Origin: Chloroflexota bacterium
GTDB taxonomy: Bacteria > Chloroflexota > Anaerolineae > Anaerolineales > Anaerolineaceae
Assembly: GCA_012517865.1 (NCBI GenBank)
Contig: JAAYUC010000032.1
Span: 1 to 41,515 of the forward strand
Direction of reading: 5' to 3'
Length of the DNA: 41,515 bases
Position 1 is the stretch's first letter; every line of letters starts with the position of its first letter. Below, piece after piece: positions 1 to 41,515 of this stretch. The notes below the pieces were generated by a model, which saw only the letters and a list, made by a program, of their open reading frames with translations, did not search any database and was not told the DNA's origin. The translations under genes were made by a program, and so were the position numbers.

Positions 1-207
1 ATATCTTATTTCTGCCTTCGAACACCCGCGGAGGGTGCAGGTCAGTTGCTTGTGGGTGTGAATCCTACCGGGGGCATATCTTATTTCTGCCTTCGAACAC
101 CCGCGGAGGGTGCAGGTCAGTTGCTTGTGGGTGTGAATCCTGCCGGGGGCATATCTTATTTCTGCCTTCGAACACCCGCGGAGGGTGCAGGTCAGTTGCT
201 TGTGGGT
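1..207. repeat. 75-bp tandem repeat, about 2.8 copies
   Basis: Copies begin at 1, 76 and 151 with an exact 75-bp period. The first two copies differ by one base in the segment around 67 (taccg against tgccg); the third stays identical until about 207 and then diverges. Each unit carries a short inverted repeat, caccc-gcgga-gggtg. The array is cut by the window's left edge, so the total copy number is unknown. Because 75 is a multiple of three, one frame stays open from 1 to 282 and would encode 25-residue repeats, but there is no start signal or recognisable fold, so I treat it as a DNA repeat first. Function unknown. Confidence 0.85.
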
Positions 208-345
208 TTGCCCCTGCGGGGTACAGGCGAATCCCGCCCAAAGCTGCTCATTCAACAATCACAGGAAGCTGGAGTGCCTTGATAAAAAAGTTACCGCGGA
301 TATTTCGTTCCGTGCCTATCCCATCCAGAACTTCATTATGAACAA
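208..345 (+). other. possible 3' remnant of an unknown coding sequence
   Basis: After the tandem repeat, one plus frame stays open and ends at a TGA near 350 with a protein-like tail (…AYPIQNFIMNNKAA). A second frame ends at 282. Neither has a start codon with a ribosome-binding site inside the window and neither was recognised. It may be the degenerate end of a gene lying to the left, or chance. The following bases to about 410 show nothing clear. Confidence 0.15.
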
Positions 346-415
346 CAAGGCAGCCTGACCCCTTTTACCCTCAGCGGATCTTGCAATAATTGTTCGCAAA
401 ACCCTCTTCATTATT

Positions 416-445
416 TTGCAACACCATTTCATCTGTTGGTATAAT
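416..445 (+). promoter_or_regulatory. sigma70-like promoter of the CBS-ACT gene
   Basis: A perfect -10 hexamer TATAAT lies at 440-445 with a -35-like TTGCAA at 416-421, spacing 18 bp. It sits about 75 bp upstream of the start codon at 519. A good ribosome-binding site, AAGGAG at 507-512, is 6 bp before that ATG. Confidence 0.6.
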
Positions 446-518
446 ACAGATATGCATCATAGTGACAGGTCTGTGAGGACACACAGGGTCATATTCATTT
501 CAGGTTAAGGAGCACAAC

Positions 519-1160
519 ATGATTGTCGGCAAAAGAATGTCATCCCCCATTATCACCGTTCCGCCCAGCATGCCGCTGAATGACGCGGTTACGTTGATGA
601 AAAAAGAAAAAATCCGCCACATGGTCGTCGCGGATAAGAACAAAATGGTCGGTCTGGTAACCCAGAACGACCTGGAAAACGCCCTGCCCTCCAAAGCCAC
701 CTCGCTCAGCGTGTGGGAGCTTAACTATCTGATTGACCGAATCAAAGTATCGGATGTAATGGTAAAAGATGTCATCACCGCCACGGAAGACATGCCGGTG
801 GAAGAAGCTGCCCGCCTGATGGCAGACCACAAGATTAGCTGTCTGCCCGTTCTGCGCGGCGAAGATGTGGTCGGCATCATCACCGAAACGGACCTCTTCC
901 GCCTGTTCCTGGAGCTTTTGGGTGCCCGCGAATACGGCGTGCGCCTTTCCGCCCTGCTGAAGAATGAACCGGGCGCAATTGCCAGGCTCACCCAGGCCAT
1001 TTACGAGGCGGGCGGTGACATTATCGCGATTGGCACATTCACCGGAGAATCGCTTTCCACGGTTGAGATTACCATCAAGGTCCGCGGTTTGGAAGAACAG
1101 AAACTGAAAGAAGTCGTGGAACCGGTGGTCCTCCAGCTGCTGAATCTTTACACAAGTTAG
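519..1160 (+). CDS. CBS-CBS-ACT domain sensor protein (AcuB-like)
   Basis: 213 residues. Two CBS domains occupy about residues 1-55 and 77-131, each with the typical beta-strand-Gly-(I/L)-(I/V)-T-x-x-D-L ending (GLVTQNDL, GIITETDL). An ACT domain fills about 140-213, opening with the classic N-E-P-G-A-(I/L)-A segment. CBS pairs bind adenine nucleotides and ACT domains bind small ligands such as amino acids, so this is a soluble ligand sensor; the architecture matches AcuB-like proteins. The target is unknown. The gene is monocistronic: it has its own promoter, the start is fixed by AAGGAG 6 bp upstream, and an intrinsic terminator lies 90 bp downstream. It points towards the catabolic cluster on the other strand but shows no sequence link to it. 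Confidence 0.85.
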   Translation: MIVGKRMSSPIITVPPSMPLNDAVTLMKKEKIRHMVVADKNKMVGLVTQNDLENALPSKATSLSVWELNYLIDRIKVSDVMVKDVITATEDMPVEEAARLMADHKISCLPVLRGEDVVGIITETDLFRLFLELLGAREYGVRLSALLKNEPGAIARLTQAIYEAGGDIIAIGTFTGESLSTVEITIKVRGLEEQKLKEVVEPVVLQLLNLYTS

Positions 1161-1250
1161 CTTGCGTGGTTCCTTTCAGGGAAATGACAAGCGCCTCTGC
1201 TGCGCCGCGGACAGCCACAGAGTGTCTTTGTTTACTTAACTGTGTAAATT

Positions 1251-1285
1251 AGACCTGCCGCCTGGCAGGTCTTCAATTTTTCTCT
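1251..1285 (+). terminator. intrinsic terminator after the CBS-ACT gene
   Basis: Perfect 9-bp stem (agacctgcc 1251-1259 with ggcaggtct 1264-1272), 4-base loop, then a T-rich tract. It lies between two convergent genes. On the minus strand the same hairpin is 55 bp after the IclR gene but lacks a good U tract. Confidence 0.8.
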
Positions 1286-1324
1286 TCTATTTTTTCTACG
1301 CGTAATTTCCGCACTTTTTGGCTT

Positions 1325-2128
1325 CTAAAGATTTGGAACCAACTTCAGCATATTGTTTAGTTCTTTGGCCAGCTCGACCAATTCTTCGCCAATGGACTGA
1401 AGTTTTCCGCACTCCAGGCGAAAAGCCGGGCCGGCAATCGCCAGCGACGCGATTGGCTTTCCATCCGCGCGGAACAACGGCACCCCCACCGCGTGAATTC
1501 CTGTTTCCAGACCTTCGCAATCGACGGAGTACCCGCGCTGGCGGGTCGCGCGCAAATCCTCAAGGAAAGCTTCCGAGGTAGGCACAACATTCGGACGGAA
1601 GCTCGTGTTAGTGCTTTGCAGAATCCGCAGCGCTTCGGATTCCGGTATCCAGGCCAAAATGGCTTTGCCAGAGGCGGTGCTGAATGCCGGCAAGCGCTGC
1701 CCCATCGAGGACGCCAGCTTCACCCGCTGCGGGCTCTGGATAACATCCAAAAACAGGACTTCATCTTTATCCAGAATTGCCAGGTCGATGGTCTCGCGAT
1801 ATTTTTCGTTCAACTTGCGCATAAACGGCAGCGCAATTTGCCGGACCCCGATTTCTTCCTGGCTCAGGTAAGCCATCTGGAGCAGGCGGTAGCCAAGGCG
1901 GTAAATGCCGGTTTCGGGGTCTCTGCGCACAAAATCGCGCCTTTCCAGGGTCGCCAGCAGCCGGTGAACGGTGCTTTTGTGTATTCCGATCTGCTCAGAG
2001 ATTTGGGTCATGTTCAAGGCCGGTGTCTGTGCTGTAAAACACAGCAGCACATCCAGCGCCCTATCCACTGCCCGCACTGAATTGCTGCCGTCACTGCCTG
2101 TTTCTTCCTGGTTTATTAAAGGGTCCAT
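1325..2128 (-). CDS. IclR-family transcriptional regulator
   Basis: 267 residues, normal length for the family. An N-terminal winged helix-turn-helix spans about 17-80 (the segment with IGIHKSTVHRLLATL is the recognition helix) and the C-terminal IclR ligand-binding domain about 95-262 (SSMGQRLPAFSTASGKAILA is the usual entry motif). IclR proteins bind small aromatic or carboxylic acids and usually act as repressors of adjacent catabolic genes. It is the last gene of the minus-strand run, behind the alpha/beta hydrolase, and is the best candidate controller of the whole 1.3-20.2 kb locus. Its own upstream region carries GTTTCAT/ATGAAA half-sites (2151-2179) that resemble the motif in the main divergent control region. 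No strong ribosome-binding site precedes the chosen ATG. Confidence 0.9.
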   Translation of the reverse strand: MDPLINQEETGSDGSNSVRAVDRALDVLLCFTAQTPALNMTQISEQIGIHKSTVHRLLATLERRDFVRRDPETGIYRLGYRLLQMAYLSQEEIGVRQIALPFMRKLNEKYRETIDLAILDKDEVLFLDVIQSPQRVKLASSMGQRLPAFSTASGKAILAWIPESEALRILQSTNTSFRPNVVPTSEAFLEDLRATRQRGYSVDCEGLETGIHAVGVPLFRADGKPIASLAIAGPAFRLECGKLQSIGEELVELAKELNNMLKLVPNL

Positions 2129-2150
2129 AATAACCGCCGAAAATGGGTTA

Positions 2151-2179
2151 GTTTCATCCTATGAAATATACCATGAAAC
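2151..2179. promoter_or_regulatory. half-site cluster upstream of the IclR gene
   Basis: GTTTCAT (2151-2157), ATGAAA (2161-2166) and ATGAAAC (2173-2179) form inverted and direct repeats just upstream of the regulator gene. The same 7-mer occurs in the divergent control region at 12867-12873 and 12896-12902. I infer an autoregulatory IclR site; the half-site arrangement differs from the sites at 12.9-13.05 kb. Confidence 0.4.
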
Positions 2180-2215
2180 TTCTTATGTATTAATCAAAGA
2201 AAACCTTCCGGATTG

Positions 2216-3175
2216 TTATTTTTTCAGGTATTTATCCAGAAAGGCGTACACAATTTCCAGATTCTCATCGGACTCGAAATATGGGTCTGCGTGCACAATA
2301 TGATTCATAAAGACATCCAGGTGCACTTTTTCTTTGCCGGCAATTTGCTCCAGTGCGGCAGCAAACTTAATCGACTGCTGAACCGGAACAACCGGGTCGT
2401 GGTATCCGTGTTGAATCAGGAAGTACGGCACATCCGGGTGGATGTATGCCGCTGGGCTGGCTTTCCAAACCAGTTCGGGAACTGTGGTAATCTGGGCGCC
2501 CAACAGGCACGATTCCGGCGATTCTGGCAGTGAATGGTCGCAGGGACCGTTGCCGGTTTCCGCCAGCATGGCATCCATCTCTAAAAAACTGTAGGTCGGG
2601 CCAAACCAATCCACCACCGCGGAGACTCGCGTATTTTCGGTTTCGTTGCCGGTGGAAAAATCTTCAAGCTCTCTCACTCCTTCAGAGGTCGCCAGGAGCG
2701 CTGCCAGATGACCGCCAGCCGACCCACCCCACAGCGCAATGCGGGTTTTATCCAGGTGATATGTATAGGCATGGGCTTTGATAAACCGCAGCGCTGACTT
2801 GCAGTCAAATATCTGCGCCGGGAAGATGGCTTCCTGGCTCAGGCGGTAATTGATGCTCACCACAGCGTAACCGCGGTAAATTCCTTTCAGCATCGGCAGC
2901 AGCTGCTCATCGCGCTTATCGCATATCTTCCATGCTCCGCCGTGAATGACAAAAATCACCGGGAATGGGCCCTCCCCCTCATCAGGCAGGAAGATGTCCA
3001 GCTTCTGAGTCTCCGATTGGCGCGCGTATGGTATATCCAACCACTGTCTTTTTACGAAGCTGGTATCCAGAATGGGCGGTGGCACTCCGGGGTCCGCTTT
3101 GGAAATCGGAGAATGTGCTTGCGCGTCCGGCTTTTGAGAGTTCTGGTTCTCTGGTCTCATTGGTTCATTTGTCAT
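2216..3175 (-). CDS. alpha/beta hydrolase, BD-FAE/HSL-like esterase
   Basis: 319 residues from the chosen start. Oxyanion-hole HGG at 78-80, nucleophile Ser152 in GGSAGG, acid Asp260 (HGYHDP) and His295 (HIVHADP) form a complete catalytic triad of the carboxylesterase/hormone-sensitive-lipase type. No signal peptide, so it is probably cytoplasmic and hydrolyses an ester, amide or formamide-like bond in a small molecule. An upstream in-frame ATG at 3217 is less likely: the ATG at 3175 has GGGAG about 8 bp upstream and the extra residues look non-conserved. It lies between the binding-protein gene and the IclR gene on the same strand. The substrate is not evident; kynurenine-formamidase-like activity is one possibility. 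Confidence 0.85.
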   Translation of the reverse strand: MTNEPMRPENQNSQKPDAQAHSPISKADPGVPPPILDTSFVKRQWLDIPYARQSETQKLDIFLPDEGEGPFPVIFVIHGGAWKICDKRDEQLLPMLKGIYRGYAVVSINYRLSQEAIFPAQIFDCKSALRFIKAHAYTYHLDKTRIALWGGSAGGHLAALLATSEGVRELEDFSTGNETENTRVSAVVDWFGPTYSFLEMDAMLAETGNGPCDHSLPESPESCLLGAQITTVPELVWKASPAAYIHPDVPYFLIQHGYHDPVVPVQQSIKFAAALEQIAGKEKVHLDVFMNHIVHADPYFESDENLEIVYAFLDKYLKK

Positions 3176-3332
3176 CGTCACACTCCCGATTCCAGTTTTG
3201 GCATTGCAAAAAAACACAGCCTGTTTGTTGAAATCACGCCGCGTTCATGTCAGATGGGACAGACCCGGATTGTGTTTCTCGGCAGCTGTAAGTATTCGTT
3301 AAATTAATACGCAAAGCTTTCGCCCCACGCTG

Positions 3333-3387
3333 ACAGCGCTGGTGGTTCCCCCTAAGAGTTGGTCAAGACGGAACCACCAGACGCTGT
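3333..3387. repeat. long imperfect inverted repeat between hydrolase and binding-protein genes
   Basis: The arm 3333-3349 pairs with 3370-3387 over 17 bp with one bulged base, around a 20-base loop. Neither side is followed by a T run, so it is not a standard intrinsic terminator. On the minus strand it lies about 90 bp after the binding-protein stop codon and could protect the 3' end of that message or separate it from the hydrolase message. The rest of 3176-3474 shows nothing else clear. Confidence 0.7.
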
Positions 3388-3474
3388 GTACAGTTCGTTC
3401 TTCGGGTTATCTTTCGCCGTTAGTCACATTTATTGAATTAGAAAAGCGAAAGACCTATTCCCCGGTTAATCAAT

Positions 3475-4788
3475 TTAGCGATCTTCAAAAGCCGGCGCCG
3501 GGTAAATCAATGGGGCTGTGGCATGCTCAGCCGGCCACACCAGCTCCATCTTTCCGTTCTGCCACTGAATCAGCGGGTCCAGCACATTACCGGTGCCGTC
3601 CGCGTTAAAGGTCACCTTGCCAATGACAGTGGAAAATTCGCCGGAAGCGATTGTGTCGCGAATGACATCGCGGTCCAGCGTTCCAGCCTTCTCAATCGCC
3701 TGGGCGAGAATCTGCACGCAGGCGTAAGCCGGACCAGTCAGCAGGTCCGCCGGGCGGCCGTAGAGTTCTTCATAGCGGGCATTCAGTTTGTCCACGCCTT
3801 CGAACTTGGCTCCGTGGTGCCAACCGGGGAAGATGGTTACATATTCGCCGATTTTGCCCAGGGATTCGCCCCAGTTCACGCCTTCAGGCGCGCGGATGAC
3901 GAGCGAGAATTTTGGCGTCCATCCCAATTCGGCCATAGTCTTGAACATACCACTGCCGTCCGGGAAAATGGGGAGTGTCAGCAGCATTTCCGCTCCGGCC
4001 GCTTTGGCTTTCTGAATCGCGGCAGTCCAGTCGTTCACACCGACCGGGTTCTCTTCGTACACTACGATTTCATAACCGTACTCCGGCGCGCGCTCTTTCA
4101 CCAGGCCGCCCCATTCTTTGCCCCAGTCATCGTTGTAGGCGAAGACTGCCACCTTGGTCGGACGTTCGCCTTCGGGAATGGCTTCATTCAGGATTTTGAA
4201 AACGTCCTCGGTCTGGTTGGGAGATTTGGGGAATGGCGAGAACAGGTACTTGTAACCCTGCTGGTGGATTTTGTAGAGGGCGAAGGAAATGCCCAGATAC
4301 GGAACTTTGTTCTTTTCAGCTATCGGGATAGACGCGGCATGCATCGAGCTTCCGCCGCCGCCCAGATAAGCCGTCAGTTCGTGCTCCGAGAACAAAGTTT
4401 CCATCTTGCTGACAGCCTTTGTCGGGTCTGATTCGTCGTCATAATATGTCAGACGCAGAGGGATTTTTGTGTTGTATTCTTTAACAAACACGCCGCCTTC
4501 AGCGTTAATGTGCTCCACCGCGATCTGGTAGCCAGGCAGAATCAGGTTGCCAAGCGAGCCAAAGTTGCCGGTCAGGCTGATGGACGATCCCAGCTCAATA
4601 AATTCAGGCGCGGGCGGATAAGTTGCTTCCTCTGTGACAGCAGGAGCTTCGGTTTCGGCCGGTGCTTCGGTCGCGGGGGCTTCTGTCACCACTGGGGCTT
4701 CCGTCTCAACTGCCTTGGGTGCGCAACTAGTTGCCATTAAGCTCACCAGGAGCAAAATCACCAAGGCAACTCCAAATTTCGATTTCAT
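3475..4788 (-). CDS. LivK/Type-1 periplasmic-binding lipoprotein (ABC importer)
   Basis: 437 residues. A lipoprotein signal peptide ends at Cys22 (MATSC), followed by a low-complexity Thr/Glu/Ala/Pro linker to about residue 55 and a type-1 periplasmic-binding fold resembling LivJ/LivK (opening segment …ISLTGNFGSLGNLILPGYQIAVE). It would capture the substrate outside the membrane and hand it to the LivHM permease. Members bind branched-chain amino acids but also amides, urea and aromatic acids, so the ligand is open. The start has a perfect AGGAGGT 6 bp upstream. It is the distal gene of the transporter block, 97 bp after livM. Repeated TEAP linkers of this kind are common in Anaerolineae lipoproteins. 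Confidence 0.92.
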   Translation of the reverse strand: MKSKFGVALVILLLVSLMATSCAPKAVETEAPVVTEAPATEAPAETEAPAVTEEATYPPAPEFIELGSSISLTGNFGSLGNLILPGYQIAVEHINAEGGVFVKEYNTKIPLRLTYYDDESDPTKAVSKMETLFSEHELTAYLGGGGSSMHAASIPIAEKNKVPYLGISFALYKIHQQGYKYLFSPFPKSPNQTEDVFKILNEAIPEGERPTKVAVFAYNDDWGKEWGGLVKERAPEYGYEIVVYEENPVGVNDWTAAIQKAKAAGAEMLLTLPIFPDGSGMFKTMAELGWTPKFSLVIRAPEGVNWGESLGKIGEYVTIFPGWHHGAKFEGVDKLNARYEELYGRPADLLTGPAYACVQILAQAIEKAGTLDRDVIRDTIASGEFSTVIGKVTFNADGTGNVLDPLIQWQNGKMELVWPAEHATAPLIYPAPAFEDR

Positions 4789-4885
4789 TCTGAACCTCCT
4801 TTGTAACTCTTGCCAATGTTTCAGATGTGTTGACCAGGATTAAGTTTCAATGCATAGGCAGCCTCCTGTGATAGGAAAGTCTCGG

Positions 4886-5836
4886 CTAAGGGTGAGATAA
4901 TTCAGCCATACTCTCCCGTTTCTTTTGTTGTTTATCTTTAATCCGCTTCCACAGGCCCATAAAACCGCCGGGCAGGAAGAGAACAACGAGAATGAAGAGA
5001 ATCCCAAAAACGGTGGGGTGAAATTCCGCCAGATTTAATGACAGAACTTCTTTGAGCACCACAAAGAATATCGCGCCGATAATCGGGCCAAGAATGGTTC
5101 CTGTTCCGCCTATGTAGGCCATCATGGTGGAGTCCAATGTCCAAATCGGGCTGAACGGATATTGCGGATAATAACCAATCTGGAAAAAGGCAAAGGCTCC
5201 GCCAGCCAGACCGGCAAGGAACGCGCTTAAAACCAACGCCAGGAGCTTGTGCTGGAAAGCATTCACTCCCAGAGATTCCGCCGCGTCTTCCTGTTCCCGC
5301 ACAGCCATCATGCCCAGCCCCCAACGAGAGTTCGCGACCAGGGTGGCGGCCAAAACCGTTATCAGGGCGACGGCCAAAAAGAGATAATAGCGCGTGACCA
5401 GTGTATAAGAAATTAAGTCCTGAACAGGCATCGAGGAAATCTGCGGGAAAAGATTGCCAACCGTGGCATAAAGAATCTGCCCCAGGGCAAGCGTCCCAAT
5501 CGTGAAGTACGCTCCCCGCAGCTTGAAGGCGGGTGAACCAATCAGAAGCGCGAAAGCAATCGCGAGCAGGCCGCCAACCAACATTGCCAGGAGAATATTC
5601 CAGCCCGCGAACCAAAGCAAACGCGTCGCGATGGCCCCTAGTCCAAAGAATGCGGAGTGACCCAGATTTACCTGCCCTGTGTAACCTCCAAGAATGTTCC
5701 AGGAGGAGGCCAGCGAGACATAGAGCAAAATCATGCACAGGTAGGTCAGCAGACTGTCTTTTTTCACAAAGAGCGGAACCGCGGCCAGGGCGGCTGTGAC
5801 GACGAGGGCGATGACGAACGAAAGATTCTTTTTCAT
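4886..5836 (-). CDS. branched-chain-type ABC permease LivM
   Basis: 316 residues, polytopic, with about eight to ten hydrophobic segments. The LivM-type signature region GYTGQVNLGHSAFFGLGA lies near residue 50, and the cytoplasmic loop that contacts the ATPases (GLGMMAVREQEDAAESLGVN) near 175-195. It forms the membrane channel with LivH. The start codon overlaps the livH stop by 4 bp (ATGA) and is preceded by AAGGAGG, so the two subunits are translationally coupled. Confidence 0.93.
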   Translation of the reverse strand: MKKNLSFVIALVVTAALAAVPLFVKKDSLLTYLCMILLYVSLASSWNILGGYTGQVNLGHSAFFGLGAIATRLLWFAGWNILLAMLVGGLLAIAFALLIGSPAFKLRGAYFTIGTLALGQILYATVGNLFPQISSMPVQDLISYTLVTRYYLFLAVALITVLAATLVANSRWGLGMMAVREQEDAAESLGVNAFQHKLLALVLSAFLAGLAGGAFAFFQIGYYPQYPFSPIWTLDSTMMAYIGGTGTILGPIIGAIFFVVLKEVLSLNLAEFHPTVFGILFILVVLFLPGGFMGLWKRIKDKQQKKRESMAELSHP

Positions 5837-6720
5837 CTGTCGCCCTCCTTGGTGCCAAATAATCCCTGCGGACGGAAGATAAGTATTATCAGGAAGAGCA
5901 GTAAACCCGCGATTAATCGGTAATTGCCTCCGATAAAGAATGCCGTCGCGGATTCCGTTACGCCAAGGATGATGCCTCCCACAAAGGTGCCTATCATGCT
6001 GCCCAGCCCGCCGAGGACCATCACAACCATGCTCTTGAGCGTCCAGTTCAAGCCCATGGATGGGTCAATTGAGTAGCAGATGCTGACCAGGGTTCCGGCC
6101 ACGCCCGCCAGAGCACAGCCAATCACAAAAGCGAGGAGATAGACCCGGTGAATGTTAATTCCCATCAATGAGGCAGACTGCCAATCTTCCACTGTCGCGC
6201 GTATGGCTTTGCCGGTGAAAGTCTTCTTCAGGAAAATTTGCAGAGAAATCAGCGCCACCACCGAAATTGCCAGACTGATGAGCCGGACCGCGGGCAGTCG
6301 CAGCCCCGCCAGCTCAAAGGAAAGCCCGGAGTAAGCTGTCGTTATGGAGCGGTCGTCCGCTGTCCACAAGCGCAGGGCGACATTCTGCAAAATGGTGGAA
6401 AGCCCAAAGCCCACCAGGAGCGAGTTTTGGATTTTCTTTTCCACCTCCAGTTTTATCAGTCGGGAGAAAATCAGGCGGTAGAAAATAAAGCCAATCAGCA
6501 GAAGGAAAATAATGGTCAGCGGTATGGAGAGGAAGGGATCGATTTTCAGGAGTTTAAACACCCAAAAACTGGCGTAACCGCCCAGCATGAGCAGCTCGCC
6601 GTGAGAAACATTCAAGAACTTTGAAACGCCAAAGACCAGAGAAAGGCCAACAGCGGCCAATCCGTACAGCGCTCCTATCAAGATTCCGTAAATTATGTTT
6701 TGTGCCAGTGGTTGAAGCAT
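5833..6720 (-). CDS. branched-chain-type ABC permease LivH
   Basis: 295 residues with multiple membrane spans. The LivH signature GLAAVGLSLVFGVSKFLNVSHG is near the N-terminus, and the coupling-helix loop with AIRATVEDWQSASLMGIN is at about 175-190. It pairs with LivM. It starts 12 bp after livF with AGAGG 6 bp upstream of the ATG and ends in a 4-bp overlap with livM. Length and fold are normal. Confidence 0.93.
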   Translation of the reverse strand: MLQPLAQNIIYGILIGALYGLAAVGLSLVFGVSKFLNVSHGELLMLGGYASFWVFKLLKIDPFLSIPLTIIFLLLIGFIFYRLIFSRLIKLEVEKKIQNSLLVGFGLSTILQNVALRLWTADDRSITTAYSGLSFELAGLRLPAVRLISLAISVVALISLQIFLKKTFTGKAIRATVEDWQSASLMGINIHRVYLLAFVIGCALAGVAGTLVSICYSIDPSMGLNWTLKSMVVMVLGGLGSMIGTFVGGIILGVTESATAFFIGGNYRLIAGLLLFLIILIFRPQGLFGTKEGDR

Positions 6721-6732
6721 GGTGTCCTCTCG

Positions 6733-7434
6733 TTAGCCCAGATAAGCGCTGCGCACAGATTCATAAGAAAGCAAGGCCTCGCCGGACCCTTCTCCGACGA
6801 TTCTGCCGTTTTCAATCACGTAAGCTCTGTCAGCTAGTTCCAGAGCCGCGCGGACGTTTTGTTCCACCAACAGGATCGTGACACCCTGCTTGTTGATGCC
6901 CTTCACCATCTCAAAAATCGCGTCGACCAAAATCGGCGCCAACCCGAAGGATGGTTCATCCAGCATCAACAGTTTTGGCTTGGACATCATCGCGCGCCCT
7001 ATGGCTAGCATTTGCCTTTCGCCGCCGCTCAAGGTGCCGGCGCGCTGATTTAACCGTTCCTTCAGCCTGGGAAAGGTTTTGAACACATGCTCCATCGTCT
7101 CAAATCGTTCTTTGCGCGCCCGGGACCCATAAGCGCCTAATTCAAGGTTCTCCAAGACGGTCATGCCAGCAAAAACCCGGCCGCCTTCCATCACCATCGA
7201 GACCCCCAAATCCACGATTTTATCGGGCGGGACCTTCAGCAAATCGTGGCCGTCAAATGTGATGCTCCCTTTGGCGGGCCTGAGCAGGCCGGTGATGGAC
7301 TGCAGTGTGGTTGTCTTTCCCGCGCCATTCGGGCCAATCAAAGAAACCATTTCCCCTTCGCGGACCTCCAGGGAAATGCCCCATAAGGCCTGTAAATCCC
7401 CATAAAACGTATCAATTTCTGTGAGTTTAAGCAT
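6733..7434 (-). CDS. branched-chain-type ABC ATPase LivF
   Basis: 233 residues from the chosen start, the normal LivF size. Walker A GPNGAGKT at about 34-41, ABC signature LSGGERQM, Walker B LLMLDEP followed by SFGLAP, and the switch His is replaced in the usual LivF way by VEQNV. It energises the LivHM permease with LivG. An upstream in-frame start at 7458 would add eight residues; I prefer 7434, which overlaps the livG stop by 8 bp and removes a non-conserved extension. Confidence 0.93.
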   Translation of the reverse strand: MLKLTEIDTFYGDLQALWGISLEVREGEMVSLIGPNGAGKTTTLQSITGLLRPAKGSITFDGHDLLKVPPDKIVDLGVSMVMEGGRVFAGMTVLENLELGAYGSRARKERFETMEHVFKTFPRLKERLNQRAGTLSGGERQMLAIGRAMMSKPKLLMLDEPSFGLAPILVDAIFEMVKGINKQGVTILLVEQNVRAALELADRAYVIENGRIVGEGSGEALLSYESVRSAYLG

Positions 7435-8152
7435 GGCTTTTCCCCAGGTAAACATCAATCACACGCGGGTCATACATGATTTCCTGCGCGGTCCCTTCAG
7501 CAACCTTCTCGCCCATGTTTAAGACAATGATGCGGTCCGAGAGCCCCATAATGGCTTTAACAATATGCTCAACGATCAGGATGGTAATACCCGAAGCTCT
7601 GATTTCGCGAATAGTTTCCATGGCTTCATCAGCTTCAGCGTGGTTCAAGCCGGCCATCAGCTCGTCAAGCAAAAGGAGTTTGGGCTTGGCTGCCAACGCG
7701 CGCGCCAACTCCAGGCGCTTGCGCTGCATCAAGGTCATATCCTTGGCCAATACATAGGCTCTGCTCCGCAAACCGACTTTTTCAAGAATTGAAAACGAGT
7801 CTTCTTCCGCGAGTTTCAGATTCATGGTGGCTTCTTTCCCAAAAGTCCTGCCAATCATCACATTTTGAACCGCGGTAAGATTTAAGAAGGGTTTGACCAG
7901 TTGGAAGGTGCGCGCGATGCCATTCCCGCACATGCTGCAGCGAGGGCTGCCAGCTATCTCCTTGCCATCAAACATGATTGAACCGCTGTCCGGTTTTAGA
8001 AAACCGGTGAGCAAATTCAGCGTGGTGGTTTTTCCGGAGCCATTCGGACCTATCAGCCCGACGATTTCGCCGCTTTGTATTGAAAAATCCACATTATTAA
8101 CTGCTTTTAATCCCCCAAAGGCTTTATTGAGCTTTTCGACTTGTAATAGCAT
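7427..8152 (-). CDS. branched-chain-type ABC ATPase LivG
   Basis: 241 residues from the ATG at 8152, which has AAGGAG about 5 bp upstream; the longer in-frame start at 8173 would put this ribosome-binding site inside the gene. Walker A GPNGSGKT and Walker B LLLLDELMAGLN are intact. The ABC signature is degenerate, reading MTLMQRKRLE where LivG proteins normally show L-S-x-G-Q-x-K-R-L-E. The Glu after the Walker B Asp is present. It is the first gene of the transporter block. Confidence 0.92.
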   Translation of the reverse strand: MLLQVEKLNKAFGGLKAVNNVDFSIQSGEIVGLIGPNGSGKTTTLNLLTGFLKPDSGSIMFDGKEIAGSPRCSMCGNGIARTFQLVKPFLNLTAVQNVMIGRTFGKEATMNLKLAEEDSFSILEKVGLRSRAYVLAKDMTLMQRKRLELARALAAKPKLLLLDELMAGLNHAEADEAMETIREIRASGITILIVEHIVKAIMGLSDRIIVLNMGEKVAEGTAQEIMYDPRVIDVYLGKSHA

Positions 8153-8586
8153 AACTCTCCTTTTGTATGCCATCTACTTGCTGTGGTGGGCGGCTTATGC
8201 TTTTTGATTATGCTACATACGAATAGTCTCCCTGGCCAGGTATTCTTGAGATAACGCCTTTGACGAAGCGGCATAAACTTTTGACGCTGATGATTTGAGG
8301 TTTTAGAGTATCATACAGGCTTTCCAGCTGCCTGCCGGCGACGAGCACGCCGTGATTAGGTCCCGCGGCAAGCGGGCTGTCCGCGTTTTTTTGAGGTGTC
8401 TCAAAGCATCTGCCGTTAGCGTGCGCGGATTCTTGTTTCAGGATGGTCAACATTGGGCAAACAGCAGCAGGCAATAGCGACAAACGCGCTGTGCCTGCCC
8501 GGGCAAAACTAGAGCGTGTGAAGATTTTTTCAGCCCTCATCGTGACCAACATAATTACCTTATCTTCTCAACTCGCCGCTTCCAAT
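8153..8586. other. 434-bp gap between the MoaD-like gene and livG
   Basis: No convincing gene. A 114-codon minus frame crosses it (8552-8208) but has no family resemblance, unusual composition and no good ribosome-binding site. A weak 5-bp hairpin (8362-8376, CCCGC/GCGGG) is present. This is the largest gap in the minus run and may hold a secondary promoter for the transporter genes; I could not place one convincingly. Confidence 0.4.
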
Positions 8587-8808
8587 CTATCCGCCGGCCA
8601 GGTATGGAAAGAAACACACTCTGCTGCCGTCCTCTACATTATCAGACCAGGCGCTTTGCCTGCCGTCGACGGTAACAATTCCAACCAGGTCTCGATTTAG
8701 ATGTAGAAAATCAGCCAGGTCCAGAACTGTCGTCGGGAGCGGAATTTTTTCTACATTAATTCTGCTCCCGTTTTCTGCCAGCTGACCAAACAATTCCACT
8801 TCAATCAT
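8587..8808 (-). CDS. MoaD/ThiS-like ubiquitin-fold sulfur carrier
   Basis: 73 residues from the ATG at 8808 (an upstream in-frame ATG at 8862 lies inside the AOR gene and adds a non-homologous Arg-rich leader). The protein has the beta-grasp pattern, opening with IEVELFGQLAE and ending in the carboxy-terminal Gly-Gly expected of MoaD/ThiS carriers, whose last Gly is thiocarboxylated to deliver sulfur. The start overlaps the AOR stop by 8 bp, so both are translated together. A dedicated MoaD-like partner beside an AOR gene is a recurrent arrangement and suggests a role in making or inserting the tungsten/molybdenum pyranopterin cofactor. Confidence 0.8.
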   Translation of the reverse strand: MIEVELFGQLAENGSRINVEKIPLPTTVLDLADFLHLNRDLVGIVTVDGRQSAWSDNVEDGSRVCFFPYLAGG

Positions 8809-10528
8809 CGCGCTGCGCGAGAGGCGAGAACACCTCGTCCAGGTCCTCATCGGGCACATCAAAGACAGCCTGATGAGGGGGCAAAGGTTCCGTTTTCATA
8901 TATTCCGGCAGCCGGTAGTCTTTCGCGGTGATGCCAGCCCGCCGATTGAATTCCAATTCCATCCGCAGCACATCCCGGTTGAACTGGTTGTAGTCCTCCA
9001 CAGTCCATCCCCAGCCGTAAATCCCATTAATCATGTCCACGCAAAGCTGCGGCTTGGAAATGATGGGAGGGCGCACAAACAGACACAAACCAGTGCTGTC
9101 CAGCATTGCGGCGATAATCTGAAGTTTAAGACTGAGCTCTTTCTGCCCCTGCGTGCCAAGTGGATTGACCTCATTCCTGGCGCCAAAGGCGTTGCCCGCT
9201 GTGTGGTCCGCGCCCTGGGGAGAAGTGGCGTATGTGACGCCGTTTCCTTTTAGCGCCCGCGGGTCGTATCCGGGCATTCCCTGATTGAGCGCGGTCGGCA
9301 CTCTGGGATTCCCAACCGCTTTACCTGTCGCGCTGGCGCCGTTGCCGATGGCTTTGCCAAGTTCGGTGCCTTCCGCCACCTGCTGCAGCAGAGCGGAAAT
9401 GCTCTCATAATCTCCAAACTTTGCCAATCCTGCCTCAATCGCCACGCCAAGAGCCGCGCCGGTTTCGATTGTGTCAAGACCCAGGTCGTTGCAGAGGTAA
9501 TTCAGCCTGGCAACATCGTCAAGATTTCCCAATCCAAGATTGGAGCCAAGCAGCGCGATGGTTTCATATTGGAGCGTGGCGACTATCGTCTCGCCGTGCT
9601 CATCCACATAGACGTTTCGGCAGGCAATGGCACAACCGGGCATACAGTTGACGCCCACCTGGCCGCCCCTCTCCAAAATCGTCTTCCGCATGGTTTCGCC
9701 TCGCAACGATTCGGCTGCTTCAAAACTGCCGCTGCTGAAGTTGCGGGTCGGGAGAGCACCCATTTCGTTGACTGCCGCGACAATCGAGGCCGTCCCGTAA
9801 AGATGCTGCGAGCCCTGCTTGCCGAGCTTTGGGCTTTTGGTAATCTCCAGAACAAAATCTTTGTTAGCGTTGCGCACCAGTTCCGGCGCGGCCAGGGGTC
9901 TGCGGTTTTCTTCCTTCTCAATCGCGACCGCTTTCAAGCCTTTGCTGCCCATCACGGCCCCGAGCCCGCCCCGCGCCGACATATTGCAGCGCTGGTCATT
10001 GATACCAGTCACTGCCACGCCGGCTCCGCGCAGCCTCTGCTCGCCGGATGGACCGATGGAGATGATGGAATAATCCGCTCCAAAACGTTCTTGCAGCGCG
10101 GCGGATGTGGCGTACGTGCCTTTTCCTTTCAGGTCATCCGCAGGGAGCAGTTCGGCCTGGCAGCCTTTTTTCACAAGCAGCAGGTACAGCCTGTCGTCAG
10201 ATGGCAAATCCTCAACGATAATGGCGCGGATGCCGTGCCGACCGAGCACATCCCCCGCGGTACCGCCGGAATTCGCTTCCTTCACGCCGCCCGTGAGGGG
10301 ACTCTTCGCGCCGATGGACAGCCGTCCGCAGGCCGAGACTCCCGAACCGGCCAGCAGGCCCGGCGCGATGATCAGTTTATTCTCTCTGCCTAAAGAATCG
10401 CATTTTGCGGGCACTTCATCAAGGAGTACCCTGGCTATCAAGGCGCGCCCGCCCAGACGTTCATAAGGCAGTGTTGCAGGCTCAAAATGAACCTGCAACG
10501 TATTCATATTCACGCGTAATATCTGCAT
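8801..10528 (-). CDS. aldehyde ferredoxin oxidoreductase (AOR) family protein
   Basis: 575 residues, slightly shorter than the usual 600-620. AOR N-terminal domain about 1-200 (GGRALIARVL, GRLSIGAKSPLTGG, SARGGLGAVMGSKGLKA), then the helical C-terminal domains. Candidate [4Fe-4S] ligands are Cys295, Cys299 and Cys303 (CMPGCAIAC) with the distal Cys482 in DSTGLC. The first spacing is C-x3-C rather than the C-x2-C of Pyrococcus AOR; the CMPGC form occurs in some branches of the family. These enzymes carry a tungsten- or molybdenum-bis-pyranopterin and oxidise aldehydes to acids, or reduce acids or aromatic rings, with ferredoxin. The start is supported by GAGGAG just upstream. It is coupled to the MoaD-like gene; its electron partner could be the ferredoxin at 15975. 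The substrate is unknown. Confidence 0.92.
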   Translation of the reverse strand: MQILRVNMNTLQVHFEPATLPYERLGGRALIARVLLDEVPAKCDSLGRENKLIIAPGLLAGSGVSACGRLSIGAKSPLTGGVKEANSGGTAGDVLGRHGIRAIIVEDLPSDDRLYLLLVKKGCQAELLPADDLKGKGTYATSAALQERFGADYSIISIGPSGEQRLRGAGVAVTGINDQRCNMSARGGLGAVMGSKGLKAVAIEKEENRRPLAAPELVRNANKDFVLEITKSPKLGKQGSQHLYGTASIVAAVNEMGALPTRNFSSGSFEAAESLRGETMRKTILERGGQVGVNCMPGCAIACRNVYVDEHGETIVATLQYETIALLGSNLGLGNLDDVARLNYLCNDLGLDTIETGAALGVAIEAGLAKFGDYESISALLQQVAEGTELGKAIGNGASATGKAVGNPRVPTALNQGMPGYDPRALKGNGVTYATSPQGADHTAGNAFGARNEVNPLGTQGQKELSLKLQIIAAMLDSTGLCLFVRPPIISKPQLCVDMINGIYGWGWTVEDYNQFNRDVLRMELEFNRRAGITAKDYRLPEYMKTEPLPPHQAVFDVPDEDLDEVFSPLAQRDD

Positions 10529-10554
10529 AATACTCCTCAGCAGACTCCGTCGAT

Positions 10555-11520
10555 TTACGGGGGATACGCCACGGTGTAAATGTGCGTGCCGCCGTTCAGA
10601 GGGCCTTTCAGGAGCGCGTCAATTTGCTCCTTCGGGCGCATGGTGACTTTTTCCACAGGGGGCAGTTCCCCGGCGGGGAAGCGCGTCATGATATCGCCGA
10701 TTAAACGCACCATGTAATCCAGCAGCGCGTTCAGACCGGGTTTCGCTTTTTCTGGGTCTGCCAGCGTCGGGCGTCCAATCACGCCTTCCGGATAAACCAG
10801 CACTTCCGCTCCGCCCAGACCAACATGTTCGTGTCCCTTGATGGGCGCGTGGTAGACTTCTCCGCCTTTGTCCACATGCCCGGGCGGCAGAAAACCTTCC
10901 GGCTTGGTATCCACAACCAGGCTCATATCCATGAACTCGGGGAAAAGCGCCAGGGAATAGGAGCCTTCCGCTTCGTCCGCGTGCTGGAAAGGCGTCTCGA
11001 AGGGGCCGCCGTGCGCCTTATCCTTGAGGTAATCATGGATAACGGTAGGCCAATGCAGAGAAATCAGCACAGCAGGAACCTGGTACTTCTTTCCGAATTG
11101 CTGCAGGGCAAGAGGAATGACCTCCTCCTGCCCATGCCCATTCAGAAAGATTTGTTTGCGAAAACCCATGTTCCACAGGCCGGCGATAATCGCCCGCAAG
11201 TTAGCCAGAAAAGCATCCTCCGGGACGACAATCGTACCGGGCATGCCTAAATGATTGAAAGGATGGGATCCATACCAGACGGGTTCTGCAATGGTGCAGC
11301 CCGTTTTCAAGGCGACCTGTTCCGCCATGCGAGTCACCAGGAAGGTATCCTCACCCAGAGGTTGACCAGCTCCATGGCATTCCGTACTGCCGACAGGGAT
11401 GATGATCAAATCATTCGTCTTTAGCCGTTCTCTGATCTGCGTCATGTTCATGGTCTGCAGATAGAGACCTTCGGCCTTTTCCATTCTGCCACCTTCTGGT
11501 GGAAAAACCCATTCTCCCAT
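10555..11520 (-). CDS. creatininase-family amidohydrolase
   Basis: 321 residues from the ATG at 11520, which has AAAGGA 7 bp upstream; the longer start at 11553 would run into the preceding gene. Family metal-ligand motifs are visible: Glu47 and His49 in GSTECHG, Asp58 in PLGED, His129 in NGHG, and Glu183/Glu185 in HADEAEGS. Creatininase-fold enzymes open cyclic or linear amides (creatinine, and related amides in flavin or mycofactocin pathways) using two divalent metals. The usual GHGGN reads GHGQE here, so substrate contacts differ. It is 14 bp after the TIM-barrel gene and 26 bp before AOR, clearly in one operon. Confidence 0.85.
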   Translation of the reverse strand: MGEWVFPPEGGRMEKAEGLYLQTMNMTQIRERLKTNDLIIIPVGSTECHGAGQPLGEDTFLVTRMAEQVALKTGCTIAEPVWYGSHPFNHLGMPGTIVVPEDAFLANLRAIIAGLWNMGFRKQIFLNGHGQEEVIPLALQQFGKKYQVPAVLISLHWPTVIHDYLKDKAHGGPFETPFQHADEAEGSYSLALFPEFMDMSLVVDTKPEGFLPPGHVDKGGEVYHAPIKGHEHVGLGGAEVLVYPEGVIGRPTLADPEKAKPGLNALLDYMVRLIGDIMTRFPAGELPPVEKVTMRPKEQIDALLKGPLNGGTHIYTVAYPP

Positions 11521-11534
11521 GCTGTAATCCTTTC

Positions 11535-12449
11535 CTAGACTGCGGGGATGCACATATCGGGGGTGTTCTTACCGGATTGGGTCAGTTCGGGATAGTACCT
11601 GTTCAGCATTTCGACAACGATGGACGCCTGGTCAGCCATTTTCTTGCCGTCAGAGGCGGAGGTCAGCGAGCCGTGCGCGGACACAACAGAGTTGCCGGTC
11701 TTGCAGTGCACAGGGGCAGCCACACGAACAATTTCCGGGGCTTCGTAAACGCGGATGAACCCACCGGAAGCAGGAGGATTATCGGTATGAACATCCAACG
11801 GCACCTGGACGGCCGCGCGCAGCGCCGCAATCATCGGGATCTGCAGGTCGCGCACGGGATTGATGGAATCCGCGCCCAGGCTTTCGAGCAATTTGAACGA
11901 GCAGGGGTTGCACTGACCGAGGTGGGCAGAGCATTTGAATTTGATATCAGCAGGCAGCGCGCCGTCCTTGCGCATCTGATTGGCGAGCCAGAGCATGCCC
12001 TCATCATAGATGAGGAAGCCGCGGCAGCCGTATTCGTAACCGCGCTTGATGTCTTCAATCGCCCGCAGAACCTGTTCCATACCGCGCAAACGATAGCTGA
12101 TGCGCACGCCCTGAGAAGAAAGCACGGTCGCGCCGGTATCATAGGTTGCGCGCGGACCTACGGAAAGCAGCAACTCGCAGCCGTAATCGTGGCACAGGCG
12201 GCAGTATTCCTTGATTTCTTCCTTGGTGTGGCGGAACATGCCGTAAGTCTCGGTAACGCGGTTAATGGTGATGCCGTTTTTGGTCGCGGTTTCCAGCAGC
12301 GCGGCGACAGATTCGGCGGTATTCACCGTGGGGACTTCAATACGAAACGCTGCGCCATCAGGAAAACGCAGTGTGGAAGACGGCATGTCGAACAGGTCGC
12401 CTTCTGGCAGTCCAAGGGTCTTTACATACTTTCTGGTTTCTTCAAACAT
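11535..12449 (-). CDS. TIM-barrel protein, tentatively U32-peptidase-like
   Basis: 304 residues without signal peptide or membrane segment. Alternating beta/alpha segments (…GCELLLSVGPRATYD…, …GCRGFLIYDEGML…, …KFKCSAHLGQCNPCSFKLL…, …VPLDVHTDNPPASGGFIR…) fit a TIM barrel of the kind seen in U32-family proteins, but I cannot show the family's catalytic features and the assignment is a guess. A Cys pair sits in HLGQCNPC and another Cys in VHCKTG. The start has GGAG about 8 bp upstream. It follows the cupin gene by 24 bp and precedes the creatininase gene by 14 bp. It may be the true novelty of the operon. Confidence 0.55.
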   Translation of the reverse strand: MFEETRKYVKTLGLPEGDLFDMPSSTLRFPDGAAFRIEVPTVNTAESVAALLETATKNGITINRVTETYGMFRHTKEEIKEYCRLCHDYGCELLLSVGPRATYDTGATVLSSQGVRISYRLRGMEQVLRAIEDIKRGYEYGCRGFLIYDEGMLWLANQMRKDGALPADIKFKCSAHLGQCNPCSFKLLESLGADSINPVRDLQIPMIAALRAAVQVPLDVHTDNPPASGGFIRVYEAPEIVRVAAPVHCKTGNSVVSAHGSLTSASDGKKMADQASIVVEMLNRYYPELTQSGKNTPDMCIPAV

Positions 12450-12473
12450 CTTGTATTCTCCATTCTTGAATAA

Positions 12474-12836
12474 TTATTTCATGTGACTTGGAAGCGGCGG
12501 GCAATATACCCACACCAGTTTCAACGGTTCATCGCCGATGTTCTCAACGCGGTGCTTTTTGCCAATAGGCGAATAAAAAGCGGTCTCTGGGCCTATTTCC
12601 CACTCGCCTTCTCCTTCGATTACGAGTTTTGCCCGACCGCTTATCAGAAACAGGACTTCTTCCGATTCCGTATGGACATGGTCCGGAATCATGCTGCCGA
12701 CTTCCGTGATATTCATCCCCATCGAAACATTAATCACTCCGCCGTATTTGGGGGCCAGAAGCAGCTTCGACCTGCGCGGCGGTTCCCGATATTCACCCTC
12801 GACATCGGAAGCTTTGACAAACGGTAAGTCGGCCAT
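12474..12836 (-). CDS. single-domain cupin
   Basis: 120 residues, one cupin_2 barrel. Metal-site motif 1 is PDHVHTESEEVLFLISG (two His and a Glu) and motif 2 contains SPIGKKHRVENIGDEPLKL with the third His. Small cupins of this type act as isomerases, dioxygenases, decarboxylases or ligand-binding partners. The start has AAGGAG 6 bp upstream. It is the first gene of the minus-strand run, about 67 bp downstream of the predicted start of transcription at about 12903. The reaction cannot be told from sequence. Confidence 0.85.
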   Translation of the reverse strand: MADLPFVKASDVEGEYREPPRRSKLLLAPKYGGVINVSMGMNITEVGSMIPDHVHTESEEVLFLISGRAKLVIEGEGEWEIGPETAFYSPIGKKHRVENIGDEPLKLVWVYCPPLPSHMK

Positions 12837-12880
12837 AAATATCTCCTTTATAAATTAGTTAGGGAAATGAAACTTGTACC

Positions 12881-12903
12881 ATTCTGTAAAACTGGGTTTC
12901 ATT
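12881..12903. promoter_or_regulatory. IclR-type operator candidate, minus-strand promoter
   Basis: A 23-bp motif that matches the one at 13028-13050 in 19 of 23 positions. Read on the minus strand it contains ATGAAAC-CCA-GTTTTAC, close in form to the published KdgR/IclR-family box (ATRAAAY-N3/5-RTTTYAT). It begins 6 bp downstream of the -10 of the cupin promoter, so a bound protein would block transcription initiation. A further ATGAAAC lies at 12867-12873. Confidence 0.6.
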
Positions 12904-12909
12904 GGCTGG

Positions 12910-12938
12910 ATATTAACATAATTTTTACAGAGTGTCAA
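12910..12938 (-). promoter_or_regulatory. promoter of the minus-strand catabolic operon
   Basis: On the minus strand, TTGACA (plus coordinates 12933-12938) and TAATAT (12910-12915) are separated by 17 bp. It drives the cupin gene and, presumably, all or most of the run down to the IclR gene. Confidence 0.8.
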
Positions 12939-12992
12939 GACCGCAACTCCAAAATGAGGTTTCGCGCTTTGGACCATTCCCGCAAAATTCTA

Positions 12993-13021
12993 TTGACACG
13001 GCACCGCAATCGTGCGATAAT
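12993..13021 (+). promoter_or_regulatory. promoter of the plus-strand catabolic operon
   Basis: Consensus -35 TTGACA at 12993-12998 and -10 GATAAT at 13016-13021 with 17-bp spacing. It drives the nitroreductase to LDH2-family operon and lies about 130 bp upstream of its first start codon. Confidence 0.85.
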
Positions 13022-13027
13022 AGTGTC

Positions 13028-13050
13028 ATTCTATAAAATTGTGTTTTATT
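13028..13050. promoter_or_regulatory. IclR-type operator candidate, plus-strand promoter
   Basis: Second copy of the 23-bp motif, again beginning 6 bp after the -10 hexamer. It contains the perfect inverted repeat ATAAAA-N5-TTTTAT and fits the KdgR/IclR-family consensus better than the first copy. The mirror-symmetric placement at two divergent promoters argues for one repressor acting on both. Confidence 0.65.
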
Positions 13051-13150
13051 AGATGAGACCACACTCATTGATTATCAAATGAATACGGCGCAGTCGAAAT
13101 GCAGCACAAAATCTCACCCTGGCAGTCCATAATCTTTCAAAGGAGAGCAA

Positions 13151-13819
13151 ATGTCTGAAACATTCACTCTGGCAGAGGCCACCTTAAAAGCCATCCAGGA
13201 CCGGCGCAGCATCCGGGAATATTCACCGGAGCCGGTTTCGGACGAAGACCTGAACCTGATACTGGAAGCGGCCCGACAGGCTCCCTCAGGGGAAAACGCT
13301 CAACCCTGGCGTTTCATTGTTATCAGGGATGAAGCCACCCGCAAAAAACTGGGGGACATTTCCGGCGGCGGCAGCGGCAGAAGATTCACCGCCGAGTTTA
13401 TGACCAAGAAAATGCAGCAGCGCTTTGCGACCCTGGAGGATGAAGCCAAAAAGAAAGCTGCCTACGAAAAACTGACCTCAGGCGCGGTATCGATGTTCGC
13501 GGCGACCGCTCCAGTCAATATTGTCGTGATTGGCCGCAAAGATGTGTGGGACCTTCCCTTTGACACTTCAGCCGCAATTGAAAACATGCTGCTGATGGTG
13601 ACCGCTCTGGGTTTAGGTGCTTGCTGGGTAATTGCCCCATGCATTGACGTGAGAGATGAAATCCGGCTTCGCAAACTGCTGAACATTCCCGATGAATATA
13701 AAGCGGTCAGCCTGATTTCCATCGGACATCCGACCCGCCCGCACCGCCCCCGCCCCCGACTGGCCCTGAAAGACATCGTCTTTGATGAAACCTTCGGCAA
13801 TCCCTATTATAAGGAGTAA
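13151..13819 (+). CDS. nitroreductase-family flavoprotein
   Basis: 222 residues. The FMN-contact segments are recognisable: RRSIREYSPEPV near 18-29, APSGENAQPWRF near 50-61, and AIENMLLMVTALGLGACWV near 142-160. The family reduces nitro groups, quinones, enones or iodotyrosine-like bonds with NAD(P)H, or carries out dehalogenation or ring reduction. An insertion of about 40 residues (about 78-118, basic and Met-rich) separates the two conserved halves and may shape the substrate lid. The ATG has AAAGGAG 6 bp upstream. It is the first gene of the plus operon and ends 1 bp before the next start codon. Confidence 0.88.
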   Translation: MSETFTLAEATLKAIQDRRSIREYSPEPVSDEDLNLILEAARQAPSGENAQPWRFIVIRDEATRKKLGDISGGGSGRRFTAEFMTKKMQQRFATLEDEAKKKAAYEKLTSGAVSMFAATAPVNIVVIGRKDVWDLPFDTSAAIENMLLMVTALGLGACWVIAPCIDVRDEIRLRKLLNIPDEYKAVSLISIGHPTRPHRPRPRLALKDIVFDETFGNPYYKE

Positions 13820-13820
13820 C

Positions 13821-14285
13821 ATGAGCGACAAAGCCATCTCTCACGAATATTTGAATGGATTGGTTTTCGACCTGGAAAAAGCCTTTTGGGATGAACGCGG
13901 ACGCGGCTGCCGGTTTCGCATGATGGAAGTCGGTCGGGATATCTATGAGAAGGATTGCAAAGACCGCATCCAGAGCCCGGATATTCCGGTAATAGTCCAC
14001 GCTGTCAAAGAAGTCCTGATTGATAAGGGAATTGCCGCTGAGGTCGCTTTTTCACAGGAAGACCTCACTCTGCGCGTCTCCGTGGGGGGGTGCCTGCATC
14101 TGCCCGTGGAGGAACGCATGTTGGAGAAAGGCATCGAACCCTTCACTTGCGTGCCCGCGAACTTAATCATTATGGGGATCGAAGACAAACTTAACCGCCA
14201 GGTGGAACTCGCGGAAATCAAATGCGAGAACGGCGTTTGCCAGCTGTTATTGGTTGTTTTCGACCGGCCCGCTGCGGTTGTGTAA
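13821..14285 (+). CDS. conserved-looking unknown protein with Cys pair
   Basis: 154 residues from the ATG at 13821, which has AAGGAG 6 bp upstream; the earlier in-frame start lies inside the nitroreductase gene. No family recognised. Visible features are a Cys in SVGGCLHLPVEERML, a Cys in EPFTCVPANL and a CENGVC segment near the C-terminus, a pattern that could bind a metal or cofactor. It is soluble, with no signal peptide. It is packed between nitroreductase (1 bp) and CoA-transferase (1 bp) genes, so it is almost certainly part of the pathway. A V4R-like small-molecule-binding domain is a possibility I could not confirm. Confidence 0.7.
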   Translation: MSDKAISHEYLNGLVFDLEKAFWDERGRGCRFRMMEVGRDIYEKDCKDRIQSPDIPVIVHAVKEVLIDKGIAAEVAFSQEDLTLRVSVGGCLHLPVEERMLEKGIEPFTCVPANLIIMGIEDKLNRQVELAEIKCENGVCQLLLVVFDRPAAVV

Positions 14286-14286
14286 G

Positions 14287-15186
14287 ATGAACAAGCTCAG
14301 CACTTTACACGACGCGGTCGCAAGCATCCCGCCAGGCTCGCACGTCGCGCTGCCCGGCTTTGCCATTGCCCGCTGCGCGATGGCATTCGCGCATGAGGTC
14401 ATCCGGCAGGGTATCAATCATCTGACGCTCTCCCAGTGCGTTGGCGCCATGGATGCCGACATTTTGGTCGGCGCGGGAATGGCGGACCGACTCATTTACG
14501 GCGGCGGGTCTCTTGACCGTTTTGGCAGGCTTAGCGCGGTTAACCGCGGCATCGAAACAGGCACTCTGGCAGCTGAAGAGTACAGCAGCCTTTCCGTCAC
14601 ATTCCGCTATCTGGCCGGTTCTTTGGGGCTTCCTTTCATCCCCATCCGCTCGCTGCAGGGCTCTGACCTGTTGAGAAACCTGAAGGAGCGGCATCCGGAC
14701 GACGTTGCCGCAATCACGGATCCCTTTACCGGCGAAGAATGGCTGGCGCTCAAACCGCTTCTGCCGGACGTCGCTGTCGCTTTGGTCTCAGCCGCGGATG
14801 AAGAGGGAAACGCTCAGATTGACGGTCCGCGCTGGGATAATCTGGAACAGGCCAGAGCCAGCAAGCGCACCATTGTGCTCGCTCACAAAATTATTTCCAC
14901 CGAAGAAGTTCGGCAGCACCCGGACCGCACCGTCATCCCGGGCTTCTTAGTGTCGCATGTGGTGCATGTGCCTTTTGCGGCACATCCCTGTTCATTATTC
15001 AAAGCATACGACTATGATGCCGACCATATCCGCCTGTACGCCGAAGCCGCGCAAAATCCTGAAAGCATGCAGGCTTATCTGGATACCTACGTCTTCGGAG
15101 TGCCCGACCACGCGGCCTATCTTGCCAAAGTCGGCGGTGAGGAACTGAAACAACGGATCAGCGCGGATCCACAGCGAGGTTATTAA
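14287..15186 (+). CDS. CoA-transferase subunit A (glutaconate CoA-transferase-like)
   Basis: 299 residues from the ATG at 14287, one base after the preceding stop; an upstream in-frame start at 14254 would overlap it. Family I CoA-transferase alpha fold: ALPGFAIARCAMAFAHEVIRQG at the N-terminus, then ADILVGAGMADRLIYGGGSLDRFG. Length and paired-subunit arrangement match glutaconate-type CoA-transferases rather than the shorter AtoD/ScoA type. With subunit B it would move CoA from a donor such as acetyl-CoA to the pathway acid. There is no clear ribosome-binding site, so translation is probably coupled. Confidence 0.85.
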   Translation: MNKLSTLHDAVASIPPGSHVALPGFAIARCAMAFAHEVIRQGINHLTLSQCVGAMDADILVGAGMADRLIYGGGSLDRFGRLSAVNRGIETGTLAAEEYSSLSVTFRYLAGSLGLPFIPIRSLQGSDLLRNLKERHPDDVAAITDPFTGEEWLALKPLLPDVAVALVSAADEEGNAQIDGPRWDNLEQARASKRTIVLAHKIISTEEVRQHPDRTVIPGFLVSHVVHVPFAAHPCSLFKAYDYDADHIRLYAEAAQNPESMQAYLDTYVFGVPDHAAYLAKVGGEELKQRISADPQRGY

Positions 15187-15187
15187 G

Positions 15188-15952
15188 ATGACAACCGATT
15201 ACTCACCCTCAGAATTAATGGCTGTAGCCGGCGCTCGCGAACTAAAGGACGGTCAGATTGTCGCCGTTGGGTTGGGCCTGCCTGTAGTCGCTTCATTTTT
15301 AGCGAAACAAACGCACGCGCCCAATATGACCATTCTCTTCGAATTAGGCGTCGTGGACCCGGAGCCGATAGACAGCGGCGTGGGTCTGGCAGACCCAAGA
15401 GTGTGGTACCGCGCCAAAGTACACAGCAGTTTCGTGGATATCCTGGGAACCGTCCTGCATAAAGGACGCGTGGATGTGGGGTTTTTGGGCGGATTGGAAG
15501 TTGACCAGTTCGGAAACCTGAATACCACCCTGGTGGGCGACCCGCGCGGCAAGTTTAAGCACATGGTCGGCAGCGGGGGCGCGAATGACATCGCCTCATG
15601 CGCGAATAAAACCGTCATCATTATCCGGCATGAGGCCCGTAAATTGAAAGAAACTATATCCTTCGTGACCAGCCCGGGCTACATCAGCGGCGGTTCCGCG
15701 CGGGCGGATTTAAAGATGCGCGGCGGCCCCGAAAGAGTAATTACCGACAAGGCCATTTTTGGTTTCCACCCGGAGACCAAACGCATGCAGCTGCTTTCCA
15801 TCCACCCTGGCAACACCCTGGATGACGTTCTCAACACCATGGGCTTCAAACCGGAAATCTGTGGAAATATACCTTATACCGAGCCCCCTACCCAGGAACA
15901 GCTGCGGCTCATACGCGAACAAATCGATCCCACAAGAATGTATATGGGATAG
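15188..15952 (+). CDS. CoA-transferase subunit B (glutaconate CoA-transferase-like)
   Basis: 254 residues, normal for the beta subunit. The catalytic Glu is expected in the FELGVVDPEP segment near residue 52, which matches the (F/Y)E-x-G motif that forms the glutamyl-CoA thioester in this family. A downstream GSGGANDIASCANK segment is also typical. It starts 1 bp after subunit A and must act with it as a heteromer. The substrate is not determinable: glutaconate, 3-oxoacids and aromatic or hydroxy acids are all used by relatives. Confidence 0.87.
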   Translation: MTTDYSPSELMAVAGARELKDGQIVAVGLGLPVVASFLAKQTHAPNMTILFELGVVDPEPIDSGVGLADPRVWYRAKVHSSFVDILGTVLHKGRVDVGFLGGLEVDQFGNLNTTLVGDPRGKFKHMVGSGGANDIASCANKTVIIIRHEARKLKETISFVTSPGYISGGSARADLKMRGGPERVITDKAIFGFHPETKRMQLLSIHPGNTLDDVLNTMGFKPEICGNIPYTEPPTQEQLRLIREQIDPTRMYMG

Positions 15953-15974
15953 GTTCTTCTGAAAGGATAATCGC

Positions 15975-16160
15975 ATGCCCTATATCGTTACCAGTGAGTG
16001 TATCCTCTGCGGAGCCTGCGTGGCGGGCTGCCCAAGCGAAGCCATTACGGAAGGCGAAACCCAATCCCACATTGACCCGGAAATATGTGTGGAATGCGGT
16101 ACCTGCGAGGCAAATTGCCCCGTGAACGCCATCTATTATGCTGAAGAAACAGATCATTAA
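15975..16160 (+). CDS. 2[4Fe-4S] ferredoxin
   Basis: 61 residues with two complete cluster motifs, CILCGACVAGCP and CVECGTCEANCP, each C-x2-C-x2-C-x3-CP, giving a clostridial-type 2x[4Fe-4S] protein. It would carry low-potential electrons, most simply for the AOR-family enzyme encoded on the other strand or for the nitroreductase. GAAAGGA lies 7 bp before the ATG. The C-terminus is short, without an extra cluster-binding extension. Confidence 0.93.
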   Translation: MPYIVTSECILCGACVAGCPSEAITEGETQSHIDPEICVECGTCEANCPVNAIYYAEETDH

Positions 16161-16207
16161 AGACCTGCTGGAATCACTTATTCTCACTTAAAAGAAAAGG
16201 ATGAATT

Positions 16208-17494
16208 ATGCCCGCAATCACAAAAGAAGCAGCTCTTGAATACCACCATTTAAACGGCGTCCCCGGCAAAGTCGCGATGATTCCCACCAAGCCATTGGCG
16301 ACACAGTTTGATTTAGGCCTGGCCTATACACCCGGCGTCGCCTATCCGGTTTTGGAAATCGAAAAGAATCCCCTGGACGCGTACCAATACACTTCCAAGG
16401 GCAACCTGGTGGCGGTGGTTTCCAATGGTACCGCCATCCTGGGCCTTGGTGACCGCGGGGCATTGGCGTCAAAGCCAGTGATGGAAGGTAAAGGTGTTCT
16501 GTTTAAGTCCTTTGCTGACGTGGATGTGTTTGATATCGAAGTCGATTCTCACGATCCGGATGTAGTGATCGAGGTGACCCGGGCGATTGCCCCCACCTTC
16601 GGCGGCATCAACCTTGAAGATATCAAAGCCCCGGAATGTTTTTACATCGAAACAAAACTGAAGGAAATGCTGGATATTCCGGTTTTCCATGATGACCAAC
16701 ACGGAACCGCGATTATCACCGGCGCCGCCCTGCTGAACGCGCTTGAACTGACCAATCGGAAAATATCAGATATCAAAATCGTGTTTGCCGGAGCGGGCGC
16801 GGCGGGGATGTCCTGCGCGAATCATCTGATTCGCCTGGGCCTTCCCCGCGAAAACATCTATATGGTGGACACCAAAGGCCTGATTTACCGCGGGCGAACC
16901 GAATCCATGAACCCCTACAAAGAACAATTCGCGAACGGCGACGGACCCGCTACGTTGGGCGACGCTCTGGAAGGCGCCGACGTGTTCTTCGGATTATCAG
17001 CTGCCGACATTGTCACCGAAGAAATGGTCAAACGCATGGCGCATGACCCAATCATCTTCGCCATGTCAAATCCCAATCCTGAAATTAAGTACGAGCTGGC
17101 GCGGCGCGCCCGCCCCGACTGCATTGTGGGAACCGGCCGCTCCGATTATCCCAACCAGATAAATAACGTGCTTGGCTTCCCATTTATCTTCCGCGGCGCT
17201 TTGGATGTCCGCGCGAGCGCGATTAACGACGAAATGAAGCTCGCGGCTTCTTACGCGCTGGCGGAGCTGACCAAGCAGCCGGTACCTAAAGACGTTTTGG
17301 AAGCGTACGGCCTTGACCATCTCGAATTTGGACCGGACTACATCGTTCCCAAGCCGCTGGACAAGCGCGTGTGCCTGTACGAAGCCCCCGCGGTCGCCAA
17401 AGCGGCAATGGAGACTGGCGTCGCAAGAATCCCCATCGACCTGGAAACGTACAAAGCGCAGCTCGAAGAGCGCATCGTTAACAAAGCCAGATAA
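16208..17494 (+). CDS. malic enzyme (NAD(P)-dependent, short form)
   Basis: 428 residues. Malic-enzyme N-terminal domain about 15-150 (LAYTPGVA, then [22 protein letters not shown] with the catalytic Lys) and NAD(P)-binding domain about 160-400 ([19 protein letters not shown] with metal-ligand Asp residues, [11 protein letters not shown] nucleotide motif). No phosphotransacetylase-like extension. It would decarboxylate malate to pyruvate, or an analogue such as a 2-substituted malate. AAAAGGAT precedes the ATG. It sits directly before the fumarase genes, giving fumarate to malate to pyruvate in one operon. Confidence 0.94.
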
Positions 17495-17503
17495 GGCGGA
17501 AGC

Positions 17504-18376
17504 ATGCCTGATATCACCAATGAATTAGTGGAATTGGTAAGGCTGACTTCCACAGACCTGCCAAAATCTGTACAGGACGCACTCATAGAAGCCCGGGAAG
17601 CTGAAGCCGAAGGTTCAGCAGCCAAAGCGGCTATGGTTTCCATTCTGGAGAACGTCGAAATGAGCCGCCGAAATATGACTCCCATTTGTCAGGATACGGG
17701 CACGCCGCTCTTCTTCGTGAAATACGGGCGGGGATGGGAACCAGGCGCGCTCAAAGCCCAAATCCGGGCAGCGATTGCCGAGGCCACCAAACGTTCCTAC
17801 CTGCGCCCCAACGCGGTGGATTCCCTGCATGGAAAAAACACTGGCAACAACCTTGGAGATGACAATTTCCCAACAATTCATTTTCAGGAAGTCGATGGCG
17901 AGACGCTGACGGTAGACCTGATGCTGAAAGGCGGAGGTTGCGAGAATGTCGGCCGGCAGTATTCCCTGCCGGATGTTCAGCTCGGCGCGGACCGCGACCT
18001 GGAAGGCGTGCGAAAAGTTGTCCTGGACGCGGTTTACCAGGCGCAGGGTCAGGGCTGCGCGCCAGGTTTCCTGGGTGTCGCTATCGGCGGAGACCGAGGC
18101 AGCGGTTATCTGGTATCCAAAGAAGCTTTGCTGGCTGGCTTGCACGAAGAGAACCCGGAGCCGGAGCTGGCGGCCTTGGAGCAGCGCATCACCGCCGAAG
18201 CCAACACATTGGAAATCGGTCCGATGGGTTTTGGCGGAAAATCCACGGTGCTTGGCACCAAAATCCGGTCTTCACACCGCCTGCCAGCCTCGTACTTCGT
18301 GACAGTCTCCTATATGTGCTGGGCTTACCGCCACCGCACCATGATTATTGAAGGGAATCAGGTGAGCTACGTATGA
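17504..18376 (+). CDS. class I fumarase/tartrate dehydratase, alpha subunit
   Basis: 290 residues, matching the separate alpha subunit of two-subunit class I hydro-lyases. The three [4Fe-4S] ligands are Cys62 (PICQDTGTP), Cys146 (KGGGCENVG) and Cys185 (QGQGCAPGF). The cluster is oxygen-sensitive, in line with an anaerobe. Relatives hydrate fumarate or mesaconate, or dehydrate L-tartrate; sequence alone does not separate them. The stop overlaps the start of the beta subunit by 4 bp (ATGA). Confidence 0.93.
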   Translation: MPDITNELVELVRLTSTDLPKSVQDALIEAREAEAEGSAAKAAMVSILENVEMSRRNMTPICQDTGTPLFFVKYGRGWEPGALKAQIRAAIAEATKRSYLRPNAVDSLHGKNTGNNLGDDNFPTIHFQEVDGETLTVDLMLKGGGCENVGRQYSLPDVQLGADRDLEGVRKVVLDAVYQAQGQGCAPGFLGVAIGGDRGSGYLVSKEALLAGLHEENPEPELAALEQRITAEANTLEIGPMGFGGKSTVLGTKIRSSHRLPASYFVTVSYMCWAYRHRTMIIEGNQVSYV

Positions 18377-19008
18377 GCAGCGACAAATTCAAACGCATCT
18401 CTGTGCCCATCTCCGATGAAGCGATTCGCAGCCTGAAAATTGGCGATTCTGTGCTTCTCAGCGGTGTCATTGTTACCGGACGCGATGCGGTGCACAAATG
18501 GTTCATGGATTGTTTCATCGCCAAAACCGTCCCGGTTTCCGCGGAAGACGCTCAGGTGTATGAAGAATTAAAACAGCTGCTGCGGGACGGCGTTATTTAT
18601 CATTGCGGTCCGGTTGTCAGTGGGCTGCAGGATAAAAACTACCGCTTCGTGGCTGCCGGGCCGACCACCAGCATCCGGGAGGAGGCATATCAAGGTGCCG
18701 TGATGGAACACTTCCATATGAAAGGCGTCATTGGCAAAGGCGGCATGGGCGCCAAGACATTGGCTGCCTGCGCCAAAATCCCGGCGGTGTATTTCCACGC
18801 CATTGGCGGGGCTGCTTCGCTCATTGCGGAATCGGTCAAACAGGTACGTGGCGTATACAAGCTGGAATTTGGCGTTCCGGAAGCGCTGTGGGTCATTAGA
18901 GTGGAAGACTTCCCGGTGGTAGTCACGATGGACTCCCATGGAAACAGCCTGCATGATGAAGTCCAGAAAAATTCTCTTAAAAAGCTGGAAGCGGTTCTGG
19001 GCGAATGA
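18373..19008 (+). CDS. class I fumarase/tartrate dehydratase, beta subunit
   Basis: 211 residues. Typical beta-subunit features: SGVIVTGRDAVHK near residue 30, HCGPVVSG near 75, GPTTSIRE and the substrate-binding GKGGMGAKTLAAC near 116-128. It is translationally coupled to the alpha subunit. Together they form the heteromeric Fe-S dehydratase. Length is normal for the separate beta chain. Confidence 0.92.
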   Translation: MSSDKFKRISVPISDEAIRSLKIGDSVLLSGVIVTGRDAVHKWFMDCFIAKTVPVSAEDAQVYEELKQLLRDGVIYHCGPVVSGLQDKNYRFVAAGPTTSIREEAYQGAVMEHFHMKGVIGKGGMGAKTLAACAKIPAVYFHAIGGAASLIAESVKQVRGVYKLEFGVPEALWVIRVEDFPVVVTMDSHGNSLHDEVQKNSLKKLEAVLGE

Positions 19009-19051
19009 ACCCCTGAGCGTTCCAACGGCCCAGCGTTTGTAAGGCATTCAA

Positions 19052-19092
19052 CCCCGGCTCCCCATGCGATAAGACTCAATTGGCAGCCGGGG
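19052..19092 (+). promoter_or_regulatory. stem-loop before the LDH2-family gene
   Basis: Perfect 8-bp GC-rich stem (CCCCGGCT 19052-19059 with AGCCGGGG 19085-19092) with a 25-base loop in the 106-bp gap after the fumarase genes. No T tract follows, so it may act in mRNA processing or stability instead of termination. Confidence 0.4.
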
Positions 19093-19114
19093 ATTAGCTT
19101 AAGGCAGGTTCGAG

Positions 19115-20164
19115 ATGAAAGTAAAGCGAGAAGACCTTTTTAACAGCGCGGTCGCGCTGCTGACCGCGGCAGGAGAAAGCCCGGAAGGGGCTGCTCTGGT
19201 CGCGGAAACGTTCTGCAAGGCGGACGCGCGCGGAATCACAACGCACGGCTCATACTTGTTAAACCCTATATTTAACCGCGTTCGGGCCGGTCAGCTCACC
19301 CTCCCCACCGCCGCGACAGTGGCAGTCGACACCGCAGCGGTTGCCGTGGTAGACGGCGGCGACGGCCTTGGACCGGTAGCGGGCAAACTGGCCGCCGACC
19401 TGGCTGTCGCCCGCGCGAAGCAATATGGAATAGGTCTGGTACTCATCCGCAACACCAACAGTGTTGGTTCGCTGGCGTATTATACAGAAATGGTCGCGCG
19501 TCAGGGCATGATTGCCCTGATGAGCAGCAACGCGGCGCCTTCCATGGCTCCGTGGGGCGGAGCGGAAGCGTTTACCGGTACCAATCCAATCGCCATCGCC
19601 ATTTACACCGGCCGGGAATTGCTGTTTTCGGCGGATATGGCGACCAGCGTGGTGGCCAGAGGGAAGATTCGTCAGGCTGCCAGGCGCGGAAAGGAAATCC
19701 CTCCTGATTGGGCTCTGGACAGCAGCGGCAACCAAACCACTGACCCCAACGAAGCCCTCAAGGGCACCCTGCTCCCGATGGGCGGACCAAAAGGTTCGGC
19801 GATCGCGCTCGCGGTGGACATTCTCTCCGGTATTGTCGCGGGCGCAGAACACGCGCCCAATATCAAGAGCTTCCACAACCTGGACGGCAAGACGGGCGTT
19901 GGGGCGTCTTTGATTGCGATTGATATCGAAAAATTCATGGCGCTGGACGCCTTCAAAGCAAGCATGGATGAATACATCGCAAGCTTAAAAAACATGAAAA
20001 AAGCCAGCTTCGCAAACGAGATCTATCTGCCCGGTGAGATTGAATATAATAAGGAAAGAGAAAGCCTGGTTTCAGGTATCAGCCTGGACGATGAGGCTGT
20101 TGCTGCGCTAAATCAACTCTTGGAAAGCGTCGGCTCGGATTTACGCCTGACCGCAATGGATTAG
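19115..20164 (+). CDS. LDH2/MDH2-family NAD(P)-dependent dehydrogenase
   Basis: 349 residues. The family (YlbC/AllD, sulfolactate and malate dehydrogenases, not Rossmann-type) is recognisable from ADARGITTHGSYLL at 37-49, VDGGDGLGPVAGK near 80, SNAAPSMAPWGGAEAFTGTNPIAIA near 144-168 and GGPKGSAIALAVDILSG near 233-249. It would oxidise a 2-hydroxyacid such as malate, tartrate or sulfolactate. The conserved R-N-S-N-H-(F/A)-G motif reads R-N-T-N-Ser116-V-G here, so the usual catalytic His is missing, while His44 is kept. It is the last gene of the operon. Confidence 0.85.
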   Translation: MKVKREDLFNSAVALLTAAGESPEGAALVAETFCKADARGITTHGSYLLNPIFNRVRAGQLTLPTAATVAVDTAAVAVVDGGDGLGPVAGKLAADLAVARAKQYGIGLVLIRNTNSVGSLAYYTEMVARQGMIALMSSNAAPSMAPWGGAEAFTGTNPIAIAIYTGRELLFSADMATSVVARGKIRQAARRGKEIPPDWALDSSGNQTTDPNEALKGTLLPMGGPKGSAIALAVDILSGIVAGAEHAPNIKSFHNLDGKTGVGASLIAIDIEKFMALDAFKASMDEYIASLKNMKKASFANEIYLPGEIEYNKERESLVSGISLDDEAVAALNQLLESVGSDLRLTAMD

Positions 20165-20199
20165 GACGTACACAAGAATCTCGGCAGGATTAATCGAAG

Positions 20200-20241
20200 A
20201 AACCACAAAGTAAGGCGGGCCGCCTTACTTTGTGGTTTTTA
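20200..20241 (+). terminator. strong intrinsic terminator of the plus-strand operon
   Basis: Near-perfect stem of up to 19 bp (20200-20218 with 20220-20238; the innermost pairs must open for the loop) followed by TTTTT. It is the clearest terminator in the window and closes the first catabolic locus. The opposite strand would also read AAAAACCAC…GTGGTTT with a short T run. Confidence 0.95.
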
Positions 20242-20364
20242 ATGAGAGCTGAGTTGCTTTTTTGCGATGCAAGCTTGTGTTATTTACTCGTTTTATTTTC
20301 TTTCCGGATTTTGTCTAAATTCATCCATAAGTTCTGAGACATCCTTTCCTTCTCCGGGCTGTAT

Positions 20365-20387
20365 ATATATTCCATTTAGGAATTTAT
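20365..20387. promoter_or_regulatory. LysR-box candidate upstream of the FAD oxidoreductase gene
   Basis: ATATATTC-N7-GAATTTAT, an inverted repeat with one mismatch, containing ATTC-N7-GAAT (T-N11-A type) at 20369-20383. Its centre is about 63 bp upstream of the predicted transcription start, the classic LysR activation position. The same 23-bp architecture covers the lysR promoter at 32875-32897. Confidence 0.7.
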
Positions 20388-20403
20388 CAGGCGTAAAAAT
20401 GAA

Positions 20404-20432
20404 TTGCTTCCACCTGTACAGCAACTTATAAT
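20404..20432 (+). promoter_or_regulatory. promoter of the FAD oxidoreductase transcript
   Basis: TTGCTT at 20404-20409 and TATAAT at 20427-20432, 17-bp spacing. The weak -35 suits an activated promoter. It lies 75 bp before the start codon. Confidence 0.7.
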
Positions 20433-20507
20433 TTTTTCAGATAGTTTTCTGGCACGTTTCCTGGCATTTGCCAGATCTTCATCAACACAAGCAAAGGAGT
20501 GTCTATC

Positions 20508-21887
20508 ATGACAAAAGTTGTCGTTATTGGCGGTGGAAGCGCAGGAATCGCTGCGGCAATCGGTGCTCGAAAAGCTGGCGCGGAAGTAGTGCTACTGGAG
20601 CGGCAAGACCAGCTTTTGGGTATTGGCCGAATTGCCGGCAGTATGGATGTGGGCGGACGTTACCCACTTCATCTTGAAATTTTGGAGATGGGAGCGCCAG
20701 AAGTTAATGAAGTCCTGGACGAAGTCAGCCTGGACAACATGGACAATTACCGCGCATCTCATTATCCCTGGCACAGCCTGCCTGGCTCGGAGGAAATGAC
20801 TAAGCACTCCTGGATCTACAATGTATTGACCGCGGAACCAGCGCTTCGGCGTCTCTTGGAAAAATGGGGCGTTCAGATCATTTGGCGCTGCCGTGCCGTG
20901 GACGTCGAAAAAGAAGGCCAACGCGTAACCAGAGTAAAAGTGAAAATTGACCGTTACAAAGATGCCTGGATTGAAGGCGACGCGTTCATCGACACAACTG
21001 GTTCAGCTGGCGGAATGAAAGACTGCACCAAGAATGTAGGCGGCTGCACCATGTGCCCGTGGATGCAGTGCCCCACATTCGGCGACCGGGTTAATCTCGC
21101 TGGCAAAGCCGGGGCTACCACCTGGAGCATGCGTCAGAAAGACGGGACGCCGGGAGTCAAATACAACGGCATCTATCTCTACAAAGAATCCCTCTCACAG
21201 GAATGGAAAGACGCGCTGGCTTACAGTCACCAAATCTTCGTGCCCTTCAGAGGTGAGATAGATTGGGATACAGACCCGGAATGGAGCTGGGCAACCCGCG
21301 GACAGGATGGTAACGATGGTGAAGGACGCCCGGCTGATGCTGAAACAAGCTGGAGAGTCTCCCCCGACACCGGCCGCTTCCGCCTTTTGGACCGCGGTAT
21401 TTTTGCGGGCGGTGCCGGGCCAAGCCCAATTCCATTGGAGAAATTGCGCAAAGTGCCCGGTTTCGAGAATGTTGTTCCTGCCGGCCCGGTTGGCGGTATG
21501 AATCTGTGGTCTCTTGGGCACGATTTGGTGTTCTGCGAAAACACCTTGCGCGTTCCGCCGCTGGAGAATTATTACACTGCTGGCAGCAAAGCCCATATCG
21601 TCGATATTCAACCCTGCATTAACACTGGTTATCTGGCTGGTTTCAACGCGGTGCGCGGCGCCACCGGCAAGGAATTGATTGAATTACCGCGCACAACCGC
21701 CACAGGCGACATCATAGCCTTCACCCAGGAATTCCTGCGCAACTCTGACGGTGGCCCGACCACTTTTGTCAGCGCGCACGCCGGGCACTATCTGCGCCGC
21801 CTCAAGGATATCGGCATTTTCCCCGATAACGAAGAAAAAGCCAAAAAACGCGTGGCTGATGCCGGCCTGACCAACATTTTTGCCTGA
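20508..21887 (+). CDS. FAD-dependent oxidoreductase with four-Cys cluster
   Basis: 459 residues from the ATG at 20508 (AAAGGAG 8 bp upstream; a GTG three codons earlier overlaps that site). The Rossmann motif GGGSAG at 8-13 with ERQ at the end of beta-2 binds FAD, and a C-terminal GYLAGFNAVRGATG segment completes the flavin site. Between them, Cys173, Cys180, Cys183 and Cys188 (…CTMCPWMQCP) form a C-x6-C-x2-C-x4-C set that could hold an Fe-S cluster or metal. It resembles anaerobic FAD_oxidored-type proteins; the substrate is unknown. It is first of three plus-strand genes controlled by the predicted LysR box. Confidence 0.8.
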   Translation: MTKVVVIGGGSAGIAAAIGARKAGAEVVLLERQDQLLGIGRIAGSMDVGGRYPLHLEILEMGAPEVNEVLDEVSLDNMDNYRASHYPWHSLPGSEEMTKHSWIYNVLTAEPALRRLLEKWGVQIIWRCRAVDVEKEGQRVTRVKVKIDRYKDAWIEGDAFIDTTGSAGGMKDCTKNVGGCTMCPWMQCPTFGDRVNLAGKAGATTWSMRQKDGTPGVKYNGIYLYKESLSQEWKDALAYSHQIFVPFRGEIDWDTDPEWSWATRGQDGNDGEGRPADAETSWRVSPDTGRFRLLDRGIFAGGAGPSPIPLEKLRKVPGFENVVPAGPVGGMNLWSLGHDLVFCENTLRVPPLENYYTAGSKAHIVDIQPCINTGYLAGFNAVRGATGKELIELPRTTATGDIIAFTQEFLRNSDGGPTTFVSAHAGHYLRRLKDIGIFPDNEEKAKKRVADAGLTNIFA

Positions 21888-21913
21888 ACTTTTCAGCATT
21901 CCCTCCTTTGAAA

Positions 21914-21969
21914 GGAACAGTCTCCTGATACTTGCCTGATTACCAACGCAAAGTTCAGGAGGCTGTTCC
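21914..21969 (+). promoter_or_regulatory. stem-loop after the FAD oxidoreductase gene
   Basis: 15-bp arms with one G-U-compatible mismatch (21914-21928 with 21955-21969) and a 26-base loop, ending in a short mixed tract instead of a run of T. It could be a partial terminator or processing site that lowers expression of the two downstream genes relative to the first. Confidence 0.55.
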
Positions 21970-22012
21970 ACTTTAGCTCATACTATGCCAGACTGGCCAG
22001 AAGGAAATTGCA

Positions 22013-22573
22013 GTGAACGAACAAAAATGGGAAAACGTAAAAGTAAGCGGTAGGGACGAGGTACTGCAGAGCATTGAAAAACGCGCGAACGCCTATGCGG
22101 AATCCGTCGTGCACGACGTACGTTCGGTAATGCATGATTATGAAGTTGATATGTACCGGCTCGTGATATCTATTGGCAGGCATTTCGGTATGGAAAAAGC
22201 CTATGAAATCATGAGCGAAACCGTCGCAGAAAAACGACTAAAATGGTTCGAACAAAATGTCCGCGCTTCGGACCTGCAAGGTTCCGATGTGGAAAAAGGG
22301 TTTGTGCTCTATGTCCAATATTTTCAGCCAAAAGATGAAGACTTTTTGCTCGTTGATAGGCAGCCTTCTCAAATCAAATTCCGACGAAAAGATTACATCA
22401 ACGCAATAGCATACGCCTGTCAGGTTTTAGGATTGGATATCATTGAGGTAAACAATAAAGTATATGCCAATGCCATGAACAAACTGTTCGCGAAAATTAA
22501 CCCAAATTTGCGCCACAGGTTTCTCGCATATTCCGGGAACTGGTATGAAGAAGTGATTGAACTGACATATTAA
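22013..22573 (+). CDS. unknown 186-residue protein
   Basis: Starts at GTG 22013 with AAGGA 7 bp upstream. The protein is helical and soluble, with no signal peptide or membrane span. Features include an N-terminal helical region with many charged residues, a YACQVLGLDIIEVNNK segment near 138-152 and a C-terminal NPNLRHRFL. I considered the L-2-amino-thiazoline-4-carboxylate hydrolase-like family but cannot support it from visible motifs. Its position between an FAD oxidoreductase and an esterase suggests a pathway role, perhaps substrate binding or hydrolysis. Confidence 0.7.
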   Translation: MNEQKWENVKVSGRDEVLQSIEKRANAYAESVVHDVRSVMHDYEVDMYRLVISIGRHFGMEKAYEIMSETVAEKRLKWFEQNVRASDLQGSDVEKGFVLYVQYFQPKDEDFLLVDRQPSQIKFRRKDYINAIAYACQVLGLDIIEVNNKVYANAMNKLFAKINPNLRHRFLAYSGNWYEEVIELTY

Positions 22574-22593
22574 AGAAGGATTGAGTGGTTTAG

Positions 22594-23745
<1,152 letters not shown>

Positions 23746-23804
23746 CATAGTCCAGGAGCCAAATATACTTCAGAATCGATTAACAATATCTATGCGCAAG
23801 CCTG

Positions 23805-23837
23805 AAAACAGGAGACTTTACAGCTCCTGTTTTTTTA
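23805..23837 (+). terminator. intrinsic terminator after the esterase gene
   Basis: 10-bp stem (AAAACAGGAG 23805-23814 with CTCCTGTTTT 23824-23833), 9-base loop and an eight-base T run. The following 23838-24089, between this terminator and the convergent flavoprotein gene, contains a small palindrome (CTGTTTTTAAAACAG-like near 23880) and open frames without recognisable content. Confidence 0.92.
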
Positions 23838-24089
23838 CTTCAAATAACACACGAGACCTGCTGATTACATGGACAATTTCACTGTTTTAAAAACAGCCAA
23901 TTGGTGTTCAGCGTTCTCAAGCGTCAAGAAGCCCGTCTTCCTGATTACCTTCCGTATTTCGATGAATCTTCAGCTCATGGCGTCCATATGTGCCTGCATG
24001 AAAAAAAGCGTTGTATCAGGAATAAACTGATAGAGCAATGGTGTTTTCCAGGAGCCGTTGGATTTTCCGCTGTTTATCTTTCGACAACC

Positions 24090-25769
24090 CTACTCTCCAG
24101 GAAAGCGATATGGGTAACGTTCAGAATAGGGTTTATTTAGGTCCGGATACCATGCTGCTGGAATCCCCACTTTACAAAGTTCCATCCTTCCATCGGTCAG
24201 CCGGATTTTCACCCAGGCAAGCCATTCCGGATCATTTCTGTGGGGATAATCCTCTCGAAAGTGGTTTCCCCGGCTTTCTGTGCGGTAAAGAGCTGACCTC
24301 AATCGCATTTCCGCGCTGAGTACCATATTTTTGGTTTCATGTGCGAGTCTTAGCTCGTGCAAATCCCGGGCAAATATCTTTGGAACCAGTTGTTCCTGGA
24401 AGTACATCACCAAAGAAAGTATAGCTTCCAGGCGGTCTGCCCGTTTAATGTATGAGACAAAGTACGGCATCAGCGTGTTTTGCAGAAGCTGGGTGACCCA
24501 CTGTGGGCTGAACCCACCCTTTCGTTTTATTGGTTCAAGCACATAAAGCTGCGCGCGTTCAATTTCTGCCAGTGGAATATCCCTTTCCACCATTTGGGTG
24601 GCTTCCCACGCCGCGGCTTCTCCAGCCAGAGTCCCAGTGACAGCACTCGAGGCGATGGCTGACCCGGTCAGAGCATAGGCAGAGCCGTTTTGCATTGTGC
24701 CAAGCGCGTCTCCCGCGGCAAACAATCCTGGCAGAGTGGAGCGTCCCTCCAGGTCGGCCGGCCAAAGACCGTCCGCTTTTCGCAAAGACATTCCCAGGCA
24801 GGCTCCGCCAGTCATTTCTTTCAACCCATCCGGGGCATCCGTAGTGATTGGACCACGTCCGGCATGAACCTCAAATTCGGTTTCCAGATAGGTAAACATA
24901 TACCTGGACGCGCCTTCCGGTCGGGGCGGCAGTGGATTGCCTTCCGCGTTAAATAAATGCCCGCCCCTTCTGGGGCCCTGAAGCCCTTCCAATCCGGGCG
25001 GTATCGTTTGTTTTCTACCCAGCATGTTCGGAATTCCCGCTGGGATGTCACGGCGGGAGATGTGAACGTCAACAAATTCTTTCCCAAGAATCTCCGCGCC
25101 TGACCGATAAGCCATTGCTTCGCCATCCCCTGTAAGCTGAACAATAGGCGGGTATGCTGCCGGTTTTATTCCGCATGCCCCAACGCACAGGATAGTCGCC
25201 GCGGCTTGAAATACATACAGTATTGGTTCATCCACAGAAATGGCCATTCCCCCAACAATTCGCCCCTTACTTTTAAGCAGCTCGGTAAGCATGATGCGGT
25301 CCATTATGCGAACGCCAACTTTTATCGCCTGTCGTCTTAGGATTTGGACGTAGTCGCCGTGCTTATTCTCCTCAAATCGAAGCTGTTCTGTAACCCCGGA
25401 AGGCGCCGGGAAACGCACAGGTTCACCTTTGTCATTCGCGTGGAATCGGACACCCCAACTCACCAAATCAAGGTATCTTTCGTAAGATTGGATGAGCGTA
25501 AGCTGAGTCCACTCCCGATTATTCACGTATTCGCTGATCCTGTTAATTTGTTCCATCCAGGCCCCAAGGTCATGCCCCCATTGTGGATTGAATACCATAA
25601 AACTACCGGCGTACGGGGATTGACCGGATTTCCCAACGTAACCTTTGTCAATGAGAATGACGTCAGCACCTTTTTGCCGCGCTTTTATGGCCGCGAAACA
25701 CCCTGCCATACCTCCGCCAACAACCAGCACATCACAGGTGTATTTTTTTAAGTCCCTGATAGCGTCCAT
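24090..25769 (-). CDS. AprA/FrdA-like flavoprotein subunit
   Basis: 559 residues. FAD-binding GGGMAG at 18-23, then GYVGKSGQSPYAGSF, where succinate-dehydrogenase-type flavoproteins usually carry SGA; a GLFAAGDALG motif in the C-terminal FAD segment and a fumarate-reductase-like C-terminal helical domain (about 420-530). Together with the adjacent ferredoxin it resembles the adenylylsulfate-reductase AprA/AprB pair, and related flavoproteins reduce unsaturated acids. The true substrate is unknown; no Sat or Dsr genes are near, so sulfate respiration is not supported. It starts 3 bp after the ferredoxin stop and is the last gene of the minus-strand run. Confidence 0.82.
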   Translation of the reverse strand: MDAIRDLKKYTCDVLVVGGGMAGCFAAIKARQKGADVILIDKGYVGKSGQSPYAGSFMVFNPQWGHDLGAWMEQINRISEYVNNREWTQLTLIQSYERYLDLVSWGVRFHANDKGEPVRFPAPSGVTEQLRFEENKHGDYVQILRRQAIKVGVRIMDRIMLTELLKSKGRIVGGMAISVDEPILYVFQAAATILCVGACGIKPAAYPPIVQLTGDGEAMAYRSGAEILGKEFVDVHISRRDIPAGIPNMLGRKQTIPPGLEGLQGPRRGGHLFNAEGNPLPPRPEGASRYMFTYLETEFEVHAGRGPITTDAPDGLKEMTGGACLGMSLRKADGLWPADLEGRSTLPGLFAAGDALGTMQNGSAYALTGSAIASSAVTGTLAGEAAAWEATQMVERDIPLAEIERAQLYVLEPIKRKGGFSPQWVTQLLQNTLMPYFVSYIKRADRLEAILSLVMYFQEQLVPKIFARDLHELRLAHETKNMVLSAEMRLRSALYRTESRGNHFREDYPHRNDPEWLAWVKIRLTDGRMELCKVGIPAAWYPDLNKPYSERYPYRFPGE

Positions 25770-25772
25770 CGC

Positions 25773-25994
25773 TTACCCCCAACTCGTGAATATCCGGTTG
25801 TACCGCGTTGGAGTGAGAACGATTGCGTCAGTCGGGCATTCGGCAATGCACCAGCAGCACACCACACATTCATCTGGATAACGGATGACTACCTTTTTGC
25901 GCTCCCCGTCCATCCTCAGGACATCAGCGGGACAGCTTTGCACGCAAATTCCACATCCATTGCATCGTTGTGAATTGATACTTTCAACAGCCAT
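25773..25994 (-). CDS. AprB-like 2[4Fe-4S] ferredoxin
   Basis: 73 residues with CNGCGICVQSCP and CVVCCWCIAECP, two full C-x2-C-x2-C-x3-CP motifs, and a 10-residue insert between them in the style of AprB. A spare Cys stands next to the second motif. It is the evident electron partner of the flavoprotein directly downstream. GGAG about 9 bp upstream supports the ATG. It lies 48 bp after oppF. Confidence 0.9.
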   Translation of the reverse strand: MAVESINSQRCNGCGICVQSCPADVLRMDGERKKVVIRYPDECVVCCWCIAECPTDAIVLTPTRYNRIFTSWG

Positions 25995-26042
25995 GATTCA
26001 GCTCCTCAGACCCGGATTCCTGGGCTTTGGATTGCATAATGT

Positions 26043-26999
26043 TTATATATGATTGATTTCCCTCACCCGGCAGCAGGCCACAAAGTGCCGGGGGAGAACC
26101 TCTTCCAGATGTTGAGGTTCATTGCATTGAGTTGTGTGATAAGTACAGCGTTTCTTGAAACGACAGCCGGGTTTTGGATTTATTGGAGAGGTAATTTCAC
26201 CCTCCAAAATTACCCGCTCTTTTTTGTGATGAATATCGATGGTGGGTACCGCGGAGATGAGTGCTTGCGTGTAAGGGTGTAAAGGATGCTTGAATAACTC
26301 CTTAGACTCGCAGGTTTCAACCAGTTTTCCCAGGTACATCACACAAATATCATCGGATATGTGACGCACAACCGATAAATCGTGGGTTACGAACATGTAA
26401 GTCAGTTCAAATTGGTCCTGAAGGTCTTGTAAGAGGTTCAACACTTGCGCCTGTATGGATACATCCAGGGCGGAAACCGGCTCATCGCATACGATAAATT
26501 TTGGATTGAGTGCGAGCGCCCTGGCGATGCCAACACGCTGTCTCCTCCCACCGTCCAGCTCATGAGGATATGCAAGCCTCAGCCGTTGGTCAATTCCGAC
26601 CATGTTCATCAGACGTTCTGCTTCGTCATTGGCTGCCTTGGCAGAATACTTTTTTGAAATTATCAGCGGTTCCTTTATTGTTTCTTCGACTGTCAACCGC
26701 GGGTTTAGCGAGGAATATGGGTCCTGAAAAATTATTTTCATATTCTCGCGTAATTTCCGCAGTTGTCTAGGGTTGGCATGGGTGATGTCCTTACCTTCAA
26801 AGAATATCTGTCCATCAGTACTGTCCAACAGATGAATGATTACCCGTCCCAAAGTAGATTTACCACAGCCAGACTCTCCCACAATACCCATGGTTTTTCC
26901 GCGTTCGATAGAAAAACTTACATCATCTACAGCGTGAAGCATGCCGCGCGGGGTTTCAAAGTATTTTTTCAGGTTCTTCACTTCAACTAATGCGGTCAT
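26043..26999 (-). CDS. peptide/opine-type ABC ATPase (OppF/DppF)
   Basis: 318 residues. Walker A GESGCGKS at about 40-47; the signature region is unusual, reading DGGRRQRVGIARAL where LSGGQRQR is normal; Walker B FIVCDEPVSALDVS; and the C-terminal oligopeptide-transporter extension with the CRFKKRC Cys cluster typical of OppF/DppF. It works with OppD on the OppBC permease. AGGAGA 7 bp before the ATG; it starts 1 bp after the oppD stop. Confidence 0.93.
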   Translation of the reverse strand: MTALVEVKNLKKYFETPRGMLHAVDDVSFSIERGKTMGIVGESGCGKSTLGRVIIHLLDSTDGQIFFEGKDITHANPRQLRKLRENMKIIFQDPYSSLNPRLTVEETIKEPLIISKKYSAKAANDEAERLMNMVGIDQRLRLAYPHELDGGRRQRVGIARALALNPKFIVCDEPVSALDVSIQAQVLNLLQDLQDQFELTYMFVTHDLSVVRHISDDICVMYLGKLVETCESKELFKHPLHPYTQALISAVPTIDIHHKKERVILEGEITSPINPKPGCRFKKRCTYHTTQCNEPQHLEEVLPRHFVACCRVREINHI

Positions 27000-27000
27000 C

Positions 27001-27984
27001 TCAGTTCTCCTGCGCGGAAACTTTAATACAACGGCAGAAGTGACCCGGAGCGATTTCTCTCAAAGGGATACTTTCGCGTTCGCAAGCTTCATCCGCCCAA
27101 GGACAGCGGGGATGGAAATGGCAGCCGGCAGGCAAATTTGATGGGTCGGGAGGTAAACCAATGATGGGCACCAGCCGCTCTTTTTCCTCATCCAGAGTAG
27201 GTACGGCAGAAAAGAGACCAACGGTGTATGGATGAGCGGCGCGGTCAAAGATGGTTTCTTTGCTGCCAAGTTCTACAACTTCTCCAGCATAGATAACCGC
27301 TAAATCATCGCAGATTTCAGCCACCACCCCAAGATTGTGTGAAATCATTATCATTGAGGTGTTCAAATCTCTTTTGAGCTTGTTTATCATTTCAAGCACC
27401 TGGGCCTGGATGGTCACATCCAAAGCTGTGGTAGGCTCATCTGCCAGCAAAAGTTCGGGATTACACGCCAAAGCCATCGCAATGATTACCCGCTGCTTCA
27501 TCCCTCCAGAGAATTGATGAGGATATTCGTTAAACCTTTCAGCGGGTATTCCAACCAATTCCAGCATCTTTCCCGCTTCCGCTTCAGCTTGTTTGTTGCT
27601 GATTTTGTTATGCAGCTTAATCACTTCGGCGATTTGCTTTCCCACTTTCATAATTGGATTAAGCGCGGTCATAGGATCCTGAAAAATCATGGATACCCTT
27701 CGTCCGCGGATTTTCCGCATATCTTTTTCCTCGAGTGTTAGCAAATCGATGCCGTCCAGAAGTATCTGACCATTTCGGATTTTTGCAGGAGGATCGGGCA
27801 AAATGCGCAAAATCGCTTTGGCGATTGAGGTCTTTCCCGCGCCAGTTTCCCCGACCAGGCCAAACGTTTTTCCGCGTTCGAGAGCAAATGAAACGCCGTT
27901 CACGGCATGAATTACAGAGCCTTCGGAGGTATATTCCACCACCAGGTCTTTTACTTCCAAAAAGGATGTTGCGTTATTGGACAT
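27001..27984 (-). CDS. peptide/opine-type ABC ATPase (OppD/DppD)
   Basis: 327 residues from the ATG at 27984, chosen because GGAG lies 6 bp upstream; ATGs at 27999, 27996 and 27987 are also in frame and adding up to five residues would not change the protein. Walker A GETGAGKT, signature FSGGMKQR, Walker B LLLADEPTTALDVT, and the C-terminal C-x7-C region (GCHFHPRCPWADEACE). Complete and normal. Confidence 0.93.
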   Translation of the reverse strand: MSNNATSFLEVKDLVVEYTSEGSVIHAVNGVSFALERGKTFGLVGETGAGKTSIAKAILRILPDPPAKIRNGQILLDGIDLLTLEEKDMRKIRGRRVSMIFQDPMTALNPIMKVGKQIAEVIKLHNKISNKQAEAEAGKMLELVGIPAERFNEYPHQFSGGMKQRVIIAMALACNPELLLADEPTTALDVTIQAQVLEMINKLKRDLNTSMIMISHNLGVVAEICDDLAVIYAGEVVELGSKETIFDRAAHPYTVGLFSAVPTLDEEKERLVPIIGLPPDPSNLPAGCHFHPRCPWADEACERESIPLREIAPGHFCRCIKVSAQEN

Positions 27985-27999
27985 CATCTGCTCCATCAT

Positions 28000-28887
28000 C
28001 TATTTCTTCAGTTTTGGGTCCAAAGCGTCTCGTAATCCATCCCCGAGCATGTTGAATGCCAATACAGTCAGCATGATGAAAATACCAGGAAAGGTTACCA
28101 TCCACGGACAGGAGCGGATGAGCGCGCGCCCTCCTGAAATCATTGCGCCCCACTCAGGTGTCGGCGGCTGAATTCCCAGGCCAATGAAGCTGAGCATTGC
28201 CGCGGACATGATTACATTGCCAATACTCATGGTAGCACCGACCAAAACCGGAGCAAAACTATTTGGGATAACATGTTTGGTGATAATTCTGAAGGTACTC
28301 GCGTTGTTGGAGATAGCCGCTTCCAAGAATTCCTGATGTCGGATACCCAGCACGGAGGCACGCATCAGGCGGCATGCCATGGTTATCGCGCCAAAACCCA
28401 AGGCTATCAATGTATTGATGAAACCCGGACCTAGTACCACAGAAATCGCGATTGCCAGCAGAATTCCCGGGATAGATTGAATAATGTCAATCAGGCGCAT
28501 GATGATATCATCGACCAAACCGCCAAAATAACCCGCCAAAGCTCCCAGTGTCATGCCGATAATGTTGCTGAAAAGCACTGCGAGAAAGCCAATGCTGAGC
28601 GAATACCGGCTTCCGTACACGATGCGGCTAAAGATATCTCTTCCAAGCTCATCGGTACCCATGATATGCTCGGCAGAGGGCGGTTTGCGGGTATTTAGCA
28701 GGTTTTGTTTGTCATAAGGATACGGCGCGATTAGTGGAGCAAATATCGCCATGATTACCAACAAACAGACTACTATCAGGCCAATAATCGCAGAAGGATT
28801 TTTAGACAGCCGCCGTAGAACAACGGCAAACTGACTTTGTTTTTTATTCTTTTGGGTGATAGCGGTGATTGCGGAGGAGTTATGCAT
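28000..28887 (-). CDS. peptide/opine-type ABC permease (OppC/DppC)
   Basis: 295 residues from the ATG at 28887, which overlaps the oppB stop by 8 bp; a longer start at 28938 lies fully inside oppB. N-terminal amphipathic segment, then about six membrane spans with the permease loop motif EAAISNNASTFRIITKHVIPN near 195-215. It pairs with OppB. Confidence 0.92.
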   Translation of the reverse strand: MHNSSAITAITQKNKKQSQFAVVLRRLSKNPSAIIGLIVVCLLVIMAIFAPLIAPYPYDKQNLLNTRKPPSAEHIMGTDELGRDIFSRIVYGSRYSLSIGFLAVLFSNIIGMTLGALAGYFGGLVDDIIMRLIDIIQSIPGILLAIAISVVLGPGFINTLIALGFGAITMACRLMRASVLGIRHQEFLEAAISNNASTFRIITKHVIPNSFAPVLVGATMSIGNVIMSAAMLSFIGLGIQPPTPEWGAMISGGRALIRSCPWMVTFPGIFIMLTVLAFNMLGDGLRDALDPKLKK

Positions 28888-29836
28888 GATGACCCCGTTT
28901 GTGTTTTCGGGCAAATTGAGCCTTGATGCGTGGATCAATAAAGGCGTAGGCCAGGTCCACCAAAAGCATGATAAAAGTGAACGCGAGTGCCAGGAAGATT
29001 ACCGAACTTTGCACGATATTGTAATCACGCGAGTTAATCCCACCCACAAGGTACATCCCAATTCCGGGTATTGAAAAAATGGATTCAATAACAACCGTGC
29101 CCGCAAGCAGCATTCCCATGCCATTTCCAATAATGGTGATTACCGGCAAGAGCGCGTTGGGAAGGGCATGTTTTAACAGGATTTGGAGTTCAGACATCCC
29201 CTTCGCGCGCGCGGTGGTGATGTAATCTGAACGAATTACTTCAAGCATACTCGACCGCGTTTGCCTTGCCTGTGTGGCAATACCAGGAAAGGCATTGGCT
29301 ATACAAGGCAAGATGTAATACTTGAATCCGTCTATTCCGAACGGCGGCAGCCACCCCAACTTGACAGAGAAAAACAGAATTAGCATGAGTGCAATCCAGA
29401 AATTCGGGAGAGAGATTCCAAACAAAGCAATGAACATGGAAATTCGGTCGCCCAGACCGTTCTGGTTCACCGCCGCGATAATTCCTAAGGGTATCCCAAT
29501 GATGATCTGCAGCCCAATACAGATGACGGCGATAGTTAATGTTCGGGGAAAACGGTTAAGGAGCTCCTTCGTGACTGGCTGGTTGTAAACCCAAGAGTCG
29601 CCGAAATCAAATCGGAAAACAATCCCGCCTAGAAATTTACCCAGGCGCACTAAGTAGGGTTCATTAAGCCCCAACTCTTCCCTTTTTGCAGCAATCTCCT
29701 CTGGAGTGGCTTCCGGGCTTAACATCATCTTGGCAGGGTCGCCGGGGATCAGGTACATAATCGAAAAAACCAGAATGGTTACCCCTAAAACGACTGGAAT
29801 CATCCAGATTAATCTTTTAAGGATGTATCGTCCCAT
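28880..29836 (-). CDS. peptide/opine-type ABC permease (OppB/DppB)
   Basis: 318 residues, N-terminal span GRYILKRLIWMIPVVLGVTILVF-type followed by the LIPGDPAKMML periplasmic loop and five more spans; ATPase-contact loop TTARAKGMSELQILLKHALPN near 205-225. GGGAAAG precedes the ATG. It is separated from oppA by 196 bp that hold two hairpins. Confidence 0.93.
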   Translation of the reverse strand: MGRYILKRLIWMIPVVLGVTILVFSIMYLIPGDPAKMMLSPEATPEEIAAKREELGLNEPYLVRLGKFLGGIVFRFDFGDSWVYNQPVTKELLNRFPRTLTIAVICIGLQIIIGIPLGIIAAVNQNGLGDRISMFIALFGISLPNFWIALMLILFFSVKLGWLPPFGIDGFKYYILPCIANAFPGIATQARQTRSSMLEVIRSDYITTARAKGMSELQILLKHALPNALLPVITIIGNGMGMLLAGTVVIESIFSIPGIGMYLVGGINSRDYNIVQSSVIFLALAFTFIMLLVDLAYAFIDPRIKAQFARKHKRGHHA

Positions 29837-29884
29837 GAAGCTTTCCCTTTCAGCCTGAAGACTTCTATCACCAGACTAATTATC

Positions 29885-29911
29885 CCGCAAAAACGCTCAG
29901 AGCGTTTTTTC
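29885..29911 (-). promoter_or_regulatory. hairpin with flanking A/T tracts between oppA and oppB
   Basis: AAAAACGCTC pairs with GAGCGTTTTT with almost no loop. Read on the minus strand it is preceded by A and followed by a T run, the form of a weak intrinsic terminator after oppA. Confidence 0.55.
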
Positions 29912-29937
29912 TATGCATAAATAGTGCGGGTAATATT

Positions 29938-29985
29938 TGCGGCACTGCCTTTGATACGGTAATTGTATTTTCCGGCAGTGCCGCA
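29938..29985 (-). promoter_or_regulatory. 12-bp stem-loop directly after oppA
   Basis: Perfect 12-bp stem (29938-29949 with 29974-29985) with a 24-base loop, 48 bp downstream of the oppA stop on the minus strand. Such a structure usually shields the abundant binding-protein mRNA from 3' decay while passing a minority of transcripts to the permease genes. Confidence 0.65.
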
Positions 29986-30032
29986 CACCAAATCATTCTA
30001 CAGCGTGCTCACAGCAGCACTTGCTTCCTTTA

Positions 30033-31706
30033 CTACTTGTTGAAGTCCGCGGCGTACTCGCAGGCGCCAGGGATGACCTGACCGCGAGTATCCCGAACAA
30101 CCTTGAGAACGCCGGAGTCCGCCACAATGATGCTGTTGAAGGACAACATGCCGTAGGCGTACAGCTGTTCTTTCTGATACTGTTGGAACGCGTCCACATT
30201 GGCTTCATTAAATCCTTCAAGCGAACTCACGGTTGCGAGGAGGGACTGCAATTCATCATCCTTGAAGAAGTTGGATGTCGTACCGTTATACCGATTTTGG
30301 TCGTATACAAGCTGCCACGGGCTGAAGATGAAATCGCCGCCAGCGGACATAGCCAGCAGCAGGTCATACGCGGTAGGATCGTACTGGATCTGGTTGTAAA
30401 CCGCTGATTCAACCTGAGAGATTTCCACCGCGATACCAAGCTCGCCTAATTGCGCCTGGATGATTTGCGCCATCAAGCCGGAGCGCGCGTCATTCTGAGC
30501 AAGCAATTTGAAGGTCAGTTCACCCGGAGTATGGCCCGAAGCAGCAAACAATTCCTTGGCTTTTTCCAGGTCATATTCATAATATGGTTCAGATTCCCAC
30601 TTCTTGAGATAACCACCAAAATTAGGATTCCCAATGGTATGGGCGGGTGTACAGGCGCCGGGAGCTACCGCTTCGCACATGGCACTTGTGTCAATCGCGT
30701 AGGCAATTGCCTGACGAAGCTCTTTGTTGGTCAGCGGATGCCCTTCAGATCCATTGAATTGCAGATTCTGGGTCAGGTTATCGAGGAAGTTAAAGGTGGT
30801 GAAGGCTGGATTATTCATGAACCTGGCGAGGTCGTCCTGTGTAACGCCAGCAGCGATATCAACATTGCCAGTTTCAAGCGCAATCGCATTTTGAGCGGCT
30901 TCGGTAATGACCTTAAATACAATCTTCTTAACGTTTGCCTGACTGAAAAGAGTGCGGTATTGGGGATCTGTCTGCCAGTAATCCTCACGACGTTCAAAGG
31001 TCAGACTTGAGCCAGGAACATATTCCGTCAGAAGATAAGGTCCGGAGGTGATGGGTTTTGTCGCAAAGCCGTCCGGGCTTGCTTCGTATGCCTTCTGACT
31101 GACAATTGGGCATTCGGAGAGAACCTTTTCAAGGCCGCCGGGGCCAAAGTTGGATTTCACCTCAAGATTGACAGTCACATCATCAACAGCGGAGATGGAG
31201 ACGATATCGCCCAGCGGGCGCAAGTTGCCCAGTTCCTTTGCAGTGTTGTACGACCAGGCAACGTCTGCAGCGGTAATGTGATTGCCGGCGCTGTCGTACA
31301 CATTATCAAAAATGGTAATTTTGTAGACTTTGTCGCCGGTTTTCTCCCAGCTCTTGGCGATCATCGGAACAGCAGCCCCACCCATGGAGTCAGTCTCGAT
31401 CAGGTACTCGTAGATGGTCTTTAAGACCGCGATACGCCCCATGCTCATCCCAACAAAGGGGGCAAGGTCCGCCGGGTCAGCACCAATTGCAATTGATACA
31501 ATCTCAGGGAGAGCAAGCTCTTCAACAGGAGCCTCCGTAGCCGCGGGAACTTCGGTTGCAGCAGGGGCTTCGGTAACTGCTGGAGCTTCCGTTGCAGCCG
31601 GAGCAGCCGGCTCTTCCACAGGTTTTTCAACTTCCTTCGCACAGCCTGACAGCACCGAAAGCAGCATTGACAGGGCGAGGAAAACAACTAAAAATTTGCG
31701 TTTCAT
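30033..31706 (-). CDS. extracellular solute-binding lipoprotein, family 5 (OppA/DppA-like)
   Basis: 557 residues. Lipoprotein signal with Cys22 (LSGC), a Thr/Glu/Ala/Pro linker to about residue 65, then the SBP_bac_5 fold (YKITIFDNVYDSAGNHITAADVAWSY is the conserved entry motif near residue 125-150, followed by VNLEVKSNFGPG and SGPYLLTEYVPGSSLTFERREDYW). It binds peptides, opines, nickel or glycosides in relatives; specificity is open. AGGAGA 6 bp before ATG. Followed by hairpins and then oppB-C-D-F. Confidence 0.93.
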   Translation of the reverse strand: MKRKFLVVFLALSMLLSVLSGCAKEVEKPVEEPAAPAATEAPAVTEAPAATEVPAATEAPVEELALPEIVSIAIGADPADLAPFVGMSMGRIAVLKTIYEYLIETDSMGGAAVPMIAKSWEKTGDKVYKITIFDNVYDSAGNHITAADVAWSYNTAKELGNLRPLGDIVSISAVDDVTVNLEVKSNFGPGGLEKVLSECPIVSQKAYEASPDGFATKPITSGPYLLTEYVPGSSLTFERREDYWQTDPQYRTLFSQANVKKIVFKVITEAAQNAIALETGNVDIAAGVTQDDLARFMNNPAFTTFNFLDNLTQNLQFNGSEGHPLTNKELRQAIAYAIDTSAMCEAVAPGACTPAHTIGNPNFGGYLKKWESEPYYEYDLEKAKELFAASGHTPGELTFKLLAQNDARSGLMAQIIQAQLGELGIAVEISQVESAVYNQIQYDPTAYDLLLAMSAGGDFIFSPWQLVYDQNRYNGTTSNFFKDDELQSLLATVSSLEGFNEANVDAFQQYQKEQLYAYGMLSFNSIIVADSGVLKVVRDTRGQVIPGACEYAADFNK

Positions 31707-31815
31707 ATTCTTTCTCCTATTGGTACTTATCAGTGTGAAATAAAAAAACCTTTGATAAAGAAAATATTCTGTCTCGTGATTTGTGCTCTCCTTCTCGATA
31801 AAAATAAACCGATAT

Positions 31816-32601
31816 TCATGGAATTCTTATGTAGCGCAAGTCGAAAACGAGATTGGTATCCAGATATTTCGAGATGCGCTTAAATTCCGGCTGAGGCATA
31901 TGAAAATCAGCCGGACCATCAGGGGCTGGTACCCAGGGTTCGCTTTCTTTTCCAGCCATAATCAGGTGATCATGCTCGAGAAAGCGGCCGACGATATCAG
32001 CATCAAGGAATCCGTCCCCGTGTCCCCAGCAAATTTTGTCGAATGCGTTCCGATGCCTGAGCAATTTTTCCATGTTACGGGCGTGCTGTTCTACATAAGG
32101 CTGCGGTTCATTTTGCATCCATACCAAAACAATAAAATTGGCCACCTCATCGCCCGTGAAAAGTATCCTTTCACTGCGGTCTAAAAGCGCGATGGAGCTG
32201 GGGGCATGAGCGGGAATCTCAAACACTTCCAGCATGCGGCCTCCCAGATCAATGATGTCGCCATCACCCACAACGGTAACGATATAATCCGTGCGATATT
32301 TTTTCGCGTCAAGGCTGGGATATGGAACTTTCGCAATTTCCAATGCCTTTGCGCTCATGTATGCGTGCTGGAACCATCCATTGCCCCCGGTATGGTCGAA
32401 ATGGCCGTGGGTATTTACTACCATTGTCAGGGGTTGGTCTACCAGAGATTGAGCATACTCCTGAATGTTTTCTGTTGAGAAGCCGCTGTCAATCATCAGA
32501 GCGGCTTTTTGACCCTGCAGAAGATAAGATGTACACCCCTCGCTGAAAATGAGCCAGGTATTGCTGGTGAGCTTTTGTGAATTAAAAACGGTGCCTTCCA
32601 T
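31816..32601 (-). CDS. metallo-beta-lactamase-fold hydrolase
   Basis: 261 residues from the ATG at 32601, with AGGA 6 bp and GGAGGT 14 bp upstream; the frame is open to an ATG at 32727 but that extension looks non-coding. Zinc motif His65-x-His67-x-Asp69-His70 (NTHGHFDHTGG), a further His in EIPAHAPSS, the FTGDEV Asp and a C-terminal WGHGD His complete a binuclear site. The family includes thioesterase-, lactonase- and glyoxalase-II-like hydrolases; the second His motif HAPSS replaces the common H-T-P-G-H/S. It lies 109 bp upstream of oppA on the same strand and shares the intergenic control region with the divergent lysR. Confidence 0.85.
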   Translation of the reverse strand: MEGTVFNSQKLTSNTWLIFSEGCTSYLLQGQKAALMIDSGFSTENIQEYAQSLVDQPLTMVVNTHGHFDHTGGNGWFQHAYMSAKALEIAKVPYPSLDAKKYRTDYIVTVVGDGDIIDLGGRMLEVFEIPAHAPSSIALLDRSERILFTGDEVANFIVLVWMQNEPQPYVEQHARNMEKLLRHRNAFDKICWGHGDGFLDADIVGRFLEHDHLIMAGKESEPWVPAPDGPADFHMPQPEFKRISKYLDTNLVFDLRYIRIP

Positions 32602-32870
32602 AAAAAATCCTGAGACCTCCGTATTTTGATTGTTCGGGTGCGCAACAGAAAAAGCGAGCAAACAGGGCAGAACTAAATAAGGTGAGCTATCACAATCATA
32701 AGGAGTATTCAGCAAAAAGCAATTCAATTTTTATATCTATTTATTCCATAGTGGAATTTATAAACTTTCTTCATTCCTGACCTCAAGGTTTGTTCAGCCG
32801 TCCGAAATAATCGATATTCACCAGAGCGCTGGTTTTTGCTGGCACTGGTTACAGTACCCATGTCCTCGTA

Positions 32871-32897
32871 TATAATATATTCTGGTTTAGAATATAT
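32871..32897 (+). promoter_or_regulatory. lysR promoter overlapped by a LysR box
   Basis: A TATAAT hexamer at 32871-32876 (weak -35 near 32848) is directly followed by a perfect inverted repeat, ATATATTC (32875-32882)-N7-GAATATAT (32890-32897). The repeat overlaps the -10 and the start of transcription, as expected for autorepression. It matches the site at 20365-20387 in both arms and spacer length. Confidence 0.7.
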
Positions 32898-32916
32898 ATT
32901 TTGAGAGGAAATATAT

Positions 32917-33810
32917 GTGGAAATAAGGTACCTGAAGGATTTTATCGTCGTCGCGGAAACCCGCAATTTTCTCGAAGCAGCGAGCATACTTTATTGCTCC
33001 CAGGCCACTCTATCCAAGCACATCCAGAGGCTTGAGCTTGACCTTGGGCTCACTTTGTTTGACAGGACTACCCGCAGGGTTACAATCACCAAATTTGGGG
33101 AGATGCTGCTTCCATATGCGCGTGAAATTACTGAAATCTACGAGCGATTTTCTGACCAGGTGAAAGACGCGAAAATCGACAGCCAACAAACGCTCACCAT
33201 TGGGTCAATTCCAGCTTTAGCCCAATACAATATCACGGACTTGTTAGTTGCATTGAAGAAATTTAACCCCCAGGCGACAATCAATGTCATCCAGTCTGGC
33301 TCGGAAGAGCTGGCAGACCTGGTGCGCCAGAAAAAATGCGACCTGGCATTTATCAGGACCTATGGCGAATTTAATCCTGATTTCAACCATCTGCCTTACG
33401 CTGTGGACGAGTTGGTGGCCATTTTGCCAAGCAGTCATCCTTTGGCAGGTCAAAGTTCCGTTCAGCTCTATGAACTCCGCCACGAAAATTTCGTGCTCAT
33501 CCCCGAAAATACGATGCTCCACCGCCTTAGTAAAGAATTATGTCAGGCCAGCGGCTTTGAGCCGAATGTTGTATTCACTGACCACAGACTTGAAAACCTC
33601 ATGGAGATGGTGGTGAAAGGGATGGGAATCGCGCTATTGATGCGAAAACTGGCAGAGTACATGGCAAATCCCAAAGTCTCCGTGCTAAGCCTTGAGCCAA
33701 CAGTGTCTACGCGAGTAGACCTCTGTTACCTCAAAAACACGGACCTGTCACCGGTTGCCAAAGCGTTTGTAAAGATAACAGAGGATTTGCGCAGCCCCTC
33801 CCACATTTAA
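32917..33810 (+). CDS. LysR-family transcriptional regulator
   Basis: 297 residues, starting at GTG 32917 with GAGAGGA 7 bp upstream. Winged helix-turn-helix at about 1-60 (LEAASILYCSQATLSKHIQRLE is the recognition region, with Cys where many have Val/His) and the LysR substrate-binding domain about 90-290. It lies divergently from the MBL/Opp genes and is the obvious controller of this locus. Identical-architecture palindromes at its own promoter and upstream of the FAD oxidoreductase gene support a two-site regulon. The inducer is unknown. Confidence 0.9.
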   Translation: MEIRYLKDFIVVAETRNFLEAASILYCSQATLSKHIQRLELDLGLTLFDRTTRRVTITKFGEMLLPYAREITEIYERFSDQVKDAKIDSQQTLTIGSIPALAQYNITDLLVALKKFNPQATINVIQSGSEELADLVRQKKCDLAFIRTYGEFNPDFNHLPYAVDELVAILPSSHPLAGQSSVQLYELRHENFVLIPENTMLHRLSKELCQASGFEPNVVFTDHRLENLMEMVVKGMGIALLMRKLAEYMANPKVSVLSLEPTVSTRVDLCYLKNTDLSPVAKAFVKITEDLRSPSHI

Positions 33811-34133
33811 CACAGTATCCTGCGCGTCTGCCCCCAGTACCTCGCGGCAACCTTTTTTTGCATACACATTCATAGAAATATCGGCTTCGCGTTTCGGATT
33901 TCTTTACCTTTTGTCAATTTTGCTCAATTCAATAGATCTGCTCAAAAAGAGACCCATTTTTTTGGATTCTTCTGCATATTTTGATAGGAATAATCTACTT
34001 GCGTACAGACAGCCAGCTATCAAGATCGGTGTAAATACTTAGCAGTAATAATTGGCGCAATCAGAGTTATCAGTAAATCCAAGGTTGGCTGTTAAGTTTT
34101 TTTTATTAATTTTGAAATACGTACCTGTTATTA

Positions 34134-34171
34134 AACAATAGGCTGCCCGCTCGGGCAGCCTGTTGTTTTCA
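34134..34171 (+). terminator. strong intrinsic terminator in the spacer after lysR
   Basis: 16-bp stem with one G-T-compatible mismatch (34134-34149 with 34152-34167) built on GGCTGCCCG/CGGGCAGCC, with flanking AACAA and TTGTTTTC. It is 324 bp past the lysR stop, so either lysR has a long 3' region or an RNA or lost gene lay between. Confidence 0.85.
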
Positions 34172-34235
34172 AAAATGTGAAGCTTACTTGAACAAAATTG
34201 GAATATATATTCTGGGCCCCTGGTGAACGATAATA

Positions 34236-34458
34236 TAAAATCCAGTTCATCGTCGGTTTATTCGCCTCGGCCCTGTTCCTCGGTCGGTATCCGGGTAAAG
34301 GCGGCAAGTATCAGACAAACTCTATTGTTAACTGGATCCGCGCCCCTGAATCAGCAATCGCACGTAATGGCGCAGTTCAAAGTCAAAAAGAACACACTCT
34401 TGACTTATTACTACGGCTATCTCCAGGCAAAAGTCATGTTTGCCATTACAGCTCATAG
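34236..34458 (+). pseudogene. possible remnant of a FecCD-type permease gene
   Basis: One plus frame reads without stop from about 34236 to a TAG at 34458 and gives a hydrophobic start (QFIVGLFASALFLGRYPGK), then NSIVNWIRAPESAIARNGAVQ. The GRYP and N-x-I-R-x-P elements recall the N-terminus of BtuC/FecCD-type permeases (G-R-Y-P…N-x-R-L-P-R). No start codon with a ribosome-binding site and no continuation is present. The resemblance is short and could be chance. Confidence 0.25.
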
Positions 34459-34562
34459 ATAGACCTAATCGAGCGCAGCCTCCCTGACTTAAACAGGCTT
34501 AGAACTCCGGCTAGAGGAAATCAGAGCAATCAGAGTTCATCCCACTAATTTGAGGAGGATTA

Positions 34563-35573
34563 CTATTCGTCACGAAAATTTTTTTGGGCATTTGCTCGTC
34601 GGATAATCAAAACTACCAGTACCCCCAGAACGATCAATCCAGCTGCGAGAAGTGCCCACAGCATTAGAGTCGTAAAGGATAAATTGCCAGTTTTTTCCGA
34701 GGCGCTTAGTTCCTTGCTGCTAGCGGTCATCTGCGCTACCTGTGCCATCAGCGTCCCGTAGTGCCCGGCCTGACGGGTTTTTTCCGCGCCTGGTACAAGC
34801 GCGAGTGGGTCCGCTGGCTGGTGAAGTTCCAGCGTGCCAGCCAAGGTTTGTGTTACGGACCGGGTTGGCATTGGAGATTGCTCGCTGGGACTCCCTGTCG
34901 GTTCCGGGACTTCCGTCAGGATTGGCAAGCCACCGCCAGAATCCGGTGTGTTGCTTGGGGGAGCGCCCGTCGGGTAAGCCCCGCCTGCGGGCGGTGTGGG
35001 CGTGCGGGTCGGCGTGCGCGTGGGGGTGAGCGTTTGGGTCAGGGTAGGAGCCTGGGTTTGTGTCGAAGCTGGAGCAGTGGACGCATTTACCCGCACCACC
35101 CCACCACGGAGGTTTGGATAACCCAATGCGCCCTGTGGGTCTGCGAGTTCACCTTTGGTCAGCGTAATCGCGCTTTCGCCCTGGGAAAGGCCAGTAAAGC
35201 TCAGCTCAATGAGCGAACCGCTGCCACTCTTGCCAGGCTGCGCTTGCTGCGCCGCTGCCAGATGGAAACGGCCCGGTTCGTTCTCAAGAACATCCTGCGT
35301 CAGTTGAGTCAGAAAGCTGCCAAAACCCCAGGATATAAGCGAGACTATTGCGGGATTGTAAGTCAGCTCGATATCAAAAGCGTCCAGGTCCTCAACATCA
35401 CTTACCATAATATAGAGTGCTGCCTGCCCGTCTTTGGATATTTCTACCGCGGAAGGGCTGACGCTTAATTCCGTGACAGCCTGCGCGCGGGCCGGCGCCG
35501 CCGCTGCCAGCAGCCCAGCGACCGCCGATGCCGCCAGCATCCATCTGAAAAAACCAGTTAATCGCCGCGCCAT
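34563..35573 (-). CDS. secreted, membrane-anchored cohesin-domain protein
   Basis: 336 residues from the ATG at 35573, which has GGGAGG 7 bp upstream; the frame is open further upstream but that part is Arg/Gly-rich and lacks signals. Signal peptide about 1-32 (AAAPARAQA), a cohesin domain about 33-165 (LDAFDIELTYNPAIVSLI, GGVVRV end), a Thr/Pro-rich linker of about 110 residues rich in TPTRTPT, and a C-terminal membrane span about 305-328 with a basic tail. Cohesins bind dockerins in cellulosomes, but in non-cellulosomal bacteria such domains also appear in surface proteins. No dockerin is seen here. A TATAAT-like element lies at 35613-35618 on the minus strand. It stands alone. Confidence 0.85.
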   Translation of the reverse strand: MARRLTGFFRWMLAASAVAGLLAAAAPARAQAVTELSVSPSAVEISKDGQAALYIMVSDVEDLDAFDIELTYNPAIVSLISWGFGSFLTQLTQDVLENEPGRFHLAAAQQAQPGKSGSGSLIELSFTGLSQGESAITLTKGELADPQGALGYPNLRGGVVRVNASTAPASTQTQAPTLTQTLTPTRTPTRTPTPPAGGAYPTGAPPSNTPDSGGGLPILTEVPEPTGSPSEQSPMPTRSVTQTLAGTLELHQPADPLALVPGAEKTRQAGHYGTLMAQVAQMTASSKELSASEKTGNLSFTTLMLWALLAAGLIVLGVLVVLIIRRANAQKNFRDE

Positions 35574-35765
35574 CCGATGCCTCCCTGATAGATTCCTGGG
35601 TACCATGCCGGCATTATACCCCATACGCCTGGCAGGGAGTCGGCCGTATGTTTTCCCCCTGTCAAATTCTTTCAGGGCGCTTCCATTGAGCCCGCAGGCC
35701 GACTGCGGCGCGAATCCGGCACCCTGGCCGGGTTGCCCGCCCCAGGCTGGGGTCACCAAGCGCCA

Positions 35766-35795
35766 TTGAGGTCAAATATTAGGCTGTGATATAAT
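35766..35795 (+). promoter_or_regulatory. promoter of the polysaccharide cluster
   Basis: TTGAGG at 35766-35771, 18-bp spacing, and an extended -10 TGATATAAT with TATAAT at 35790-35795. Predicted start of transcription is near 35802, leaving a leader of about 114 bases before the NusG-like gene. Confidence 0.8.
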
Positions 35796-35816
35796 ATTAT
35801 TTTAGCAATTAGTACT

Positions 35817-35861
35817 GGATAAACGCTTTAAAAGGGTTCATTATCTTCTGGGTCTTTATCC
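35817..35861 (+). promoter_or_regulatory. leader stem-loop before the NusG-like gene
   Basis: GGATAAA (35817-35823) pairs with TTTATCC (35855-35861) around a 31-base loop in the 5' leader. NusG paralogs of the RfaH/UpxY/LoaP type are often recruited through such leader elements. No exact ops-like sequence was recognised. Confidence 0.4.
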
Positions 35862-35915
35862 AACAAGCCTGGGGATGATGAAAGCAATTCTGCCTTTTCG
35901 ATACACCAAAACCTT

Positions 35916-36431
35916 ATGACCGCGCAGTGGTACGCCCTCCAATCCAAACCGAACCAGGAGCACCTGCTCTGGTATCAGCTCGGCTTGCGTGGAATCGAAG
36001 CTTACTTCCCGCGCCTGACCGCCCGCCCTGTTAATCCGCGCGCGCGGACGCTGGTGCCGTATTTCCCGGGGTACCTCTTTGCGCGGGTGGACTGGCAAAC
36101 CCTGTCTTTCTCCAGTATCGCCTGGCTGCCAGGCATGCGCCGCATTGTATCCTTTGACGGCGAGCCCGCCAGCGTGCCGGACCACTTAATCACATCGCTG
36201 CGCTCCCGCGTGGAAGCAGCCAATCTGGAACAAAAAGATCCGTTGCAGGGCCTGCGGCAAGGCGACCCTGTGCGTGTGACGGCTGGCCCCTTTGCCGGTT
36301 ACGAAGCTATCTTTGATACGCGGCTGAACGGCGGTGAACGCGCGCGCGTGCTGCTCAGGTTCATCGCCAGTTTGCAGGTCAGCCTGGAAGTCCAGGCCGG
36401 CCAGTTGGAGCGTATTCGCGCGCGTCGGTGA
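35916..36431 (+). CDS. NusG-paralog antiterminator (RfaH/UpxY/LoaP-like)
   Basis: 171 residues. NGN domain about 1-110, opening with WYALQSKPNQEHLLWYQL and containing PYFPGYLFARVD, then a KOW domain about 113-171 (QGDPVRVTAGPFAGYEAIF). It is not the housekeeping NusG: it stands alone at the head of a surface-polysaccharide cluster, the usual place for specialised processive antiterminators that allow RNA polymerase to read through long operons. It would bind RNA polymerase beta' clamp helices. No strong ribosome-binding site before the ATG. Confidence 0.9.
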   Translation: MTAQWYALQSKPNQEHLLWYQLGLRGIEAYFPRLTARPVNPRARTLVPYFPGYLFARVDWQTLSFSSIAWLPGMRRIVSFDGEPASVPDHLITSLRSRVEAANLEQKDPLQGLRQGDPVRVTAGPFAGYEAIFDTRLNGGERARVLLRFIASLQVSLEVQAGQLERIRARR

Positions 36432-36512
36432 GCCGAGCAAACTGATCAGGGGGCAACAAACAAATAATCTGCCCGCCGGCAAGCAAAAGCCTTGTCGGAG
36501 GGGCGGATGCTT

Positions 36513-36536
36513 GGAAGGCTTCGGTTCCTTCCTTTA
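36513..36536 (+). terminator. weak terminator-like hairpin after the NusG-like gene
   Basis: GGAAGG (36513-36518) pairs with CCTTCC (36527-36532) around an 8-base loop, followed by TTTATT. It could be the site that the NusG-like factor must overcome for the downstream genes to be expressed. Confidence 0.4.
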
Positions 36537-36568
36537 TTAACCCGAAGCACACAGAATGGGATAGATTC

Positions 36569-37699
36569 ATGAAAAAAAGAAAAACAGGGTTCACAATAGG
36601 CATTTTACTGCTGCTGGCAGTGTGCGCGGCGGCCGGAGTGTATTGGGCCTGGAACAATCCCTTCTTTGGCCGTCGGCTCAGCGCCATCGTGCCGTCTCCG
36701 GCGGAAACCCAGGCAGCCGCGCAGCCCGCGGCAGAGAATCTCGTGCCAGGCTTAGCTGAAGGCACCGACGAAGCCCAGACGGACGCTGAAATACAGGCTC
36801 AGCTGGCGGAAGAAGCTCCGGAGATGGCTGCCCTGCTGCAAGCTCAGGAATCCGCGCGCGTTGAAGTCAAGGAACCGCAAACACAGAACCAGCCCTCCGC
36901 GGATCGGGGCCTTTGCAGCAGCGCGGGAGCGGTCAGCGCGTTGGTGCTGGGCATTGACGAGAACGAACAGGCCGATGCCATTCGCCTGATGCGTCTGGAC
37001 TTCATGGAGGAGCGCATTTCGGTCGTCTCAATCCCGCGCGACTTCTGGGTACCGGTGGTGGACATGAAAGAACACGGCATTGAATACGGCCGCATCAACG
37101 CCACCTACGGATACGGGGAATATTTCAACGGCAAAGGGGGCGGTATTGAATCCCTGACGAAGAACATTCAGGCCAACTTTGGCGTCAGTGTGGACCATTA
37201 CTTTGTGCTGCACTTCGCGGATATCGAGAAATATATTGACCGCGTCGGCGGTGTGGACGTGGTGCTTGAGGAAGCCGTTTACGACAAGGAACACAGCTTT
37301 TCAGCCGGGCCGCATCACTTTGACGGCGAAACCGCCGTGCTCTTCATGCGCATGCGCGAAGGCGACAGCGATTTTTACCGCGTGCGCAGGCAGTCGTTGG
37401 TGCTGACATGTTTTTACAAGAAGGTGATGAACGAGCTGAGCATCTGGCAGCTGGTCAGGCTGGGTGTAAGTGTGGTCAGCGACCGCTCGATTCTGACGGA
37501 TTTCAGCGCCAAAGACGTCTACGCGTTAGCCTGCCTGGCCGGGCGGCTCAGGAGCGAGGATGTTTCGTTCATAGAAATCCCCAAGGATATGTACCATGGG
37601 ATGACCACCAACAAAGGCGCTTCGGTGATTGTGCCGCACGCGGGCGTGCCAGCCTTTCTGCAGTCCGTGATGGATGGGAGTTATAAGGAAGAGGAATAG
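36569..37699 (+). CDS. LytR-CpsA-Psr (LCP) family protein
   Basis: 376 residues. A single N-terminal membrane span about 7-27 (signal anchor) is followed by an Ala/Glu-rich low-complexity stretch to about 115, then the LCP domain about 120-300 (SALVLGIDENEQADAIRLMRLDFMEERISVVSIPRDFWV; ARG-type residues in YRVRRQSLV; RINATYGYG). LCP proteins transfer undecaprenyl-linked polymers to the cell wall or other acceptors outside the membrane. Its place beside a Wzm-type permease fits polysaccharide attachment or export. Upstream GGGAT is a weak ribosome-binding site. Confidence 0.92.
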   Translation: MKKRKTGFTIGILLLLAVCAAAGVYWAWNNPFFGRRLSAIVPSPAETQAAAQPAAENLVPGLAEGTDEAQTDAEIQAQLAEEAPEMAALLQAQESARVEVKEPQTQNQPSADRGLCSSAGAVSALVLGIDENEQADAIRLMRLDFMEERISVVSIPRDFWVPVVDMKEHGIEYGRINATYGYGEYFNGKGGGIESLTKNIQANFGVSVDHYFVLHFADIEKYIDRVGGVDVVLEEAVYDKEHSFSAGPHHFDGETAVLFMRMREGDSDFYRVRRQSLVLTCFYKKVMNELSIWQLVRLGVSVVSDRSILTDFSAKDVYALACLAGRLRSEDVSFIEIPKDMYHGMTTNKGASVIVPHAGVPAFLQSVMDGSYKEEE

Positions 37700-37853
37700 T
37701 CCGCCCAGGCGTGGGATTACCGGCAGATACTTTGTGCGCCCCAACGGCGGCTTGCGAACAGGCACAGGGAGACAAACCGCAGCATTTGATGCAAATGGCG
37801 CGCGTCGGTCCATTCCATGAAACATGTCAGATAACACCAAACATGAGAAGAAA

Positions 37854-38434
37854 ATGTCTTACAGCGATTTCCGCCGCCTGACCCGAGCTGACCTTTATCG
37901 GTACGCGGGCTCCGCACGCCTCAAGGACCACCTCTTCCATTACCTATTCTCCCCGGGCTACCGCTGTACCTGGTGGATGCGTTTGTGCGTTTTTTGAGCG
38001 CCGGAAAACTGCGGCGACTCTTCTTTCCATTGGCATGGCTGATTAACCACGGCCAGCAAATCCGCTTCGGCATCGGCATTTCGTATAAAACTAAAATTGG
38101 ACCTGGCCTTTACATCGGGCACGAAGGCGGCATCGTCGTCAGCGAATTTGCCGTGATTGGCCGCAACTGCAACCTTTCCCACCAGGTCACCATCGGCGTA
38201 AGCCGCAGGGGCGCGCGCCCGGGCGTTCCTACGATTGGGGATAATGTCTACATAGGCCCCGGAGCCAAGCTTTTCGGCGCGATTGTTGTGGGCGATAACG
38301 CCGCCATCGGCGCCAACTGCGTGGTGACGCATGATGTGCCGGAAAATGCTGTGGTAGTTGGTATACCGGGAAAAGTAATCTCATACGAAGGGTCGCAAGG
38401 CTATATCAACAATAACGATGATGAACAGGCATAA
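37854..38434 (+). CDS. serine-acetyltransferase-like hexapeptide protein, frameshifted
   Basis: The N-terminal part is read from 37854 (MSYSDFRRLTRADLYRYAG…; an earlier in-frame ATG is at 37824) and stops at TGA 37995-37997, directly after a run of six T (37990-37995). The rest is in the -1 frame (FLSAGKLRRLFFPLAWLINHG…) to 38434. Joined, they give about 193 residues, the size of short CysE-like acetyltransferases in polysaccharide clusters. The C-terminal left-handed beta-helix is intact (GNNCVVTHDVPENAVVVGIPGK region). Such enzymes acetylate sugars or serine using acetyl-CoA. A one-base sequencing or assembly error, transcriptional slippage, or a true mutation would each explain it. The fragment from GTG 37973 could also be translated alone. 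Confidence 0.85.
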
Positions 38435-39878
38435 CAAGCTGGTATTTGTTTTAGCTGCAATCCTGGGGCTTTCTCTGCTTGGGCTTGCCGCGCAATTTGC
38501 GCCGTCACTTTATAACCGCCCAATCACGGATGATTTGTGCACAGCCGGCTCCGTAAACGATGCCCCGTTCTTTGAGTATGTGCGAAATGACTACCGCGGT
38601 TGGACTGGACGATACAGTTACATTGCCTTCACCGGCCTTGCCGCACTGGCTGGCCCGCGTTTCGCCAGCATGCTGCCGCTTCTCTTAGTGCTTTCCTGGT
38701 TCTGCGTCTTGGTCTGGGCGCAGCTGCCCTTGCTTAATTATCTCAAGTTAGCCCCCCAGCTGCTTTATGCGGCAGCTCTCGGCAGTTTCTTCCTTGCCGT
38801 GATATCCCACTCCCTGCCAAGCTTCTTTGAATCCCTTGTCTGGGGAGCCGGGGCCATCAACTACACCATGCCGCTGGTCTTTTTTACGCTTGCGGCAGGG
38901 CTTCTGCTTCGAACCTGGTTTGATGAAAAGGAACATCGCCTGATTCCCATTGTTGTTCTTGTCTTCGTTTGCGGTGGCTTTTCAGAAATTTTCGGCCTGC
39001 TCCAAATCGCAATCTTTGCTTCATTAATCGCTTTCCTGTTTCTAACTAAAGCCCGCGCTGCGCACAAGCGCTTTTCGCAGATGTTATTGGCTGCGCTGCT
39101 GTCCGCTTTGCTTGCCTTTGCGATTGTCTACCTCGCCCCGGGCAATGCCGTGCGGCAGGCAGCTTCCAGCCATCCTCAGCCCACTTCGCTGGCACGGCTG
39201 CCCTGGTTGGTGGTTCGGTCCACTTTGGTGGAGTTTTATAGTTACCTCATTCACGCGCGTTACTGGATACTGCCGCTTTTTCTTGTTCCGTTTTCTTTTG
39301 GCATACTTCAACAAAGCGCCATGCCGGGATTGGAGCCGGCGCAGGTATTGTGCGCTAAACAGAAATTGATGCGCTCTATCGTTCGCGTTAGCCTGATTGT
39401 TCTCGGCCTGGCACTCGTGGCCGCAGTGCCGTCTTCATATATTCAAGGAGATGCACCTGTTTCGCGCGCGATGATTCTCTTTTTCGCTTTTCTCATCCCG
39501 GGCGCAGGAGCCTGCAGTTTTTTGCTCGGCCGCCTTGTTGTTCTTCCTGGACGGGCCAGACCATCCTCTTTTGCGGGCGCTGATAGGCGGCAAAACCAGC
39601 CCCTGATGTACCTTGCGCTGCTTTCTGTGGCTGTTGGCGTCGCGTTTAGCATGCAAAAAGCCGTCCAGCTGGTGCCGGTTCAACAGCAGTTCGCCCGGGC
39701 CTGGGACGCGCGCGACCAGGAATTGCGAACTCTTGCCTCAAGCGGTGTCCGGGATGCGCAAGCCCCTATGCTGGTGAACGCCTATGGGTATTCAGACCTG
39801 AACGATAATCCAAAACACTGGGTAAACCGCTGCGCAGCCCATTACTATCACCTGGAAACCCTGACCAAAAGCAATTAA
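38418..39878 (+). CDS. polytopic membrane protein, DUF6056/GT-C-like
   Basis: 486 residues (ATG at 38418 or 38421) overlapping the previous gene by about 17 bp. About ten to eleven hydrophobic spans. After the first span an N-terminal extracellular loop carries ITDDLCTAGS, similar to the Asp-Asp motif in GT-C glycosyltransferases and DUF6056 proteins; a WTGRYSYI segment follows and a soluble tail of about 70 residues ends it. A glycosyltransferase or polymerase role in the polysaccharide pathway is plausible, from context. No strong ribosome-binding site, so coupled translation is likely. Confidence 0.75.
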   Translation: MMNRHNKLVFVLAAILGLSLLGLAAQFAPSLYNRPITDDLCTAGSVNDAPFFEYVRNDYRGWTGRYSYIAFTGLAALAGPRFASMLPLLLVLSWFCVLVWAQLPLLNYLKLAPQLLYAAALGSFFLAVISHSLPSFFESLVWGAGAINYTMPLVFFTLAAGLLLRTWFDEKEHRLIPIVVLVFVCGGFSEIFGLLQIAIFASLIAFLFLTKARAAHKRFSQMLLAALLSALLAFAIVYLAPGNAVRQAASSHPQPTSLARLPWLVVRSTLVEFYSYLIHARYWILPLFLVPFSFGILQQSAMPGLEPAQVLCAKQKLMRSIVRVSLIVLGLALVAAVPSSYIQGDAPVSRAMILFFAFLIPGAGACSFLLGRLVVLPGRARPSSFAGADRRQNQPLMYLALLSVAVGVAFSMQKAVQLVPVQQQFARAWDARDQELRTLASSGVRDAQAPMLVNAYGYSDLNDNPKHWVNRCAAHYYHLETLTKSN

Positions 39879-39893
39879 TCTGGGTAAACAATC

Positions 39894-40748
39894 ATGAACA
39901 ACGAAGAAACTGAAACCTGGGACCTCGTCATCACGCCCCGCAAAAAGTGGTACGACCTGCAGCTTCGAGATATCTGGCGCTACCGCGACCTTATCACCCT
40001 CTTTGTGCGGCGGGATTTTGTTTCGCGCTACAAGCAGACCATCCTTGGCCCGCTCTGGCTCATCATCCAGCCGATAATCAGCTCCCTCATCTACACCATT
40101 GTTTTTGGCAACATTGCCCGGCTGCCCACCGACGGCCTCCCCCAGATGCTTTTCTACCTGTCTGGCACAGTATTGTGGCATTACTTTTCGAACTGCCTGA
40201 CCGGAACCTCGCAGACATTTATTCAAAACGCGCACATCTTTGGCAAGGTCTACTTCCCCCGCCTGGTAATGCCCATCTCCATTGTAATCTCCAACCTGAT
40301 CACTCTGGCCATCCAGTTCACCCTGTTTATCAGTTTTTGGGTATTCTTCTTTGCCAGAGGCGCGGAAATTCACATCACCAGTTGGGCGCTGGCTTTCCCC
40401 TTGCTGGTCTTCTTGATGGCAGGCCTGGGCCTCGGCCTTGGAATCATCATTTCCTCTCTCACCACCAAATACCGCGACCTGAACTACCTGGTGGGCTTTG
40501 GCGTTTCGCTGTGGATGTATATCACCCCCATCATCTACCCGGTCTCGTCCATCCCGCAGAAGTGGCAGTGGGTGGCCAACATTAATCCGATTACACCGAT
40601 AATCGAAACCTTTAGAATGGGTTTTTTGGGCCAGGGAGATGCTTCGTGGCAACGCCTGGCTTACAGCTTTGGCTGCACGCTGTTGCTGCTTTTTATTGGC
40701 GCGGTGATATTCAATCGGGTGGAAAAGACCTTTATTGACACTGTTTAA
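39894..40748 (+). CDS. ABC-2-type polysaccharide permease (Wzm/TagG-like)
   Basis: 284 residues with a cytoplasmic N-terminus (RDLITLFVRRDFVSRYKQTILGPLWLIIQP, the usual TagG/Wzm entry motif) and six membrane spans. It forms the membrane channel that exports lipid-linked polysaccharide with a Wzt/TagH ATPase; that ATPase is not in the window and could lie to the right. ATG at 39894, 15 bp after the previous stop, without a strong ribosome-binding site. Confidence 0.9.
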   Translation: MNNEETETWDLVITPRKKWYDLQLRDIWRYRDLITLFVRRDFVSRYKQTILGPLWLIIQPIISSLIYTIVFGNIARLPTDGLPQMLFYLSGTVLWHYFSNCLTGTSQTFIQNAHIFGKVYFPRLVMPISIVISNLITLAIQFTLFISFWVFFFARGAEIHITSWALAFPLLVFLMAGLGLGLGIIISSLTTKYRDLNYLVGFGVSLWMYITPIIYPVSSIPQKWQWVANINPITPIIETFRMGFLGQGDASWQRLAYSFGCTLLLLFIGAVIFNRVEKTFIDTV

Positions 40749-40803
40749 TCACTTCCACAGACCCACACTTGGATGAGCGGGTTTGAGTGCAGGCTTACCT
40801 GAA

Positions 40804-41515
40804 ATGCCCATATTCGAGACGAGAACAATTAAAAAAAACCTCTTTTGGACTGGCGGCTGGGACTCCACCTTTCGGCTGCTGCAGCTGCTATTGGAAAACC
40901 ACTGCCCTGTACAGACCTATTATCTGATTGATCACAATCAGCCTTCCTCCACAAGGGAAATTAAAAGTATGCAAAAATCAGGGCGCGGCTTTTTTTATAG
41001 GTTTCCAAAAACGCAGACCCTGCTCCTGCCGACGCGCTTTACAGAGATTTCAGTAATCAAGCCTAACTCTCGGATAACAAACGCGTACCTGGAAATCCTC
41101 AAATCGAAGCATCTTGGTGAACAATATGAATGGCTGGCCCGCTTCTGTGCTGAACACCATATCTTTGATAGGGAGCTCAGCATCGTGGATGACGGTGCGT
41201 TCCACCACTTCATTACAGACCTTAGTGGTAACAATGGCGGAAATGGAGCTTGTGAAGGCAAACCTAATAAAAAAGATTTGCTCGAAATTTTCCGGTTTTA
41301 CACCTTTCCGTTAATGAATCTGTCCAAACTACAAATGAAAAAGATCGCTGAAGACAGAGCTTGGATGGGAATTCTGAAGCTGACCTGGTTCTGCCACAAC
41401 CCCATTCTGGGTAAAATCCCATGTGGGAAATGCCGACCCTGTGAAATCGCGTTGGAAGAGGGCATGGGCTGGAGAATTCCAGCTGCTGTTCGTTGGACGA
41501 CAAATATTACTCGGA
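40804..41515 (+). CDS. QueC-like PP-loop protein, partial at right edge
   Basis: Open from ATG 40804 to the end of the window (at least 237 residues, no stop). It has a PP-loop, TGGWDST at 16-22 (family form SGGxDS), and a Cys cluster Cys197, Cys207, Cys210, Cys213 (CHNP…CGKCRPC) like the zinc site of 7-cyano-7-deazaguanine synthase QueC. The core between them is diverged and lacks other clear QueC features. In this place, beside surface-polysaccharide genes, it more likely activates a carboxylate or amide with ATP than makes queuosine. The start lies 55 bp after the permease stop. Confidence 0.75.
   Translation, partial: MPIFETRTIKKNLFWTGGWDSTFRLLQLLLENHCPVQTYYLIDHNQPSSTREIKSMQKSGRGFFYRFPKTQTLLLPTRFTEISVIKPNSRITNAYLEILKSKHLGEQYEWLARFCAEHHIFDRELSIVDDGAFHHFITDLSGNNGGNGACEGKPNKKDLLEIFRFYTFPLMNLSKLQMKKIAEDRAWMGILKLTWFCHNPILGKIPCGKCRPCEIALEEGMGWRIPAAVRWTTNITR

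Follow-up and report, generated by a model that had tools for sequence, protein, structure and literature searches.

Organization of the locus

We analysed a window of 41,515 nucleotides (positions 1-41,515 of contig JAAYUC010000032.1, assembly GCA_012517865.1) from a Chloroflexota bacterium. Between positions 1325 and 20240, open reading frames, translations and Pfam and NCBIfam scans recover every gene that an earlier note on this DNA had listed, arranged, as it had claimed, in two divergent operons. The minus strand carries the following genes:

1325-2128, minus: IclR-family regulator (Pfam IclR_C, 128 bits; HTH_IclR)
2216-3217, minus: esterase-like alpha/beta hydrolase, BD-FAE family (Pfam BD-FAE, 216.8 bits)
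3475-4788, minus: LivK-like periplasmic binding protein (Peripla_BP_6, 157 bits)
4886-5836, minus: LivM-like permease (BPD_transp_2, 133 bits)
5833-6720, minus: LivH-like permease (BPD_transp_2, 127 bits)
6733-7458, minus: LivF-like ATPase (ABC_tran, 116.7 bits; LivF model 277.5 bits, below its cut-off of 441)
7427-8173, minus: LivG-like ATPase (ABC_tran, BCA_ABC_TP_C; LivG model 203.9 bits, below its cut-off of 362)
8587-8808, minus: small MoaD/ThiS-like protein ending in Gly-Gly; 8-bp gene overlap with AOR
8801-10528, minus: AOR-family oxidoreductase (Pfam AFOR_N 182 bits, AFOR_C 234 bits)
10555-11520, minus: IolN-clade hydrolase, creatininase fold (NF041098, 513.6 bits; cut-off 245)
11535-12449, minus: TIM-barrel protein of an unnamed family (predicted fold)
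12474-12836, minus: small cupin (Cupin_2, 55 bits)

Between the operons lie two strong promoter-like sites and the operator copies:

12881-12903, plus: operator copy 1, ATTCTRTAAAAYTGKGTTTYATT, 23 bp, 6 bp past the minus-strand -10 hexamer
12938-12910, minus: promoter-like site, TTGACA-17-TAATAT, 10/12 matches
12993-13021, plus: promoter-like site, TTGACA-17-GATAAT, 11/12 matches
13028-13050, plus: operator copy 2, ATTCTRTAAAAYTGKGTTTYATT, 23 bp, 6 bp past the plus-strand -10 hexamer

The plus-strand operon follows:

13151-13819, plus: nitroreductase-family flavoprotein (Pfam Nitroreductase, 119 bits)
~13821-14285, plus: unnamed protein, ~154 aa, start at a Met conserved in the alignment
~14287-15186, plus: glutaconate-type CoA-transferase subunit A (PF01144; 1poi_A, 147.5 bits; start inferred)
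15188-15952, plus: glutaconate-type CoA-transferase subunit B (PF01144; 1poi_B, 167.5 bits)
15975-16160, plus: 2[4Fe-4S] ferredoxin (two CxxCxxCxxxCP motifs in the translation)
16208-17494, plus: malic enzyme (Pfam malic, Malic_M)
17504-18376, plus: Fe-S fumarase/tartrate dehydratase-type alpha subunit (Fumerase, 256.6 bits; TIGR00722 above cut-off)
18373-19008, plus: Fe-S fumarase/tartrate dehydratase-type beta subunit (Fumerase_C, 161.8 bits; TIGR00723 above cut-off)
19115-20164, plus: LDH2-family 2-hydroxyacid dehydrogenase (Ldh_2, 363.7 bits)
20200-20238, no strand: terminator-like perfect inverted repeat, 19 bp, 3' of the plus operon

The two operator copies have a spacing of 147 bp; the calculated expectation of 0.00 by chance for the pair is circular, since the pattern was derived from these same two copies. 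Both were found again, 146 bp apart and with 0-2 mismatches, in L001 and in L002, which are two copies of the cluster in one related MAG and hence count as one relative. Of 147 loci, four carry an exact match to the core pattern (L001, L002 and, in the source genome, two stretches), and a scan of four other loci gave only 5-mismatch matches in L008 and L009 and none in L015 and L016. The paired sites suggest that the divergent operons are under common control, in line with the shared operators of the earlier note, and the IclR regulator, which has homologues (30-82% identity) in 20 of the 25 bacterial loci carrying the TIM gene, is a candidate reader of these sites. At the other end, the inverted repeat closes the plus unit where the earlier note had ended it, and is absent from the list of the terminator scan.

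Both CoA-transferase subunits are closest to glutaconate CoA-transferase (1poi), a likeness that does not fix the acyl substrate, and Glu52 of subunit B is invariant in six aligned rows. The unnamed protein preceding them has no Pfam match at E 10, is conserved in six loci, and is not a ferredoxin. For the LivK-like protein the best solved relative is 8wch, of the Leu/Ile/Val-binding type (E 1.3e-16), a match that does not fix the ligand.

The hydrolase, its neighbours and the AOR-family enzyme

The start of the hydrolase was corrected to 11520, the database's own prediction (P0121) being 321 aa. The earlier note had called this protein a creatininase-type amidohydrolase; we reject that identity on the IolN model score, 513.6 bits against 77.4 bits for the creatininase model (cut-off 235), and on the tree, where the hydrolase and the IolN proteins of inositol loci form one branch (100/100 support) and four other creatininase-fold proteins fall outside it. 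Eight residues (H97, W127, R132, K155, Y157, G182, G183 and R306) are common to the hydrolase and IolN and missing in the four other creatininase-fold rows. With the hydrolase in the IolN clade, the cyclic-amide substrate that the earlier note had drawn from the amidohydrolase identity falls.

IolN, the 3-dehydro-scyllo-inosose hydrolase, acts by opening a cyclic diketone, and Rodionova et al. are said to have described the inositol pathway containing it in Thermotoga maritima in 2013. Like Thermotoga IolN, the window hydrolase lies on this creatininase-fold branch, scores above NCBI's IolN cut-off and keeps the eight shared residues; unlike it, the window protein is ~42% identical to the IolN proteins that adjoin IolG/IolM genes, and is linked to AOR, TIM and cupin genes. 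It represents a separate subfamily within the IolN clade, and its tree position does not fix its substrate.

The TIM-barrel protein gave no Pfam or NCBIfam match at E 0.001 and only PF01136 at E 0.016. Its model (pLDDT 87, pTM 0.86) returns TIM barrels in fold searches, an unspecific match. Several distant relatives adjoin sugar-acid-type genes. In Methanobrevibacter, TIM proteins of 44-50% identity have no AOR or hydrolase nearby and adjoin fumarase-like genes, in L030 also a PrpD-like gene; the TIM reaction is therefore not tied to the window pathway. In the cupin, His53, His55, Glu59 and His95 are invariant in an 18-row alignment. Taken as a set, the TIM barrel, the cupin and the ring hydrolase parallel IolE, IolB and IolD of the Bacillus-type iol operon, although the window TIM has no AP_endonuc_2 match and the window hydrolase has the creatininase fold.

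The AOR-family enzyme is nearest to 9mqx (236.7 bits) and 1aor (236.2 bits) among solved structures, with BamB at 65.9 bits. It resembles the solved AORs (1aor, 9mqx, 9g7j) in having both Pfam parts, the cluster cysteines (Cys295, 299, 303 and 482, invariant in a 13-row alignment) and an adjoining MoaD-like gene, whereas its first cluster motif reads C-x3-C-x3-C and theirs C-x2-C-x3-C in the aligned stretches. It also differs from known aldehyde:ferredoxin oxidoreductases in being tied to a ring-opening-type hydrolase. The MoaD-like gene, with its start corrected to give 8587-8808 on the strength of conserved starts, encodes a protein without a Pfam match, whose C-terminal GG is invariant in 10/10 rows and whose model (pLDDT 89) finds MoaD 1fm0_D as best Foldseek match (E 1.6e-4, TM 0.73). 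The dedicated MoaD-like partner of the AOR in the earlier note is supported.

Conservation and modularity among relatives

Many uncultured Chloroflexota, and some Acidobacteria, keep core genes of the locus linked. Among the 25 bacterial TIM loci, which are fetched stretches, several of them ended by contig ends, the cupin and the hydrolase were each found in 22, the AOR in 14, the LDH2-type gene in 13, the nitroreductase in 7 and the BD-FAE hydrolase in 4. The extent of the locus is partly modular: cupin, TIM and hydrolase form a tight core, often joined by AOR and MoaD, and three further blocks (Liv importer, nitroreductase/CoA-transferase, fumarase/malic) are variably present. A hydrolase of the window type (at least 60% identity) is encoded in 24/24 host genomes tested, a count that includes two contig-end fragments in G408 and a partial copy in G405. 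An AOR of at least 63% identity occurs in 16/23 host genomes (one partial), with partial copies at 57-59% in two more and no clear orthologue in 5/23. The genomes of L003, L018, L019 and L021 hold only copies at 47-52%, and that of L010 only one at 36%; second AOR copies elsewhere reach a similar level (49% in G404, 46% in G414). The 48% copy of L018 sits at the core, and the 47% copy in the genome of L019 sits apart. In L008 and L009 the hydrolase and the AOR-MoaD pair share a contig at a distance of ~15-16 kb. In L003 the AOR slot, flanked by the hydrolase and LivG genes, is taken by a gene that by eye is aldehyde-dehydrogenase-like.

Parallel clusters of AOR, cupin, hydrolase and LDH2 with an RraA-like aldolase occur in G200, there with a TIM of another family (AP_endonuc_2), and in the Spirochaete genome G419, where no adjoining TIM gene was seen; in L135, a 66% identical LDH2 homologue adjoins AOR, cupin and hydrolase. 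Distances of the AOR agree with those of the cupin (Mantel r 0.72, 0/2000 permutations as high) and the TIM (r 0.34, 4/2000), and weakly with those of the hydrolase (r 0.30, 15 loci, 98/2000). The same-genus genomes G290 and G311 gave no match to the locus, which is therefore patchy. The synteny that the earlier note had proposed to check is real for the core genes, which are not scattered in relatives; its linked catabolic unit gains support, with co-regulation probable.

A proposed ring-opening pathway and its alternatives

With its predicted tungsten-dependent AOR and a relative of a ring-opening hydrolase, the locus would likely let its hosts use a ring-shaped carbon compound anaerobically. 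Genes, linkage, hydrolase clade and repeated site are read directly from the DNA; from them we infer the reactions, the action of the regulator and the substrate class, a carbocyclic polyhydroxy-diketone. Our best reading, a tentative one to which we give somewhat less than an even chance, is the anaerobic opening and oxidation of a six-membered carbon ring by the importer, the IolN-clade hydrolase, TIM, cupin, AOR-MoaD and the acid enzymes. The Liv-type system would import the compound, perhaps once the esterase has freed it. The metal-dependent hydrolase would then break a carbon-carbon bond in a cyclic 1,3-diketone to give an open-chain keto acid, much as IolN acts on 3-dehydro-scyllo-inosose, with a ring other than that of the ordinary inositol route. 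The cupin (as isomerase) and the TIM barrel (as aldolase or isomerase/epimerase) may break the keto acid down into fragments that include an aldehyde. The AOR would oxidize this aldehyde to the acid and hand the electrons to the 2[4Fe-4S] ferredoxin of the plus operon; the MoaD-like protein would help make the tungsten or molybdenum cofactor of the AOR. The LDH2-family dehydrogenase, CoA-transferase, fumarase and malic enzyme could convert the acids into pyruvate or acetyl-CoA. The outflow to a C4 dicarboxylate and pyruvate in the earlier note is supported in direction, still as a proposal, and no described pathway of the same make-up, which that note had not known either, was found in the literature searched.

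In favour of this reading are the core linkage, the parallel clusters of G200 and G419, the hydrolase clade, the genes beside subfamily hydrolases in G208 (an IolM-like Zn-alcohol dehydrogenase and sugar-type ABC genes) and in G015 (an AP_endonuc_2 TIM and a LarA-like gene), the sugar-acid-type neighbours of several distant TIM relatives, the operators and promoters, the closeness of the AOR to aldehyde-oxidising AORs and the gene in the AOR slot of L003. Against it stand the unspecific TIM fold match, the weak AOR-hydrolase distance agreement, the AOR gaps in 5/23 genomes, the patchy locus and the Methanobrevibacter TIM genes with no AOR or hydrolase nearby; a Liv-type importer is also an uncommon carrier for a neutral cyclitol. 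Moreover, the window holds no obvious maker of the cyclic diketone, and the source genome showed no IolG above cut-off and no IolM or IolM-like Zn-dehydrogenase.

The lack of an IolM-like dehydrogenase that would form the diketone from a cyclitol would fit anaerobic polyphenol degradation. In that case the AOR-family enzyme would draw on ferredoxin for electrons and reduce the ring of a free polyhydroxybenzene, and the resulting cyclohexanedione would be opened by the hydrolase, whose chemistry would suit cyclohexane-1,3-dione. We consider this rather unlikely. Esterase genes lie in the window at 2216 (BD-FAE) and 22606 (feruloyl-esterase-like), and a tannase/feruloyl-esterase gene lies near the core in L012 (405 bits) and, as a homologue, in L022. 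One report (PMC10470551) gives a precedent in anaerobic phloroglucinol degradation (PGR, DPGC, TfD, TAL), where ring reduction precedes hydrolytic opening and, in logic alike, a metal hydrolase opens a cyclic 1,3-dione. There, however, the reductase uses NADPH, and the cyclohydrolase DPGC belongs to the 'cyclase' family, unlike the window hydrolase, with isatin hydrolase as its nearest characterised relative; no PGR/DPGC-type gene stood out among the Pfam and NCBIfam matches of the window. The AOR, moreover, is far from the ring reductase BamB, the L003 slot is filled by an aldehyde-dehydrogenase-like gene, and LarA, LDH2, Zn-alcohol dehydrogenases and AP_endonuc_2 TIMs adjoining the hydrolase (in G015, an AP_endonuc_2 TIM and a LarA-like gene beside the subfamily hydrolase) point to polyhydroxylated acids.

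Two or more modules might also be merely adjacent, AOR-MoaD detoxifying or fermenting general aldehydes and cupin-TIM-hydrolase having another role. The variable blocks, the distant AOR in two loci, the genomes without a clear orthologue and the weak AOR-hydrolase agreement would suit such an arrangement, but the AOR recurs in most core genomes, spacing is tight down to the AOR/MoaD overlap, the AOR-cupin-hydrolase trio is repeated in another cluster type, and the operators are common to both operons; we judge it clearly unlikely.

Ordinary Thermotoga-type myo-inositol catabolism proceeds through IolG, IolM, IolN and IolO. That the locus serves this route, its neighbours being incidental, is decidedly improbable. 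The hydrolase's IolN score and branch fit it, as does G208, where a subfamily hydrolase lies beside an IolM-like Zn-alcohol dehydrogenase (IolM model 224.5 bits, cut-off 450) and sugar-type ABC genes; 1/14 control genomes scored above the IolN cut-off. The true inositol locus L138 (IolG 474, IolM 550 and IolN 314 bits, all above cut-off), however, has another hydrolase, ~42% identical, and a second hydrolase at the inositol level (40-44%) coexists with the window type in 6/24 host genomes, in three of them directly beside an IolM-like gene. Besides IolM, the source genome lacks an IolG above the cut-off of 355; the two GFO_IDH proteins that pass their own family's cut-off reach 101.5 and 99.3 on the IolG model.

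Highly improbable, finally, is the cyclic amide or heterocycle of the earlier note, with a lactam ring opened by an amidohydrolase: amides and amino acids are frequent cargo of Liv-type importers and the creatininase fold is there, with E58, H60, D69 and H140 conserved at what we take to be the creatininase metal site, but among 28 neighbour clusters (at least three loci each) none of those annotated, a set that leaves aside two small clusters, was identified as handling ammonia or nitrogen, and the model scores, the fully supported separate branch and its eight residues all set the hydrolase with IolN.

Gene order and the divergent control region

The locus (1325-20240) consists of two divergent operons, and each gene that the earlier note had listed there was recovered in Pfam or NCBIfam scans or in translation; its interpretation as an unrecognised anaerobic catabolic unit was right in kind. 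The minus-strand unit begins with five genes, spaced by 24, 14 and 26 bp and then overlapping by 8 bp when calculated from their coordinates:

12474-12836, minus strand, cupin
11535-12449, minus strand, TIM-barrel protein of an unnamed family (TIM protein)
10555-11520, minus strand, hydrolase of the creatininase fold
8801-10528, minus strand, AOR-family enzyme (AOR)
8587-8808, minus strand, MoaD-like protein

After a 413-bp gap, the unit continues with LivG, LivF, LivH, LivM, LivK, an alpha/beta hydrolase and an IclR protein; the nearest solved proteins do not tell which ligand LivK binds. The plus-strand unit opens with a nitroreductase and an unnamed protein of about 154 aa, followed by both CoA-transferase subunits (A, then B) and a 2[4Fe-4S] ferredoxin; then come malic enzyme, two fumarase subunits and an LDH2-family dehydrogenase, and a perfect inverted repeat of 19 bp closes the unit. 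The unnamed protein (13821-14285) has no Pfam match at E 10, and six loci conserve its gene together with those for nitroreductase and CoA-transferase. The two-subunit CoA-transferase is of the glutaconate type: Glu52 of subunit B, presumably the catalytic Glu, aligns with the VESG of 1poi_B and is invariant in 6 rows. We rejected an IpdAB-like ring-hydrolase role for this pair, which scores 147.5 and 167.5 bits against glutaconate CoA-transferase versus 87.6 and 52.9 bits against 6co6 and 6coj, which we take to be an IpdAB-like ring hydrolase. No RNA elements or tRNAs were found within the window. The assembly yielded no 16S match, and placement of the organism therefore relies on its nearest named MAGs. 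Near the plus operon, a feruloyl-esterase-like protein (22606-23745) matches the C-terminal half of NF041944 with 215 bits (cut-off 1200), and at 24090-31706 a fumarate-reductase-type flavoprotein (FrdA/TfrA-like) adjoins an oligopeptide/nickel-type ABC importer, possibly a second catabolic operon.

The sequence ATTCTRTAAAAYTGKGTTTYATT occurs twice in the 314-bp divergent region, with the copies 147 bp apart; since the pattern was derived from these two copies, a shuffle test of it is not independent. Two promoter-like sites face outward here, and one copy starts 6 bp past the -10 hexamer of each. The region holds seven promoter-like sites versus 5.4 expected, so the promoter scan alone proves little; the two operator-linked sites score best. 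Both operator sites recur, 146 bp apart and with 0-2 mismatches, in each of the two copies of the cluster that a single related MAG carries (L001 and L002). Among farther relatives, sites appear at 5 mismatches in loci L008 and L009, and none was found in the scanned stretches of L015 and L016. The IclR protein is the putative regulator acting at these sites.

The hydrolase and the IolN clade

The earlier note named the hydrolase a creatininase-type amidohydrolase and counted a cyclic amide among the possible substrates. The protein scores 513.6 bits against the IolN model NF041098 (cut-off 245), over model positions 1-307, versus 77.4 bits against the creatininase model TIGR04448 (cut-off 235). 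Because this one enzyme had been misread, the cyclic-amide substrate falls with it. In a tree of 35 hydrolases (rows of more than 300 aa, with a limit of 250 aa for those added from L132-L147), 27 window-type rows and four rows from inositol loci, in which IolN lies beside IolG/IolM genes, join at 100/100 against four other creatininase-fold proteins, with long branches flagged at the outgroup. Branch support is 100/99 for the inositol type and a weak 83/88 for the window type. H97, W127, R132, K155, Y157, G182, G183 and R306 are among the positions that never vary in the window type and persist in the inositol type but not in the other four. Our alignments used a minimum length of 300 aa for hydrolases and 500 aa for AOR; shorter rows of the other families were also left out.

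IolN-like hydrolases of 41-42% identity stand beside Zn-alcohol dehydrogenase or GFO_IDH genes in the Chloroflexota loci L136-L139; where scanned, IolG, IolM and IolN exceeded their cut-offs in L138 and IolM did so in L136. A second hydrolase (40-44% identity) accompanies the window type in 6 of 24 host genomes, and an IolM-like gene adjoins it in three of the six. At E 1e-20, no IolM-like gene was found in the window's own genome; the search covered 18 of the 24 genomes with the TIM protein, G408 not being one of these, and four others. Among the two GFO_IDH proteins of the own genome that pass the Pfam cut-off, neither reaches the IolG cut-off (both score far below; a third GFO_IDH protein is under the Pfam cut-off), and IolG, IolM and IolN, the set of the canonical myo-inositol pathway, were not found together there. 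Because some hosts carry the second hydrolase and the window's own genome lacks both an IolM-like gene and an IolG above cut-off, the IolN-clade enzyme, as judged from sequence, probably serves a different pathway from the ordinary one for inositol.

The IolN model exceeded its cut-off in 9 of 400 genomes, and window-type proteins score 506-544 bits versus 310-334 for those of the four inositol-type loci; the hydrolases compared include L132 8527-9501, L138 8294-9421 and the window's own (10555-11520). Since the model ranks the window type so far above the inositol type, automatic names of the form '3-dehydro-scyllo-inosose hydrolase' may be misapplied. Should the proposed route be right, it would be a warning that proteins so named by this model also comprise a second subfamily, one that probably does not carry out ordinary inositol catabolism.

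Distribution and parallel clusters

A search of genome contigs with the TIM protein returned 66 loci, 25 bacterial (Chloroflexota, Acidobacteria and one Spirochaete) and 41 archaeal, mostly from Methanobrevibacter. The bacterial loci represent 23 genomes, L001 and L002 apparently belonging to one, judged by a shared accession prefix and by the two copies in G400, and L056 and L060 to another. Because many stretches end at contig ends, the counts of the 25 loci holding a given gene are lower bounds: at least 22 for cupin, 22 for hydrolase, 20 for IclR, 14 for AOR, 13 for LDH2, 10 for LivG, 9 for LivK, 8 for CoA-transferase A, 7 for nitroreductase, 6 for MoaD, 4 each for ferredoxin, malic enzyme and esterase, and 3 for FumA. 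Many of the LDH2 matches (29-34%) are to another paralogue than the window's LDH2. Genes absent from the window also occur near these loci, namely GlcF-like (at least 9), LarA-like (at least 9), GlcD-like (at least 8), Zn-alcohol dehydrogenase (at least 7) and reductive-dehalogenase-like genes (at least 5). In L017 and four other loci, related clusters have a reductive-dehalogenase-family protein near their Liv genes; that of L017 (18846-20093) scores 179.9 bits on TIGR02486 (cut-off 160.35).

Whole-genome searches found the window-type hydrolase in 24 of 24 genomes with the TIM protein. AOR at 63% identity or more is present in 16 of 23 such genomes, with partial copies of 57-59% in two more; in four it appears only at 47-52%, a level that paralogues elsewhere also reach, so that our AOR counts end at 57%. 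The remaining one has no close copy, and no AOR was found in the one Methanobrevibacter genome that was searched. Both L008 and L009 have the AOR-MoaD pair 15-16 kb away on the same contig, on the far side of the Liv genes, of two esterase-like genes and of a sugar-type ABC importer. In the Chloroflexota MAG with two cluster copies, L001 has the AOR-MoaD pair and L002 lacks it. Distances agreed between AOR and cupin (r 0.72, 0 of 2000 permutations as high), hydrolase and TIM protein (0.45, 0 of 2000) and AOR and TIM protein (0.34, 4 of 2000), and more weakly between AOR and hydrolase (0.30, 98 of 2000), with one plus-strand AOR paralogue of L011 left out and one member kept where a locus had two. 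Among 301 genomes searched with the TIM protein, 23 had a match, and the close type was confined to the window's own genome. Of the same-genus genomes, G290 has no TIM match and neither G290 nor G311 has an IolN-model match; the locus is therefore patchy.

Parallel clusters were found in two further genomes. G200, of the window's own family, has in a row genes for an RraA-like protein, LDH2 (66%), AOR (44%), cupin (41%), hydrolase (52%), two Zn-alcohol dehydrogenases, an AP_endonuc_2 TIM barrel, ThiF, a transporter and PEP carboxykinase. The cluster of the Spirochaete G419 comprises RraA-like, LDH2 (42%), AOR (47%), SDR-like, cupin (43%) and hydrolase (59%) genes and a TRAP-type importer. Because both clusters unite AOR, cupin, hydrolase and LDH2 and have no TIM gene of the window's kind beside them, these four likely form the functional heart of the locus. 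The TIM gene of G419 is on another contig (L021 222-6149), beside PrpD-like, aminotransferase-like and 5-oxoprolinase-like genes, and the AOR-cupin-hydrolase cluster is in L145. In G208, the neighbours of a 57% hydrolase are sugar-type genes and a Zn-alcohol dehydrogenase of IolM-like type (224.5 bits, cut-off 450), and G276 has the same hydrolase amid similar genes; the neighbours in both were named by eye. Also named by eye, from translations, were the aminotransferase- and 5-oxoprolinase-like genes of L021, the SDR, GntR and TRAP genes of L145, the transporter of L135, the sugar-type ABC genes of L091, L094, L096, L101, L132, L140 and L141, and kinase and 6-phosphogluconate-dehydrogenase-like genes in L132, L136 and L138.

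The AOR, the TIM-barrel family and the proposed route

The AOR matches its family over the whole length (PF01314 and PF02730, 182 and 234 bits). C295, C299, C303 and C482, which we take to be the [4Fe-4S] ligands, are invariant in a 13-row alignment, and the first cysteine spacing is one residue longer than in solved relatives. The MoaD-like protein has no Pfam match; all 10 aligned rows share its C-terminal Gly-Gly, and its predicted model best matches MoaD 1fm0_D (E 1.6e-4, TM 0.73), a beta-grasp fold.

Since aldehyde-oxidising AORs are the nearest relatives of this AOR (236 bits) and the ring reductase BamB is distant (66 bits), and locus L003 has a gene named by eye as aldehyde-dehydrogenase-like in the AOR slot, the comparison favours aldehyde oxidation over ring reduction. 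In the best-supported reading of these sequences, a carbocyclic diketone would be opened hydrolytically by the IolN paralogue, with AOR-dependent oxidation downstream. We consider it unlikely that the AOR, as a tungsten enzyme, instead acts on the ring itself. In that reading it would convert a polyhydroxylated aromatic ring, free rather than CoA-bound, by reduction into a cyclic 1,3-dione; the IolN paralogue would open this dione, and the new TIM family would then cleave the product. Were such ring reduction true, it would be a previously undescribed oxygen-free breaking of aromatic or cyclitol-like rings in uncultured Chloroflexota and Acidobacteria. Hydrolytic diketone opening with downstream oxidation, if right, adds a carbon-ring-breaking route in lineages known mostly from MAGs. 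For many enzymes of the AOR family the physiological substrate is, to our knowledge, not known, and a recurrent IolN-clade partner of predictable chemistry narrows the question here to a testable set of ring compounds. We found no paper pairing AOR or tungsten with creatininase, Anaerolineae, inositol or scyllo-inosose among openly licensed texts, a scope that makes this a weak absence.

The TIM protein has no Pfam or NCBIfam match at E 0.001 (one weak match at E 0.016) and no PDB match by sequence up to E 10, and its family counts 2999 members in the database at an E-value of 0.001 or lower. Fold searches placed class II aldolases first (Foldseek) or RuBisCO-like proteins first (VIA-align), with ties across many barrels, so no function was assigned from fold. 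We read 12 stretches around distant Chloroflexota relatives (32-43% identity). Several of these relatives lie beside enolase-superfamily proteins (L094, L095, L098, L101), metallo-beta-lactamase-fold hydrolases (L091, L094, L096, L101; UlaG-like by eye, with Pfam giving only Lactamase_B_2 for L094), sugar-type ABC genes or a FAH-family protein (L097); no such neighbour was recognised in L090, L093, L099 and L100. In L092, a 32% relative is directly 5' of fumarase subunits that are 60-62% identical to the window's. The natural inference is that the TIM protein may be an aldolase or isomerase acting on sugar-acid-like keto acids, which, if right, would be the first function for a widespread unnamed family.

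That proposal does not account for the Methanobrevibacter locus L030, in which the TIM gene lies between PrpD-like and fumarase-like genes. In Methanobrevibacter, the source of most of the 41 archaeal loci, the TIM protein (about 44-50% identity) is followed in most loci by a fumarase alpha-like gene. L030 (8529-13151) has a PrpD-like gene before the TIM gene and a citryl-CoA-lyase-like gene after it, and a PrpD-like gene also occurs in L025; these genes form an acid cluster in methanogens.
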